Of a stretch of 64,000 nt of DNA, positions 1-64,000 are shown in pieces. Within the stretch, counting starts at the first letter, position 1. Each line of letters opens with the position of its first letter. The stretch covers positions 1-64,000 of the forward strand of contig NZ_CALPCP010000020.1 in assembly GCF_943192995.1 (NCBI RefSeq), written 5' to 3'. Below the pieces are notes generated by a model. That model did no database searches. It was not told where the DNA came from and saw only the letters and a list, made by a program, of their open reading frames with translations. Source of the stretch: Flintibacter muris (GTDB lineage: Bacteria; Bacillota; Clostridia; Oscillospirales; Oscillospiraceae). A program made the translations under genes and the position numbers.

Positions 1-59
1 TTATTTCCATTCTTGACTGAGTCGTTGCTTTTCATACTTGCAGTTTTTGTCGTTTACAC

Positions 60-613
60 AGATTTTTCGGCGGTCTCGTAGATTCCATGCCCATTATGCT
101 TGCCCGGCGTGCAAATAGCACAGGCGCGAGGGTAGACCGGCCATTATGCAATAAATGCTTCAATTCTACCAGAAAAGAGTGATATCATGGCGTGAAATTG
201 CACGTCTTCGCCCTGGCAAACTGCCTATCCCAATCGCGGTACAGATCAGCCAGGCATCTCTTTGTGATCTCTGGGCCGCACAGAGGATGGACTAGAGCTG
301 CGCTCCAATCCACAACGGAACACTGTTTGCTGACCGTGCCTACACAGACGCCGCTTGGGTCAGATCCCTCAAGGAAACTCGAAATATCAGCATCATTGTG
401 CTGCGCAAGAGGCGGGCAAACGATCCGCTGCGCTCCGGCAACTGTTTCAGCACAGGTGTCAGCCGCCGTCAGCCCATTGAATCCTTTTTTAACTGGATCA
501 ACGTTACATCAGGTATCCAGAACGCTTCTTTTATTCGGTCTTTCGACGGTTTGCTTTTCCATATCTTTGCTTCCCTCGCTTTTATTGCTATTTACTCTTT
601 TTTCTACTATTGA
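60..613 (+). pseudogene. Decayed DDE transposase of an insertion sequence
   Basis: Three reading-frame pieces together resemble an IS4/IS982-type DDE transposase. The first, around 63-185, reads FFGGLVDSMPI and would carry the first catalytic Asp (DSMPI). It hits a stop just before YHGVKLHVFA (183-212), a typical transposase segment. The frame then shifts to PGKLPIPIAVQISQAS (about 215-265), with another in-frame stop near 290. Next come LFADRAYTDA (about 328-357, second Asp) and RRQPIESFFNWI (about 460-495, with the Glu of the DDE triad), ending at 613. At least two frameshifts and two nonsense codons make it non-functional. The 5' part may lie outside the window. The exact IS family is uncertain. 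Confidence 0.75.
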
Positions 614-858
614 TTCGCATTTCCAAGTGTTTTGCCGTATTAAAGCTCATCCCTTGGTAGTAATTTGTAGTAATTGGGGTGGTTTGCTGTCAGGAAATGC
701 GGTGTAATGCGCTGTTTCACTTTGTAAGAAGTTAGAGCTGAAGGCAAGCCACAGGAATCGCCCCCATAAAGTAACGAGTGACTTTGTTGAAGGTCACCAG
801 AAGATGAGCTGAAAAACCGTGAGATATGTAGAAACTGTATGTCACCTCATAAATTAGC

Positions 859-887
859 TTGACAAATTGGAAAAAGGGGGATATTAT
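859..887 (+). promoter_or_regulatory. Promoter of the IclR-family regulator gene
   Basis: TTGACA at 859-864 and TATTAT at 882-887 are separated by 17 bases, close to the sigma-A consensus. The regulator start codon is 35 bases downstream, after AGGAGG at 911. A GAAC-AGC-GTTC palindrome at 899-909 lies just past the start point and could be an autoregulatory site. Apart from this promoter I see nothing recognisable between the transposase remnant and the gene (614-858). Confidence 0.75.
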
Positions 888-922
888 TTTACTATACAGA
901 ACAGCGTTCCAGGAGGCGGAAT

Positions 923-1726
923 ATGCAAGAGAAGCAGAATGGAGATTTTCCGAAGAAAGATTCTGTCCGTGCAGTTGATCGAATGCTGGACATTCTCCAA
1001 GTTTTTTCTTTTGAACAGAATGAGTTGAATTTGGCGCAGATTTGTGTACAGGCTGGTCTGCCTAAGACGACGACCTATCGGATCCTGACGACCTTGGAAA
1101 AACGGAATGTTGTGGTGCAGGACCCACATACAGGAAAATACCGGCTGGGGTATGAGGTAATAAAAATGGGCAGCATTGCCCGCACAGGCAACAGCTTACA
1201 GCGTGCGGCCCATGAAGATATGGAGAAGATTAGCCGGGAGACACAGCAGACCTGTAATCTCTATGTTCGGGACGGATTTGAGCGCCGGTGTGTCGATCAA
1301 GTAGAGGGAACACAGTATGTTAAGCGGTTTTCCTATTTGGGTGCCCGGCATCCGCTGTATTGTGGCGCCGGCAAGTTGCTTCTGGCCTACGCCGACCCTG
1401 ACGTACAGAAGCAATATTTTGCAATAACAAAGTTCGAAAAATATACCGATCAAACCGTGACCGATCCAGAACAGCTCAAAGAGGAGTTGCGTCAGATATT
1501 GCGGGACGGATACTCTGTGACCAAGGGCGAGCGCGACCCAATGACAGCAATGGTTTCTGTACCATTGTATGACTATACCCAAAAGGTCGTAGCGTCAATC
1601 ACCGTTTCTGGACCGGTTTACCTGTTTACCGATGAGAATATCAAGCTGTACTGCAGCAAACTGCTGCAGGCGTCAGAGAACATCTCACGGAAATTAGGGT
1701 ACAGCCCTCCCAAGACGGGAGAATAA
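923..1726 (+). CDS. IclR-family transcriptional regulator
   Basis: This 267-residue protein has the usual IclR length and layout. An N-terminal winged helix-turn-helix (about residues 15-75) contains LAQICVQAGLPKTTTYRIL and KYRLGYEVIKMG. The C-terminal effector domain (about 85-260) contains LGARHPLYCGAGKLLLA. It stands alone, has its own promoter, and ends in a strong hairpin before the catabolic operon that starts 117 bases downstream in the same direction. It is therefore the probable local regulator of that operon. A near-consensus IclR box lies over the operon's promoter. Whether it represses or activates, and its effector, cannot be read from the sequence. Confidence 0.93.
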   Translation: MQEKQNGDFPKKDSVRAVDRMLDILQVFSFEQNELNLAQICVQAGLPKTTTYRILTTLEKRNVVVQDPHTGKYRLGYEVIKMGSIARTGNSLQRAAHEDMEKISRETQQTCNLYVRDGFERRCVDQVEGTQYVKRFSYLGARHPLYCGAGKLLLAYADPDVQKQYFAITKFEKYTDQTVTDPEQLKEELRQILRDGYSVTKGERDPMTAMVSVPLYDYTQKVVASITVSGPVYLFTDENIKLYCSKLLQASENISRKLGYSPPKTGE

Positions 1727-1746
1727 TACGGCACTAATTTTAGATT

Positions 1747-1780
1747 GATTCTTCAAAGGGATGCCGCCCTTTGAAGAATC
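1747..1780 (+). terminator. Terminator hairpin after the IclR gene
   Basis: A perfect 14-base stem (1747-1760 pairs with 1767-1780) with a 6-base loop is followed by TTTAT. It separates the regulator transcript from the operon at 1843. Confidence 0.75.
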
Positions 1781-1796
1781 TTTATCGGAACTAAAA

Positions 1797-1811
1797 CGGA
1801 ATATAATTCCA
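1797..1811 (+). promoter_or_regulatory. Putative IclR operator overlapping the operon -10 element
   Basis: CGGAATATAATTCCA is built around the palindrome GGAAT-ATA-ATTCC. It closely resembles the published E. coli IclR box, recalled as WGGAAATNATTTCCA. It contains a TATAAT (1802-1807) that would serve as the -10 of the operon. The -35 region is poor. A site over the -10 fits repression by the neighbouring IclR protein. Palindrome and spacing are seen; regulation is inferred. Confidence 0.55.
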
Positions 1812-1842
1812 CTACATGGAACACAAGAGGGGGAATTAAAAT

Positions 1843-3066
1843 ATGGGGCTGACATTTGCGGAAAAAGTTCTAAGTAGAAAAGCCTATCAAGAGGTTCATG
1901 CAGGAGATTGTGTCATCGTCGATGTGGATGTCATGATGGCAAGCGATACGACTGGACCTATTGCGATCAAGGCATTTGAGAGTATGGGCGGAAAACAGTT
2001 GTTTCATAAAGACCGGACCGTATTTATTCTGGATCATGCTACTCCTTGCCCCAACGAACGGATTGCCGCACTGCACAAGCTAATCCGGGAGTTTTGCGGG
2101 GAACAGAAATGTGTGTTCTTTGATCAGAACCATGGGGTCTGCCATCAGGTTATGCTGGAAAAGGGCCTGGTGCATGAGGGAGACCTAGTGCTGGGAGGAG
2201 ATTCTCATACCTGTTCCTATGGCTCGGTAGGCGCTTTTTCCACCGGTGTCGGCTCTACAGAGTTGGGAGGTGCTATGCTGACGGGGAAGACTTGGCTCAT
2301 GGTGCCCCAGACCACACGCATCGAATTGAGCGGCAAACTGCCGGAGGGAGTTTATGCCAAGGATGTGGTCCTGAAGATTATTGGGGACTTAACCAGTGAC
2401 GGTGTTACCTATAAATCAGTGGAGTTTGCCGGAGATGGCTTTGCCCGCTTTACCCAAGAGGAGGCGACCACAGTCTGTAATATGACCATCGAGATGGGCG
2501 GCAAAAACGGTGTGTTTCTCTCGGCACTTACAGACCCCGGCCTGATGCCTGATAAGGATGCCGTGTACGAGCAGGTGCTTTACTATGATGCTTCCGAAAT
2601 GGTGCCTATGGTCTCCTGTCCGCACACAGTGGACAACGTGAAGCCAGTGACAGAGGCGGGGCCGGAGAAGGTGGATCTGGTCTATATCGGCAGCTGCACA
2701 AACGGGCGGCTGAGCGATTTGCAGGTTGTGGCACAGATCCTGAAAGGGAAGCATATTGCTCCCTCAGTTCGGCTTTTGGTCTGTCCAGCTTCCAATCAAG
2801 TGCTGATGCAGGCGATTGAGCATGGCTATATTCAAACAATCCTGGAGGCTGGCGGCACTATCAGCACACCAGGCTGCAGCCTGTGTGTCGGTACTCTGGG
2901 CGGGGTTCCTGGCGATGGAGAGAATGTGCTGTCCACCACAAATCGAAATTTTAAAGGCCGCATGGGCAACAGCAAAGCCAATGTGTTCCTGTCCTCACCC
3001 GCTACAGCGGCCTCCTCAGCGATTACCGGTGTTTTGACCGATCCAAGGGAGGTGATACAGAGGTGA
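1843..3066 (+). CDS. Aconitase-family dehydratase large subunit, 2,3-dimethylmalate dehydratase-like
   Basis: This 407-residue protein belongs to the LeuC/HacA/DmdA branch of the aconitase superfamily, which interconverts 2-hydroxyacids and unsaturated diacids on a [4Fe-4S] cluster. Cluster ligands are visible: Cys285 in SCTNG, and Cys345 and Cys348 in GCSLC. GGDSHTCSYG and FSTGVGSTELG are further family blocks. The length suits the stand-alone large subunit; the small subunit is the next gene, overlapping by 4 bases. LeuC is the obvious alternative, but no leuA or leuB is nearby. The following gene encodes a dimethylmalate-lyase-type enzyme, as in the end of nicotinate fermentation (DmdA-DmdB-Dml). 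The exact substrate is inferred and could be another 2,3-disubstituted malate or maleate. Initiation is at ATG after AGAGGGGG. Confidence 0.8.
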   Translation: MGLTFAEKVLSRKAYQEVHAGDCVIVDVDVMMASDTTGPIAIKAFESMGGKQLFHKDRTVFILDHATPCPNERIAALHKLIREFCGEQKCVFFDQNHGVCHQVMLEKGLVHEGDLVLGGDSHTCSYGSVGAFSTGVGSTELGGAMLTGKTWLMVPQTTRIELSGKLPEGVYAKDVVLKIIGDLTSDGVTYKSVEFAGDGFARFTQEEATTVCNMTIEMGGKNGVFLSALTDPGLMPDKDAVYEQVLYYDASEMVPMVSCPHTVDNVKPVTEAGPEKVDLVYIGSCTNGRLSDLQVVAQILKGKHIAPSVRLLVCPASNQVLMQAIEHGYIQTILEAGGTISTPGCSLCVGTLGGVPGDGENVLSTTNRNFKGRMGNSKANVFLSSPATAASSAITGVLTDPREVIQR

Positions 3067-3548
3067 GTAAAGCGTTGGTCTATGGGGACAACATCAATAC
3101 TGACTTGGTGATTGCGGGGAAATATACAAAGACGCTAAACTTTGAGGAGTTGGCGGCGCATTGTATGGAGGACCTTGATCCTCAATTTTCCTGTCGGGTG
3201 AAACCGGGAGACGTATTGGTGGCAGGCAGAAACTTTGGCTGCGGTTCCTCCCGGGAACAGGCTCCACTGGCGATCAAATATGCCGGAATAAGTGCGGTGC
3301 TGGCCCAGTCCTTTGCCCGGATCTTTTATCGCAATGCAATCAATGTGGGGGTCCCAGCGCTGATCTGCAATACCTCGTCCATCCAGGACGGCGACGAGAT
3401 TGAAGTGGATATGACCCAAGGGATCGTAACGGTGAACAAGACCCGGAAGATCAAATGCCAGTCCCTTTCGCCTATCATGCAAAGTATTCTTTCTGCTGGC
3501 GGATTGGTTCCGTTTTTGAAAGAAAAGGGGGATTTTGTGCTGGATTAA
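3063..3548 (+). CDS. Aconitase-family dehydratase small subunit, DmdB/LeuD-like
   Basis: The 161-residue swivel-domain subunit matches the LeuD/DmdB length. It contains the substrate-side block [14 protein letters not shown] and the [14 protein letters not shown] segment typical of the family. Its GTG start overlaps the large-subunit stop (GTGA), indicating translational coupling and a heterodimer. The N-terminal block [15 protein letters not shown] is the normal family start. Family membership is clear from the motifs. Assignment to dimethylmalate rather than isopropylmalate or homoaconitate rests only on the operon context. Confidence 0.85.
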
Positions 3549-3575
3549 AATCGACAAATAAGGAGAGAAAGTAGT

Positions 3576-4469
3576 ATGAATCGAACGACTCAACTCAAGC
3601 GCCTGATCCAGGCAAAGGAAATTCTGGTTATGCCAGGAGTTTATGATGCATTGAGTGCAAAAATTGCGGAAAAATGCGGTGTTAAGGCGGTACAAGTGAC
3701 CGGCTATGGACTTGCAGGCGCTGGTCTAGCACTGCCGGATGTGGGCATCATGACGAAGACGCAGATGGTAGAGCAGGTCCGCAATATTTGCCGCTCGGTC
3801 AGTATTCCAGTTATGGCGGACGGGGATACTGGATTTGGAAATGCCATCAACCTCTATTATGCAGTGAAGGACTTTGAGGAGGCTGGTGCAGCCGGTGTCA
3901 ATCTGGAGGACCAGTTTTTCCCCAAGCGCTGCGGCCATATGGGCGGCAAGCAGATTATCCCCTTTGAGGAGGCCGTAAAGAAGATTGAGGCCGCTGCCGC
4001 TGCCCGGACAGATAAGGATTTTGTCATCAATGCCCGTACAGATGCCATTGCGGTCAGCGGTGTGGATGAGGCGATCCGTCGGGGGAATGCCTTTGCCAAG
4101 GCGGGTGCGGACCTGATTTTTGTGGAAGCTCCCGAAAAGATAGACGACATCAAGCGGGTCATTCAGTCCATCGACGCACCAGTAAGTATTAATATGATCT
4201 ATGCCAAGGGCTCCAAGACCCCTGCGGTTTCCATCAGGCAGTTGGAGGAGTGGGGTGCAGCCCGAGTCAGCGTGCCGGTTATGCCGCTGTTTGCCGCCGC
4301 CAGAGCGTTGGAAAAAGCCTACACTGCCGTGGTTAATGACGATGTGGCCTCAATGAACGATCAGATATTTGAGTTTGCAGAATTTACTGATCTGGTTGGC
4401 CTACCTTTTATCAAGGAGCTGGAGAAGCGCTTCCTGGACACAGCGGAACTGGATGCACGCTATCATTAA
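3576..4469 (+). CDS. Isocitrate lyase/PEP mutase-family lyase, 2,3-dimethylmalate lyase-like
   Basis: This 297-residue TIM-barrel enzyme has the superfamily opening VMPGVYDALSAKIAEKCG, the metal-binding DGDTGFGNA and NLEDQFFPKRCGHM, where Lys117-Arg118-Cys119-Gly120-His121 is the lyase signature carrying the catalytic Cys. The family cleaves a 2-hydroxy-diacid to a 2-oxoacid plus a shorter acid. Methylisocitrate lyase, oxaloacetate decarboxylase and 2,3-dimethylmalate lyase are the closest functional types. Placement directly after a DmdAB-like dehydratase favours dimethylmalate-type cleavage to pyruvate plus propionate, or plus a longer acid if the substrate carries larger side chains. Methylisocitrate lyase is less likely because no methylcitrate synthase is present. 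Confidence 0.8.
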   Translation: MNRTTQLKRLIQAKEILVMPGVYDALSAKIAEKCGVKAVQVTGYGLAGAGLALPDVGIMTKTQMVEQVRNICRSVSIPVMADGDTGFGNAINLYYAVKDFEEAGAAGVNLEDQFFPKRCGHMGGKQIIPFEEAVKKIEAAAAARTDKDFVINARTDAIAVSGVDEAIRRGNAFAKAGADLIFVEAPEKIDDIKRVIQSIDAPVSINMIYAKGSKTPAVSIRQLEEWGAARVSVPVMPLFAAARALEKAYTAVVNDDVASMNDQIFEFAEFTDLVGLPFIKELEKRFLDTAELDARYH

Positions 4470-4526
4470 CAAGTTGTTAGATCCTTTGCCAATACACATC
4501 AATATATTTGAAAAGGGGCGTTAAAA

Positions 4527-5951
4527 ATGCAAAAATATGATTTGCTGATCAAGAACGGCGCAGTTGTCCTTGCGGATAAGGTGGAAAACTGTACGATTGC
4601 TGTCAAGGATGGTAAGATTGCCGCGATCAGCACTGCTGAGATCGCCGCTGAGGAAGCCCGGGAGGTGCTGGATGCCAAGGGGTTGACCGTTATGCCTGGT
4701 GCGGTGGACTGCCATACGCACTTCGGTATCTATGCACCGATGGACAAGGATGTCAACAGCGAGAGTAAAGCCGCACTGACCGGTGGTGTGACCACCATGA
4801 TGAGCTATTTCCGCACCGGTGCACACTACATGAACAAGACGGGCCCTTACCATGAGATTTATAAAGAGGCCCTGGAGCAGGCTGCTGGAAACGCTTATTG
4901 CGACTATTGTTTCCATCTGGCTCCCATGGATAACCTGCAGGTGCAGGAGATGGAGTGGCTGGTGGAGCAGGGCGTGGTGACCTTTAAATACTTCATGTTC
5001 TACAAAGGGCTGAATTTGGGAGCAAACTCCACTGTTTCGCCTACCATGTCCGACTGCTATGACTTGGGCCACCTTTATAACATTATGGAAGAGGCGGCCC
5101 GACTGAACACCATGCTTAAGAACGAGCCAATTTCCGTCAGTGTCCACTGTGAGGACGACGAGGTGATCAAGGCCTTTATCAAGAAGGTGAACGATGCGGG
5201 ACTGAAGGGCCTGCAGGCTTACAGCGAAGCGCGTCCTCCTATTGCGGAGCGAGTGGCAATCATGAAGGCGGGCACCGTAGCCAACGCCACAGGAGCCAAG
5301 CTCAATATTCTGCATATTACCAGCGCGGAGGCCCTTCAGGCTACACGGGATCTACTGAAAATCTATCCAAATATCAAGTTGCGCCGTGAGTGTACACTTC
5401 ATGCTCTGGGCCTGACCTGGGAGATGCTGCAGGGCAACAACTGTGCTAAGGTCAACCCGCCCTTGCGCACGAAGGCCGACAACGAGGCGCTGTGGGAGGC
5501 GCTGAAGCAGGGCGAGATCAATTGGGTAGGCTCTGATCACGCTATGACTCCCAAGGCGTTGAAGTTGGACGACGATATGTGGGGCTCCTGCTGCGGCTTT
5601 GGCGGCACCTCCCTGGTGTACCCCTTTATGGTCTCCGAGGGCTTGAAGCATGGCCTGTCGCTGCCCCGCATCGCGGAACTGGTTTCCACCAATCCCGCAA
5701 AGGCCCATGCGGCTTGGCCGAAGAAGGGCAGCATGGAGGTAGGTGCAGACGCGGACTTTGCCCTGATCAATCTGGACCTAGAGAAGACTGTCCATGCCGG
5801 CGCGGACTTTTCCGCTCAGGAGTACAACGTGTTTGAGGGAATTAAGTTGAAGGGGTGGCCTGTCATTACCATCCTGCGCGGTAAAATAGTCTATAAGGAT
5901 GGAAAGATTTTGGGCGAGCCCACCGGTGAATATGTTAAGCGTCCGTGCTGA
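4527..5951 (+). CDS. Hydantoinase/dihydropyrimidinase-family amidohydrolase (cyclic imide hydrolase candidate)
   Basis: This 474-residue amidohydrolase has a complete binuclear metal site. His63 and His65 lie in CHTHFG, Lys154 (the usual carboxylated lysine) in VVTFKYFM, His207 in SVHCEDDE, His263 in LHITSAEA and Asp337 in GSDHAM. Length and spacing fit D-hydantoinase, dihydropyrimidinase and allantoinase; imidases that open succinimide- or maleimide-type rings belong to the same family. The reaction is hydrolysis of a cyclic amide bond to a half-amide or N-carbamoyl acid. An isochorismatase-family amidase later in the operon could remove the remaining amide. Neither dihydropyrimidine dehydrogenase nor an N-carbamoyl-beta-alanine amidohydrolase of the usual type is nearby, so pyrimidine catabolism is not favoured. 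Confidence 0.85.
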   Translation: MQKYDLLIKNGAVVLADKVENCTIAVKDGKIAAISTAEIAAEEAREVLDAKGLTVMPGAVDCHTHFGIYAPMDKDVNSESKAALTGGVTTMMSYFRTGAHYMNKTGPYHEIYKEALEQAAGNAYCDYCFHLAPMDNLQVQEMEWLVEQGVVTFKYFMFYKGLNLGANSTVSPTMSDCYDLGHLYNIMEEAARLNTMLKNEPISVSVHCEDDEVIKAFIKKVNDAGLKGLQAYSEARPPIAERVAIMKAGTVANATGAKLNILHITSAEALQATRDLLKIYPNIKLRRECTLHALGLTWEMLQGNNCAKVNPPLRTKADNEALWEALKQGEINWVGSDHAMTPKALKLDDDMWGSCCGFGGTSLVYPFMVSEGLKHGLSLPRIAELVSTNPAKAHAAWPKKGSMEVGADADFALINLDLEKTVHAGADFSAQEYNVFEGIKLKGWPVITILRGKIVYKDGKILGEPTGEYVKRPC

Positions 5952-6017
5952 TTCTGCAGATGGGCCGCGCTGGTCCGGAACGCAGCGGTATAAAAAATTT
6001 ATGAAGGAGAAAGAACA

Positions 6018-7286
6018 ATGAAAAAGATGCTATCCTTGCTTTTGGTAGGCGGGATGTTCCTCTCTCTGGCAGCGTGCGGAGGTGGGAATGAAAAGACCAC
6101 TCCTGGTCAAAACGGCGGCGGAAACACTTCTCAGAGTGCCGGGAGCGATTTCAAGTGGCCCAACATGGTTAAACTGAGTATCACCGGCAGTGGTACTACG
6201 GCCTACGCAGGCACCCTGGCCTGGTCCAACATTTTGGAAGGTACCGGAAACACCAAGGTCCGTCTGCTCCCTGAGGACTCCAACGCCACCAAATTTCAGC
6301 GGGTAAGAAACGGCGAGACGCTGATGACCTATGATACCATGGGCGACGTGGCCACCCTGATTGGTGCCAAATTCGGTTACGCCACCGAGACCGGCGGCCC
6401 TTACCAGGCTCGCTGGGTCTGGCCCGATTTTGCCTCCAACAGCGTAATGTTTGTCAGGGGCGACTCCAAAATCGAAAAGCCTACCGATATTACCAAAGAT
6501 ACCCCCATTGCCTGTACTATCGACTCTGCCATGGAAAACGTGAAAGCTTCCTTGGCTGCGGCAGCCGGTGTGGATGTAGACGAGATGAACTGGGTCTACT
6601 GCTCCTCTTACGGCGAGATGCCCAAGCTGGTTACTACTGGCGCGGCCGAACTGTGTGCTTATGTTACCCCCACCTCCAGCTCCATCATTGAGGCCTCTGC
6701 CGCACCCCAGGGCATCAAGGTTATGGACTTCAACCCTGAACTTTACCCCGAGTGGTGTGCAGCCTTCCAATCTAAACAGCCTGTGTACAGCTTCAATAAG
6801 ATAGGCTTCGGCAACGAGGCGGCGATTGGCAAACACGGCTGGGGTTCCGACGGCGGTTGGATTACCTCTGAATCCGCTGATCAAGACCTAATCTATAATC
6901 TAGTCAAGTTCTTTGCTGAGTATCAGGACGAAATTCAAGGTTCTTTTGATACTTACTCCTACTACTGGTCCGTTGATTACGCCCGGGAAGTACTAGACCG
7001 TACCTATGTTCCCGTCGCTGAAGGTACTATCCGCTACTTTAAGGAAATTGGTAAGTGGACTGAGGCGGACGATGCCCGTCAGGAGTATAACATTAAGCTG
7101 ATCGACAAATATATGACTGCCTACAGCGACTGTATTGCCCAGGCCCACACCGACGGTGTGAAAATTGATACACAAAACCAGGACTGGCTGGACTACTGGG
7201 AAGCCTATAAGGAGGCTCAGAACCTGCCCCCGGTGGTTATCATGTCCGATGCGGAGATCGCGGAGGCCCTGGCTGCCGGCTTCTAA
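6018..7286 (+). CDS. TAXI-type TRAP transporter solute-binding lipoprotein
   Basis: This 422-residue extracytoplasmic receptor begins with a lipoprotein signal peptide ending in LAAC, so Cys20 would be lipidated, followed by a Gly/Ser/Asn-rich linker. The mature part has the TAXI-family features SITGSGTTAYAGTLAWSN near its start and periodic ligand-binding-lobe segments after it. It delivers substrate to the fused permease encoded next. The two genes are separated by 100 bases containing a 12-base hairpin. TAXI receptors usually bind carboxylates or amino acids, which fits a catabolic role. The ligand here is unknown. Confidence 0.88.
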   Translation: MKKMLSLLLVGGMFLSLAACGGGNEKTTPGQNGGGNTSQSAGSDFKWPNMVKLSITGSGTTAYAGTLAWSNILEGTGNTKVRLLPEDSNATKFQRVRNGETLMTYDTMGDVATLIGAKFGYATETGGPYQARWVWPDFASNSVMFVRGDSKIEKPTDITKDTPIACTIDSAMENVKASLAAAAGVDVDEMNWVYCSSYGEMPKLVTTGAAELCAYVTPTSSSIIEASAAPQGIKVMDFNPELYPEWCAAFQSKQPVYSFNKIGFGNEAAIGKHGWGSDGGWITSESADQDLIYNLVKFFAEYQDEIQGSFDTYSYYWSVDYAREVLDRTYVPVAEGTIRYFKEIGKWTEADDARQEYNIKLIDKYMTAYSDCIAQAHTDGVKIDTQNQDWLDYWEAYKEAQNLPPVVIMSDAEIAEALAAGF

Positions 7287-7316
7287 CCATCTAGAATATT
7301 GAACACCTACAAATAA

Positions 7317-7351
7317 GATGGGCGGAGCGCGTGCTTCGTGCTCCGCCCATC
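7317..7351 (+). terminator. Intra-operon hairpin between TRAP receptor and permease genes
   Basis: A perfect 12-base G+C-rich stem (7317-7328 with 7340-7351) has an 11-base loop and no good T-tract. It sits between the receptor and permease genes. It is better read as a 3'-end stabiliser or partial terminator that keeps receptor expression above permease expression than as the end of the operon. Confidence 0.6.
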
Positions 7352-7386
7352 GTGTGCCTTTACGGGAAATTAGGAGGTCTTTCTGA

Positions 7387-9402
7387 ATGGCTTTCGGAAA
7401 AAAGAAGCTGAATGAAGGAGAACTGGAGGAACTAAAGGACGAAAAGCGCAAGGCAGAGGCGGAGGAGGAAGTCAATAAGGATAACTCACGCCTGGCTGTT
7501 ATGCCGCCGCTGGTACGCCATGGGTTCACCATCATCTCCATCATCGGCATCCTTATCGCGTGCTACTACATGATGCACTTTCGCTGGTTCGGTGTTATGT
7601 CCGCAACCACCTACTATTATACGATCTTCGCTGTATTTGGCTGCAGCGCATTTCTGCTGACCCCTGCGTCTAAAAAATATGAATCCTATATTCCCTGGTT
7701 TGACTATGTGTTGACGCTTCTGGCTTTGGCCATTCCCTTATACTTCGCAGTCCATGGCATTGAGATTAACATGGTCGGCTGGGTGCCTGCCCCTGATACA
7801 TTCAAGCTGGTTATCGCAGTGGTCTACTCTTTGATGTTGCTGGAGATGGTCCGACGGGGTGCGGGCAGAGCATTCTTTGTAATCTGCGTCTTTTTTGGTC
7901 TGTATCCTCTGGTGTGCGAGCATCTGCCCGGTATGCTGGCCGGCATCGGGTTTGACATTAAGACACTGTTCAGTTACTACTGCTACGGTTCTGAAGGTAT
8001 TGCCGGTCTGCCCGGTAACATCACCGGCACCATCCTGATTGGGTTCTTGATGTTTGCCAACCTACTGATCTGTTCCGGTGCCGGCCCCTTCTTTATTGAC
8101 TTGGCCCAGGCGCTGTGCGGCAGGTACCGTGGCGGTACAGCCAAAGTGGCCGTGCTGACCTCCGCCTTTTTTGGGATGCTGTCTGGTTCGCCAATCTCTA
8201 ATGTAGTCTCCTCTGGCTCCATTACAATCCCTGCTATGAAGAAGTCCGGCTATGACGCAGTTTACGCCGGCGGCATTGAGGCTGTGGCAGCTACCGGCGG
8301 CATCTTGATGCCTCCGGTTATGGGCTCGATCGTGTTCGTCATGGTGGCTATGTCTGGATTCACATATGCCCAGGTTATGGTGGCGGCCATATTCCCTGCC
8401 CTGTGTTACTATGGTGGTCTGCTGCTTCAAGTAGACGCTTATGCGGCCAACCATGGTATGAAGGGCCTACCCACAGACCAGTGTCCCAGCGTAAAGGAGA
8501 CACTGAAGCGGGGCTGGTATGTGATCGTCGTTCTTATTTTCCTGTGCGTTGGGCTGGTCTACTTCCGTTGGGGCGAGGTTACCCCCTATTACGCCTCTGG
8601 TCTGCTAATCGCCCTGTCCTGGTTTGACCGGAATCCCAAGAACCGACTTACTCCCAAGAATTTGTATCACGCTTGTGCTCTGATCGGCAAAGCAATCACT
8701 CAAATCTGTGCCCTAATGCTGCCCTTCACCTTTACTATTGCTGGTCTGATCACCACTGGTATGGCTGCCTCTTTTGCCACCAGCATTACCCGTTTGGGCG
8801 GTGAGAGTATCATCTCTGTGGTGGCGCTGACCATTTTGGCCTGTTACCTTATGGGAATGATGGGCATGGATATTGTAGCCTATATGTTCTTTGCCGTGTC
8901 TGTCGCGCCTGCCCTGGTAGGTACCGGCCTGGACAAGATGGCAGTACACCTATTCCTGATCTACTATCCTCTGCTGGCTGTTATTACCCCGCCTGTAGCC
9001 ACAGTGGCCTTCGTAGCGTCCTCTGTGGCTGGAGCTCCCGCTATGAAAACAGGTTGGAAGGCCTGTCAGTTGGGTTGCGTGGTCTACTTTCTGCCCCTCT
9101 ACTTTCTGTACGAACCTGCAATCCTGCTCCAGGGCGGTAATTTGTTGCTGAGCCTGTACCATATGGCCTTTGTGGCGCTGGGCACCTTCATCCTGGCCAG
9201 TGGAATCGGCGGTTATATGATGAAGATGGGCAAGATGCATAGCCGGATAGAACAACTGCTCTTTGCTTTAGGAGGTATTCTGATCGCTTTCCCCCGGACA
9301 GATATCACATTAATTGGTGTGGCCTTTACCGTGGCTGCTTTCCTGGTCCACCGGATCAACAGCAAAAAGCTGTCTGGGGGCTCTGCACCTCAGACTGCAT
9401 AG
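7387..9402 (+). CDS. TRAP transporter fused permease (4TM/12TM, TAXI type)
   Basis: This 671-residue membrane protein fuses the small (DctQ-like, 4 helices) and large (DctM-like, about 12 helices) TRAP subunits, as is usual for TAXI systems. It starts with a charged cytoplasmic stretch of about 35 residues rich in Lys and Glu. Many hydrophobic segments follow, including SGSPISNVVSSGSITIPAM and AVAATGGILMPPVMGSIVF, the conserved pore loops of the DctM domain. It is a sodium- or proton-driven secondary importer working with the preceding lipoprotein. AGGAGG precedes the ATG. Confidence 0.92.
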   Translation: MAFGKKKLNEGELEELKDEKRKAEAEEEVNKDNSRLAVMPPLVRHGFTIISIIGILIACYYMMHFRWFGVMSATTYYYTIFAVFGCSAFLLTPASKKYESYIPWFDYVLTLLALAIPLYFAVHGIEINMVGWVPAPDTFKLVIAVVYSLMLLEMVRRGAGRAFFVICVFFGLYPLVCEHLPGMLAGIGFDIKTLFSYYCYGSEGIAGLPGNITGTILIGFLMFANLLICSGAGPFFIDLAQALCGRYRGGTAKVAVLTSAFFGMLSGSPISNVVSSGSITIPAMKKSGYDAVYAGGIEAVAATGGILMPPVMGSIVFVMVAMSGFTYAQVMVAAIFPALCYYGGLLLQVDAYAANHGMKGLPTDQCPSVKETLKRGWYVIVVLIFLCVGLVYFRWGEVTPYYASGLLIALSWFDRNPKNRLTPKNLYHACALIGKAITQICALMLPFTFTIAGLITTGMAASFATSITRLGGESIISVVALTILACYLMGMMGMDIVAYMFFAVSVAPALVGTGLDKMAVHLFLIYYPLLAVITPPVATVAFVASSVAGAPAMKTGWKACQLGCVVYFLPLYFLYEPAILLQGGNLLLSLYHMAFVALGTFILASGIGGYMMKMGKMHSRIEQLLFALGGILIAFPRTDITLIGVAFTVAAFLVHRINSKKLSGGSAPQTA

Positions 9403-9428
9403 TTTGAAGAAAGGATGGGTGATACAAG

Positions 9429-10226
9429 ATGGAGATTAACACTTTGGGAATGAAGCCTCGGGAAAATTGCTGCCCCCATGCGATCATTCAGAACTTTATC
9501 AATTTTGATTTTACTGTATCCAACATAGAGGCTGCCAAAAAGATGTTCCTGCCAGCCCCTCTGGAACCCAGAGCAGACGAGGACGGCGATATCATCCTGA
9601 CCTGCGGATTTGTGGATTCTGCATTTCCTCCTATGCGGGAGGTGGAGGGGGAAACTCCTGACCCCAACACTACCGAGTTTTCTGAGTGTGCATTGGGCAT
9701 GTCCTGTACGGTGAACGGAAAGCCCAATATTATGAATACCTGGATTTTGTTGGACCACTATGCTGGTGCCCTTCGCCGTGGGTTTAATCGCAGCGTGATT
9801 GATAATTTTTCACGCACTCGAAACCATCCTATGTTAGAGGGTGAGGAGCACATCAGCATTGGCAGCCGGATGTTTGCCACCTGTACCAACGACGGTTCTC
9901 TGTATGCGAGAGCCTCGCTGACTGTAAAAGAAATCCACGACGCCAACTGGCTGGATGAGCACTTTTTCGACTGGGGCCAGCTACGTTACTTGCCGGATAT
10001 GGCCCATGGCGACGATGTTAAGCCCCTGATTCAGCAAGCCTCCCTGTACCATTTCCCGTCCAAGTTTGAGGTGAGCAAGGTCTATGTGGGCGATGGCAAG
10101 CTGGAATTTGGCGATACGCTGTACGGCCTATTCCAGGAGCTGGGCGAGATTAAGATCAAGCGGGCGTTCTTTGTCACCTTTGCCTATACCTACGGCAGCG
10201 AAGAATTCCTGTGCGATGCCAAGTGA
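9429..10226 (+). CDS. Acetoacetate-decarboxylase-like protein, type A, first copy
   Basis: This 265-residue protein resembles the acetoacetate decarboxylase superfamily: LPAPLEP at 41-47, REVEGETPDPNTTEF near 70-84 and the beta-barrel C-terminal half FGDTLYGLFQELGEI. It is most similar by eye to the protein encoded at 11031 (shared LPxPLEP, REVExGExPDPxxTEF, ALRRG/GLRRG and FAYTYGS/FGYCYGS). The YPKK segment that carries the Schiff-base lysine in Clostridium acetoacetate decarboxylase corresponds to IDNFSRTRN here, with no lysine. The activity is therefore unclear. It begins 27 bases after the TRAP permease gene and is followed 12 bases later by a type B copy. Confidence 0.7.
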   Translation: MEINTLGMKPRENCCPHAIIQNFINFDFTVSNIEAAKKMFLPAPLEPRADEDGDIILTCGFVDSAFPPMREVEGETPDPNTTEFSECALGMSCTVNGKPNIMNTWILLDHYAGALRRGFNRSVIDNFSRTRNHPMLEGEEHISIGSRMFATCTNDGSLYARASLTVKEIHDANWLDEHFFDWGQLRYLPDMAHGDDVKPLIQQASLYHFPSKFEVSKVYVGDGKLEFGDTLYGLFQELGEIKIKRAFFVTFAYTYGSEEFLCDAK

Positions 10227-10238
10227 GGAGGGAAGACA

Positions 10239-10997
10239 GTGCAGAATTTTAAATATGTACCCTATGAGCCTATTGTAGGCAACATCCGCAAGGTAGGTGA
10301 GACCGTCTTCCTTGCAGAGCTCAAGATTAACACGTCGGAATTTGCTTCCCGGGTTCCTGAGGGCTTTCAGGTGGTATCCGATAGGGCATATGTAGTGATG
10401 ACAGAGGCATCCCTACGGGACGAGAAGAGCAAGGACTACCCCTTCATCAACCCAATCTATTCGCAATACTACTCCGCCGGGATTCTGGTGGATATAGAGG
10501 CCCGGGGCCATCGGGGTTGGACCTATGCAGTGCGCTACTTTGACAGGGATTGGGCCGTGATGGAGAGCCGTATCAAAGGCTTTGACGCATTCTATGCCAA
10601 CATTCGGACCACCCGTTTCCCCACGGAAATGATGGATTTTTATTACATCCAGGAGGGTAGCCGATTAAAGGCGGTGGCCATTGACGAGGGAACTAAGCCC
10701 ATCAGTCTATGTTTTGATGCGGACAAGCCTGTTGGAGAAATGAGTTTTGATTTCCTTTTTGCCAACCGGATCGGCCTTCGCAAGGTGATGCAGCTGGTGG
10801 AGGAGCGTAAGGGTGAAGCCATCTGTGATGATATCACTCAGGAGATTGTCACGGATATCCGCTATCGGGATGTCTGGCAGGGCCGAGATGTCAAGCTGGT
10901 CTTTAATGCAGAAGAGGTAGGCTCATTTGCTTACGAGGTTCAAAACACCTACTGGTTTATGATGGGCTACAATGCAAAGGGGATCAAAATTCTCTAA
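10239..10997 (+). CDS. Acetoacetate-decarboxylase-like protein, type B, first copy
   Basis: This 252-residue acetoacetate-decarboxylase-like protein is of a second type, paired with the protein encoded at 11825 (shared RDWAV, xxINRF/IRTTRF and a C-terminal YxVQNTYWF/YEIIDAYYF strand). A GTG start follows GAGGAGGG. The region aligned to the catalytic YPKK reads KGFDAFYAN, so the Schiff-base lysine is not at the expected place. It sits immediately after a type A gene, suggesting the A and B proteins form a heteromer or act in sequence. The family call is by pattern and alignment by eye, without profile search. Confidence 0.62.
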   Translation: MQNFKYVPYEPIVGNIRKVGETVFLAELKINTSEFASRVPEGFQVVSDRAYVVMTEASLRDEKSKDYPFINPIYSQYYSAGILVDIEARGHRGWTYAVRYFDRDWAVMESRIKGFDAFYANIRTTRFPTEMMDFYYIQEGSRLKAVAIDEGTKPISLCFDADKPVGEMSFDFLFANRIGLRKVMQLVEERKGEAICDDITQEIVTDIRYRDVWQGRDVKLVFNAEEVGSFAYEVQNTYWFMMGYNAKGIKIL

Positions 10998-11030
10998 GAC
11001 ATCAAAAATAAAGAACGGAGTGAATGTTGA

Positions 11031-11834
11031 ATGCCTGAACTGAATACAAAGGTAAATCCTGCGCCTGGCGAAAAATATGTTATGACGCAAAGCCTCATTA
11101 TGGTTCCCTTCCGCGCAGACCCCAAGAAGCTTCAGGCGCGTATGCTGCCCAAGCCTCTTGAGCCGGTAGGCAAAGGTGATATCGGCTGGGTGTATATGGT
11201 GGATACCGCCATGCCTGGCCTGCGGGAAGTGGAGGACGGTGAACCGCCTGATCCCGACATGACTGAATTCCATGAGCTGGCCATTGGTATGCCTGCCATA
11301 TACAATGGCTTCGAGTTTGGATATATGTCTCAGGTCTGTCTGGACCGCCAGACCGCCGGCCTGCGCCGCGGCATTCTGCGCAATATTACCTATACCCAGA
11401 TGACGGATATCCAGCCTCTGCTGACCGGCCGCAGCGAGCTGAAGGCGGGGACAAAGCTCTATGGCATCTCCCACCGGCCCCATGGCGAGATGGTGTGCAA
11501 GCTGTCCATCGAACTGACCGAACCCTACGATTTTGACGCGCTTCCTGTGGGCTGTCGGAGATTTGCTCATGCCCGGTACCTGAAGGACCCGGCCAACCAA
11601 AATGAACCCTTTGTCAAGGATGTCCCCCTGTTCCAGTTTACCAACGGTCTAGACGGCGTAGACTGCTGGAGGGGAAAGACGACGCTGCAGTTCGGCGGCG
11701 ATTACTATGGCAAGTGGCTGGACCTGGGGGAGATTGAGCCGCTGGACGGTTTCTTCTATAACTTTGGCTACTGCTATGGCAGCGATTCACAGGTAACGCC
11801 TGTTGACGAAAAGGGGGATTGGAAATGGTTTTGA
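11031..11834 (+). CDS. Acetoacetate-decarboxylase-like protein, type A, second copy
   Basis: This 267-residue protein is the closest relative in the window of the type A protein at 9429. It shares MLPKPLEP near 38-45, REVEDGEPPDPDMTEF, LDRQTAGLRRG and a C-terminal LDLGEIEPLDGFFYNFGYCYGS that parallels its partner. The segment matching the catalytic lysine region reads NITYTQMTD. The 3' end overlaps the next type B gene by 10 bases, so the second A-B pair is translationally coupled. The repeated A-B-A-B order looks like duplication of a two-gene unit followed by divergence. Confidence 0.68.
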   Translation: MPELNTKVNPAPGEKYVMTQSLIMVPFRADPKKLQARMLPKPLEPVGKGDIGWVYMVDTAMPGLREVEDGEPPDPDMTEFHELAIGMPAIYNGFEFGYMSQVCLDRQTAGLRRGILRNITYTQMTDIQPLLTGRSELKAGTKLYGISHRPHGEMVCKLSIELTEPYDFDALPVGCRRFAHARYLKDPANQNEPFVKDVPLFQFTNGLDGVDCWRGKTTLQFGGDYYGKWLDLGEIEPLDGFFYNFGYCYGSDSQVTPVDEKGDWKWF

Positions 11835-12589
11835 ACGAGGAGAAAGGAAGAGCCCGTCGACATGTTGCAGAGAACATTATTTCTTTCCGCCTAAAACTTG
11901 ATCCCAAGATAATTGCTCAATATCTTCCTGCTCCCTTCGAAATGAATCGGGAGGGCGAACTTATGATCATGCTTGCGGATTACTATGGGCATGATGAGGA
12001 CATGACAGAGCAGGCTGAAAAGGCCGCCAATTTTGTCTATCCCTACTTTACCACCATGCAGGAGGGGCTTATCAGCATTCCCTGTAAGTTTGAGGGTAGA
12101 CCCGGCAACTATTTGACGAAGATTTGGCAGGATCGAGATTGGGCAGTCCAGCGCGGCCCCATGCTGGGCTATAACACGGAACTGGCTGAGGTCCACATCA
12201 ATCGTTTCCCCGGCCGCCTGCGCAAACTGTATGCCCCTCATGTAGGCAGCAAGATTAAAGGTGTAGTTCGTCAGAATGGAGACAATCTAATCTCCGGCTG
12301 GATCGAACTTACCGAAAAGGTTGTGTATCCGGAAGAGGAATACATGGTCTGCTATGGTCGCCGCCAAGTGGAGGATATGCTGGACCCCACGGGTGAGAAG
12401 TTGATCGACGATATTCTGATCGAATATCACGATTCCGAAATCAAAGGGGATGTCTTCAAGGGACATGGCCATTTGAAGCTGGGCGGCTTTATGGAAAACT
12501 GGGATTACGAGATCATCGACGCTTATTACTTTGAAATAGGATTCTCCACCTCCGGATGGAAAGTTTTGAAGGATCTTAAGCAGAAGTGA
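11825..12589 (+). CDS. Acetoacetate-decarboxylase-like protein, type B, second copy
   Basis: This 254-residue protein aligns best of the four with acetoacetate decarboxylase: YLPAPFE near 33-39, then MQEGLISIPCKFEGRPG, which parallels the TESGQAIPVSFNGVKG block. The catalytic YPKK position reads YNTE (116-119), so the Schiff-base lysine is replaced. The ATG at 11825 lies inside the end of the preceding gene, after AAGGGGG. A TTG two codons upstream is a poorer choice. Loss of the lysine in all four copies argues against simple acetoacetate decarboxylation. Confidence 0.66.
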   Translation: MVLNEEKGRARRHVAENIISFRLKLDPKIIAQYLPAPFEMNREGELMIMLADYYGHDEDMTEQAEKAANFVYPYFTTMQEGLISIPCKFEGRPGNYLTKIWQDRDWAVQRGPMLGYNTELAEVHINRFPGRLRKLYAPHVGSKIKGVVRQNGDNLISGWIELTEKVVYPEEEYMVCYGRRQVEDMLDPTGEKLIDDILIEYHDSEIKGDVFKGHGHLKLGGFMENWDYEIIDAYYFEIGFSTSGWKVLKDLKQK

Positions 12590-12616
12590 CCGTGCAGCGC
12601 AAGCATCATTTAACAT

Positions 12617-12646
12617 GCGGGGGGCAGTGGGGACATCGCCCCCCGC
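12617..12646 (+). terminator. Intra-operon hairpin before the MFS gene
   Basis: A 9-base G+C stem with six consecutive G-C pairs (12617-12625 with 12638-12646) and a 12-base loop is followed by ACTTTTAT. It lies between the last acetoacetate-decarboxylase-like gene and the MFS gene. It may reduce read-through into the distal half of the operon. Confidence 0.6.
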
Positions 12647-12684
12647 ACTTTTATCTGCCGGTCTGTGCCGGCCTGAGGTGGAAA

Positions 12685-13968
12685 ATGAAAATAAAACATT
12701 CCAAGCTGTGGTATTGGCTTACTGTACTCTCGCTATTTTTAGTGATGATGTTCAACTGCGGTGTGGGCTATTATAGCCTTTCGCTGTTTGTAATGCCAAT
12801 CACTAGGACCTTTGGGATCAGCAGCGGTGATTTTGCAGTGGTATATGTCTTTTACGGCATCGGCAGCGCCGCCGCCGCAATGAGTCTGTATAAACTGCTG
12901 AAGCGTATTTCTTTGAAGCAGATGATCATCTTTGGCGGCCTGATTAGCATGGTGGGCTATATTCTCTTTTCCGGTGCTCACAGTCTGGTTTATCTGTTTG
13001 CTGGCGGCATTCTTATTGGCGCCTCCACAGTGTTCTCGGGTACGGCGGCAGTGCAGTTGGTTATTGCGCGCTGGTTCTCCGACCGGCGCAGCCAGATCAC
13101 TGGGCTGGTGGCATCTGCCAGTGGGATTGGCACGGCGATAGGAAGTCCCTTTGTAGGCTGGGTCATCCGCAGCGTGGGTTGGCGGACGGCGTGTTTCATG
13201 ATTGGGGGGCTGGTCGCAATATTTGTGTGTGTCCAGGCTGTTTTCCTGCTGAGGGATGATCCTGGTCATGTGGGCCTGCAGCCTTACACATTGGGACATA
13301 AAAATGAAAATGTCAGTGATGATCCGGATTTGGAAGAGGGCGGAATCGCCCTGCAAGAGGGGATGAGGCGCCCCTACTTCTGGCTGTTTTTCGGGGGAAT
13401 GATTGTGGTAGCAGTGGTCTATCAAATCATTTCTCTGTATCAGTCCACTATTTTAATTGAACGTGGCTTTTCAGAAGAACTGGCGGCAGCTTGCCTTTCG
13501 GTGTTCGCAGTGGTGGATATGTGCTGTAAGGCCAGTGCAGGCATGATTGCAGATCGGTTCGGCTTCCGACTGGTGACGCTGTACTGTGCGGTATGCACTG
13601 CGTCAGCCTTTATTGCAGTAAGGGTGGTGAACGGCACACCAGGGGCAATTCTGTTTTCGGCCCTGCTAGGCTTTTGGCCTACCATCTGTGTGCTGTATGG
13701 TGTGACAGCATCTATCTCCCTATTTGGGAAAAAGCATCTCTCAGAATATATAGGATTTACCCAGACGCTGATGTGCTGTTGTTCCCTGGTGGGTATGCCT
13801 GCGGTCCGTCACTTGTACAACACAGTAGGAACCTTTGGTGGGATCATGAACATTGCCATCGGATTTTTGATGGTCTTCTGTCTTATGATGGTTTTGATGC
13901 TGAGGAAGAAAAATCTATTTGGGATGGAGCTGGCTGAGCCGGCAAATATGGAGAAGGAGAAAACATGA
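12685..13968 (+). CDS. MFS transporter (monocarboxylate/oxalate-formate antiporter-like)
   Basis: This 427-residue protein has about 12 hydrophobic segments. Its MFS signatures are WFSDRRSQITGLVASASGIG between helices 4 and 5 and MIADRFGFRLVTLYC in the second half. The pattern with GxGxAxxSPFVGWVI resembles monocarboxylate and oxalate:formate carriers. The ATG at 12685 after GAGGTGG is preferred over an upstream GTG/TTG-type start that would add non-membrane residues. It overlaps the following amidase gene by 4 bases. As a second carrier in the operon it may export a product acid or import another form of the substrate. Confidence 0.82.
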   Translation: MKIKHSKLWYWLTVLSLFLVMMFNCGVGYYSLSLFVMPITRTFGISSGDFAVVYVFYGIGSAAAAMSLYKLLKRISLKQMIIFGGLISMVGYILFSGAHSLVYLFAGGILIGASTVFSGTAAVQLVIARWFSDRRSQITGLVASASGIGTAIGSPFVGWVIRSVGWRTACFMIGGLVAIFVCVQAVFLLRDDPGHVGLQPYTLGHKNENVSDDPDLEEGGIALQEGMRRPYFWLFFGGMIVVAVVYQIISLYQSTILIERGFSEELAAACLSVFAVVDMCCKASAGMIADRFGFRLVTLYCAVCTASAFIAVRVVNGTPGAILFSALLGFWPTICVLYGVTASISLFGKKHLSEYIGFTQTLMCCCSLVGMPAVRHLYNTVGTFGGIMNIAIGFLMVFCLMMVLMLRKKNLFGMELAEPANMEKEKT

Positions 13969-14687
13969 GCGGACAAATATCCAAGATCTGGGAAGATATT
14001 CTCACAGAAGAAGACCGCATTGTTATCGAAAAGGGAAAATATGGACAGCCAAGAGGTTATGGGAAACGGCCGGTCCTGATGTGTATTGACCTGCAACCCA
14101 ACTACATTGGCAGAGATGCACCCATTACAGAGCAGTTGGAAGAGTGGCCCTCTGGTGGAGGCGCAAAGGCGTGGGTAGGCGTTCGAAATATTATCTCTCT
14201 GCGGGATGCGGCGCGGGAGGCGGGAGTCCCGGTTTTCTATACCCGCAATGTCCAGAACAGGACTGCTCTGTTTGACAATTTTGCAGGAAAGCGGGTTCGG
14301 GATAACAGAAAATTTATAGATGGACACCCCTGTGCAGCTCTTCTAGACTGTGTGCAGCCATGGACAAAGGAGCTTGTAATCCCCAAAAGCTATGCCAGTG
14401 CTTTTTATGGTACCCCCTTGCAGAGCTACCTGACTACCTTGGGCATTGACACAGTTATTATTGTTGGCGGTTCCACCAGCGGCTGTTGCCGCGCTACGGC
14501 GGTAGACGCCGCGAGCCGGAGCTATCACCTGGTCTGTGTGGAGGATTGCCTTTTTGACCGAATCGTGGTCTCCCACAAAGCGGCATTGCTGGATATCTGG
14601 ATGAAGTATGGGGATGTGGTGGACAGTGACAATGTCAAGGAATATTTTGCAAAGCTCAGAAATGGAGAAAATGGAGCAGCCCAATAA
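13965..14687 (+). CDS. Isochorismatase-family amidase (N-carbamoylsarcosine/maleamate amidase-like)
   Basis: This 240-residue cysteine hydrolase has the triad Asp42 (CIDLQ), Lys141 (VIPKSYAS) and Cys174 in GGSTSGCCRATAVDA. That last block is characteristic of N-carbamoylsarcosine amidases and maleamate amidohydrolases rather than true isochorismatases. The family releases ammonia from a half-amide or carbamoyl group. Together with the hydantoinase-type enzyme it would complete conversion of a cyclic imide or ureide to free acid. The ATG overlaps the MFS stop (ATGA). Nicotinamidase is an alternative, but the SGCxRATAVDA block fits the carbamoylsarcosine/maleamate group better. Confidence 0.8.
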   Translation: MSGQISKIWEDILTEEDRIVIEKGKYGQPRGYGKRPVLMCIDLQPNYIGRDAPITEQLEEWPSGGGAKAWVGVRNIISLRDAAREAGVPVFYTRNVQNRTALFDNFAGKRVRDNRKFIDGHPCAALLDCVQPWTKELVIPKSYASAFYGTPLQSYLTTLGIDTVIIVGGSTSGCCRATAVDAASRSYHLVCVEDCLFDRIVVSHKAALLDIWMKYGDVVDSDNVKEYFAKLRNGENGAAQ

Positions 14688-14877
14688 AGACGGATGTGTT
14701 TTGTGCTTGTGCCTCAATGTTACCAGCGGTAGCATCAGACGGGCGGTGGAGGCAGGCGCGAGGACCTTTTCAGAGGTGCAGCAGTATACCCACTGCGCCA
14801 AGAGCTGTGGAATGTGCGCCGATGGGATAAAAGCAGAGTTGACACGCCTGCTAGCAGAAGCTAAGAGGCAGCAGTGA
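14662..14877 (+). CDS. BFD-like [2Fe-2S] protein
   Basis: This protein of about 71 residues consists of one BFD-type iron-sulfur domain. Cys15-x-Cys17 near the N-terminus and Cys49-x2-Cys52 (SCGMC) bracket the helix SIRRAVEAGARTFSEVQQYT. Such domains bind a [2Fe-2S] cluster and pass electrons in bacterioferritin-associated ferredoxin, nitrite reductases and some oxidoreductases. ATG at 14662 or 14671 are both possible, each overlapping the end of the amidase gene. The gene lies directly before a flavoprotein that lacks its NAD(P)H/FAD half, so it may be that enzyme's electron donor (inference). Confidence 0.78.
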   Translation: MEKMEQPNKDGCVLCLCLNVTSGSIRRAVEAGARTFSEVQQYTHCAKSCGMCADGIKAELTRLLAEAKRQQ

Positions 14878-14895
14878 GGATCGGAGGTAGCGGAC

Positions 14896-15957
14896 ATGTA
14901 CAAAACTATCCTGTCACCAGTGAATTATGGCGGGATTATTTTGAAAAACAGGATCATTTTTGCCCCAAGCACTATGGGACTTTCCAGAGATGAATTTTTA
15001 GCAAAACTTCGACAGATTGCCAGGGGCGGCTGTGCCATGATTATCATTGGCGATGTGCCAGCAAGTCCATGGTCGACAGAGCCATCGCTGTATAAGGAAG
15101 AGGATCTGTCTTATTACAGCCAGATGACAGATACAGTCCACCAGGAGAACTGCAGGATCTGTGCACAGCTGTACCTGTCGGATTCAGTGGCGGAGGATGG
15201 AGCAGGAGGTATCCGGCTGGTCTCCAAAGAGGAGACGGGGGACTATGTGTCTCAGCTTTCTGCTACCCAGCTAAGCCGTTATGCGGCTATGTTCGGCGAT
15301 GCTGCCCAGTTGGCCCAAAAAGCTGGCTTTGATATGGTCCAGATATTAGGCGACCGTATGCTGGGAAGCCTATGTTCCACTATTTTTAACCGGAGAAAAG
15401 ATGAGTATGGGGGAGACATGAAAAGCAGGGCGCACTTTGTTCAGGAATGTGTCGGTGCAGTCCGCATCCGTCTGCCTCAACTGCCAGTAGACTATAAGCT
15501 GTGCGTCCGCCAAGAGAATCCCCATTATGGCAACGCAGGGGTTTTGCAGGAGGAGGTGCCCTATTATGTACAGGTCTTGGAGAAGGCCGGGGTGACAAGT
15601 TTTCATGTGACCCTTGCAAACCACTGTGCCTTGGGTGATGTGATTCCCTCAGCCAAGCACCCCTATTTTGGTGAAGAGGGGTGTTTTCTGCGCTATAGTG
15701 ACATAGTCCGAAACTGTACCAGTTTACCAGTCTGCGGTGTAGGGGGATTGACAGATCCGGATTTTGTGGAGAAGCAGCTAACATCTGGAAGAATTGATTG
15801 TGCTGCTATGAGCCGACAGTTGATAGCAGACCCAGAGTGGGTCAACAAGATTCGCCAAGGCAGACCGGAGACCATTCAGCGCTGCCTTCGCTGTAATGGC
15901 AGGTGTATCCAGGGAATGATAGAACGTTCCAGTGTACATTGTATGTATGAGAAATAA
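14896..15957 (+). CDS. Old-yellow-enzyme/2-enoate-reductase-type flavoprotein lacking the C-terminal FAD/NAD domain
   Basis: This 353-residue protein has the FMN-binding TIM barrel of the 2,4-dienoyl-CoA reductase/2-enoate reductase family: LKNRIIFAPSTM at 17-28, FNRRKDEYGG at 164-173 and RQLIADPEWVNKIRQG at 307-322. It ends just after a complete [4Fe-4S] ligand set C330-x2-C333-x3-C337-x11-C349. Full-length relatives continue for about 300 residues with FAD and NAD(P)H domains, absent here. The catalytic HxAHGYL segment of typical family members is replaced by ILGDRML (Leu151-Gly152-Asp153-Arg154), recalling the HGDR motif described for bacterial bilirubin reductase BilR. It probably reduces a C=C bond. 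The substrate is unknown. It is the last gene of the operon. Confidence 0.78.
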   Translation: MYKTILSPVNYGGIILKNRIIFAPSTMGLSRDEFLAKLRQIARGGCAMIIIGDVPASPWSTEPSLYKEEDLSYYSQMTDTVHQENCRICAQLYLSDSVAEDGAGGIRLVSKEETGDYVSQLSATQLSRYAAMFGDAAQLAQKAGFDMVQILGDRMLGSLCSTIFNRRKDEYGGDMKSRAHFVQECVGAVRIRLPQLPVDYKLCVRQENPHYGNAGVLQEEVPYYVQVLEKAGVTSFHVTLANHCALGDVIPSAKHPYFGEEGCFLRYSDIVRNCTSLPVCGVGGLTDPDFVEKQLTSGRIDCAAMSRQLIADPEWVNKIRQGRPETIQRCLRCNGRCIQGMIERSSVHCMYEK

Positions 15958-16142
15958 AGTGTTATGAGGCTTAAGAATTCGTCCATATAAGGAATAACAG
16001 CTGTACATCGGTACGACAAAACAACGTTTGCAGAAATAAAAACCGGGTTTGCTTGCAGGTCTTTGATGATCTCCTTTGTGTTTGTTTCTTAAAATGTCTG
16101 GGGTATTTACCCGAGTGGCGTTTTCGTTCAAAGGGGAATAGT

Positions 16143-17390
16143 TCAGTTTACGGTATGCCGACAATAGGAGCGCACCGCCAGGAACGCGAACAGCGGTATC
16201 TCAATGATACAGGCCCCGATCATAGCATAGGGCGTCCAGACCGCCAGCCCGCCCAGGCTCAAAAACTTGAAGTCAGTGATGGCGTAAAGGATACTGGCCT
16301 GGATACTGGTGCCGCTGGCGGGGAGGATGCTGCACAACCAGGTGGACAGTGCCCCCGGCACCGTCATGGAGAGCACCACCGGCGCGATGCAGAACACCAG
16401 CCCGGAGGCCAGAGACGCCACGGTACTCCTGCATTTGGATGAGAGAAACAGGGTGAAGCTGACAGACGCCAGCACCGAGAGCAGACCGGCCACGGCAAAC
16501 AGGCGCTGGAGCTCCCCGATATTCATGCCGGTCAGGGTCACGATGGAGTAGAGCATCTGGATGGAGGTCTTGGTACACTCCCAGCCGAACAGGCTATTGA
16601 CCACCAGAATATGCACAACGGCGCAGATTACAAAGGCGGCCCCGCTAATGAACAAGGCGGCCAGCAACTTGGCAATCCCCAGCCTGGCCCGGCCATTCCG
16701 GGTACAGCGCAGAATATCATCCGCACCAGATTGATAATCGGCGGAGAACACCGGGGCGGCGATCACCACGCAGAACAGCAGTACCAGAAAGCCCATGATG
16801 TTCTGGTAGTCCAGGATAGTGGAACTCATGCCGGGATAGACCTCAAAGGGCTTTTCCACCTTCTGGTACATCTCAACGGCCTTGTGCTGAACGGCGGGGC
16901 TGTCCGGCTGCTCCATCGCCATCAGGGAGGCAATCCGGGCCTCGCAGACGGAATAGTAGTCGTCGATTTGTGCCGGGTCGATCTCCATGATGGTGGGGGC
17001 CATGCCGGTGTCCGGGTCGGCAAACGCCTCCTTGACGCCGTGGAGCAGCGGGGCGATGGGGAGGATCTCCTTTTCATAGACGCCCTCCGGCAGATCGTAG
17101 GACTCCGTGACGCCGTAGGACGTAAGGCAGGCTTGATAGATCTCCACGGCCTCCCGCACCCGCTCTGGGGTGACCATGCCGCTGGCGTCCGCCTGACGCT
17201 CCTTTTCGTAGGCGATGGAGGCCAGCCCGGTCAGGTTGATCTCGTTTCCAGCCTCGTCTGTATAGTTACTGTAGCAGTAGGTGGTTGGCAGGTAGGCCAG
17301 CAGGACGGAGAGGATCAATGCCAGCGCCAGCAAAATCCAGGTGAGCCTTGACTTCAAGACCCGTTTCAATTCCAACCGAAAGATTCTCAT
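16143..17390 (-). CDS. ABC transporter permease, ABC-2 type
   Basis: This 415-residue membrane protein has one N-terminal helix (about 14-34), a large extracytoplasmic segment to about residue 190, and a cluster of roughly five helices in the C-terminal half (for example IMGFLVLLFCVVIAAPVFSA). That is the ABC-2 exporter layout. Its ATG immediately follows the stop of the ATPase gene. The pair would form an exporter for an antimicrobial, lipid or unknown substrate. No two-component genes accompany it. It lies between the catabolic operon and the conjugative-element remnants and could have been cargo of that element. Confidence 0.82.
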   Translation of the reverse strand: MRIFRLELKRVLKSRLTWILLALALILSVLLAYLPTTYCYSNYTDEAGNEINLTGLASIAYEKERQADASGMVTPERVREAVEIYQACLTSYGVTESYDLPEGVYEKEILPIAPLLHGVKEAFADPDTGMAPTIMEIDPAQIDDYYSVCEARIASLMAMEQPDSPAVQHKAVEMYQKVEKPFEVYPGMSSTILDYQNIMGFLVLLFCVVIAAPVFSADYQSGADDILRCTRNGRARLGIAKLLAALFISGAAFVICAVVHILVVNSLFGWECTKTSIQMLYSIVTLTGMNIGELQRLFAVAGLLSVLASVSFTLFLSSKCRSTVASLASGLVFCIAPVVLSMTVPGALSTWLCSILPASGTSIQASILYAITDFKFLSLGGLAVWTPYAMIGACIIEIPLFAFLAVRSYCRHTVN

Positions 17391-18284
17391 TTACCGATAC
17401 CTCCTGTCATTTTCTCCGCTGCTTTCCGGGAACATCCACAAATACAGATCCTCCAGCCGGGGTGTTGCGGCGCTGGAAACGGCGTTGCGGGGCCGATCCG
17501 ACAGATAGCGGATGGAGACGCTGCCATCGTTCTCGTTTCGCAGATTGGTGATCTGCAGCTTGCTCTCATACTCCGGCACCAGATCTGCCGGGATGGTGCA
17601 GCTCCACACCTTGCCCTCCACCAGCTTGACAAGTTCCTCCGTCGTCCCTGTCGTCAGCAGCTTGCCGCCCTTGATGATGGCGTGGCAGGTGGCGATATAC
17701 TCCACGTCGGGGACGATGTGGGTGGAGATCAGCACGATCCGGTCATGGGCGAACTCCGACAGCAGATTGCGGAAGCGCACCCGCTCGCCGGGATCCAGGC
17801 CCCCGGTGGGTTCGTCCAGGATCAGCACCTCCGGGTCATTCAGCAGGGCCTGGGCGATCCCCACCCGGTGCCTCATGCCGCCGGAGAGCTTGGAAATCTT
17901 CTTGTTATAGACGTCCATCAGGGAGACCCGCTCCAGCAGCTCACGAATCCTCCACCAGCTCTGCCGCTCCGGAAGCCCCTTTAGGGCGGCCACATAGGCC
18001 AGGTAGTCCTTGACGGTGAACTCCGGGTGGAAGCCGAAGTCCTGGGGCAGAAACCCGAAAATGCTCCGGTACTGTTCCCCTAACTCCTGAATGGGAACAC
18101 CGTCATACACCACCCGGCCGGAGGTGGGGGTCATAATCCCGGCAATCATCCGCATGAGGGTGGTCTTGCCCGCGCCGTTAGCCCCCAGCAGGCCCCAGAC
18201 CCCCGGCGTCAGTTCCAGGCTGATGTCATTGACCGCTTTTTTGTCTTTGAATCGCTTGGAAACATGGTCGATCAGCAATTCCAT
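17391..18284 (-). CDS. ABC transporter ATP-binding protein
   Basis: This 297-residue ATPase has Walker A GANGAGKTT near residue 35-43, the signature LSGGMRHRVG near 136-145 and Walker B VLILDEPTGGLD near 155-166, with the switch histidine in STHIVPD. The C-terminal extension of about 80 residues is typical of drug or bacteriocin exporters. It is the first gene of a two-gene operon with the ABC-2 permease downstream. Start is ATG after GGAAGGAG. Confidence 0.93.
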   Translation of the reverse strand: MELLIDHVSKRFKDKKAVNDISLELTPGVWGLLGANGAGKTTLMRMIAGIMTPTSGRVVYDGVPIQELGEQYRSIFGFLPQDFGFHPEFTVKDYLAYVAALKGLPERQSWWRIRELLERVSLMDVYNKKISKLSGGMRHRVGIAQALLNDPEVLILDEPTGGLDPGERVRFRNLLSEFAHDRIVLISTHIVPDVEYIATCHAIIKGGKLLTTGTTEELVKLVEGKVWSCTIPADLVPEYESKLQITNLRNENDGSVSIRYLSDRPRNAVSSAATPRLEDLYLWMFPESSGENDRRYR

Positions 18285-18335
18285 GTGAAAACTCCTTCCG
18301 CTGATAAAAAGTAAGGCGCTCTTGCCTTGGCACTG

Positions 18336-18830
18336 TCATTGTACCAAAGGCAAGAACGCTGTTTTCTCGTTAGCACATACGGGGTTCCACTGTTTTTCTA
18401 CGGACTTTCTCACGATTTTCTCACAGAGCGGTGATAGTCTCGGTATAGCCTGCTCCGGGTCGATCGTTTCCTCAATCCGCTCCCGGCCAACCTGTGCTAA
18501 CCAGACCTTGATAGGTTCTGCCTTGGGGGAGGGCACAGACTGAATTATACGAAAAAGCTGCTGTATTGTTGCAACATCAGTTGCATATCGTTTTCCGTCC
18601 CTGGGAGATTTCAACTTCAGTTGGTGACAATTTGTCACCAACTGACTGCCTTCATCCTTCAGACGCTGCTTCAGCTTATTCCAATACTTGCGGGCAGTAT
18701 TATAATTGCTCTGGTCAACAAGGACTTGGATTACATCAACAATTGAAAAATACCATTCTTCCTGATCCGCGTCCCACGCCGTCCGGATGGGTTGATCCTC
18801 AAACAGCTGGACAAGTTCCTGTTCACTCAA
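18336..18830 (-). CDS. BRO-N domain (phage-antirepressor-like) protein with altered C-terminus
   Basis: The first 120 or so residues are a BRO-N domain: QPIRTAWDADQEEWYFSIVD, YWNKLKQRLK, SQLVTNCHQLK, RYATDVATIQQLFRIIQS and PKAEPIKVWLAQVGRERI. Relatives usually continue with a helical region after DPELAI. Here the sequence changes abruptly after DPEQAI into an unrelated tail ending FLPLVQ, suggesting a frameshift or deletion at the C-terminus. The only start at the 5' end is TTG at 18830, embedded in the tail of a ParB-like fragment, so translation is doubtful. BRO-N proteins occur in phages and conjugative elements, which fits the surrounding debris. Confidence 0.6.
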   Translation of the reverse strand: MSEQELVQLFEDQPIRTAWDADQEEWYFSIVDVIQVLVDQSNYNTARKYWNKLKQRLKDEGSQLVTNCHQLKLKSPRDGKRYATDVATIQQLFRIIQSVPSPKAEPIKVWLAQVGRERIEETIDPEQAIPRLSPLCEKIVRKSVEKQWNPVCANEKTAFLPLVQ

Positions 18831-19110
18831 ACGAACGCCTTTTGAGACTCAGCGTCGTAGTCCGCGATCAGATCGGCACAGGCGAGATTGAGCTGCTTGG
18901 GATTGTCCTCCAGAATATTGGACAATTCCGGTATCAGTTGAGTCAGTTTGACGGCTTTCCGAATTTCGTACTCGGTAACGCCGAAAAATTTTGTGACCAG
19001 TTTACGGGCATTATACCTTTGACGGCCATCAGCGGTTTGTGCCGAGCATTCGCTAAACTTTTGGCGATTCTCGCCAAGAGTTTCAGTGGTGTCAATGTAC
19101 CACTGACCAT
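18827..19110 (-). pseudogene. ParB-like DNA-binding protein fragment
   Basis: The reverse-frame segment ending YDAESQKAFV resembles the central/C-terminal DNA-binding part of ParB-type proteins of mobile elements. It has RYNARKLVTKFFGVTEYEI followed by KAVKLTQLIPELSNIL, the helix pair seen in ParB homologues. The N-terminal nuclease-like domain is missing, and the upstream sequence runs into a coupling-protein fragment in another frame. It is therefore a deletion remnant. Assignment is by pattern only. Confidence 0.5.
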
Positions 19111-19128
19111 GTCGGTTTTTTGTGTCCA

Positions 19129-19347
19129 GCAAATGCCCATGATATAGGCTCCGGTGCAGGCCAGGATGGTCACAAGGCTGTGATCCGTCCACTGGATGCT
19201 GAAGGGGTGTTCCATGGCCGCTGTCAGATTGGCAATGATCTCCGGCAGGCCGCCGCCCAGGGATTGGGCCAGCAGCAGCGCCGCCCAGACCACCAGGGGG
19301 TAGAAAAACAGATACCCCGCGATGCCCGTCTGCGATTGTTTTTTCAG
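19129..19347 (-). pseudogene. Type IV coupling protein (VirD4/TraG) N-terminal fragment
   Basis: After a perfect AGGAGG, reading from a CTG at 19347, the frame encodes LKKQSQTGIAGYLFFYPLVV and continues WAALLLAQSLGGG, LPEIIANLTAAMEHPFS and SLVTILACTGAYIMGI. This is the N-terminal membrane anchor of the coupling proteins of Tn1549-type integrative conjugative elements. Homology stops at about residue 73 and the rest, including the ATPase domain, is gone. Downstream sequence belongs to the ParB-like fragment, so a deletion joined the two. Confidence 0.65.
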
Positions 19348-19429
19348 TAGATCACCTCCTGGGAAATCAGAGGGCCGCTCCCGACAGAACAGCGGGGAGC
19401 GGCCCTATCATCGATCATCTGGCTTTGGT

Positions 19430-19594
19430 TCAATGCTTCACCGTCTTTTCATCGCCGGGATTCAGGCTGATTGTCTGCTCCCGGTCGGCGTTCCTGCTGG
19501 GCAGGTAGTAGGGGGCAGGCACGGACTTCTCCGTGATTTTGTAGGAGCCAGGAGCAACCCGCAGGGAAACGGCGCCATCCGCGCCGGTGGTGAC
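19430..19594 (-). pseudogene. Cna-B/SpaA-like surface-protein fragment fused to repA end
   Basis: The last 55 or so residues of the reverse frame (GADGAVSLRVAPGSYKITEK, then the basic end KTVKH) match the beta-strand style of Cna-B/SpaA repeats of element-encoded cell-surface proteins. They follow directly on the replication-initiator C-terminal domain. That is not a natural domain order, so an internal deletion of the element most likely fused them. Confidence 0.5.
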
Positions 19595-20532
19595 GTCATG
19601 CCGCACGGCGGCGGAATAGTAAGAACCTATCGTCACCGGTGCGTTGTAGAGCGCCGTCAACAGATAGGCCCGGATATCATTGGTTTTTGTGGTAGTCTGT
19701 TTCAGCGCGTCAATCACATACTGGATGTGCTCGCTGTCAAGCTGGAGGAAGCGGTCTCTGACCGCCTCTGTGGGAATGTCGCTGCCGCCGATCCGTATGG
19801 CGGGGGCGGTGCTGCATACCGTGTCCAGCATCAGCTCCAGAAGGTCGTCTATGTCATCGTAGGGGTACTCCTTCCGCAGACGCTCGTAATCAATATTCGC
19901 TTTCAGATCTTTTCTTCGCTCGTATCGATCCATCTCCAAATCTTCTGCGGGGGGCTTTCGGGGGAGATGGATGGATCAGGCTGGATAAGCTCTGTCTGGA
20001 TTCTCTTAGTATAATTAGGGTCGGGTTTTTAGACGGCTGCACGTCGATTTTTTCCACCTCTTGGCGTCGGAATTTCCGACTTCTGCACGTTGGAAAAATC
20101 GACCTGTGAAATGGGCGCGAAAGGCTCCGGGGGAGGCGGGGCCGGTTTGGGCGGCGCTGTCCGTGTAGTGAACCGCTTGACGTATATCTTCGTGGGCTTC
20201 CCCTGGCCCTGCTTGATGCGCTCAATCAGGCCGACGCCCTTCTTCGTGTCCAGCTCGGCCAGCAGCTTCATGGCCTTGTCCCGACCACAGGTCATATCCT
20301 CGCAGATTTCCTCCACGGTGTAGTAGATATAGACGCGCCAAGTGTCGCTGTCATTCCAATCATTCCGGGCGGACAGGCTCATGCGGTCCAGCAGCATCCC
20401 ATACAGCAGCTTGGCGTCCGTGGAGACGTGCTTGAATTTCGGGTTGGTGATCAACTGGCGGGGGATTTTGAAATAGACAAATTCCTCCGATTCATCGCCG
20501 TAGAAATAATCTGACAGTATGATTTCCGGCAT
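19595..20532 (-). pseudogene. repA: Broken replication initiator protein A of a conjugative element
   Basis: The N-terminal part (start ATG 20532 after AGGAGG) is a RepA_N domain: MPEIILSDYFYGDESEEFVY, FKHVSTDAKLLYGMLLDRMS and YTVEEICEDMTCGRDKAMKLL. It ends at a TAA near 20029, but the same frame continues with plausible protein (KPDPNYTKRIQTELIQPDPS). A frameshift follows into the C-terminal DUF6017 domain (LKANIDYERLRKEYPYDDI, STAPAIRIGGSDIPTEAV, AYLLTALYNAPVTIGSYYS). One nonsense codon, one frameshift and a fused foreign tail make it a pseudogene. This RepA type is common in Tn1549-like elements of clostridia. Confidence 0.78.
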
Positions 20533-20560
20533 GGTCAGGGCCTCCTTTTGGGCAAAAGAA

Positions 20561-20586
20561 AAAGCACGATCTTTCAATCGTGCTTT
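20561..20586 (-). other. Hairpin upstream of repA
   Basis: A 10-base perfect stem (20561-20570 with 20577-20586) with a 6-base loop lies about 30 bases upstream of the repA start codon. It may be a remnant of the element's leader or a terminator. Confidence 0.45.
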
Positions 20587-20695
20587 CTCTCGGGTGTTAA
20601 TTTGTGTCACATTGGCTTCATTTTGCGGTGACTGCCTGATGTTTTTGGGTCTTGTGCGTCATTCTTTATCAAACACACCCATTAGGCGCTCTTTT

Positions 20696-22093
20696 TTATG
20701 TTTTCTCCGGCATGGAGGAGGGATCGTCCACCACCCGCTTGCCGGCCAGATCCACATGGCTGTAGTAGATCAAGGTCAAAATGCTGCACACCAGCCATCC
20801 GGCGGGGTAGCCCAGGGCAATGGGCAGAATGGTGTTGGAGATAAAGTTTGCCATAATATAAAGGTATATCTGCCTGAATACCACAAAGGAGGCCAGCATG
20901 ATATAGGTGGGCGGCTGGCTGATGCCTGCCCCGCGGAGGGAACCGGAGTAGACCTGGTTGACACAGATCAGTACATAACAGGGGCACATATGCCTCAGGA
21001 AGAGGGTGCCGTAGGCCACCACCTCAGGCTTGTCATTGAAGAAAGCCACCAGCCAGGGGGCGAAGATAATGGCAAAGGCTGAGATGGCCACCGTTATGCC
21101 TGCAGACAGGAAAAAGGCCGCCCGGGTGCCCTCCTTGGCCCGTTCCACCTGGCTGGTGCCCAGGTTCTGCCCTACAAAGGTGGTGGCCGCCAGGCCCAGG
21201 GACTGAACAGGGAGGATGATAAACTGGTCCAGCTTGCTGTAGGTGGTCCAGCCGGACATGCAGTCCAGACCAAAGAAGTTGATGTAGGACTGAACAAACA
21301 CATTGGAGAAGGAGGTGATAGCCATTTGCAGGGCGGAGGGAACGCCAATCCGGATGATTTGCTGCAGGATGCGGAAGTCCACCCGCAGTTCCCTGAACCG
21401 CAGGCGGATGCAATCCTCACCGCTGCGGGCCAGCACAGTAAGAACCAGCGCCGCCGACACCCCCTGGGACAGAATGGTGGCAAGGGCCACGCCCTCCACC
21501 CCCATGTGAAAGCCGATGACAAAGATCAGATCCAGAGCGATATTCAGCAGGGCGGACACCACCAGGAAGTAAAAGGGCCGTTTGGAATCCCCCACCGCCC
21601 GGAGGATGCCAGAGCCCATATTGTACAGCAGCAGGCCTATGGCCCCGGCAAAGTAGATGGTCAGGTAGGTGGTGGCCTCCGGAACAGCCTCCGGGGCGGT
21701 TTTCATTAACCGGAGCATTACAGGGATGATGAGGATGCCCGCCACTGACAGCACAACCCCCAGCACCAGGGTCATGACAATGGAGGTGTGGACAGTTTTC
21801 CGTACCTGATCCTGCTTTTTGGCCCCGTAATACTGGGAGATGACCACCCCCGCGCCGCTGGCCAGCCCCATGAAGAAGCCAATGAGCATGACAATGATGG
21901 GGGTGACAGTGCCCACAGCGGAGTAGGCCGCATTGTTGACATACCGGCCCACCACCCACAGGTCCACAGTATTGTAGAACTGCTGGAACAGGTTGCCCAG
22001 CAGCAGCGGGACGGCGAAGCGGACCAGATGGCCCACCACATTGCCCTGGGTCATGTCCACAGAGCGGGCAGACCTCTTTGCCAGAGCGGACAA
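20696..22093 (-). CDS. MATE family efflux transporter
   Basis: This 466-residue protein has 12 predicted helices in two homologous halves. N-terminal features include FAVPLLLGNLFQQFYNTVDLW, GLASGAGVVISQYYGAK and NMGSGILRAVGDSKRPF, typical of the MATE/NorM-DinF multidrug and metabolite exporters. A TTG start at 22093 is chosen because AGGAGG lies 8 bases upstream; the upstream extension lacks a ribosome site. It is transcribed away from cinA, with a hairpin-rich repeat between. The substrate cannot be told. Confidence 0.9.
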   Translation of the reverse strand: MSALAKRSARSVDMTQGNVVGHLVRFAVPLLLGNLFQQFYNTVDLWVVGRYVNNAAYSAVGTVTPIIVMLIGFFMGLASGAGVVISQYYGAKKQDQVRKTVHTSIVMTLVLGVVLSVAGILIIPVMLRLMKTAPEAVPEATTYLTIYFAGAIGLLLYNMGSGILRAVGDSKRPFYFLVVSALLNIALDLIFVIGFHMGVEGVALATILSQGVSAALVLTVLARSGEDCIRLRFRELRVDFRILQQIIRIGVPSALQMAITSFSNVFVQSYINFFGLDCMSGWTTYSKLDQFIILPVQSLGLAATTFVGQNLGTSQVERAKEGTRAAFFLSAGITVAISAFAIIFAPWLVAFFNDKPEVVAYGTLFLRHMCPCYVLICVNQVYSGSLRGAGISQPPTYIMLASFVVFRQIYLYIMANFISNTILPIALGYPAGWLVCSILTLIYYSHVDLAGKRVVDDPSSMPEKT

Positions 22094-22139
22094 AATAATC
22101 AACCTCCTAAGTTTTGTTGTAGGGATGGCCCTCTCAAAA

Positions 22140-22272
22140 GCCTCCCTTCGCAAAGGGAGGGGGACCGCCGCCGAAGGCGGTGGTGGAGGGTTTTCCCAAC
22201 AGTTACATACCGCGGTTTTTTGGGAAAACCCTCAGTCAGCTTCGCTGACAGCCCCCTTTGCGAAGGGGGCCT
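22140..22272. repeat. G+C-rich hairpin repeat element
   Basis: Five short inverted repeats follow one another: CCTCCCTTCGC/GGGAGG, CCGCC/GGCGG, GGGTTTTCCC/GGGAAAACCC, GTCAGC/GCTGAC and CCCCCTTTGCG/AGGGGG. Related segments recur at 29669-29691 and 50677-50812, so this is a dispersed intergenic repeat. It probably also acts as a transcription terminator for cinA. Confidence 0.55.
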
Positions 22273-22287
22273 TATTTTGATGCAGGC

Positions 22288-23547
22288 TCAGTCTCCGTAG
22301 TCCAGCCCGGACAGATACCGCCGGGCCAGGTCGAAGGCGTGGCTGGCGGTCTGGGTGCGCAGCCGCTCCCGCATGGGGCGGTTGCCCAGGTTCAGGGCCC
22401 GGACGTGGGTGCCCATAGCGGTGGCAATGGCCACATACATGGTGCCCACCTCATTGTCCCAGTCGTCCCTGTCCGGCCCGGCCACGCCGGTGGAGGACAG
22501 AGCGATATCGCAGTCCAGTACCTTCCGGGCGCCCTCAGCCATGGCGGCGGCCACCTCTTTGGACACCGCGCCATACCGCTCCAGCATGTGGGCGGGCACA
22601 CCCAGGACCTGTTCTTTAATCTCGTTGGTGTAGGACACAATGCCCCCCTTAAAGGCATGAGAGGCCCCAGGGACGTCGGTGAGCCGCTTGGCAATAAGCC
22701 CGCCTGTGCAGCTCTCGGCCACGCCCAGGGTGAGCCCCTTTGTTCTCATGGTCTCAATCACCACATATTCCAGAGAGGGCACGTCCACTCCATACACCTT
22801 GTCGTGGAAGAGCTTTTTAACCTGCTCTACCGTAGGCTTGAGGAGGGCCTGGGCCTCCTCGTCAGTGGCCGCCTTGGCGGTGACCCGCAGCTCACACTCC
22901 CCCTCCTTGGCGTAGGGGGCCAGGGTGGGGTTGGTCATGGCGTTCATCTGGTCCCGGAGCTGGGCCTCCATGGAGGACTCCCCAATGCCGAAGAGCTTGA
23001 TGGTGTGGGAGGCAATCACCCCCTCGGACAGGGACAGTAAGTAGGGCTTGGCCCGGTATTGGAACATAGGCCGGCACTCACTGGGGGGGCCGGGGAGCAT
23101 GATGACATGGACCCCCTCCGCCTCAAAGGCGCAGCCGGGGGCGGTGCCCCAGTCGTTTTCCAGAATGGTGCAGCCCTCGGGCAGCATGGCCTGCTGGAGG
23201 TTGTTGTCCGTCATGGGCCGGTTGATACGGTTGAAGTAGGAACGGATGCGCTGGGCTGAACCCTCGTCAAAGACCAGCTTTTTGCCAAAGGCCTCAGCCA
23301 GGACGTTTTTGGTCAGATCGTCACAGGTGGGGCCCAGGCCGCCGGTGGTGATGATGACGTCCGCCCGCTGCTTGGCCAGGGCGACGGCCTCCCGGGCCCG
23401 CTGGGGGTTGTCACCCACCACGGTATGCCAGAAGACATTCAGCCCCAGCTCGCTCAATCCCTGGGACAGCATCTGAGCGTCAGTGTTAGCGATGTTGCCT
23501 AAAAGCAGCTCGGTGCCCACAGAGAGGATTTCAACGGTATGAGACAT
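22288..23547 (-). CDS. cinA: CinA family protein (molybdopterin-binding-like plus nicotinamide-nucleotide amidase)
   Basis: This 419-residue protein has two domains. The N-terminal MoCF-biosynthesis fold (about 1-170) includes EILSVGTELLLGNIANTDAQ and TTGGLGPTCDD. The C-terminal PncC/CinA domain (about 260-415) includes GLTLGVAESCTGGLIAKRLT and LSSTGVAGPDR. The C-terminal domain deamidates nicotinamide mononucleotide in NAD salvage; the family was first linked to competence. The start is ATG 23547, preceded by GGAGG; a start five codons upstream is less likely. An extended -10 TGCTATAAT (reverse strand, 23592-23600) lies upstream. It is divergent from trmL. Confidence 0.93.
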   Translation of the reverse strand: MSHTVEILSVGTELLLGNIANTDAQMLSQGLSELGLNVFWHTVVGDNPQRAREAVALAKQRADVIITTGGLGPTCDDLTKNVLAEAFGKKLVFDEGSAQRIRSYFNRINRPMTDNNLQQAMLPEGCTILENDWGTAPGCAFEAEGVHVIMLPGPPSECRPMFQYRAKPYLLSLSEGVIASHTIKLFGIGESSMEAQLRDQMNAMTNPTLAPYAKEGECELRVTAKAATDEEAQALLKPTVEQVKKLFHDKVYGVDVPSLEYVVIETMRTKGLTLGVAESCTGGLIAKRLTDVPGASHAFKGGIVSYTNEIKEQVLGVPAHMLERYGAVSKEVAAAMAEGARKVLDCDIALSSTGVAGPDRDDWDNEVGTMYVAIATAMGTHVRALNLGNRPMRERLRTQTASHAFDLARRYLSGLDYGD

Positions 23548-23861
23548 AGAAAAGACCTCCAAATCGTTTTTAATTAGTAGTGGTAGAGAACATTATAGCA
23601 CGCATTTCTGAAAAGGGATAGGCCATTTACCAGAAAGAGGAAGAAAAATTTGTACAATTTTTCTACTGTCCAGAGGATCAGAAAGGAAAAAAGAAGAGCG
23701 GACGCATTTTTTCTGACATTTAAAAGCAAATAACTTCGGCACTTTGCCTAAAAAAAGTGAAGAAAAAAGTGGTAAATCTCGAGATTGCACAAAAAACGGG
23801 GTGAATCGTAGATATTTCAATAAATTTGTGAAGTTTCTGCAATATTTCGACCATTTTACAG

Positions 23862-23890
23862 TTGAAATTTTTCTTGGTTTGGACTACAAT
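23862..23890 (+). promoter_or_regulatory. Promoter of trmL and the glycolytic cluster
   Basis: TTGAAA at 23862-23867 and TACAAT at 23885-23890 are 17 bases apart. The 372-base divergent region between cinA and trmL is strikingly A+T-rich. Besides the two promoters it holds a 9-base inverted repeat, AGAAAAATT/AATTTTTCT, at 23642-23664. I see no gene in it. Confidence 0.72.
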
Positions 23891-23919
23891 GAAAGCCGCA
23901 AGAGCAAGGAGGGGCCCAA

Positions 23920-24408
23920 GTGCTGAATATCGTACTGGTCGAGCCGGAGATACCGCAAAATACCGGCAATATTGCCCGAACCTGCGCCGCTACCCGCAGC
24001 CGTCTCCATCTGGTAAAGCCCCTGGGCTTTGACATCAGTGAGAGGGCCGTGCGGCGGGCCGGGCTGGACTACTGGCATATGGTTGATCTGCACGTATACG
24101 ACAGTCTGGACCACTTCTTTGCCATCAACCCCAGGCCGGATCTATGGCTGGCCACTACCAAGGCTCCCCGGGATTACACCCGGGCCCAGTACCGGGAGGG
24201 GTGCTGGCTGATGTTCGGCAAGGAGACCGCCGGTCTGCCCGAGGATCTGCGGGAGCGGTGGCAGGACCGGTGCGTCCGCATTCCCATGCGGCCTGACGCC
24301 CGGAGCCTGAACCTGGCCAACTCGGTGGCGGTTCTCACCTATGAGGCGCTGCGCCAGCAGGGATTCCCGGAGCTGTCCGGAGTGGGGGAGATGGCCCAAG
24401 AGCGGTAA
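23920..24408 (+). CDS. trmL: tRNA (cytidine(34)-2'-O)-methyltransferase
   Basis: This 162-residue SPOUT-class methyltransferase has the full TrmL length. Motifs include [18 protein letters not shown] at the start, [13 protein letters not shown] for the knot and [20 protein letters not shown] at the C-terminus. It methylates the ribose of the wobble base of tRNA-Leu isoacceptors. GTG start after AGGAGG. It is first in a same-strand run with pgk, tpiA, gpmI and eno, 41 bases before pgk, and probably shares their promoter. Confidence 0.93.
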
Positions 24409-24449
24409 GCACATTTTGTCACCTTTACCAAAAGAAGGGAGTCAAGAAC

Positions 24450-25646
24450 ATGAACTATAACAAAAAGACAGTTAAGGACATCGACGTCAAGGGCAAGAAG
24501 GTCCTGCTGCGCTGCGACTTCAACGTGCCCATGGCCAAGGACGGAAGCGGCGTTATCACCAACGACAAGCGCATCCGGGCCGCTCTGCCCACCATCCAGT
24601 ATCTGCTGGACCAGGGCGCGGCGGTAATCGCCTGCTCCCACATGGGCAAGCCCAAGGGAGAGGTCAAGCCTGAGCTGTCTCTGAAGCCTGTGGCCGCCCG
24701 CCTGGGTGAGCTGCTGGGCAAGGACATTATCATGGCCGCCGACGTGGTGGGCCCCGACGCCCAGGCCAAGGCCGCCGCTCTCCAGGCCGGCCAGGTGCTG
24801 CTGCTGGAGAATACCCGTTTTGAGGCGGGCGAGACCAAGAACGATCCCGCCCTGGCCAAGGCCATGGCTGGCATGGCCGAGGTATATGTGTCCGACGCCT
24901 TTGGCGCTGTCCACCGCGCTCACGCCTCCACCGCCGGCGTGGCCGACTACCTGCCCGCCGTCAGCGGCTTCCTGATTCAAAAGGAGCTGGACTTTATCGG
25001 CGGCGCGCTGGCCAATCCCAAGCGTCCCCTGGTGGCCATCCTGGGCGGCTCCAAGGTTTCCTCCAAGATCGGCGTCATCAACAACCTGCTGGAGATTGCC
25101 GATACCATTATCATTGGCGGCGGCATGGCCTACACCTTCTCCGCCGCTCAGGGGGGCACTGTGGGTGACTCCCTGCTGGAGGAGGACTGGAAGGACTACT
25201 CCCTGGAGATGATCCAGAAGGCCAAGGACAAGGGCGTCAAGCTGCTGCTGCCCGTGGATACCGTCATTGCCGACGCCTTCGCCCCTGACGCCAACTCCAA
25301 GGTGGTCAAGGCCGGTGAGATTCCCGATGGCTGGGAGGGCCTGGATATTGGCCCCGAGACCATGAAGCTGTACTGCGATGCCGTGGCCGATGCCGGTACC
25401 GTTATCTGGAATGGCCCCATGGGTGTGTTTGAGTTTGACAAGTTTGCCGTGGGCACCAAGGCGGTGGCCGAGGCCCTGAGCAAGACCAACGCCATTACCA
25501 TCATTGGCGGCGGCGACAGCGCGGCGGCTGTGCAGCAGCTGGGCTATGCCGACAAGATGACCCACATCTCCACCGGCGGCGGCGCCTCCCTGGAGTTTAT
25601 GGAGGGCAAGGAGCTGCCTGGCGTGGCCTGCCTGCTGGACGCGTAA
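24450..25646 (+). CDS. pgk: Phosphoglycerate kinase
   Basis: This 398-residue enzyme of full family length transfers phosphate from 1,3-bisphosphoglycerate to ADP. N-terminal RCDFNVPM and the substrate-binding SHMGKPKG are present. [13 protein letters not shown] and [14 protein letters not shown] form the active-site side, and [13 protein letters not shown] with [18 protein letters not shown] the nucleotide-binding C-terminal lobe. Codons are strongly G/C-ending, as expected for high expression. It precedes tpiA by 72 bases. Confidence 0.98.
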
Positions 25647-25718
25647 TCTTTCGTTGTGAAATGGGGGATCACCCCCCTTTGCGAAATAATCTGGAAAAAC
25701 AAATAGGAGTGATTTACC

Positions 25719-26492
25719 ATGAATCGTCGTTACCGTAAGACAATTATCGCCGGCAACTGGAAAATGAACAACACCTTGTCCCAGACCAAGGCCTTTGCCG
25801 AGGAAATCAAGCCCATCATGCCCAAGGGCAAGTGGTGCAACGTGGTGCTGTGCGTCCCCGCGGTCAATATCCAGGCCGCTGTCCGTCTGTTCAAGGATTG
25901 CCACATTGCCATTGGTGCCGAGACCTGCCATGAGCTGGACCACGGCGCCTACACCGGCGAGATTACCGCCGCCATGATTAAGGAGGCAGGGGCCAAGTAT
26001 GTCATCATCGGCCACTCCGAGCGCCGCCAGTACTACAACGAGACCGATTTCACTGTAAACAAGAAGGTCCACGCCGCCATTGAGGCCGGACTGATCCCCA
26101 TCATCTGCGTGGGTGAGAGCCTGGAGCAGCGTGAGCTGGAGGTGACCATGGAGCTGATCGCCTACCAGGTGAAGTGCGCCCTGGCCGGCGTGGCCCCCGA
26201 GAAGGTGCGCCATGTGGTCATTGCCTATGAGCCCCTGTGGGCCATTGGCACTGGCAAGACGGCCACCGCCGAGCAGGCCGGTGAGGTGTGCCAGGCCATC
26301 CGCACCGTGATCCGCAAGCAGTATGGCGCTCATGTGGCCCGCTCCGTTACCATCCAGTACGGCGGTTCCATGAACGCTAAGAACGCCCAGGAGCTGCTGG
26401 CTCAGCCCGACGTGGACGGCGGCCTCATCGGCGGTGCCGCCTTGAAGCCCGCGGACTTCGTGAAGATTATCGAGGCTGCCAATCAGGAGTAA
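25719..26492 (+). CDS. tpiA: Triosephosphate isomerase
   Basis: This 257-residue TIM barrel has the catalytic residues in place: NWKMN (Lys), IIGHSERRQYYNE (His) and AYEPLWAIGTGKTA (Glu), plus the phosphate loop YGGSMN and GGLIGGAALK. It interconverts dihydroxyacetone phosphate and glyceraldehyde 3-phosphate. It lies between pgk and gpmI in the glycolytic cluster. ATG follows AGGAGTG. Confidence 0.98.
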   Translation: MNRRYRKTIIAGNWKMNNTLSQTKAFAEEIKPIMPKGKWCNVVLCVPAVNIQAAVRLFKDCHIAIGAETCHELDHGAYTGEITAAMIKEAGAKYVIIGHSERRQYYNETDFTVNKKVHAAIEAGLIPIICVGESLEQRELEVTMELIAYQVKCALAGVAPEKVRHVVIAYEPLWAIGTGKTATAEQAGEVCQAIRTVIRKQYGAHVARSVTIQYGGSMNAKNAQELLAQPDVDGGLIGGAALKPADFVKIIEAANQE

Positions 26493-26516
26493 TTTTCGTA
26501 GGGACGGGGGCGGCGA

Positions 26517-26544
26517 GTGACTTTGCCAACAGCGGCAAAGTCAC
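26517..26544 (+). other. Intergenic hairpin between tpiA and gpmI
   Basis: An 11-base stem (26517-26527 with 26534-26544) has a 6-base loop and no T-tract. It opens a 200-base G+C-rich spacer with further short inverted repeats, resembling the dispersed intergenic repeats elsewhere in the window. It could attenuate or stabilise the transcript. Confidence 0.45.
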
Positions 26545-26699
26545 CAAAGCGCCGTTCAGGGGCGCTGCCCCTGAAAACCCTGTGTCTGCGCCCTACGTCT
26601 CTGCGCCGGATTTGAGTCTCTTACCCGGCCTCCGGCCTTTGTCGGAGGTGCGGGACGCGCAGAGATGAGGTTTTCAGCAATAAAAGAAAGGGCTGTTTT

Positions 26700-28214
26700 A
26701 TGAAAACACCTACTACTTTGATTATTATGGACGGATTTGGAGTGGAGAACCCCTCCGCAGGCAACGCGGTGGTTAACGCTCCCACCCCCAACCTGGACAA
26801 GTTTTTCTCCCAGTGCCCCCACAGCAAGCTGTCCGCCTCCGGGCTGGACGTGGGCCTGCCTGACGGCCAGATGGGCAACAGCGAGGTGGGCCACACCAAT
26901 ATCGGCGCGGGCCGGGTAGTGTTCCAGGATCTGCCCCACATCAGCCGGGACATTGAGAGCGGGGTCTTCTTTGAGAACCCCGCTTACCTGGAGGCCATGG
27001 ACAACTGCCGGGAGTGGGGCTCCGCCCTGCACCTGATGGGCCTGCTGTCCGATGGCGGCGTCCACAGCCATATCACCCATCTGTTTGCTCTGTTGAAGAT
27101 GGCCCAGGACCAGGGCCTGAAAAAGGTCTATGTCCACTGCTTCCTGGATGGCCGTGACGTGCCGCCCTCCTCGGGCAAGGGTTACGTGGAGCAGCTCCAG
27201 GCCAAGATACAGCAGCTGGGGATTGGTCAGATTGCCACTGTTATGGGCCGCTACTACGCCATGGACCGGGATAAGCGGTGGGACCGCCTCCAGAAGGCCT
27301 ACGACGCCATTGTCTGCGGCCAGGCCCCCTTCGTGGCCGACGCCGCTGAGGCCGTCCAGGCCTCCTACGACGCAGGCATTACAGATGAGTTTGTAGTCCC
27401 TGTGGTGTGCGCCAAGGATGCCCACCTTCGGGACAACGACTCGGTGATTTTCTTCAACTTCCGCCCTGACCGGGCCCGGGAGATCACCCGCTGCCTGGTG
27501 GACGAGGACTTCAATGATATTGACCGCAAGACCGGCTTTATCCCCGTGGACTTTATCTGTACCACCGAGTACGACGCCACCATGCCCAATGTGACGGTGG
27601 CCTATCCCCGGCAGAAGCTGCAAAACATCTTTGGGGAGTACATCTCCAACCTGGGCCTGACCCAGCTGCGTATTGCCGAGACAGAGAAGTACGCCCATGT
27701 GACCTTCTTCTTCAACGGCGGCGTGGAGCAGGTCTTCCCGGGGGAGGACCGGTGCCTTATCAACTCCCCCAAGGTGGCCACCTACGACCTCCAGCCTGAG
27801 ATGTCCGCCTATGAGGTCACCGAGGAGGCGGTAAAGCACATTCTCAGCGGCAGCTATGACGTGATTATCCTCAACTTTGCCAACTGTGATATGGTGGGCC
27901 ACACCGGCGTGTATGAGGCCGCCTGCAAGGCGGTTTCCACTGTGGATGAGTGCGTGGCCAAGGTAGTGGAGGCCACCTCCAAGATGGGCGGCGTGTCTCT
28001 GATTACCGCCGACCACGGCAATGCCGAGCGGATGGTGGACACCGACGGCTCCCCCTTCACCGCCCACACCACCAATCTGGTGCCTTTCTGCATTGTGGGC
28101 GCCAATGTCACCTTGCGGGACGGTCGCCTGTGCGACATTGCCCCCACCATGCTAGACCTGATGGGCCTGGAAAAACCGGCCGAGATGGACGGACAGACCC
28201 TGATTGCCCAGTAA
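26700..28214 (+). CDS. gpmI: 2,3-bisphosphoglycerate-independent phosphoglycerate mutase
   Basis: This 504-residue enzyme is the cofactor-independent, metal-dependent mutase of the alkaline-phosphatase superfamily. LIIMDGFGVENPSAGNAV carries the first metal site, GQMGNSEVGHTNIGAG the phosphoserine (Ser in NSEVGH), and ITADHGNAERM with HTTNLVP the second metal site. It interconverts 3- and 2-phosphoglycerate. It is followed 72 bases later by eno. The ATG follows AAAGAAAGGG. Confidence 0.98.
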   Translation: MKTPTTLIIMDGFGVENPSAGNAVVNAPTPNLDKFFSQCPHSKLSASGLDVGLPDGQMGNSEVGHTNIGAGRVVFQDLPHISRDIESGVFFENPAYLEAMDNCREWGSALHLMGLLSDGGVHSHITHLFALLKMAQDQGLKKVYVHCFLDGRDVPPSSGKGYVEQLQAKIQQLGIGQIATVMGRYYAMDRDKRWDRLQKAYDAIVCGQAPFVADAAEAVQASYDAGITDEFVVPVVCAKDAHLRDNDSVIFFNFRPDRAREITRCLVDEDFNDIDRKTGFIPVDFICTTEYDATMPNVTVAYPRQKLQNIFGEYISNLGLTQLRIAETEKYAHVTFFFNGGVEQVFPGEDRCLINSPKVATYDLQPEMSAYEVTEEAVKHILSGSYDVIILNFANCDMVGHTGVYEAACKAVSTVDECVAKVVEATSKMGGVSLITADHGNAERMVDTDGSPFTAHTTNLVPFCIVGANVTLRDGRLCDIAPTMLDLMGLEKPAEMDGQTLIAQ

Positions 28215-29588
<1,374 letters not shown>

Positions 29589-29605
29589 GTTTCCTGAAGC
29601 GCAGC

Positions 29606-29628
29606 AGGGCCGCCCAATGGGCGGCCCT
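29606..29628 (+). terminator. Rho-independent terminator after eno
   Basis: A perfect 10-base G+C stem (29606-29615 with 29619-29628) with a 3-base loop is followed by GTTTTG. It closes the glycolytic cluster. The following 250 bases hold a CCTCCCTTTGCG/AAGGGAGG hairpin of the dispersed repeat family (29669-29691) and no gene. Confidence 0.85.
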
Positions 29629-29885
29629 GTTTTGTAAAGAATCCCTCCAACACATGCGGCAGTCGTCCACCTCCCTTTGCGAAGGGAGGCTTGGGAGCGC
29701 AGGGAAAAGAGATGTGCCAAGGTTCTCCAGATCATCAATAAAAAGAAGTAACCGTCCCAGCACTCCAAACTTGGACGGTTACATCTTTGTAACATAACGG
29801 AGAGTCCACCGTTTGCGGACGGCCACAGGCCGCCCCTGCATTTTAATTTGCGAATAGGATATTTTTATTATTTACAGAAAACCTA

Positions 29886-29930
29886 TTGTCTTTCATGCGG
29901 GTATAAATTATAATTTTAGTGCGCGCTAAA
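29886..29930 (+). promoter_or_regulatory. Promoter with palindromic operator for the small regulator gene
   Basis: TTGTCT (29886-29891) and a perfect TATAAT (29909-29914) have a 17-base spacer. The near-palindrome TTTAGTGCGCGCTAAA (29915-29930) follows immediately, over the transcription start. This suits autorepression by the ribbon-helix-helix-like protein encoded 15 bases downstream. Autoregulation is inferred. Confidence 0.68.
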
Positions 29931-29944
29931 GTGAGGTGAACCAT

Positions 29945-30127
29945 GTGTCGCCAAGGACTGGAAGGCCGCCGAAAGGGGAGGCATCCCGTACTGTGACAAT
30001 CAACATCCGGGTAACAGAGCAAGAAGCGCAGAGCATACAATACTGCGCTGATAAGTTAGGTACATCACGGATTGATGCTATCGTCAACGGGATCGAACTC
30101 CTAAAGGCTGAACTGGACAAAAAATAG
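29945..30127 (+). CDS. Small ribbon-helix-helix-like (CopG/Arc type) protein
   Basis: This 60-residue protein has an N-terminal basic stretch SPRTGRPPKG, a short strand TVTINIRV and two helices (TEQEAQSIQYCADKLGTS, RIDAIVNGIELLKAEL). That is the ribbon-helix-helix layout of small DNA-binding regulators and antitoxins. A GTG start at 29945 is 8 bases after GAGG; a GTG three codons upstream is possible. The palindrome over its promoter suggests autoregulation. No toxin-like partner is recognisable; the next gene encodes a 66-residue unknown. Confidence 0.7.
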   Translation: MSPRTGRPPKGEASRTVTINIRVTEQEAQSIQYCADKLGTSRIDAIVNGIELLKAELDKK

Positions 30128-30212
30128 AGTTTCGGCCCCCAAGCAAGGATCACCGAAACTCTAATACCATCACCCGGGAGGAATGGCAAATCTATTATGC
30201 CACAACTCCCGG
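30125..30212 (+). ncRNA. Structured intergenic RNA segment with two hairpins
   Basis: Two elaborate stems lie between the regulator gene and the next small gene. A perfect 11-base stem (30125-30135 with 30153-30163) begins at the regulator's stop codon. A nested hairpin then joins 30174-30180 with 30206-30212, with an inner TGGCA/TGCCA stem. Neither has a T-tract. It may be a processed leader, a translational control element of the downstream gene, or a small RNA. Confidence 0.4.
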
Positions 30213-30232
30213 TGAAAATCAAGGGAGGAAAT

Positions 30233-30433
30233 ATGGATTCAACACAGTTATACGATTTGGAGGAAGCGGTCCAGCATTTTTCAGATGGGTTGGGTGCGGT
30301 TAAGATCATGGTCATAGGTTTGGAGCAGATGAAGGATGCTAATGCAGGCGGACTTTATGCCATCTGGCGGTATCTGAATGGAGTTAACCAGGAGGTCTGC
30401 AAGCGATTAGATGTTTGTATGAAGACGGTATAG
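30233..30433 (+). CDS. Small hypothetical protein downstream of the RHH regulator
   Basis: This 66-residue mostly helical acidic protein begins MDSTQLYDLEEAVQHFSDGL and contains YAIWRYLNGVNQEVCKRL. The start ATG 30233 follows GGGAGGAA. No domain is recognised. Small proteins of this style occur in mobile elements and phages. It forms a cassette with the preceding regulator and the hairpins between them and ends at a strong terminator. Function unknown. Confidence 0.6.
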   Translation: MDSTQLYDLEEAVQHFSDGLGAVKIMVIGLEQMKDANAGGLYAIWRYLNGVNQEVCKRLDVCMKTV

Positions 30434-30438
30434 CAGAA

Positions 30439-30462
30439 GGGACTGCCCACATGGGCAGTCCC
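30439..30462. terminator. Bidirectional terminator between the small cassette and rpoC
   Basis: A perfect 10-base stem (30439-30448 with 30453-30462) with an ACAT loop is followed by TTTTT on the forward strand. It separates two convergent genes. Confidence 0.85.
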
Positions 30463-30482
30463 TTTTTCAAATCAAGGAAAAA

Positions 30483-34193
<3,711 letters not shown>

Positions 34194-34213
34194 GTTTTGA
34201 TCTCCTCCCTATT

Positions 34214-38101
<3,888 letters not shown>

Positions 38102-38350
38102 GCTGAAAAATCAACTCGCTTTCTTCAGAATTGACGGTTGGTTGTCACATTTTTGGGCTGGATTTTGGAGAAACAGGGAAAAACTGCCGTCAGTTTGCAC
38201 AATTCCGGCGAAAGGGGAGAGGGCGATACACGCGGATACGTGGATAAAATTGTGTTCTCCGCTCTTGTCAATCCACCGGGAGTGTGGTACACTGACACTG
38301 TGAATATGGAAAAGTGTCCGATTAAGAGTAAAAGGACACGAAAGCATTTT

Positions 38351-38379
38351 ATTCTACCATAATTGGGATGGGCTGTCAA
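38351..38379 (-). promoter_or_regulatory. rpoBC promoter with long leader
   Basis: On the reverse strand TTGACA (38374-38379) and TAGAAT (38351-38356) are 17 bases apart. Transcription would start near 38344, leaving a leader of about 240 bases before rpoB. A second TTGACA (38266-38271) with only a weak -10 lies inside the leader. No ribosomal-protein gene or other coding region is seen in the leader. Confidence 0.75.
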
Positions 38380-38404
38380 GGCCTATCCTGTTTTTTATAC
38401 AAAA

Positions 38405-38436
38405 AAGTTCACCACCTGACGGCAGGCGGTGAACTT
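38405..38436 (-). terminator. Terminator of the NlpC/P60 gene
   Basis: A 14-base imperfect stem (38405-38418 with 38423-38436) is followed by TTTTTT on the reverse strand, 20 bases after the wall-hydrolase stop codon. It insulates rpoBC from that gene. Confidence 0.82.
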
Positions 38437-38454
38437 TTGCTTATGTATTCAAAT

Positions 38455-39366
38455 TCAGACAATCCGGCGGCCGCCCACAAAACCGGTGGTATAATAGGCG
38501 TCGCTCATACGGCTGATGATGACACCCACCTTGGAGGTGGAGGCGTGGATAAACTGGTTGTTGCCGATGTACAGACCCACGTGGGTGGCCCGCTTGCTGG
38601 AGTTGCCCTTCTTAAAGATGACCAGGTCACCAGGCTGGAGCTCACCGCGGGAGACAGGAGTGCCATTATCCAGCTGATCGGAGGCGGAACGGTTCAGGCT
38701 ATAGCCGAACTGCTTGTACACATAGGAGGTAAAGCCAGAGCAGTCAAAGCCGCTGGGGGAGGCACCGCCGTAAACATAGCGGTAGCCCAGAAACTGGAGG
38801 GCGTAGTCGGCAATCTCCTGGCCCTTGCTGGAGTTCTGGGCCTCGGCGGCATCCACTTCCCGTACATAGTCTCCGCAGACGTAGCCGGCCTCAATCTGGT
38901 ACCAGCCGTCCAGCACGTCCAAAACCTCGGCAGTTCTGCCCACAGACAACTGGCCCACCCGGTCATAGTCGGTGCTGGGGCCGGTGCGGATGTTCAGGGG
39001 GCCCTGGAGGACCTTGATGTACATGGCGTCCGCAGGCTCGTCGGACTGGGCGGCGGGCTCAGCAGAGGTGGGTACGGGCTGGGCGGCCACGTCCTCGGTC
39101 ACGATAAGGTAGTCAGCGGAGACATAGCCCTCGGTGCCCTTGTAGGAGACATGGTACCAGCCGGCGTCAGGCTGGTCGATCACTTCCACCTGGCTGTTGT
39201 GGGGCAGTTTGGTGAGCACGGAGCTGTCAGTGCTGGCCTGAGCGCGGAGCCGGAGGCTGCTGCCCTCAGTGTTGACGGTGCCGGTGGCGGCCAGGGCGGG
39301 GGAGACCATAGAGACGGCCAGGAGCAGGCTGGCGGTGAGGCGGGTAATAGTACGCTTGAGATTCAT
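38455..39366 (-). CDS. Secreted SH3-domain NlpC/P60 peptidoglycan hydrolase
   Basis: This 303-residue protein has a signal peptide (about 1-27, ending SPALAA). Two bacterial SH3 domains follow (about 30-90 and 112-172), then an NlpC/P60 cysteine peptidase domain (about 190-303). Catalytic residues are the Cys of DCSGFT, the His of THVGLYIG and the third polar residue in FIHAST. It would cleave stem-peptide bonds in peptidoglycan outside the cell. ATG follows AGGAGG. It has its own terminator. A GTAAC-N4-GTTAC repeat lies just upstream at 39425-39438. Confidence 0.92.
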   Translation of the reverse strand: MNLKRTITRLTASLLLAVSMVSPALAATGTVNTEGSSLRLRAQASTDSSVLTKLPHNSQVEVIDQPDAGWYHVSYKGTEGYVSADYLIVTEDVAAQPVPTSAEPAAQSDEPADAMYIKVLQGPLNIRTGPSTDYDRVGQLSVGRTAEVLDVLDGWYQIEAGYVCGDYVREVDAAEAQNSSKGQEIADYALQFLGYRYVYGGASPSGFDCSGFTSYVYKQFGYSLNRSASDQLDNGTPVSRGELQPGDLVIFKKGNSSKRATHVGLYIGNNQFIHASTSKVGVIISRMSDAYYTTGFVGGRRIV

Positions 39367-39434
39367 ATTGACGTCCTCCTATTTCTATGACAAAGACGGT
39401 TATCAGCGGTACGGTATCAATTTTGTAACTTTTG

Positions 39435-39725
39435 TTACTTTCCGGCCAGCGCCCGGTCCAGCCAGACGGCGGCTACGTCCATTGCAGCGTACAGGCTGTC
39501 CTTTTCACTTTTCTTGACCACCCGGTCCCGGCTTTTCAGGTCCGGGTCGGTCAGCTGGAGCTGGACGGAGACCTTATCCGCCACAGACAGGCCGTCTACA
39601 TCCTTGGAGGACTGAATTTGGAGCATAATAATGTATTTTTCGGCCATAGTTCCATAGTAAATAAACTTGTCTTTCCGACGCAGGGGGTGCCCCTTATAGG
39701 AAAGAGGAAGGTTTTCGTTTGCCAT
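39435..39725 (-). CDS. Conserved-looking 96-residue hypothetical protein
   Basis: This 96-residue protein begins MANENLPLSYKGHPLRRKDK and contains YYGTMAEKYIIMLQIQSSKD and SVADKVSVQLQLTDPD. The middle has a beta-strand pattern and the end a helix (DSLYAAMDVAAVWLDRAL). No signal peptide or membrane segment is visible. ATG 39725 follows GAGGAGG. It has a strong promoter carrying repeated GTAAC/GTTAC motifs. I do not recognise the family, although the layout suggests a small cytoplasmic protein. Function unknown. Confidence 0.75.
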   Translation of the reverse strand: MANENLPLSYKGHPLRRKDKFIYYGTMAEKYIIMLQIQSSKDVDGLSVADKVSVQLQLTDPDLKSRDRVVKKSEKDSLYAAMDVAAVWLDRALAGK

Positions 39726-39769
39726 GATTTGCCTCCTCACAAAATAGTTACGAATCGGTTTTGGAAAAC

Positions 39770-39807
39770 TGTAACCGAATTGTAACATAATTGTTACCGT
39801 TTGTCAA
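39770..39807 (-). promoter_or_regulatory. Promoter with GTAAC/GTTAC repeats
   Basis: On the reverse strand TTGACA (39802-39807) and TACAAT (39779-39784) have 17 bases between them. The spacer contains the inverted repeat GTAACA-TAAT-TGTTAC (39782-39797). On the forward strand TGTAAC-CGAAT-TGTAAC (39770-39786) matches the direct-repeat form of a WalR box. The site may bind a repressor or a WalR-type regulator; which is undecided. Confidence 0.6.
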
Positions 39808-39844
39808 ACCCTTTCCAGAAAATTCTCCAGGAAATTTTTGGCGG

Positions 39845-39876
39845 AAAAGGAGGACCGCCAAAGCGGTCCTCCTTTT
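39845..39876 (-). terminator. Terminator of the second MATE gene
   Basis: A perfect 14-base stem (39845-39858 with 39863-39876) with a 4-base loop begins directly after the MATE stop codon and ends in a T-run on the reverse strand. Confidence 0.85.
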
Positions 39877-39877
39877 C

Positions 39878-41287
39878 TTATGATACCTCCGGATGACGGC
39901 CCTCTGTGGACAGATAGGCGGGGCCGTTGCTCTGAACCTTGGCGAAGGCCCGTTTGCGGACGGCCAGCATCAGGAACAGAAAGTGAAACAGGGTAGTGAC
40001 AATCCAGGAGATGGGGTAGGATACATACAGGCAGGCGGGAGTGGGGGAGAGGGGGAACACAGCCGCTACCCACACCAGCCGCAGAACGCAGGCGCCCATG
40101 ATAGAGGTTATCATAGGGATTACCGAGCTGCCCAGTCCCCGCAGTATGCCCGCCAGTACCTCCATTGCGCCACATATAAAATAGGGGCGGGCGGTATACA
40201 GCATCCGCACCAGGGCCTGGCGGACCACCTCCGGTTCGCCTGGAGCGTAGATGCTTGCCAGGGGGGCGCCAAAGAAATAGGCCAGATTGCCAAAGACCAG
40301 ACCGAAAAGCATGGCGAAAGCCGCGCACTGCCAGGCCACTTTGTCCACCCGGTCACATTTGGCCGCGCCGTAGTTCTGGCCCACGAAGGAGATGGCCGCC
40401 TGATGGAAGGCGTTCATGGTGACATAGACGAAGTTCTCAATATTCGCCGCTGCCGCGCCGCCGGCCACCAGCGCGGAGTCATCAAAGGAGTTGATGGAGG
40501 ACTGGATTACCACGTTGGACAGAGAGAACACCACACCCTGAAATCCGGCGGGCAGGCCTACGTTTAAAATCTGGATGACCACCTTCTTCTCAAAGCCCAG
40601 CTGTTTCAGGTCCAGATGGAGGGGGCCCTCCTCCTTCATCATACACCGCACAACCAGAACGGCGGAGATATACTGGGCAATGATGGTGGCCAGAGCCACG
40701 CCGGCCACGTCCAGATGGAAGCCAATGACAAAAACCAGGTTTAAAAGCACGTTGACCACGCCGGAAAGGGTGAGGAAATACAGCGGACGCTGGGTGTCCC
40801 CCTGGGCCCGGAGGATGGCTGCGCCGAAGTTATACACCAGATTGGCGGGCATCCCCAGAAAGTAGATGCGTAAGTACACAGTGGCCAGATCGATAACGTC
40901 GGTGGGGGAGGACATCCACTCCAGCAGGCAGCGGACCATGACCACGCCAAAGAGCATCATGGCCACGCCGCTGGCCAGCGCCATAGCCATGGCGGTGTGG
41001 ACGCCCCGGCTCACGTTGTCATACCGCTTGGCCCCCAGGTCACGGGACACCACCACATTGGTGCCCACCGACAGGCCCACAAACAGGTTAATCAGCAGAT
41101 TGATGAGCGAGGTGTTGGAGCCCACAGCGGCCAGGGCCTCTTTGCCGGCGAACCGGCCCACTACCACCACGTCTGCCGCGTTGAACAGCAGCTGAAGCAG
41201 GCTGGAGGCCATCAGCGGCAGGGCGAAGAACAAGATTTTGTCCGCCAGCGATCCATGACACATATCAATGCTGTGATTTTTTTTCAC
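39878..41287 (-). CDS. MATE family efflux transporter
   Basis: This protein of about 469 residues has 12 predicted helices in two halves: FALPLMASSLLQLLFNAADV, GLSVGTNVVVSRDLGAKRYD and NFGAAILRAQGDTQRPLYFL. It is a second MATE exporter, clearly diverged from the one at 20696. The start is uncertain. GTG 41287 follows AAGGGGAA, and an upstream ATG at 41338 would add 17 polar residues. It stands alone with its own terminator. Substrate unknown. Confidence 0.9.
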   Translation of the reverse strand: MKKNHSIDMCHGSLADKILFFALPLMASSLLQLLFNAADVVVVGRFAGKEALAAVGSNTSLINLLINLFVGLSVGTNVVVSRDLGAKRYDNVSRGVHTAMAMALASGVAMMLFGVVMVRCLLEWMSSPTDVIDLATVYLRIYFLGMPANLVYNFGAAILRAQGDTQRPLYFLTLSGVVNVLLNLVFVIGFHLDVAGVALATIIAQYISAVLVVRCMMKEEGPLHLDLKQLGFEKKVVIQILNVGLPAGFQGVVFSLSNVVIQSSINSFDDSALVAGGAAAANIENFVYVTMNAFHQAAISFVGQNYGAAKCDRVDKVAWQCAAFAMLFGLVFGNLAYFFGAPLASIYAPGEPEVVRQALVRMLYTARPYFICGAMEVLAGILRGLGSSVIPMITSIMGACVLRLVWVAAVFPLSPTPACLYVSYPISWIVTTLFHFLFLMLAVRKRAFAKVQSNGPAYLSTEGRHPEVS

Positions 41288-41422
41288 GGCCTGCAATTCC
41301 CCTTTAGAAGATACTTGCTTTCTATCAAAGCAACCCATCTTATCACAAAGCAGCGGGGCAGTCCAGACACAAAATGACTAAATGGAAGGGGAAAATGGGC
41401 CGGATCGTCTCTGATTGGCCGG

Positions 41423-44400
41423 TTATCCCAGATATTTGCCCAAAATGCTCAGGAACAGGCCGATATCAAGGGGCTTGGAGATGTGGGCGTCCATACCGTT
41501 TTTCAGGGCTGCCTCCTTGTCCTCCTCCATGGCATTTGCTGTCATGGCGATAATGGGCAGATCCTTTACGTCCTTCCGGGGCAGGGTGCGGATGGTACGG
41601 GTGGCCTCGTAGCCGTCCATAACCGGCATCTGCACATCCATCAAAATGGCGTCGTAGTAATGCTCCTCCGCCCGGCTGACCATCTCCACCGCGTCGGTGC
41701 CGTCTGGTGCGCACTCCACAGCAAAGCCGGTCTCCTCCAAAATGGCCTGGGCGATCTCCCGGTTGAGCTCGTTGTCCTCCACCAGCAGGATGCGCTTGCC
41801 GCTGAAATCCGCCTGAGTCCAGGAGATGGGCTCCTCCTTTTCAATCAGATTGTTGGCGGCCAGCAGGACGGATTTCAGATCAGACATGAACAGGGGCTTG
41901 GCACAGAAGGCGGTAACGCCGGCCCGCATAGCCTCCTCCTCAATATCCGTCCAGTCATAGGCGGTAAGGATGATGATAGGCGCTTCCTGGCCAATGGAGG
42001 CGCGAATGCGGCGGCAGGTCTCGATTCCGCTCAGCTCAGGCATCTGCCAGTCAATGATGTAGGTGTGATAGGAGTCCCCCTCGTTGTGGGCGCTCCGGGC
42101 CCGGTAGGCCGCCTCCTTGCCGGAGGTGGTCCACTCAGCCCGCATACCGATCTGCTTGAGCATGCGGACCACGCTCTCGCAGCTGTCGCAGTCGTCGTCC
42201 ACCACAAGGGCCCGCAGGCCCTCAAGCTCCTTGATCTGGGCCGCGCTTTTCTCAATGTCCTGGAGCTTCAGGCTCAACGCTACCCGGAACTCGCTGCCCT
42301 TGCCCTTTTCGCTCTGAACGGTGATGGTGCCTCCCATCATCTCCACAATATTCTTGGTGATGGCCATACCCAGGCCAGTGCCCTGGATGCCTGTTTTGGT
42401 GGTGCTGGCCTCCCGTTCGAAGGGCTCAAAGATGTGCTCCACAAATTCAGACGACATGCCAATACCGTTGTCCTTGACGATAAATTCATAATCCCCATAG
42501 CCCCGGTGGAAGGTGGTCTGCTGGCGGATGCGGAAGCTTACCGTGCCGCCCGCCGGAGTGTACTTGACGGCGTTGGACAGCAGATTGACAAAGACCTGGC
42601 TCAGTTTCAGGGCGTCGGCAATTATGTCCTCATTGTTCACGTCAAAGGTGTCGATAAACAGCTCCAGCTGTTTGGCCTTTACCTGGGGCTGGATGATGTT
42701 GACCAGGTTGTGGGTGAGCTCGGAGATGTTGCACTCCTGTTCCTTGATCTGCACCTTACCGCTCTCAATGCGGCTCATGTCCAGAATGTCGTTAATCAGG
42801 CTGAGCAGGTGGTTGCTGGAGGACAGCACCTTTTGCAGGCAGTCCTGCACCTGCTGCTTGTTGTCGATATGGCTCACGGCAATGGTGGTAAAGCCGATAA
42901 TGGCGTTCATAGGGGTGCGGATATCGTGGGACATATTGGACAGGAAGGTGGTCTTGGCGCTGTTGGCGTGCTGGGCCTGCATCAGGGCCTCCTGGAGGGC
43001 CTGGGTCTGTTCCCGCTGTCTCTGGACCTGTGCGGTAATATCCTTGGATACCACCATGACCATAATGTCTCCGGTCCGGTCGTCCCGGGTCATGATAAAG
43101 GACTGACGTACGCATATTGGCTGTTTGCCAGAGGTCCCGCTCCAGTAATCTACGGTGACCTCCGCCTCGCCCTGTTCAAAGCGCTCTCTCAGGTTCTCCA
43201 GGTTGACCACAGCGTTGTATTCCTCTAAAGATTCCTCCAGAATAAAGATTTTCCACTTTTCAAAGCACTCCGAAGCGGGGCAGGGAGCTTGGAGGCCGGA
43301 TTTTTCCAGCAGAGAAATCTGCTGGCCGTTTACGGTGCATGTGATGTCGTGTTCAATCAGATCCTGGGTGAGATTGAACTCAAAGGTGGAGAAGGCGGAG
43401 GAGGTGATGGCGATTCGGTATTGCCGCTCCTTCCGGTTGGCCAGCAGCTCTTTTTCCTTCAGGCCGGTAATGTGGGCCTGACTCTCCTCCTCCAGCTGGC
43501 GGCGCTCCTTTTGTGCCCGAAACAGCAGAAACAGGATGTAGATAGCGAACAGGGCCACCAGAATGATTTGCAGTACCATCCCGATATGGTTGGCGTCCTG
43601 AATCATAGACTGAGTTACGCTCTGGGGGTAGGTCTGGACCAGCACATACTCGCTGTTGGGCACATGAATGACGCACAGATTGTCCGTCAAGCTGCCCGGA
43701 GCGCAGAGAAACCCTTCCTCTCCCTCGCCGCGGCGGAAGACCTCCCAGGCGCCGGCGGCAGTCTGGGCGTCAATGACGCCGGTTTCCAGCAGCATGTCGG
43801 GCAGAAGGCGGGTGTCATAGCTGCCAGAGGTGGAAGAGGCGACGACCTGCCCCTCGTGATTACAGAGGAAAACGGTGGCCTCCTCCCCAAAATAGCTGGT
43901 TTTCAGCATGCTCTGGAGATAGTCCTCGGCGAAGTACAGCCCCAGCAGCATGCCGAAGATCTCGTCCTGATGGCGCAGGGGGGCGTAGTACACCATGGTG
44001 ACCTTGTCGGTAATCCGGGAGTCGAACACAATGGAGTTGCCGCTCTCTCCGCGCATGCCGTTGATAAAGTACTCACGGTCAGAGCTGTCGTTGGTGGAGC
44101 CGTCGGAGGCCAGATTGAGCCCCTCCGCGTTGGTGAAGCACAGGGCGTCAAAGTATGAGTTGCTCTCCAGCTCTTTCAGCATCTCCGCGCTGACACCGGG
44201 GTCGGACAGGGTTACGCCCAGCAGATAGCTGTAGTTGCGGACCCGCCGCACAGCGTTGGTGAGCTCGCCTTCAATCCGCAGGGCGGTCTGCCGGGCGGAG
44301 TCCATGGCGTAGTTGAGGCTGCGGTACTCGATCCGCTGGCTGTTCTGGGTGGAGTACCACCGAAACAGCAGACAGATCGCCGCCAATAGAATGAGAATAA

Positions 44401-44437
44401 ACAGTACATTTTGCCAGGTCTTTTTTTTCTCGTTCAT
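41423..44437 (-). CDS. Hybrid sensor histidine kinase with two receiver domains
   Basis: This protein of about 1004 residues has a helix (8-28), an extracytoplasmic Cache-like sensing region to about 285, a second helix (285-305) and a PAS-like linker. A HisKA domain follows with phospho-acceptor His504 (SNMSHDIRTPMN), then an HATPase domain with DNGIGM near 652 and GTGLGMAIT. Two receiver domains complete it: LRALVVDDDCDS with Asp near 797 (IIDWQMPELSG) and KRILLVEDNELN with Asp near 932 (LMDVQMPVMDG). ATG 44437 follows GGGAGG; an ATG 12 codons upstream lacks one. No separate response regulator or output domain is adjacent, so its target is unknown. Confidence 0.93.
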   Translation of the reverse strand: MNEKKKTWQNVLFILILLAAICLLFRWYSTQNSQRIEYRSLNYAMDSARQTALRIEGELTNAVRRVRNYSYLLGVTLSDPGVSAEMLKELESNSYFDALCFTNAEGLNLASDGSTNDSSDREYFINGMRGESGNSIVFDSRITDKVTMVYYAPLRHQDEIFGMLLGLYFAEDYLQSMLKTSYFGEEATVFLCNHEGQVVASSTSGSYDTRLLPDMLLETGVIDAQTAAGAWEVFRRGEGEEGFLCAPGSLTDNLCVIHVPNSEYVLVQTYPQSVTQSMIQDANHIGMVLQIILVALFAIYILFLLFRAQKERRQLEEESQAHITGLKEKELLANRKERQYRIAITSSAFSTFEFNLTQDLIEHDITCTVNGQQISLLEKSGLQAPCPASECFEKWKIFILEESLEEYNAVVNLENLRERFEQGEAEVTVDYWSGTSGKQPICVRQSFIMTRDDRTGDIMVMVVSKDITAQVQRQREQTQALQEALMQAQHANSAKTTFLSNMSHDIRTPMNAIIGFTTIAVSHIDNKQQVQDCLQKVLSSSNHLLSLINDILDMSRIESGKVQIKEQECNISELTHNLVNIIQPQVKAKQLELFIDTFDVNNEDIIADALKLSQVFVNLLSNAVKYTPAGGTVSFRIRQQTTFHRGYGDYEFIVKDNGIGMSSEFVEHIFEPFEREASTTKTGIQGTGLGMAITKNIVEMMGGTITVQSEKGKGSEFRVALSLKLQDIEKSAAQIKELEGLRALVVDDDCDSCESVVRMLKQIGMRAEWTTSGKEAAYRARSAHNEGDSYHTYIIDWQMPELSGIETCRRIRASIGQEAPIIILTAYDWTDIEEEAMRAGVTAFCAKPLFMSDLKSVLLAANNLIEKEEPISWTQADFSGKRILLVEDNELNREIAQAILEETGFAVECAPDGTDAVEMVSRAEEHYYDAILMDVQMPVMDGYEATRTIRTLPRKDVKDLPIIAMTANAMEEDKEAALKNGMDAHISKPLDIGLFLSILGKYLG

Positions 44438-44537
44438 GAGAAATGACCTCCCTATGAGATTCATAAAGTCCATTTTAGCACTTGTTCCCCAAAAAGTATA
44501 GAGGGCATTTTATATTTTACCTATTCCCTCAAATAAT

Positions 44538-44566
44538 TAGGGACAGAGCACAACGCTCTGTCCCTA
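44538..44566 (-). terminator. Hairpin downstream of the 44645 gene
   Basis: A perfect 12-base stem (44538-44549 with 44555-44566) with a 5-base loop lies between two reverse-strand genes. The T-tract is poor (TAATTATTT), so termination may be partial. Confidence 0.55.
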
Positions 44567-44644
44567 TAGCAATCATCAGCTTCACTGTCACAGGCCGCCC
44601 CTACGAGTTCGGTGCCGGCAATTTTGAAGGCGGTTATCAATATA

Positions 44645-45421
44645 TTATCTATCCCGCTTTTTTAGACGCAGAATCAGAACCGCCGTCACGGCCGCTACAA
44701 GGGCCACAAGGCCGGCGGCGACGAGAAACAGCGGAGGTCCGGCGGCAACTGTGGCCCTTCCCCGCGCCTGGGCGGGAGAGGGGGAGACAAGGACCACTCC
44801 GGTGTCCAGCTCTGTGTTCATAGGGTCATCCAGGCAGACCCAGGCGTTCAGGTGCCCCATGTAGTAGCCCACATAGCCCCAGCGCTGGCCCCCTTCGTCG
44901 GTATAGATCTGGGTGAATACCTCTGAAAAGGGCTGGTATTCCACGGTTTCTTTCAGGGAGCTGTCCCAGACCGGGCCCCTGGGGTAGCTGTAGAGGACAG
45001 CCTCATGGAAATCTACCGCTGCCGGTCCCGTCTGGGCAATCTCTCCGGCGTGATCCTCCATAAACTGCTGGCTGTCGTAGATTAGGGACAGGTCGTCCAT
45101 AGGGACCCAGCCCTCCACGCTGCTGCTGTCTACCCAGAGCAGATAGCCCCAGTCGGTTTGCTTTCCGGTCCAGGTGAACTGGATGATGCCCTGAAGCCCG
45201 TTGTCCAGGGTGGCCTTGTTCATCCCGCCGGGGGCGGTGAAGACAGTCACTGTGCCGTCATACCCGGCCAGCTGATAGCTGCGGTTGACATACGTGCACT
45301 CATCGCGGTGCTTTTCATAAAAGGAGTCCTCAGGTTCCCAGATGATATCGGCGGAGGCGGGCAGGACCAGGGCCGAAACCGCCAACAGGGCTAGAAACAG
45401 AGAAAAAAGCTTTTGTTTCAT
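44645..45421 (-). CDS. Exported membrane-anchored hypothetical protein
   Basis: This 258-residue protein has a signal peptide (about 1-24, ending ASADI). The extracytoplasmic region has SH3-like beta-strand patterns (GTVTVFTAPGG, WGYLLWVDSSSVEGWVPMDD, RWGYVGYYMGHLNAWVCLDD). A C-terminal helix near 226-250 is followed by RLKKRDR, so it is a cell-surface protein anchored at its C-terminus. It starts 20 bases after the small membrane-protein gene and belongs to that operon. Proteins of this arrangement are common in clostridia. Function not known. Confidence 0.8.
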   Translation of the reverse strand: MKQKLFSLFLALLAVSALVLPASADIIWEPEDSFYEKHRDECTYVNRSYQLAGYDGTVTVFTAPGGMNKATLDNGLQGIIQFTWTGKQTDWGYLLWVDSSSVEGWVPMDDLSLIYDSQQFMEDHAGEIAQTGPAAVDFHEAVLYSYPRGPVWDSSLKETVEYQPFSEVFTQIYTDEGGQRWGYVGYYMGHLNAWVCLDDPMNTELDTGVVLVSPSPAQARGRATVAAGPPLFLVAAGLVALVAAVTAVLILRLKKRDR

Positions 45422-45441
45422 ACAAATACCTCATTTCTTGA

Positions 45442-45765
45442 TTACAGCAGCAGTCCGGTGAGGAAGGAAAGGGCGTTGGCGGACAGGGAGAAGACCCAGG
45501 GGTGGGAAATTTGACTGCGGCGGCGGTAAATCAGTCCCTCTGCGGCCACAGCGGCCAGCTCCAGCGCCAGGGTGAAAGCGGTCAAAATTTGGGGAAAGTA
45601 CCAGGCGGCCCCGTGGTGGCACAAAACCACAATGGGGTTGGTGAGCAGATTGGCCAGCGCCACCGCGGGCAGGTCGTTCCGCTCCACCCGCCATATCAGG
45701 GCGAAGGCCAGCTCCAGCGCCAAAGTAAGGGCCAAAGAACCCGCCAGAGAGAGAAGCAGGCTCAT
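45442..45765 (-). CDS. Small integral membrane protein
   Basis: This 107-residue hydrophobic protein has about three to four helices, for example LLLSLAGSLALTLALELAFALI and LANLLTNPIVVLCHHGAAWY. The start ATG 45765 is chosen because it overlaps the stop of the upstream MFS gene (ATGA). The long upstream extension in the same frame lies inside that gene and is not coding. No family recognised. The operon order is MFS carrier, this protein, then the exported SH3-like protein. Confidence 0.75.
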   Translation of the reverse strand: MSLLLSLAGSLALTLALELAFALIWRVERNDLPAVALANLLTNPIVVLCHHGAAWYFPQILTAFTLALELAAVAAEGLIYRRRSQISHPWVFSLSANALSFLTGLLL

Positions 45766-46769
45766 GACAACCGCCCCCATCTCAGCCCCAGCACCAATAG
45801 GGCCAGTGAGCACAGGGCCCCCGCCGCGTAGCCGCTCCCTCCGCTGAGGAGGGTGGGCCAGCCCAGCCAGAGGGGCAGAAAGCCCAGAAACAGGGCAAAG
45901 GTGAGTGATCCAAAGGCGAAGCCCTTTTGGCGGGGGAGCAGCCGCGCCGCCGCCCACAGAGTAATGGGCATAGTCATATTAAAGAGGAAGACCGCTCCGG
46001 CCCCGGCGATGGGGGAGCCGCTGAGAAGAAACAGGACTGCCGACAGCCCCAGAGACAGCGCCGCCGCCGGGATCATCCCCAGTCTGTCTCCCAAAAATCC
46101 TCCCGCCGCCTTGCCCAGGACAAGGGCGCACACAAGCCCTATAGTCCAGCCCCCGGTCTTCCAGGGGAAGGTTAAAACCATCCCCAGATAGGAGCGCAGC
46201 ACCACCACCCAAAAACAGCAAGCCAGGGCCCACAGGATATTTCGGTCCAGGGGCGGGTCCTCCAGGCTGTCGCCGATTTCTGTCCTCAGCAGGACAAAGC
46301 TCAGGGCGAAGAGAAGCAGTCCGACACCGGTGAGCCAGCCGGGAAAGGCGGACCGGCTGCCCAGCAGGGTACCAAAGAAGATGCCAAAGGCGCCCGGTGA
46401 GACGAAAACGCCCAGGGGCGCGGCCCTGTCGCCGCCGTCGTTCAGCACCTGGATGCCGCCGCCCACATGGAAGCAGGCGTTGCCCACACCCGCAATGACC
46501 GCCGCCAGGAAGGGGGGAAGGACCCACCCCAGCGCGGCCAGCCCGCAGCCCAGAGCCGCCGTCCGGCCCTTCCGTTCCCAGCGGTCGGCCAGCAGTCCGA
46601 CAGGCATTTGCAGGGCAAAGGCACAGAAGTTATACAGCAGTACACACAGCGCCCACCCGCTCTGCCCGGACAGCCGGGAGAACATCAGCAGCGCACAGCT
46701 GAAATCCACCCAAAAGTGGCCCAGAGAGTAGGCGAGCAGCCGCAAGTGTTTTGGACACATTTCTTTCAC
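45762..46769 (-). CDS. MFS transporter
   Basis: This 335-residue protein of about 10-11 helices is shorter than the usual 12-helix carriers. MFS loop features include GLLADRWERKGRTAALG between helices 2 and 3 and GKAAGGFLGDRLGM in the second half. A GTG start follows GGCAGGGG. It is first in a coupled three-gene run with two small envelope proteins. Substrate unknown. Confidence 0.8.
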   Translation of the reverse strand: MKEMCPKHLRLLAYSLGHFWVDFSCALLMFSRLSGQSGWALCVLLYNFCAFALQMPVGLLADRWERKGRTAALGCGLAALGWVLPPFLAAVIAGVGNACFHVGGGIQVLNDGGDRAAPLGVFVSPGAFGIFFGTLLGSRSAFPGWLTGVGLLLFALSFVLLRTEIGDSLEDPPLDRNILWALACCFWVVVLRSYLGMVLTFPWKTGGWTIGLVCALVLGKAAGGFLGDRLGMIPAAALSLGLSAVLFLLSGSPIAGAGAVFLFNMTMPITLWAAARLLPRQKGFAFGSLTFALFLGFLPLWLGWPTLLSGGSGYAAGALCSLALLVLGLRWGRLS

Positions 46770-46949
46770 CCCCTGCCAGCCCGATATTGCCCGCTCACTG
46801 ATATAGACGCAAACGGATAGGGAAGGTTACAAAAAATTTTAGCAAGCTTTAAAATTGCTGGCACGGAGCTGAAGGGCGGCCTGCGGCCGCCCGCAGAAAC
46901 AAGTGTCTGCATGTGACAGCAAGGATGGTGATCGCTGTCAAAACTTTTT

Positions 46950-48449
46950 TCAGCGGCCGGAAGCATGGGCGGCGTGCTCCAGAATTGCGCTCAGGATGCC
47001 ATGGGCGGAAATTTCCGGAGCGGTGAGAAAGGGCTTTTGATATACCTGTCTCAGGGCCTCCCCCGTCACCTCCCCGATACAGACGCAGACCGCCTGCTGC
47101 GGGATCGCGCCGTAGGCCTGGATAAACTGCCTGACTCCTCCGGCACTGGCAAAGGTCAGATAATCGGCCTGTGCCAGCTGGGGCCCTGCCAGCTCCGCCG
47201 TCCGGGGGTCGGAGCGGAGATCGTAAAGAGGAATATCTTCCACATGATGGCACTGCGCCAATGTCTGAAACAGTTCTGGAGCGCCGCAGCGGGAGCGGAA
47301 CAGAAGGATGTCCTCCCGCTCCGGATCGGCGGCATGGAGGAGGGCCTGGGCCAGATCCCGGCTGGTGTAGCGTTCCGGGCACAGGTCGGCCCGGATGCCA
47401 TAACGCCACAGCTGCTGGCCGGTGGATTCCCCAATCACCGCGAACCGGCAGCCGTTCAGCTCCCGCAGATCGACCCCGGCTCGGGAGAGCTGTTGGAAAA
47501 ACAGCCGCACTCCGTTGCCGCTGGTCAGCACAATCCAATGGCGCCCGGTGCGCAAGGTCCGCAGATCAAAGGCTGCTGGCAGTTCAACCACCTGGGTATG
47601 AAGGGCGTCAAACACCTGTGCGCCCTGGTCCTCCAGCGCCCGCCTCAGCTTTTGGGTTATGGCGGACGTCCCTGTCAGCCCCACGCGGACACCCTTCAGC
47701 GGGCGGTTCAGGGTGGGGGAGAGGTCAAGGGCGGACACGCCGCCCACCACAATAACCGCCGGAGACTGTACCCCGGCCTGCCGGGTGCGCTCCGCCAGGT
47801 TGGCGAGAGTGCCCCGCACTGTAACCGGTTTGGGGGCGCTGCCCCCGGAAATCACTGCGGCCGGTGTGTCTCCTGGCATCCCGGAGGAGGCCAGCCGACG
47901 GGTAAGCTGTTCCAGGCGGCTGAGCCCCATGAGAAAGACCAGTGTGCCAGGCAGGCGGGCCAGGTCGTCCAGACAGGGGGGGAGGCCATCCTGAGTTCCG
48001 GCGGTGTGGGCGGTGATGATGTGCAGGCTCTGGCTGATTCCCCGGTGGGTCACCGGAATTCCCCCCTCCGCGGGGATGGCGATGGCGGAAGAGACCCCCG
48101 GAATTTCCTCACAGGGAATTCCGGCGGAACGCAGGGCCAGCATCTCCTCCCCGCCCCGGCCAAAGACAAAGGGGTCTCCGCCCTTCAGGCGGACCACCCG
48201 CTTTCCGGACTGAGCCAGGGAAATCAGCGCGGCATTGATCTCCTCCTGAGACGCGGAGTGCCGCCCGGAACGCTTGCCCATGCAGCACTTTTCCGCATGG
48301 TCTGGAACCAGTGTCAGCAGTTCGCCGGCGATCAGGTCGTCATAGACCACTGCGTCACAGGAGCGCAGCAGCTCCGCACCCCGCAGAGTCAGCAGATCAA
48401 GCCCGCCGCAGCCCGCGCCCACCAGATAGACGCATCCTTGTCCTTTCAT
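46950..48449 (-). CDS. cobA-hemD: Uroporphyrinogen-III C-methyltransferase / uroporphyrinogen-III synthase fusion
   Basis: This 499-residue bifunctional protein joins two domains. The N-terminal SUMT domain (about 1-245) has VYLVGAGCGGLDLLTLRGAELL, VVRLKGGDPFVFGRGGEE and VSSAIAIPAEGGIPVTHRG and methylates uroporphyrinogen III to precorrin-2. The C-terminal HemD domain (about 255-499) closes the tetrapyrrole ring. The fusion is common in clostridia. ATG 48449 overlaps the stop of the precorrin-2 dehydrogenase gene. With that partner it routes hydroxymethylbilane to siroheme. hemA, hemB and hemC are not in the window. Confidence 0.92.
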   Translation of the reverse strand: MKGQGCVYLVGAGCGGLDLLTLRGAELLRSCDAVVYDDLIAGELLTLVPDHAEKCCMGKRSGRHSASQEEINAALISLAQSGKRVVRLKGGDPFVFGRGGEEMLALRSAGIPCEEIPGVSSAIAIPAEGGIPVTHRGISQSLHIITAHTAGTQDGLPPCLDDLARLPGTLVFLMGLSRLEQLTRRLASSGMPGDTPAAVISGGSAPKPVTVRGTLANLAERTRQAGVQSPAVIVVGGVSALDLSPTLNRPLKGVRVGLTGTSAITQKLRRALEDQGAQVFDALHTQVVELPAAFDLRTLRTGRHWIVLTSGNGVRLFFQQLSRAGVDLRELNGCRFAVIGESTGQQLWRYGIRADLCPERYTSRDLAQALLHAADPEREDILLFRSRCGAPELFQTLAQCHHVEDIPLYDLRSDPRTAELAGPQLAQADYLTFASAGGVRQFIQAYGAIPQQAVCVCIGEVTGEALRQVYQKPFLTAPEISAHGILSAILEHAAHASGR

Positions 48450-49072
48450 CTTGACTCTTCCTCCATAAAGCGATTCAAAAGCGCCGCAGTTTCCCCTTCG
48501 CTCAGCGGCCGACGGCGCTCCATGCAGTCCAAAAACAGTGATCTGAGAACTGCGCCGCGCTGAGCTTCTTCTGCGAACATGGTCCGTACCGCCCTTCGCT
48601 GCTTTTCCAGGTAGTTTAAAATTTGCTCCATATTGTCCGGTACTAAGGCTCCAAGCTGTTCCTTCAGCCAGATGGCCGCGCTGGGACTGGTACCTCCGGT
48701 GGAGATGCCGGCGGTCAGCTCCCCCCGCTTCACCAGAGCGGGGAACAGAAAGGTACACTCCGCCCGGCTGTCCACCACGTTGACCAGGATTCCTTTTTGT
48801 TGGCACAGTTTTGAAATGCTGTGATTCAGCTGGGGATTGTCCGTAGCCGCGATTGCGAAAAAATGCCCCTCCAGAAGGGCCGGGTCAAAGGGCTGACGGA
48901 GCAATGTCAGGGCGGGGAAGGCTTCAATCTCCGGGTGAAAGGCCGGGGAGACCACCGTTAGCTGGGGGCCATAGGGCAGCAGCTTTTGAATTTTCCGCAG
49001 CGCTGTCACGCCACCGCCTGCAATCAGACCCTTTTTTTGCCCCAGATCTATAAAAAATGGAAAGTAACTCAC
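48446..49072 (-). CDS. Precorrin-2 dehydrogenase / sirohydrochlorin ferrochelatase
   Basis: This 208-residue protein corresponds to the N-terminal half of CysG (MET8/CysG-N type). It has the NAD-binding GQKKGLIAGGGVTALRKIQK, VVSPAFHPEI and LVNVVDSRAECTFLFPALVKR, with STGGTSPSAAIWLKEQL. It oxidises precorrin-2 to sirohydrochlorin and may insert iron to give siroheme. It is coupled by ATGA overlap to the downstream cobA-hemD gene and starts 41 bases after the rRNA methylase gene. Confidence 0.9.
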   Translation of the reverse strand: MSYFPFFIDLGQKKGLIAGGGVTALRKIQKLLPYGPQLTVVSPAFHPEIEAFPALTLLRQPFDPALLEGHFFAIAATDNPQLNHSISKLCQQKGILVNVVDSRAECTFLFPALVKRGELTAGISTGGTSPSAAIWLKEQLGALVPDNMEQILNYLEKQRRAVRTMFAEEAQRGAVLRSLFLDCMERRRPLSEGETAALLNRFMEEESR

Positions 49073-49113
49073 AGTGTCCCGCTCCTTTTCACAGCAGATA
49101 ATGGGTTAAAAAC

Positions 49114-50472
49114 TTAGGGATTCTGCACAAGCAGAACAACTGTCTCCACATGGGCCGTCCTGGGGAAGAGGTCAACGCCCTGGGCCTTGGCCGCATGGTA
49201 ACCCAGTTGGGAGAAACGGTCCACATCCCGGGCCAGGGTGGCCGGGTCGCAGGAGACGTAGACGATCCGGTCCGGAGCCATGTCGGCGAGAATGGCGGGC
49301 ACCTGGGGGGCCAGACCCTTCCGGGGCGGGTCTACAGAGATGACGTGGGGCCGAATGCCCTCTTCCGCCAGCCGCCGGGCCACCGTTCCTGCGTCGCCGC
49401 AGAAAAATTCCGCGTTGCTGATTCCGTTTCGGACAGCGTTTTCTTTGGCGTCCTGGATGGCCTGGGGGACAATCTCCGCCCCCACCACCCGCCTGGCCCG
49501 CCGGGCGAGGGCCAGGGAGATGGTGCCAATGCCGCAGTACAGGTCCAGAACGGTCTCCGTTCCGGTAAGCTGGGCAAAATCCAGAGCAATGGAGTACAGC
49601 CGCTGGGTCTGGGCGCGGTTGATCTGGAAGAAGGAGGGGACAGACAGACGGAAGGAGAGTTGACATAACTCCTCCTCCAGCCAGTCCCGGCCCCACAGAA
49701 CAGCGTATGCTTCTCCCAGAATCACATTGGTGTCCCGGATGTTGGTGTTCAGGACAAGGCCAATCAGACCTGGGTCCGCCCGGCGCAGAGCTTGGATCAG
49801 TTCGCCGCCGAAGGGGAGTACGCCGCCATTGGCCACCACGCACACCAGACTCTCGTTCCGGCTGTTGGTGCGGATATACAGGTGGCGAACCAGGCCCTCT
49901 CCTGTGCCCTCGTTGTAGGCGGGGATGGAATATTCCTGCATCCAATCCTTGAAAGCCGACCGCAGGCGGGTGACGCTTTCGGGCTGGAGGGGGCAGTCCG
50001 GGGCGTCCAGTACGTCGTGGCTCCGGGGACGGTAGTAGCCCACCGACAGCCCCCGCTTTCCCTGGGACACCGGAAACTGTACCTTGTTCCGGTATCTGTC
50101 GGGGTGCTCCGCGCCCAGGACTGGGGGCAGGTCCAGCTTGACGTGGCCCACCCGCTCCAGAGCGTCGGCAATGCGCCGGCCCTTGGCCCGCAGTTCCTCC
50201 TCGTAGCTCATGTGGCGGAACTGACAGCCGCCGCATTTGCCATACTGGGGGCAGTCCGGCTGAATGCGCTCAGGGGAGGGGAGCAGCAGCTCCACCCCCC
50301 GGCCCCAGGCCACATTTTTGTTCACCTTCTCCAGCCGGACCCGCCACCGCTCTCCCTGGATGGTGTAAGGGGCAAAGACCACCCGCCCCTCCAGCCGGGC
50401 TACCCCCATCCCATCGGCGGTGTAGCCGGTGATGTCCAGGGTGTGGACGGTGTTTTTTCGGATGTCTGCCAT
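49114..50472 (-). CDS. 23S rRNA (uracil-C5)-methyltransferase, RlmD/RumA type
   Basis: This 452-residue class I methyltransferase has an N-terminal TRAM domain (about 5-60), then an iron-sulfur motif C-x5-C-x2-C (CPQYGKCGGC), a SAM-binding VLDLYCGIGTISLALA and the catalytic DPPRKGL and YVSCDPATLARD blocks. It methylates a uracil of 23S rRNA or tRNA; the family cannot be resolved into RlmD, RlmCD or TrmA by eye. ATG 50472 follows GGGGGAG and is preferred to an upstream start that lacks a ribosome site. Confidence 0.9.
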   Translation of the reverse strand: MADIRKNTVHTLDITGYTADGMGVARLEGRVVFAPYTIQGERWRVRLEKVNKNVAWGRGVELLLPSPERIQPDCPQYGKCGGCQFRHMSYEEELRAKGRRIADALERVGHVKLDLPPVLGAEHPDRYRNKVQFPVSQGKRGLSVGYYRPRSHDVLDAPDCPLQPESVTRLRSAFKDWMQEYSIPAYNEGTGEGLVRHLYIRTNSRNESLVCVVANGGVLPFGGELIQALRRADPGLIGLVLNTNIRDTNVILGEAYAVLWGRDWLEEELCQLSFRLSVPSFFQINRAQTQRLYSIALDFAQLTGTETVLDLYCGIGTISLALARRARRVVGAEIVPQAIQDAKENAVRNGISNAEFFCGDAGTVARRLAEEGIRPHVISVDPPRKGLAPQVPAILADMAPDRIVYVSCDPATLARDVDRFSQLGYHAAKAQGVDLFPRTAHVETVVLLVQNP

Positions 50473-50596
50473 GGAGCACTCCCCCTTTGAAATCAGGTTA
50501 TCATACCATAAAAAATAAGAAACGTAAAGAGAGCACAAAAAGGTCCCGTTTTTTAGAATTAGAATAAACATCGCTTGACAATTGATTGAAAAATTG

Positions 50597-50644
50597 AGAA
50601 CCTGTATTTATAGACGGTGTTCAACGCCTGTAAATACAGGTTCT
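50597..50644. repeat. Short copy of a terminal-inverted-repeat element
   Basis: The 48-base segment starts AGAACCTGTATT and ends with its reverse complement AATACAGGTTCT. The arms extend imperfectly through the ACGGTGTTCAACGCC centre. The same ends, with a longer interior, occur at 55694-55857, so this appears to be an internally deleted copy of a MITE-like element. It lies between the rlmD-type gene's 5' side and the AGCS gene. Confidence 0.65.
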
Positions 50645-50676
50645 GAGCATTCACTGATCTGAAAAGGGGAGCAAAA

Positions 50677-50812
50677 CAGCCCCCTCTAAGAGGGGGCTGT
50701 CGCCGCCAAAGGCGGTGACGGGGGAGTCCGTCAAGGGGAAGTATATTTGATCGACGAACTCCCTCCGTCACGGGCGTTGCCCGTGCCACCTGCCTCAAAG
50801 AGGGAGGCTTTA
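50677..50812. repeat. G+C-rich hairpin repeat and AGCS terminator
   Basis: It holds a series of stems: CAGCCCCCTCT/AGAGGGGGCTG, CACCGCC-type/GGCGGTG, CACGGGC/GCCCGTG and CCTCCCTCTTTG. It shares the CCGCC..AAGGCGGTG core with 22140-22272. The last hairpin begins at the AGCS stop and likely terminates that transcript. Confidence 0.55.
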
Positions 50813-52210
50813 TTTCTTGGGGTCGAAATAATCCCTGGTGATCTTGGCCACCACACCGGACAGGGCCAGCAGGGCTACCAGGTTGGGGATGGCCATAGCG
50901 CCGTTGAGGGTGTCGGAGATGTCCCACATGAGCTGGCCGGAGCCAGTGGTGCCCACGATGCAAAACAGCACGAAGATGACCTTATAGGCAGAGACAAAGA
51001 TCTTGTTGTCGTTGGAGATATAGCCCCAGCACCGCTCGCCGTAGTAGCTCCAGCTGAGGATGGTGGACAGGGCGAAGAAGACCAGGCTGATCTGGATGAC
51101 CAGTCCGCCCAGAGTGCCGGGGAGGATGGAGTTGAAGGCGGCCACTGCGGCGGAGCCCTTGGTGCCGAAGGCCTCCAGGCCGCCGGCTGTGTCCAGCACG
51201 CCGGAGAGGATGACGGTGAGGGAGGTGATGGTGCAGATGACGATAGTGTCGATAAAGACCTCAAACACGCCCCAGATGGCCTGCTCGGCAGGCTCCTCGG
51301 TGGAGGAGGCGGCGTGGGCAATGGGGGCGGAGCCCAGACCGGCCTCGTTGGAGAACACGCCCCGGGCAAAGCCGTTCTTCATGGCCAGCATGATGGCGTA
51401 GCCAAAGATGCCGCCGCCCACCGCCTCAAGGCTGAAGGCGCTGGAGAAGATGGCCTGGAAGGCGGCGGGGATATCGGTGATGCGCAGAACAATGACGATA
51501 ATACCGGCCAGAATATAGAAGATGGCCATAAAGGGGACCAGCAGGGAGGTGACCTGGCCAATGCGCTGCACGCCGCCCAGCACCACAACGCCCACCACTA
51601 CCATAAGAATGATGCCGCTGACCAGGGGGTCCAGGCCGAACAGGCCGTTGAGAGAGCCCGCAATCTCGCTGGACTGGGCAATGTTGCCGATACCGAAGGA
51701 GGCCAGTCCGCCCAGGATGGCGAAGATGACGGCCAGCCACTTCCAGCTTTTGCCCAGGCCGTTCTCAATATAGTACATGGGGCCGCCCTTGTGGATGCCG
51801 TTAGCGTCGGTATTGCGGAACTTCATGGCCAGGGCAATCTCAGCGTACTTGGTACACATACCGAAGAAAGCGGATACCCACATCCAGAACACCGCACCGG
51901 GACCGCCGGCAAAGATGGCCCCGGTGACGCCGGCAATGTTGCCCGTGCCCACGGTGCCAGCCAGGGCGGTAGTCACCGCCTGGAAGGGGGTCAGGTTGCC
52001 GCCGTCTTTGGCCTGCTTTTTGCTGAACAGAGAACCGACGGTGTTTTTCATGATATAGCCGAACCAGCGCACCTGGATCCAGCCGGTGCGGAAGGTCAGG
52101 AACACGCCGGTACCCACCAGCAGCACCAGCATAATGGGGCCCCACACAAAGTCGTTGATCTTGCCGTTGACCAGCTCAACGATTGCCAAGAATTTTTCCA
52201 TAAATTCCAT
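50810..52210 (-). CDS. Alanine/glycine:cation symporter (AGCS family)
   Basis: This 466-residue membrane protein has about 11 helices and AGCS signatures: FLTFRTGWIQVRWFGYIM, LAGTVGTGNIAGVTGAIFAGG and GPGAVFWMWVSAFFGMCTKY, with FSNEAGLGSAPIAHAA further on. It imports glycine or alanine with sodium. ATG 52210 after GGAGAG is the family start. The leader holds a tandem glycine riboswitch, so glycine is the probable substrate and signal. Confidence 0.95.
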   Translation of the reverse strand: MEFMEKFLAIVELVNGKINDFVWGPIMLVLLVGTGVFLTFRTGWIQVRWFGYIMKNTVGSLFSKKQAKDGGNLTPFQAVTTALAGTVGTGNIAGVTGAIFAGGPGAVFWMWVSAFFGMCTKYAEIALAMKFRNTDANGIHKGGPMYYIENGLGKSWKWLAVIFAILGGLASFGIGNIAQSSEIAGSLNGLFGLDPLVSGIILMVVVGVVVLGGVQRIGQVTSLLVPFMAIFYILAGIIVIVLRITDIPAAFQAIFSSAFSLEAVGGGIFGYAIMLAMKNGFARGVFSNEAGLGSAPIAHAASSTEEPAEQAIWGVFEVFIDTIVICTITSLTVILSGVLDTAGGLEAFGTKGSAAVAAFNSILPGTLGGLVIQISLVFFALSTILSWSYYGERCWGYISNDNKIFVSAYKVIFVLFCIVGTTGSGQLMWDISDTLNGAMAIPNLVALLALSGVVAKITRDYFDPKK

Positions 52211-52317
52211 GTACGTTCTCTCCTTTTTCTCCGGACAGACAAAAAACGGGCCGCGGAAATGCCCGCCGCCCAAAAGAAAAGCAATCCCGGCAGGGCACGC
52301 CCCGCCGTTCTGACTTT

Positions 52318-52493
52318 CCTCTGTCCTTTTGCCTGAGAGATTGGCGGGGGAATTTCTGCCCCGCGTTGCACCTTCGGCACCCGGTTTACGAGCTTCTCCA
52401 GAGTCACATCCACGCGCAGTCCTCATCCCCAACGGGACGCCTGAGAGTGTTATTCCTTCGGCAGGCCTTGGCCGTTTTCCTGTGCGCTTCGTC
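52318..52493 (-). promoter_or_regulatory. Tandem glycine riboswitch
   Basis: On the reverse strand two aptamers follow each other. The first has GCCGAAGGAATAACACTC then CTCAGG and GGACTG. The second starts ACTCTGGAGA and has GGTGCCGAAGGTGCAA, then AATCTCTCAGGCAAAAGGAC. These are the conserved glycine-aptamer cores and the CUCUGGAGA linker known from gcvT leaders. It lies about 110 bases before the AGCS start codon and should couple transporter expression to glycine. I did not resolve the expression platform. Confidence 0.92.
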
Positions 52494-52516
52494 TGTCTGT
52501 ATTCAATTACTCTGAT

Positions 52517-52546
52517 ACCATACCATAAAGGACGGGCGTTTGTCAA
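52517..52546 (-). promoter_or_regulatory. Promoter of the riboswitch-AGCS transcript
   Basis: On the reverse strand TTGACA (52541-52546) and TATGGT (52517-52522) have an 18-base spacer. The start point falls just upstream of the first glycine aptamer. Confidence 0.7.
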
Positions 52547-52658
52547 CGTCTGACGGACAACAATACGCTGGATGTGGAATTTTCGGCTATTTAAACCAAC
52601 AGAATAGAAATTTTTCCGCAGAAAGTTTACAATTTGCTCTTTTTTCTGGAAGAAGAGT

Positions 52659-52668
52659 GTGGTATACT
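52659..52668 (+). promoter_or_regulatory. Extended -10 promoter of secA
   Basis: TGGTATACT (TG-n-TATACT, -10 at 52663-52668) has a T-rich, poor -35. The leader to secA is about 160 bases. It contains the stems GGCGCG/CGCGCC near 52738-52759 and CCGGA/TCCGG near 52765-52778, and an 11-codon open frame at 52689-52724 with no ribosome site. Confidence 0.55.
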
Positions 52669-52831
52669 GACTTGAATTATTGTTTTTGATGCCTTGTAGG
52701 CGTGACCACTGGGCACGCCGCTGATCTGGGTGCGGACGGCGCGCCGGGGTCGTCGCGCCCTGCCACCGGATTCTTCCGGCTGTTCAACGTATAAAAAACC
52801 GTTAAATTATAACCGAGAGGTGTTTGATACC

Positions 52832-55588
<2,757 letters not shown>

Positions 55589-55592
55589 AAAG

Positions 55593-55634
55593 AAGCGCCC
55601 CTCTTCCGTCCGTCAGGGCGGAGGAGGGGCGCTT
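55593..55634 (+). terminator. Terminator after secA
   Basis: A long imperfect G+C stem (AAGCGCCCCTC with GAGGGGCGCTT, 55593-55634) starts just after the secA stop. The T-tract is poor. Confidence 0.65.
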
Positions 55635-55693
55635 GATCCATACAGGGGCCCCTACAGATTGCTCCCGGCAGCTTTGAATCCCGCTGTTCTCTT

Positions 55694-55857
55694 AGAACCT
55701 GTATTCACAGGCGTTGAACGCCGTCTGACCGGGTCTTTAACCGCCCTGCCGCGTTAAAAAATCTTGAAATACATCCAGTATTCCTGCGATTTTTTGCCTT
55801 GCAGGCTGGCAAAATCCCACGTCCATCCGGCATCCTCCGCCTGTGAATACAGGTTCT
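55694..55857. mobile_element. MITE-like element with ~20-base terminal inverted repeats
   Basis: The 164-base segment is bounded by AGAACCTGTATTCACAGG and its reverse complement; the match extends to about 20 bases. It has no coding capacity. The interior has A+T-rich hairpins around 55755-55800. A 48-base relative with the same ends is at 50597. No clear target duplication is visible. It sits just upstream of the purB promoter. Confidence 0.65.
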
Positions 55858-55886
55858 TAAAGTTTTGTGAAAATTTTCCCCAAGGG

Positions 55887-55915
55887 TGGCAAAGCGGGGG
55901 GAAATACGCTATAAT
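55887..55915 (+). promoter_or_regulatory. purB promoter
   Basis: TGGCAA (55887-55892) and TATAAT (55910-55915) with a 17-base spacer lie 40 bases before the purB start. Confidence 0.6.
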
Positions 55916-55956
55916 AAAACTGTCAATACAAAACCAAAGAAAAAGAGGTCGATATT

Positions 55957-57393
55957 ATGTCTACCAACCGCTATGAAAGTCCCCTGTCCTCCCGCTATGC
56001 CAGCGACGAGATGCAGTACATCTTTTCCCCGGACAAGAAATTTTCCACCTGGCGCAGGCTGTGGGTGGCCCTGGCCCGGGCTGAGATGGAGCTGGGCCTG
56101 CCCGTCACCCAGGAGCAGGTGGATGAGCTGGAGGCGCATATTACCGACATTGATTATGAAAAAGCCGCCCAGTGGGAGAAAAAGCTGCGCCATGATGTGA
56201 TGGCCCACGTCCACACCTATGGCGAGCTGTGCCCCAAGGCCATGCCCATTATCCACCTGGGGGCTACCAGCTGCTATGTGGGGGACAACACCGACGTAAT
56301 CCTCATGCGGGAGGGCCTGGAGCTGGTCCGGGACAAGATGGTCCGGGTGCTGGCCCATCTGAGTGAATTTGCCGGCGAGTATAAAGCCTTGCCAACCCTG
56401 GGCTTTACCCATTTTCAGGCGGCCCAGCTGGTCACCGTGGGCAAGCGGGCCGCCCTGTGGATGAACGAGCTGCTGATGGACCTGGAGGAGGTGGAGTACC
56501 GCATCTCCACCTTAAAGCTGCTGGGCTCCAAGGGCACCACCGGCACCCAGGCCTCCTTCCTGGAGCTGTTCGAGGGTGACCACGGGAAGGTGAAGCAGCT
56601 GGAGGAGAAGATTGCAAAGGAGATGGGCTATGAAGCCGTTGTTCCTGTGAGCGGACAGACCTACTCCCGGAAAATGGACTACAACGTGGTGTCTACCCTG
56701 GCCGGCATTGCCCAGTCCGCAAGCAAATTTGCTACCGACCTGCGGCTGCTGTGCCACCTGAAGGAGGTGGAGGAGCCTTTTGAAAAGAACCAGATCGGCT
56801 CCTCGGCCATGCCCTACAAGCGCAACCCCATGCGCTGTGAGCGCATCTGCTCCCTGGCCCGGTATGTCATTGTGGATGTGGGCAACCCCGCCGTCACCAC
56901 CGCTACCCAGTGGTTTGAGCGCACTCTGGACGACTCCGCCAACAAGCGGCTGTCTGTCCCTGAGGCGTTTTTGGCGGTGGACGCCATCCTGAACATCTGG
57001 GCCAATGTGGCATCCGGGCTGTTGGTCCACCCAAAGGTGATTGAAAAGCACGTGCTGGAGGAGCTGCCCTTTATGGCCAGCGAGAACATCATGATGGACG
57101 CGGTCAAGCGGGGGGGGGACCGGCAGGAGCTCCATGAGCGCATCCGGGTGCTGTCCCAGGAGGCCGGTTACAATGTAAAGGAGCTGGGTCTGCCCAACAA
57201 CCTGATTGACCTGATGGCCGCTGACCCCGCCTTCGGGATGACGAAGGAGGAGCTGTCCGCCCATCTGAACCCCAGCGCCTATATTGGCCGCTGTCCGGAG
57301 CAGGTGGAGGAATTTTTGAACACACAAATCGCTCCAGTGCTGAACAGGTACGCCAGCGCCCTGGAGCAAGGTGATACAGAACTGAACGTGTAA
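55957..57393 (+). CDS. purB: Adenylosuccinate lyase
   Basis: This 478-residue fumarase/aspartase-superfamily enzyme cleaves adenylosuccinate and SAICAR in purine synthesis. Features are YESPLSSRYASDEMQYIFSP at the start, the HLGATSCYVGDN and TLGFTHFQAAQLVTVGKRA blocks with catalytic His, and the signature IGSSAMPYKRNPMRCERI. The length fits the longer human-type branch often seen in clostridia. A permease gene follows 18 bases later. Confidence 0.97.
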   Translation: MSTNRYESPLSSRYASDEMQYIFSPDKKFSTWRRLWVALARAEMELGLPVTQEQVDELEAHITDIDYEKAAQWEKKLRHDVMAHVHTYGELCPKAMPIIHLGATSCYVGDNTDVILMREGLELVRDKMVRVLAHLSEFAGEYKALPTLGFTHFQAAQLVTVGKRAALWMNELLMDLEEVEYRISTLKLLGSKGTTGTQASFLELFEGDHGKVKQLEEKIAKEMGYEAVVPVSGQTYSRKMDYNVVSTLAGIAQSASKFATDLRLLCHLKEVEEPFEKNQIGSSAMPYKRNPMRCERICSLARYVIVDVGNPAVTTATQWFERTLDDSANKRLSVPEAFLAVDAILNIWANVASGLLVHPKVIEKHVLEELPFMASENIMMDAVKRGGDRQELHERIRVLSQEAGYNVKELGLPNNLIDLMAADPAFGMTKEELSAHLNPSAYIGRCPEQVEEFLNTQIAPVLNRYASALEQGDTELNV

Positions 57394-57411
57394 AAAAAGG
57401 AGTGGGCAAGC

Positions 57412-58680
57412 ATGAAACGCAATGACAGGCACCCCTATTTGGCCGCCGGATTGACGGCCTTCGCAGTAATTGCGGCGTCGCTGTGTCTGTTTTTCCTGCT
57501 GTTCAATCTGGAGGCGGTGGCCCGCTTCCTGAACAGCCTGGCAAGCATCCTGCGGCCCATCTTCATGGGGGCGGTGATCGCCTTTCTGCTGCTGCCCGTC
57601 CAACGGGCCATCCTGCGCTTTCTTGTGGCCATTACCCCGGATAAGCGGATGGAGGAGCGCCACAGTTACAGCTTCCTCAACTTTGTGGCCATTGTGCTCA
57701 GCCTGCTGCTGGCCTTCTTCCTGATCTATCTGCTGCTGGCTATGGTCCTGCCCCAGGTGTATGAGAGCGTGGTGGGTCTGGTCAAGGCCATCCCAGACTA
57801 CATTGTAAACGTTCAGAACTGGCTCCAGACCTTCTTTGAGGACAACCCGGATATTCAAGCCTCCGTCATATCTGTGTACAGCTCGGCGGCCACCTCCCTG
57901 GAGCAGTGGCTGAATTCTGACATTCTGCCCAACCTGGAGTCGGTGTCTACCTCCATTCAGTGGATGCGAACCACAATTTTGCCTAATCTCACCGGAGTGG
58001 TAGCCGGAGTGTCCGGAGTGGTGGTGGGTTTCCTGGTGCTGGTAAAGGATCTGCTCATTGCGGTGATTGTCTCCGTCTATCTGCTGGCACGGAAGGATAT
58101 CTTTGCTGCCCAGAGCAAGAAGATGGTATACAGCCTTTTCCGTACCGACATCGCCGACCTGATTGTGGGGGAAGTGCGCAACGCCTACAAGATTATGAGC
58201 GGGTTTATCAACGGCAAGCTGCTGGACTCCCTCATCATCGGCGTCATATGTCTGGTCTGCTGCAATATCTTCAAGTTCCCCTACCCGGCCCTTATCGCTG
58301 TCATCATTGGCGTGACCAATATTATTCCTTTTTTCGGTCCTTTCATTGGAGCCGTTCCCTGCGGGCTGCTGATTTTCCTGTCCAGCCCTATTCAGGCGGT
58401 GTACTTTGCCATCTTCATTCTGGCCCTCCAGCAGTTTGACGGCAATATCCTGGGCCCAAAGATTTTGGGTGAAAGCACCGGCCTGGCCTCCTTCTGGGTG
58501 CTGTTCTCTATCCTGCTGTTCGGCGGACTGTTTGGCTTTGCCGGCATGGTGCTGGGCGTACCTGTCTTTGCCATGATCTACAGCGTGGTAAGCCGTCTGA
58601 CAGCCTACGGCTTACGTTCCCACAATTTGCCGGTGGAGACAGAGGACTACATGGGCAAAACCGGACCAATGGCACGGTAA
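57412..58680 (+). CDS. AI-2E family transporter
   Basis: This 422-residue membrane protein has the family layout: three helices near the N-terminus (15-105), a soluble amphipathic middle (about 120-200) and five helices in the C-terminal half, with NGKLLDSLIIGVICLVC, NIIPFFGPFIGAVPC and ALQQFDGNILGPKILG. Members export small molecules such as autoinducer-2 or act as sodium/proton antiporters; which applies is not visible. ATG follows AAGGAG, 18 bases after purB, so the two may be cotranscribed. Confidence 0.9.
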   Translation: MKRNDRHPYLAAGLTAFAVIAASLCLFFLLFNLEAVARFLNSLASILRPIFMGAVIAFLLLPVQRAILRFLVAITPDKRMEERHSYSFLNFVAIVLSLLLAFFLIYLLLAMVLPQVYESVVGLVKAIPDYIVNVQNWLQTFFEDNPDIQASVISVYSSAATSLEQWLNSDILPNLESVSTSIQWMRTTILPNLTGVVAGVSGVVVGFLVLVKDLLIAVIVSVYLLARKDIFAAQSKKMVYSLFRTDIADLIVGEVRNAYKIMSGFINGKLLDSLIIGVICLVCCNIFKFPYPALIAVIIGVTNIIPFFGPFIGAVPCGLLIFLSSPIQAVYFAIFILALQQFDGNILGPKILGESTGLASFWVLFSILLFGGLFGFAGMVLGVPVFAMIYSVVSRLTAYGLRSHNLPVETEDYMGKTGPMAR

Positions 58681-58714
58681 ACGTATAGATATATTTAATA
58701 AAGGAGAAAAAGAT

Positions 58715-59191
58715 ATGGGCAATGAGGAAAAAATTCTGGAGATGCTGGAAAAGCTGAACGGGACTGTGGAAAAACATGGTGAAATGCTGGAAAAGCTGAA
58801 CGGAACCGTGGAGAAGCAGGGCGGAATACTAGAAAAACACAGTGAAATGCTGGAGAAACAGGGTGAAACACTGGAGAAGCACAGTGAAATGCTGGAGAAA
58901 CAGGGTGAAACACTGGAGAAGCACAGTGAAATGCTGGAGAAACACAGTGAAATGCTGGAGAAACACAGCAAAATACTGGAAAAACTTCAGCTTGATGTCT
59001 CTGGTATTAAAGTTCGGTTGGATGTTGAGGTGAAAACTCAGTTCAATTTACTGGCGGAAGGCCAGCAAGCGATTTTGGATCAGATAACACCCAAGGACCG
59101 TGTAGACGAGCTGGAGGCTGATGTGATCGTTTTAAAAACAGCGGTCAAAATGTTGTCACAAGAGGTGGCTGAACTTAAAAAAGCGCAATAA
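58715..59191 (+). CDS. Heptad-repeat coiled-coil protein, copy 1
   Basis: This 158-residue protein is made mostly of tandem 7-residue units (EKHSEML, EKQGETL, EKLNGTV) from about 10 to 84, encoded by 21-base DNA repeats at about 58760-58975, with a 42-base higher-order unit. A conserved tail follows: DVSGIKVRLDVEVKTQFNLL, then EGQQAILDQI, and a final VAELKKAQ. It should form a long parallel coiled coil. No signal or membrane segment is seen. The first ten residues and the tail match the protein at 61805-62230 although its repeats differ. ATG after AAAGGAG. Function unknown. Confidence 0.85.
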   Translation: MGNEEKILEMLEKLNGTVEKHGEMLEKLNGTVEKQGGILEKHSEMLEKQGETLEKHSEMLEKQGETLEKHSEMLEKHSEMLEKHSKILEKLQLDVSGIKVRLDVEVKTQFNLLAEGQQAILDQITPKDRVDELEADVIVLKTAVKMLSQEVAELKKAQ

Positions 59192-59249
59192 TAAGAGCCT
59201 TTTCTTTTTATAGAAACAATTTGTGGGGGACTGTTGAGGAGGCGATAAA

Positions 59250-59672
59250 ATGAGAGCAGTTGAACAATTAGATGTTTGCTACAGCAATGACGACGAAAAA
59301 CGTTGTTCTGTATTTGCTGGCATCTGCCAGTCGCAGGAATTGTTTGAGCAATATTGGGAAAAAGATTATGAACTTCTGTGCAATGACTGTATTGGGTTTG
59401 AAATGGGAATTGATTTTGGCATTAATACCTATGACGAAGATTTTGCGGTTATGGTATTGCAGGAGGAGTTGACGGATCAAATTGATGAACTTGTGAAAGA
59501 TGCGGAAGTATTTAATATTGACGCACTGAAAAGAATGTACCCTGACGGCTTGGACAGGCCCTACAACGCGATTATCATCTTGGACAGATTGATTTATGAC
59601 GGAGCAGTTCAGGAAGTGCAGAATGAAAGGTTTGGTTTTTTCAAATTTTTAGGTGTGTTTGACAGCGATTGA
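59250..59672 (+). CDS. Imm22-like (DUF4284) immunity-type protein
   Basis: This 140-residue acidic protein resembles the Imm22/DUF4284 family. It has a SQELFEQYWEKDYELL helix, the FGINTYDEDFAV block and the C-terminal YNAIIILDRLIYD and RFGFFKFLGVFD strands. Such proteins protect against contact-delivered polymorphic toxins. No toxin gene is adjacent, so this is an orphan. It is visibly A+T-richer than purB or secA, consistent with acquisition. ATG follows AGGAGG. The family call is by pattern and not verified by profile. Confidence 0.6.
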   Translation: MRAVEQLDVCYSNDDEKRCSVFAGICQSQELFEQYWEKDYELLCNDCIGFEMGIDFGINTYDEDFAVMVLQEELTDQIDELVKDAEVFNIDALKRMYPDGLDRPYNAIIILDRLIYDGAVQEVQNERFGFFKFLGVFDSD

Positions 59673-59711
59673 CCCCTTTAAATATGGTGGTAATTTCACT
59701 TTATGGAAAAG

Positions 59712-59750
59712 AAAACTGCCTTCGGTGCTTGTTGCACTGGAGGCAGTTTT
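59712..59750. terminator. Bidirectional terminator between convergent genes
   Basis: The stem AAAACTGCC/GGCAGTTTT with an inner CGGTGC/GCACTG stem (59712-59750) ends in A and T runs on both sides. Confidence 0.75.
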
Positions 59751-59754
59751 GCGA

Positions 59755-60228
59755 TCAGGTCTTTTCCAGCTTTGCCTTTCCGGAGATTTCTTCCATATGA
59801 ATCTTCCATATGGCGGTGGCGGCAAGGCTGTTTTGAATGGCCGGCTCAAAGCCGTCCATGTGCTTCGGGGTTACCTTTTGGCACAGAGCCCGCAGGGCTT
59901 CAACTTTTTCAGCGGAGTCCTTTACCTCACTGGCAGTTCCGGTTACAATAACGGATTGAAAATAGGTGGTGTACATGGCGGGAGGCACAAAAGCGGGCCG
60001 GTCATCCCCTACAAAGGTGACGCATACCTGAGGGAAGCGGCGCAGCAGGTCGGTCTTACGGCCCTGGTGGGCGCAGTGGAAGTAGAGATCATCTCCCACC
60101 CGCACAAAAGACAGAGGGAGGCAGTAGGGGACGGGCTCCCCGGTGGAAAGGGCCATTATCCCATGGGTGCAGCGGTCAATAAGGGACACAGAGAAATCCC
60201 TGTTCTGAGCCCGGTCATTTCGTCTCAT
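59755..60228 (-). CDS. Pyridoxamine 5'-phosphate oxidase-like flavoprotein (NimA type)
   Basis: This 157-residue split-barrel flavin-binding protein belongs to the NimA/5-nitroimidazole-reductase-like family. Features are GIMALSTGEPVPYCLPLSFV, LYFHCAHQGRKTDLLRRFPQ and the C-terminal ATAIWKIHMEEISGKAK. It probably binds FMN and acts as a reductase or flavin carrier; resistance to nitroimidazoles cannot be inferred from family membership alone. Its ATG, after AAAGGAGG, lies inside the end of the upstream DUF4364 gene (14-base overlap), so the two are coexpressed. Confidence 0.88.
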   Translation of the reverse strand: MRRNDRAQNRDFSVSLIDRCTHGIMALSTGEPVPYCLPLSFVRVGDDLYFHCAHQGRKTDLLRRFPQVCVTFVGDDRPAFVPPAMYTTYFQSVIVTGTASEVKDSAEKVEALRALCQKVTPKHMDGFEPAIQNSLAATAIWKIHMEEISGKAKLEKT

Positions 60229-60760
60229 GGTGATCCTCCTTTGGCTGTTCCAGCAGTTTGATGATGTTCAGATAGAGGGCGGAGGGGTCATCTTGGAAGG
60301 TCTGGCTCCAGCGTTCCGCCTGTTCCCGGCTGGGGGAGAACAAGGTGAGGTGGAGCAGAGGAGAGGAATCGTCTTCCAGGGTAAGGCACAGGTTGACAGT
60401 TCCAGCCTCCCGGTCCATAATACAGGCGCGGACCTGAGACTCCCGCCGCAGAGCCTCATTTACCTGGGTCAGATTCATGTCACAGTGCAGACGCACCGAC
60501 CGGGGCAGGCTGCTCTCACAGATCTGGCTGTTGCGCCGGCCCTTTTCCGTGATGGCATAGCGATCTTCCTCACGGGTCAACTGGCCGGTGGCCACCATGT
60601 GCTCCACTGCCTGGGTGAGAGAGAAATAATCTACCCCTGCGTCGCAGAGAGCCAGTTCAAACAGCTGTAAAAAGGTAATGGGGCCGGCAGCCCGGTCCAT
60701 AATATAGAGGACCAGTAATTTTAAATCCAGATCGTCCTGGATGAATCCGATGGGAGGCAT
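60215..60760 (-). CDS. DUF4364 family winged-helix protein
   Basis: This 181-residue protein has the DUF4364 layout. The N-terminal winged helix includes LDLKLLVLYIMDRAAGPITF, QLFELALCDAGVDYFSLTQA and RYAITEKGRRNSQICESSLP. The C-terminal alpha/beta region includes LCLTLEDDSSPLLHLTLFSP. The family is widespread in clostridia and thought to be regulatory. It overlaps the NimA-like gene, suggesting they work together. Start ATG after AAAGGAG. Confidence 0.85.
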   Translation of the reverse strand: MPPIGFIQDDLDLKLLVLYIMDRAAGPITFLQLFELALCDAGVDYFSLTQAVEHMVATGQLTREEDRYAITEKGRRNSQICESSLPRSVRLHCDMNLTQVNEALRRESQVRACIMDREAGTVNLCLTLEDDSSPLLHLTLFSPSREQAERWSQTFQDDPSALYLNIIKLLEQPKEDHHETK

Positions 60761-60940
60761 GGCGAGGGCTCCTTTCGCTCAGTTGATTGTCACCTCTATT
60801 ATAGCCGCAAAGGGGAAAAAGGGCAAGAGAAAAACCATCTGTCCCGCACCAAAACCCGTCTGGTACATAAGATGTGTTGTAAGCAAAACCCCTAATGGGC
60901 GCTCGCCGCCCATGACCATCCAAATCTAGGAGGGAATTCT

Positions 60941-61765
60941 ATGCCAGAAAAGGTCGTGCCCGGCCCCGTCAGCGACGATCGCAGTATCCGGGAGGCCGTG
61001 TGCATACACACGAAAAAGATTTTTGACTCATGCAGAGATAAGGACTGTGTGGAAGATTTACGCATTTATCCCACCCGTTGTTCTCAAGAGGTGATTGACC
61101 GGGCCCAGTCCATCAAGGCCGGAAGCGCCGAGCTGCTGTATGCGTACATTGATGTGGAGCCGGTCACCTTTAATCGGGGCTTCTATACCGTGGATGTGCG
61201 GTACTTCTACCGCATCACCGCTGACGCCTTTGTGGGCGCCACCCGCCCCGTTCAGGTCTGCGGCCTGGCGATGTTCAGCAAGCGGGTTGTGCTCTTTGGC
61301 AGCGAGAGCGGCTCCAAGAGCTTTACCTCCGAAAGCAACGAGAATCAGGTCCAATGTGTACCTCAGTCCAACTTGCCCACCGCGGTGGTGGAGGCCGTTG
61401 ATCCTCTGATCCTGAACCTGAAGCTGGTGGATGTCTGTGAATGCCGTCCCTGTGACTGCGGTTGTGTGGATATCCCTATGGCAGTGGCCGCCTGTTTTGG
61501 CGACGAACTGGTAACCAGCGGCGATATGCACCGCTTATTCATCACTCTGGGTCAGTTCTCCATTATCCGTATGGAGCGGGACACTCAGCTGCTCATTCCC
61601 GCTTACGACTACTGCATTCCCACCAAGGATTGCAGCTGCGGCGAAGAAGGCTGCCAGGAGGACCCCTGCGACATGTTCCGTCAGGTCCAGTTCCCCGTGG
61701 ACGAGTTTTTCCCGCCCAACACTATCACAACCACCAGCAGTGCCAACAGCTGCTGCTGCCGGTAA
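60941..61765 (+). CDS. Cysteine-rich hypothetical protein
   Basis: This 274-residue protein contains 20 cysteines. They cluster as CECRPCDCGC near 166-175, CSCGEEGCQEDPC near 226-238 and a terminal CCCR. The N-terminal half (VCIHTKKIFDSCRDKDCVED, then DLRIYPTR) and a beta-rich middle (FYTVDVRYFYRITADAFVG) are regular. No signal peptide is visible. Cys-rich proteins with terminal Cys runs in spore formers are often spore coat or exosporium parts, or bind metal. That is only a suggestion. ATG after AGGAGG. No family name recognised with confidence. Confidence 0.78.
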   Translation: MPEKVVPGPVSDDRSIREAVCIHTKKIFDSCRDKDCVEDLRIYPTRCSQEVIDRAQSIKAGSAELLYAYIDVEPVTFNRGFYTVDVRYFYRITADAFVGATRPVQVCGLAMFSKRVVLFGSESGSKSFTSESNENQVQCVPQSNLPTAVVEAVDPLILNLKLVDVCECRPCDCGCVDIPMAVAACFGDELVTSGDMHRLFITLGQFSIIRMERDTQLLIPAYDYCIPTKDCSCGEEGCQEDPCDMFRQVQFPVDEFFPPNTITTTSSANSCCCR

Positions 61766-61772
61766 CGCAAAA

Positions 61773-61795
61773 GGGGCCGCCCGAAGGGCGGCTCC
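61773..61795. terminator. Terminator between convergent genes
   Basis: The 10-base stem GGGGCCGCCC/GGGCGGCTCC (61773-61795, one mismatch) with a GAA loop is followed on the reverse strand by CTTTTG. It serves the gene on either side. Confidence 0.75.
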
Positions 61796-61804
61796 TCTCA
61801 TATT

Positions 61805-62230
61805 TCACTGAGCTTTTTTGAGTTCGGTGATCTCACTGCTATGCTGTCTGACTACATGGTAAACAACATCCAGCTTGTCTCTGGTATCCTCCGCCAGTTC
61901 CTTCACCTCGTCTAAAATGTCCAGACGCTCCACCAACCTGGAATGGCCCTCAGATAAAAGATTGAGCTGCGTTTGAATATCCACATCCAAGCGGATTTTA
62001 ATGCTGGAGACATCCTGCTTCAGACTGGAGACGTCCTCTTTTAATCCAGAGGCATCCTGCTTTAAGCCGGAGACATCCTGCTTTAAGCCGGAGACATCCT
62101 GCTTTAAGCCGGAGACATCCTGCTTTAAGCCGGAGACATCCTGCTTCAGACTGGAGACATCCTCTTTCATTCCAGAGAAATCTTCTTGAAGCTTTTCCAA
62201 AATCGCTAAGATCTTGTCTTCGTTGTTCAT
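61805..62230 (-). CDS. Heptad-repeat coiled-coil protein, copy 2
   Basis: This 141-residue protein is paralogous to the one at 58715. It has the same start style (NNEDKILAILEKL versus GNEEKILEMLEKL), a tandem array of 7-residue units (LKQDVSG, LKEDVSS) from about 22 to 78 encoded by 21-base repeats at about 62000-62170, then IKIRLDVDIQTQLNLLSEG and a final ITELKKAQ. It would form a coiled coil. The repeat number is probably variable between strains. No membrane segment. Function unknown. Confidence 0.85.
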   Translation of the reverse strand: MNNEDKILAILEKLQEDFSGMKEDVSSLKQDVSGLKQDVSGLKQDVSGLKQDVSGLKQDASGLKEDVSSLKQDVSSIKIRLDVDIQTQLNLLSEGHSRLVERLDILDEVKELAEDTRDKLDVVYHVVRQHSSEITELKKAQ

Positions 62231-62311
62231 ACTTTATTTCACCTCCCAATCGCCAGTTCATTAAATACATTATAGCATAAGGGTTCAAGCCATGCAACAG
62301 CAGTTTATTTG

Positions 62312-63838
62312 CTACATCAGTGGCGCGAACACCCGCAAAATGCTGCGGTAGAGCTGGAGGAGGATATTCAAATGTTTGAATTGACGCAGGGAACAGGGTT
62401 CGGAATGCCTGAGAGTTTCCTCAAAGTCGTGCCGGATATCCCGAATGCAGGGGGCCTCACACAGCCACACGCCGTCCTCGAAGTGGAGAAACAGACTGCG
62501 GTAGTCCAGATTGACGGTGCCAACGGTGGCAAAGCGGTCATCCACCACAAAATTTTTGGCGTGGATGAAGCCGGGGGTGTACTCATAGATTTTCACCCCT
62601 GCCTCCAGAAGGGGCGGGTAGTGAGCCCGGGTGACCTCAAAGACATACCGCTTGTCTGGGATATGGGGGGTAATGATGCGTACGTCCACTCCGGATTTGG
62701 CGGCGTTGCACAGAGCGGTATTGGTGGCCACGTCTATGACCAGGTAGGGAGTGGTGATATAGATATAATTCTTGGCCTTGGCGATCATATTAAGATAGAC
62801 CGCCTGGCCCACCGCCTCCCGGTCCAGAGGTGTGTCGGTATAGGGCTGGACGTAGCCTGTCCAGGGGCGCACCGGGGCGGCGGGAGGGTGGAAGAGCTCA
62901 AAGTCCTCATCCCAATTAGCAATGTTGTCCCACATGGTGAGAAACATCACTGTCATAGACCATACAGCGTCCCCCTCCAGCAGGAGACCGCTGTCCTTCC
63001 AGCGGCCAAACCGCTCCCGCATGTTAATATATTCATCAGCCAAGTTGAGGCCGCCGGTAAAGCCCACCTTGCCGTCGATGATCAGCAGCTTACGGTGGTC
63101 CCGGTTGTTCAGCCGCAGGGACATCACCGGCATAAGGCGGTTGAATACCCGGCACTGGATACCCTTTTTGGTCAAAATCTCATCATAATCCCGGGGAAGG
63201 GTGAACATACAGCCAAAGTCGTCGTATATCACCCGGACCTCCACACCCTGGGCGGCTTTCCGCTCCAGAATGGCCAGAATACTGTCCCAAAAAATGCCGG
63301 GCTGGATGATAAAGTACTCCAAAAAGATATACTTTTCTGCCTTTTCCAGCTCGTCCAGCATTCTGGGGAAGGCGGCGTCCCCCAGGGGGAAGTACTCTGT
63401 TTCGGTGTTGGTGTAGGCGGGGCAGGCGGCACGCCGCTCCAGGTAGCTGGCCTGTCCGGAAGCGTCGCCTCCCAGAGGGAGGAGATCGTCGGCCTTAAAG
63501 TCCTCCTTTAAAGTGGCAAAGGACTTTTTCAGCATGCCCTGCATCCGCTTCTGGGTCCGTTTAGGGATATAGCCGCCTCCCACCAGAATGTAGAAGACGC
63601 CGCCAAAGATGGGAAAGGGCAAAATCAGCAGGAGCCAGGCGATTTTATAGCCCGGCTCCATTCGGCTGCCTACAATGGCAAGAGCGGCAGCCACACTGAG
63701 CGCAATACAGCACCAGTAGAAGATTTCGGTATAGGCGGAGAAGGAGAACACCATAACAACCAGCGCGGCGATCTGAGCCAGCAGGGCCAGCGACATGAGC
63801 ACCGAACGGTGGAAGAGGATATAGAGAAATTTTTTCAT
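62312..63838 (-). CDS. cls: Cardiolipin synthase
   Basis: This 508-residue membrane enzyme of the phospholipase D superfamily has two N-terminal helices (about 10-55), a linker to residue 130 and two HKD motifs: HRKLLIIDGKVGFTGG near 248 and HAKNFVVDDRFATVGT near 426. It joins two phosphatidylglycerols into cardiolipin. It starts 20 bases after a metallophosphoesterase gene and is probably cotranscribed with it. Confidence 0.95.
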   Translation of the reverse strand: MKKFLYILFHRSVLMSLALLAQIAALVVMVFSFSAYTEIFYWCCIALSVAAALAIVGSRMEPGYKIAWLLLILPFPIFGGVFYILVGGGYIPKRTQKRMQGMLKKSFATLKEDFKADDLLPLGGDASGQASYLERRAACPAYTNTETEYFPLGDAAFPRMLDELEKAEKYIFLEYFIIQPGIFWDSILAILERKAAQGVEVRVIYDDFGCMFTLPRDYDEILTKKGIQCRVFNRLMPVMSLRLNNRDHRKLLIIDGKVGFTGGLNLADEYINMRERFGRWKDSGLLLEGDAVWSMTVMFLTMWDNIANWDEDFELFHPPAAPVRPWTGYVQPYTDTPLDREAVGQAVYLNMIAKAKNYIYITTPYLVIDVATNTALCNAAKSGVDVRIITPHIPDKRYVFEVTRAHYPPLLEAGVKIYEYTPGFIHAKNFVVDDRFATVGTVNLDYRSLFLHFEDGVWLCEAPCIRDIRHDFEETLRHSEPCSLRQFKHLNILLQLYRSILRVFAPLM

Positions 63839-63858
63839 GGTGTGTCACCTTCTGACGG

Positions 63859-64000
63859 TTACGTCTTATGCAGAGTGCAGAAAATATGTCCATCCTCAAT
63901 TTCAATCAGCCCATAGCTGGACCGGGCGGGGCCGGGATTCATCATCCACAGGCCGTCCTCCAGCTGCTGGCACAGAGGGACGTGGGTGTGTCCGAAGAGG
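63859..64000 (-). CDS. Metallophosphoesterase (YfcE/MJ0936-like), C-terminal part
   Basis: The window ends inside this reverse-strand gene. The visible 46 residues contain LFGHTHVPL, the last metal-binding His-x-His motif of YfcE-type phosphodiesterases, then MMNPGPARSSYGLIEIEDG and a short C-terminus. It is immediately upstream of the cardiolipin synthase gene. The N-terminal part lies outside the window. Confidence 0.8.
   Translation of the reverse strand, partial: LFGHTHVPLCQQLEDGLWMMNPGPARSSYGLIEIEDGHIFCTLHKT

Follow-up and report, generated by a model that had tools for sequence, protein, structure and literature searches.

The window, a stretch of 64,000 nucleotides from Flintibacter muris, carries 14 genes on the + strand (1843–15957), preceded by the gene of an IclR-family regulator (923–1726, +), whose order from iclR to bfd is kept in another genus and whose core, a hydantoinase-type amidohydrolase associated with a LeuCD-type hydratase and a lyase, is found again in several phyla. 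Our preferred reading, held tentatively and at slightly less than even chances, is that these genes serve the ring opening, deamidation, hydration and C–C cleavage of a 2,3-disubstituted maleimide with an acidic side chain, or of a larger precursor, hematinic acid being the best candidate substrate. Bacterial catabolic genes for tetrapyrrole-derived maleimides or hematinic acid are not described in the open-licence literature searched, and the cluster is to be regarded as undescribed. A conserved operon that unites imide opening, hydration and C–C cleavage, and whose related modules extend over several phyla, provides enzymes to test.

Organization and Conservation of the Operon

The named genes all lie on the + strand and belong, according to Pfam and NCBIfam profile matches, to the families that the first-pass annotation had assigned to them. 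The regulator (Pfam IclR_C and HTH_IclR) would control the operon genes. Between iclR and leuC, a perfect 14-bp inverted repeat (1747–1780; fold z −4.4) is a candidate terminator or operator. From leuC to the OYE gene, gaps range from −17 to +66 nt, with starts placed at 14671 for the BFD gene and at 12685 for the MFS gene (the probable ones, the longest reading frames opening at 14608 and 12586, respectively), apart from two longer gaps. The first, of 100 nt between the TAXI and TRAP genes, holds a strong hairpin (7317–7351, +; z −3.8). The second, of 95 nt between adc4 and the MFS gene, holds a G+C hairpin followed by TTTT (12616–12647, +; z −2.2), possibly a partial terminator; it is called as terminator-like at 12627–12646, in a scan that yields 18 sites for 15.9 in shuffled sequences. 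Because of these two hairpins, transcription as a single unit is uncertain.

A search for the gene set across genomes, as had been proposed from the first reading of this DNA, retrieved the genes from iclR to bfd, in unchanged order, in a second genus of this family (genome G1034), with 50–90% identity and a 64% identical regulator in the same position; as this order recurs in another genus, the arrangement goes beyond chance. dN/dS between the two copies is 0.02–0.12 in 11 of the 12 genes compared, and dS exceeds 1 in 11, the twelfth, iclR, being saturated at synonymous sites. The operon copies are under purifying selection. The G+C content of the operon is 0.50–0.54, that further right being mostly 0.56–0.64 (with intervals at 0.54, 0.55, 0.47 and 0.54), and RepA_N, DUF6017 and BRO genes are found at 18.3–20.6 kb; these features would speak for a recent transfer, against which stand the G+C content of the G1034 copy, similar to that of its surroundings, and the old age of the copies.

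Hydratase and Lyase

leuC (1843–3066, +; Pfam Aconitase, [4Fe-4S] Cys motifs recognized by sight) and leuD (3063–3548, +) encode the large and small subunits of a LeuC/HacA- and LeuD/HacB-type hydratase, which exceed the cut-offs of TIGR02086 (484 bits, cut-off 410) and TIGR02087 (201.6 bits, cut-off 109), respectively. The large subunit stays under the equivalog cut-offs among the matches listed, and those of HacA/HacB are likewise missed. Its closest solved chains are IPMI/citramalate isomerase (345 bits) and then homoaconitase (317 bits), an order that counts against our preferred reading, while the small subunit best matches the homoaconitase small subunit 2pkp (178 bits vs. 155 for 3vba). 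The LeuD recognition loop reads YTKT, as compared to YLRT in homoaconitase and YLVY in IPMI, placing a Lys where homoaconitase has an Arg, whose role at this position we presume to be the one commonly ascribed to it.

A function in leucine biosynthesis was considered and rejected, as the leucine equivalog cut-offs are missed (LEU2, 420 bits for 611 needed; leud, 184 for 246 needed) and a separate LeuC–LeuD–LeuB-like set (LeuB named by sight) is present elsewhere in the genome, on contig C6; no LeuB-like gene is found in the operon. The first-pass annotation had named a leuA/leuB-type role of the dehydratase as the result that would overturn its proposal, and this separate set argues against such a role.

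The lyase gene (3576–4469, +; Pfam and NCBIfam) encodes a PEP mutase/ICL-superfamily protein, whose PKRCGH aligns with the catalytic K-R/K-C-G-H motif of ICL/PrpB/Dml lyases, the Cys presumably acting as in these enzymes. Its best solved match is the petal death protein 1zlp (206 bits vs. 134 for 3fa3), and it does not reach the cut-off for the methylisocitrate lyase PrpB (TIGR02317, 239 bits, cut-off 354). It carries a two-residue insertion with Lys/Arg, which the G1034 lyase shares and which is missing in all the other alignment rows spanning this stretch (seven of nine). The LeuD loop YTKT is also kept in G1034, and its Lys, together with the basic lyase insertion, read with the pocket roles that we assume from ICL and PrpB, suggests that the substrate has an acidic side chain.

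The Amidohydrolase, the Amidase and Their Neighborhoods

The hydantoinase-type amidohydrolase (4527–5951, +; Pfam and NCBIfam) is a putative imidase. Its candidate metal ligands H63, H65, K154, H207, H263 and D337, which we take to be those of a binuclear center with the Lys for carbamylation, are invariant in a four-row alignment. Judged against named equivalogs (dihydropyrimidinase, allantoinase, dihydroorotase and ErtD), it is below every cut-off among the best 25 of 74 families (255 vs. 631, 245 vs. 393, 241 vs. 358). The isochorismatase-type amidase (13965–14687, +; Pfam Isochorismatase, 108 bits, cut-off 27) is likewise far from the RutB and biuret hydrolase equivalogs (48 vs. 378 and 47 vs. 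370), and its gene is split over two frames in G1034, which counts against our preferred reading.

Relatives of this hydantoinase adjoin LeuCD and/or lyase genes in Armatimonadota, Bipolaricaulota, Bacillota, Proteobacteria and Thermoplasmatota. The distance from leuC to the hydantoinase gene is at most 4 kb in nine of the 85 loci and greater in one; leuD gives the same counts, and the lyase gene is near in six and farther in three. All four genes form a single block in L020, L023, L028 and L062, and in the hydantoinase tree the leuCD-linked loci are spread over four distinct branches. The imidase–hydratase–lyase linkage initially noticed in the window thus holds and recurs across phyla; the hydratase and the lyase are not clearly of the Dmd/Dml kind, and a maleimide of any sort as the natural substrate is unsupported, as is a gut habitat of the host. 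The LeuD Lys is not common to these related modules (YLER in L020, FLER in L028, different again in L023 and L062), so that their substrates may differ.

Other partners are CoA-transferase (48 of the 85 loci), MmgE/PrpD (42) and CitE (26), which make up an alternative "hydrate-and-cleave" set, and the presence of two alternative sets of this kind beside related amidohydrolases fits an unsaturated diacid as the product. That leuC is so close in just nine loci nevertheless counts against our preferred reading. Amidase-type genes are near in ten loci and far in five; one directly adjoins the hydantoinase gene in L013, L014 and L073, with the order hydantoinase–amidase–lyase in L014, but L013 and L014 are outside the main hydantoinase clade, which again counts against it. 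In 19 loci, some of which end at a contig edge, no member of the seven partner clusters scored lies within 8 kb, a further point against it.

The amidohydrolase and the amidase could alternatively serve the salvage of nitrogen from a ureide, a hydantoin or a creatinine-type compound, the hydratase–lyase pathway being an unrelated neighbor. The best named models of the former (allantoinase, dihydropyrimidinase, dihydroorotase and hydantoin-5-propionate hydrolase, none of which reaches its cut-off) and the best solved match of the latter, N-carbamoylsarcosine amidohydrolase, point in this direction. We find this very doubtful, as the linkage of related hydantoinases to LeuCD or lyase in several phyla, and to the alternative hydratase–CoA–lyase set in many more, would be needless for a ureide route.

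Carriers and ADC-Like Proteins

Two carriers are encoded: a TAXI-type solute-binding protein (6018–7286, +; Pfam NMT1_3, and 46 bits with TIGR02122, under the cut-off of 84) with a fused TRAP permease (7387–9402, +; TIGR02123, 470 bits, cut-off 321), and an MFS carrier (12685–13968, +; Pfam MFS_1) nearest to carboxylate (lactate, oxalate/formate) families, with NCBIfam matches that are all under cut-off.

The four ADC-like genes between them are at 9429–10226, 10239–10997, 11031–11834 and 11819–12589 (all +). Pfam ADC is matched by ADC-like 2 (34.1 bits, cut-off 29.8), 3 (38.6 bits) and 4 (64.2 bits; solved relative 5upb), and ADC-like 2 and 4 are 24% identical. ADC-like 1 alone has no Pfam match; it is filed here because of its 31% identity to ADC-like 3, and ADC chains are hit by a profile built from all four proteins. 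Its AlphaFold model has a mean pLDDT of 61. The ADC Lys pair, which we take to be K115/K116 of the clostridial enzyme, is replaced in all four (R/S, A/F, R/N and T/E, with Arg at the ADC Lys site in ADC-like 1 and 3), as aligned directly with 5upb for ADC-like 4 and via low-identity alignments for the other three. Classical decarboxylase activity was therefore rejected.

Searches for relatives of these genes yielded few: adc1 is found in 1 of 398 genomes of the phylum, that of the window itself, and, among 199 relatives of G1034, in no genome but G1034; adc4 is found in 1 of 295 genomes of the order, again the window's own, with one remote match among the 85 hydantoinase loci (L075). Among 72,556 plasmid records, adc3 has no relative and adc4 two remote ones with unlike neighbors. 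The four genes are among the most conserved of the operon, and the maleimide route leaves them without a function, which counts against our preferred reading. Whatever the pathway, lysine-less ADC-like pairs stand out as a conserved type of protein for which no chemistry is known.

The Flavoprotein and a Possible Link to Bile Pigments

The last two genes encode a BFD-type [2Fe-2S] ferredoxin (14671–14877, +; Pfam Fer2_BFD) and an OYE-family flavoprotein (14896–15957, +). The latter had been noted as OYE-like, which is confirmed, and a kinship with bilirubin reductase is now added, as it exceeds the cut-off of NF045592 (487 bits, cut-off 425; 485 in the genome search). Its identity to the four closest short-form relatives is 53–57%, reaching 59% in the alignment used for the tree, and it joins four HGDR short-form proteins with 98/97 support, in a 13-row tree without outgroup or reference BilR and on a long branch flagged as unsure. 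It reads LGDR instead of the HGDR of all 12 relatives compared, D and R being kept and H lost, and one stretch is shortened in the alignment. D166 and R167 of this motif matter in BilR, according to PMC10769871. By alignment and tree, the protein appears to be related to short-form bilirubin reductases and to have evolved fast.

This kinship raises the question of bile-pigment catabolism proper, in which the flavoprotein would reduce a bilin or a di- or monopyrrolic fragment, the ADC-like pairs would break or trim it, and the enzymes from imidase to lyase would consume the ring. Besides the grouping with short forms, it can be invoked that PMC7318184 reports hematinic acid from leaves and mono- and dipyrrolic compounds related to it from insect herbivores, in their spit and feces. 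However, the flavoprotein is absent from the G1034 operon copy at E 1e-3, which weakens the bile-pigment link, and no BilR over cut-off is found in the G1034 genome; both points also count against our preferred reading. LGDR and the shortened stretch suggest that bilirubin may not be the substrate, and in the ten bilR-type neighborhoods read, the other operon genes are represented by a single, partial TRAP match. Moreover, PMC7318184 argues that anoxic gut conditions hinder tetrapyrrole ring opening, which also counts against our preferred reading. Bile-pigment catabolism proper is, in our judgement, quite improbable.

Proposed Route and Its Main Rival

From the genes present, their conserved order and recurrent linkage, the purifying selection on them, and the families and residue changes described above, we infer the following route for cyclic imide catabolism. 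TAXI–TRAP would import a five-membered cyclic imide, a maleimide substituted at positions 2 and 3 and bearing an acidic side chain, or a larger compound yielding it. The hydantoinase-type enzyme would open the imide to a half-amide, from which the amidase would release ammonia to give a cis-unsaturated diacid or triacid; the Fe-S hydratase would add water, and the PrpB/petal-death-protein-like lyase would cleave the resulting malate-type compound, releasing a 2-oxo acid together with a carboxylic acid. For hematinic acid (3-methyl-4-carboxyethylmaleimide), this would proceed via methyl-homoaconitate and methyl-homoisocitrate to pyruvate and glutarate. The two ADC-like pairs, perhaps heteromeric, and BFD may prepare the substrate upstream, as may, in this species and not in the G1034 copy, the flavoprotein as a re-purposed bilirubin-reductase-type enzyme.

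A more far-reaching proposal, which we think unlikely to hold, would be that of a dedicated anaerobic catabolic route for the pyrrole rings of haem, bile pigments or chlorophyll: the re-purposed bilirubin reductase and the ADC-like pairs would free or trim an imide such as hematinic acid, to be converted to pyruvate and glutarate. Using other hydratase and lyase sets, related modules in genomes from soil, the sea and archaea would turn over the imides left by chlorophyll and haem. If the bile-pigment reading were true, microbial haem metabolism would extend past urobilinogen, to carbon and nitrogen use.

Alternatively, and this we hold to be rather unlikely, another N-heterocycle (a lactam, a ureide or a pyridine-derived glutarimide or enamide) could be opened, LeuCD and the lyase finishing a branched unsaturated diacid formed from it, in the manner of the 2,3-dimethylmaleate branch known from Eubacterium barkeri. 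Anaerobic nicotinate fermentation ends with a hydratase and lyase pair, which that of the operon resembles. However, the Pfam and NCBIfam families listed for the 15 operon proteins, a comparison at the level of families, name no other nicotinate enzyme. There is also no gene of the MM-CoA-mutase family, to which 2-methyleneglutarate mutase belongs, in the genome, a weak argument, and 2vun, presumably an enamidase, is not among the 60 matches listed of 93 solved amidohydrolase relatives. Fungal nicotinate breakdown does use an OYE, a cyclic imidase and an amidase, but its imidase HxnM is of another family than the hydantoinase-type opener (PMC9304392).

Comparison with Known Systems

The ADC-like proteins resemble the acetoacetate decarboxylase superfamily (5upb, 4zbo, MppR) by the Pfam matches of ADC-like 2, 3 and 4 and by the four-protein profile, and differ from it by their Lys pair. 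The hydratase is similar to the methanogen homoaconitase HacAB in its small subunit, which aligns best with 2pkp and has a basic residue at the position of the YLRT Arg, and differs from it in its scores under the HacA/HacB cut-offs, in its large subunit, nearer to IPMI/citramalate isomerase, and in its catabolic context. In nicotinate fermentation, DmdAB and then Dml act on a branched malate, and in the operon a lyase of the ICL superfamily similarly comes after a LeuCD-type Fe-S hydratase; in contrast, the operon's LeuD loop has a Lys, its lyase is nearer to the petal death protein than to the 2,3-dimethylmalate lyase 3fa3, its ring opener is hydantoinase-type, and nicotinate genes are not named in it. 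The order from imide to half-amide to acid would be that of the cyclic imide degradation by imidase and half-amidase reported in Blastobacter and Pseudomonas.

As described in PMC9304392, the fungal HxnM is a PgdA/PuuE-like protein that shares 64% identity with an imidase homologue from P. putida; unlike in HxnM/HxnN, the operon ring opener is hydantoinase-type and is joined to a hydratase and a lyase. Finally, the flavoprotein shares with the BilR short form, as presented in PMC10769871, a score over the NCBIfam cut-off, a tentative grouping with short forms, GDR and the Fe-S Cys motif, and is set apart by LGDR, its shortened stretch and its long branch. Unlike the ten bilR-type loci, over the extent read, it lies in a catabolic operon.

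Operon organization and second copy

The IclR regulator gene (923–1726) is followed on the same strand, as far as 15957, by genes encoding LeuC-like and LeuD-like proteins, a lyase, a hydantoinase-type protein, TAXI and TRAP proteins, four ADC-like proteins (adc1 to adc4), an MFS protein, an isochorismatase-type amidase, a BFD protein and an OYE flavoprotein. Families were assigned by comparison with Pfam, NCBIfam and the sequences of solved structures, and the gene families and same-strand arrangement of the first-pass annotation are confirmed. Intergenic gaps are mostly short or negative, and hairpins are found at the TAXI/TRAP and adc4/MFS junctions, so that processing or partial termination of the transcript is possible. 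Upstream of leuC, at 1798–1821, lie the short palindromic motifs GGAATATAATTCC and TTCCACTACATGGAA, which by eye resemble a putative IclR-type operator. Near the operon end, BRO-N, DUF6017 and RepA_N genes (18336–20610) point to the remnant of a mobile element.

A close hydantoinase (E 1e-80) is encoded in 2 of 400 genomes of the family, the window's own and G1034, which belongs to another genus. In this search the nine further genomes listed for the window's genus have none, and an order-level search of 394 genomes matches the window's own genome only. G1034 keeps the order iclR-leuC-leuD-lyase-hydantoinase-TAXI-TRAP-adc1-adc2-adc3-adc4-MFS-amidase-BFD. Identity to the window is highest for adc1 (90%), adc3 (89%), TRAP (88%), lyase and adc4 (87% each) and hydantoinase (85%), intermediate for adc2 (79%), TAXI (77%), leuD (74%) and leuC (72%), and lowest for MFS (69%), iclR (64%) and BFD (50%). 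Within this otherwise conserved operon, the amidase match is split into two pieces (72% and 81%) in different frames, reflecting either an assembly error or inactivation, and the 34 kb read contain no OYE match at E 1e-3. dN/dS is 0.02–0.12 in 11 of the 12 genes compared, which run from iclR to MFS; synonymous sites of iclR are saturated. Given the conserved order, the low dN/dS and its presence in 2 of 400 family genomes, the operon is old, has been maintained and is patchily distributed.

Elsewhere in the window's genome, contig C13 carries on its minus strand (10004–10159) a 52-codon fragment that shares 77% identity with the beginning of the operon LeuC, a remnant of a related gene; the 20 kb read there hold no match to any other operon protein. 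On contig C12 (about 2730–10431, minus strand), another LeuC-LeuD-TRAP run, with neighbours that by sight are TAXI-, dehydratase-, aminotransferase- and RraA-like, is apparently a different catabolic operon.

Linkage of the hydantoinase to hydratase and lyase genes

Genome contigs were scanned with an alignment of the window hydantoinase and three plasmid-collection relatives, and the 85 loci compared are the best 80 of at least 554 candidates encoding a hydantoinase relative, plus five plasmid-collection loci. Within 4 kb of the hydantoinase, and farther away, are found leuC-like genes (9 and 1 of 85 loci), leuD (9 and 1), lyase (6 and 3), amidase (10 and 5) and iclR matches (21 and 5), near and far sequence totalling 622 and 772 kb. 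The window's order iclR-leuC-leuD-lyase-hydantoinase recurs in L020 (Armatimonadota), and leuC, leuD, lyase and hydantoinase are grouped in L023 (Bipolaricaulota), L028 (unclassified) and L062 (Thermoplasmatota), the last with its lyase on the opposite strand. L037 has leuD-lyase-hydantoinase at a contig end, and L014, a Hydrogenophaga plasmid locus, has hydantoinase-amidase-lyase; L013 and L014 fall outside the main hydantoinase clade. As the leuCD-linked loci occupy four separate parts of the tree, the link has arisen or survived repeatedly. The window hydantoinase itself sits on a long branch without close partner.

In the proteobacterial loci L087 and L090, hydantoinase-LeuCD is joined, upstream of the hydantoinase, by genes for two FAD_binding_2 proteins and for a flavoprotein of family PF02441 that by sight is UbiX-like, which makes another variant of the module (Pfam scan of L087 only).

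ORFs predicted up to 8 kb from the hydantoinase were also clustered. Raw counts are 48 of 85 loci for type III CoA-transferase, 42 for MmgE/PrpD, 26 for HpcH/CitE lyase, 25 each for PF04199 cyclase and IclR, and 12 for an FAD_binding_2 protein, while in 19 loci all seven scored clusters are absent at this distance. Each cluster was named after Pfam scans of one to three of its members, except that the IclR, LeuC and lyase clusters were identified by their similarity to the proteins of the window; ORF prediction is rough where G+C is high (leuC of L020 was missed and found by tblastn), and the near/far background comparison covers the window's own proteins only. We infer that PrpD, CoA-transferase and CitE replace LeuCD and lyase beside related amidohydrolases, as expected if an unsaturated diacid is formed from the product and must then be hydrated and cut. 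These loci, independent of the window, would fit such a diacid; L015 (Bacillota) carries the lyase together with the whole CoA set.

Side-chain clues

In both the window and G1034 the recognition loop of LeuD is YTKT, compared with YLRT in the solved homoaconitase small subunit (2pkp) and YLVY in isopropylmalate/citramalate isomerase (3vba). The Arg of the homoaconitase loop binds the extra carboxylate. In the lyase, which has the KRCGH motif, an insertion adds two residues (window YAKGSKTP, G1034 YARGAKTP); seven of nine other aligned lyases read through without it, one being masked there and one cut short. The LeuD loop is described as setting specificity (PMC7308503). Loop and insertion each bring a conserved positive charge to a place that could accommodate the carboxylate of a substituent. 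Hematinic acid, which carries a propionate and would yield methyl-homoaconitate once opened and deamidated, is consistent with these charges. Against an acidic side chain, the large hydratase subunit is closer to isopropylmalate/citramalate isomerase than to homoaconitase, and the LeuD Lys is missing from related modules.

OYE and bilirubin reductases

OYE scores 487 bits against the NCBIfam bilirubin reductase (BilR; cut-off 425) and is the sole such match in the window's genome. Among 295 genomes of the order, 13 have a match at 1e-90 and 10 exceed the cut-off, the window's included. In a tree of the 13, without reference BilR, OYE joins four HGDR-bearing proteins (support 98/97), labelled short form from length and position apart from two long forms, but its branch of 0.9, against 0.15–0.29 for these partners, makes its place unsure. 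OYE has LGDR where all 12 relatives have HGDR, and the stretch after residue 98 is shortened; it retains D166 and R167, residues reported to matter in BilR when changed together (PMC10769871). BilV and three BilR subtypes are described in PMC13252198. Around 10 of the 12 relatives (seven above cut-off, three below; up to 8 kb each side), the sole operon-protein match besides the reductase is a partial TRAP in one, and no BilR above cut-off is found in the G1034 genome. On these observations, OYE was probably recruited from a bilirubin reductase in this lineage.

ADC-like proteins and proposed route

The ADC-like proteins are the main unexplained part of the operon. As adc1 resembles adc3 (31% identity) and adc2 resembles adc4 (24%), in the order 1-2-3-4, they read as a duplicated two-gene unit. 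The ADC Lys pair is replaced by R/S, A/F, R/N and T/E in adc1 to adc4, which makes Schiff-base chemistry unlikely; at these sites adc1, adc3 and adc4, the three read in G1034, are identical there. Three of the four genes rank among the operon's most conserved, and relatives are rare in the genomes, plasmids and loci searched. A distant ADC-like gene lies slightly upstream of a malonate decarboxylase cluster on a Sinorhizobium plasmid (L109, 8896–9732).

Leaves are reported to contain hematinic acid, and insect herbivore spit and feces related mono- and dipyrrolic chlorophyll products, by a study that reports maleimides as undetected and anoxic gut conditions as impeding ring opening (PMC7318184); PMC8669743 cites, by title, a paper on hematinic acid release from haem by E. 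coli ChuS. Among the open-licence papers listed on the breakdown of maleimides from tetrapyrroles, on later steps of bile-pigment degradation, on cyclic imidase, dimethylmalate lyase and petal death protein, and on hematinic-acid or imidase gene clusters, no title or abstract start describes such an operon or route. The earlier reading, catabolism of a cyclic imide or ureide with dimethylmalate-type cleavage, is partly supported and sharpened: the hydantoinase-hydratase-lyase linkage recurs across phyla and an acidic side chain is suggested, while the substrate is unproved and the ADC-like core unexplained. The operon combines known enzyme families in a new way, and imide opening, deamidation, LeuCD hydration and C–C cleavage by the lyase form a plausible route for its last four steps.
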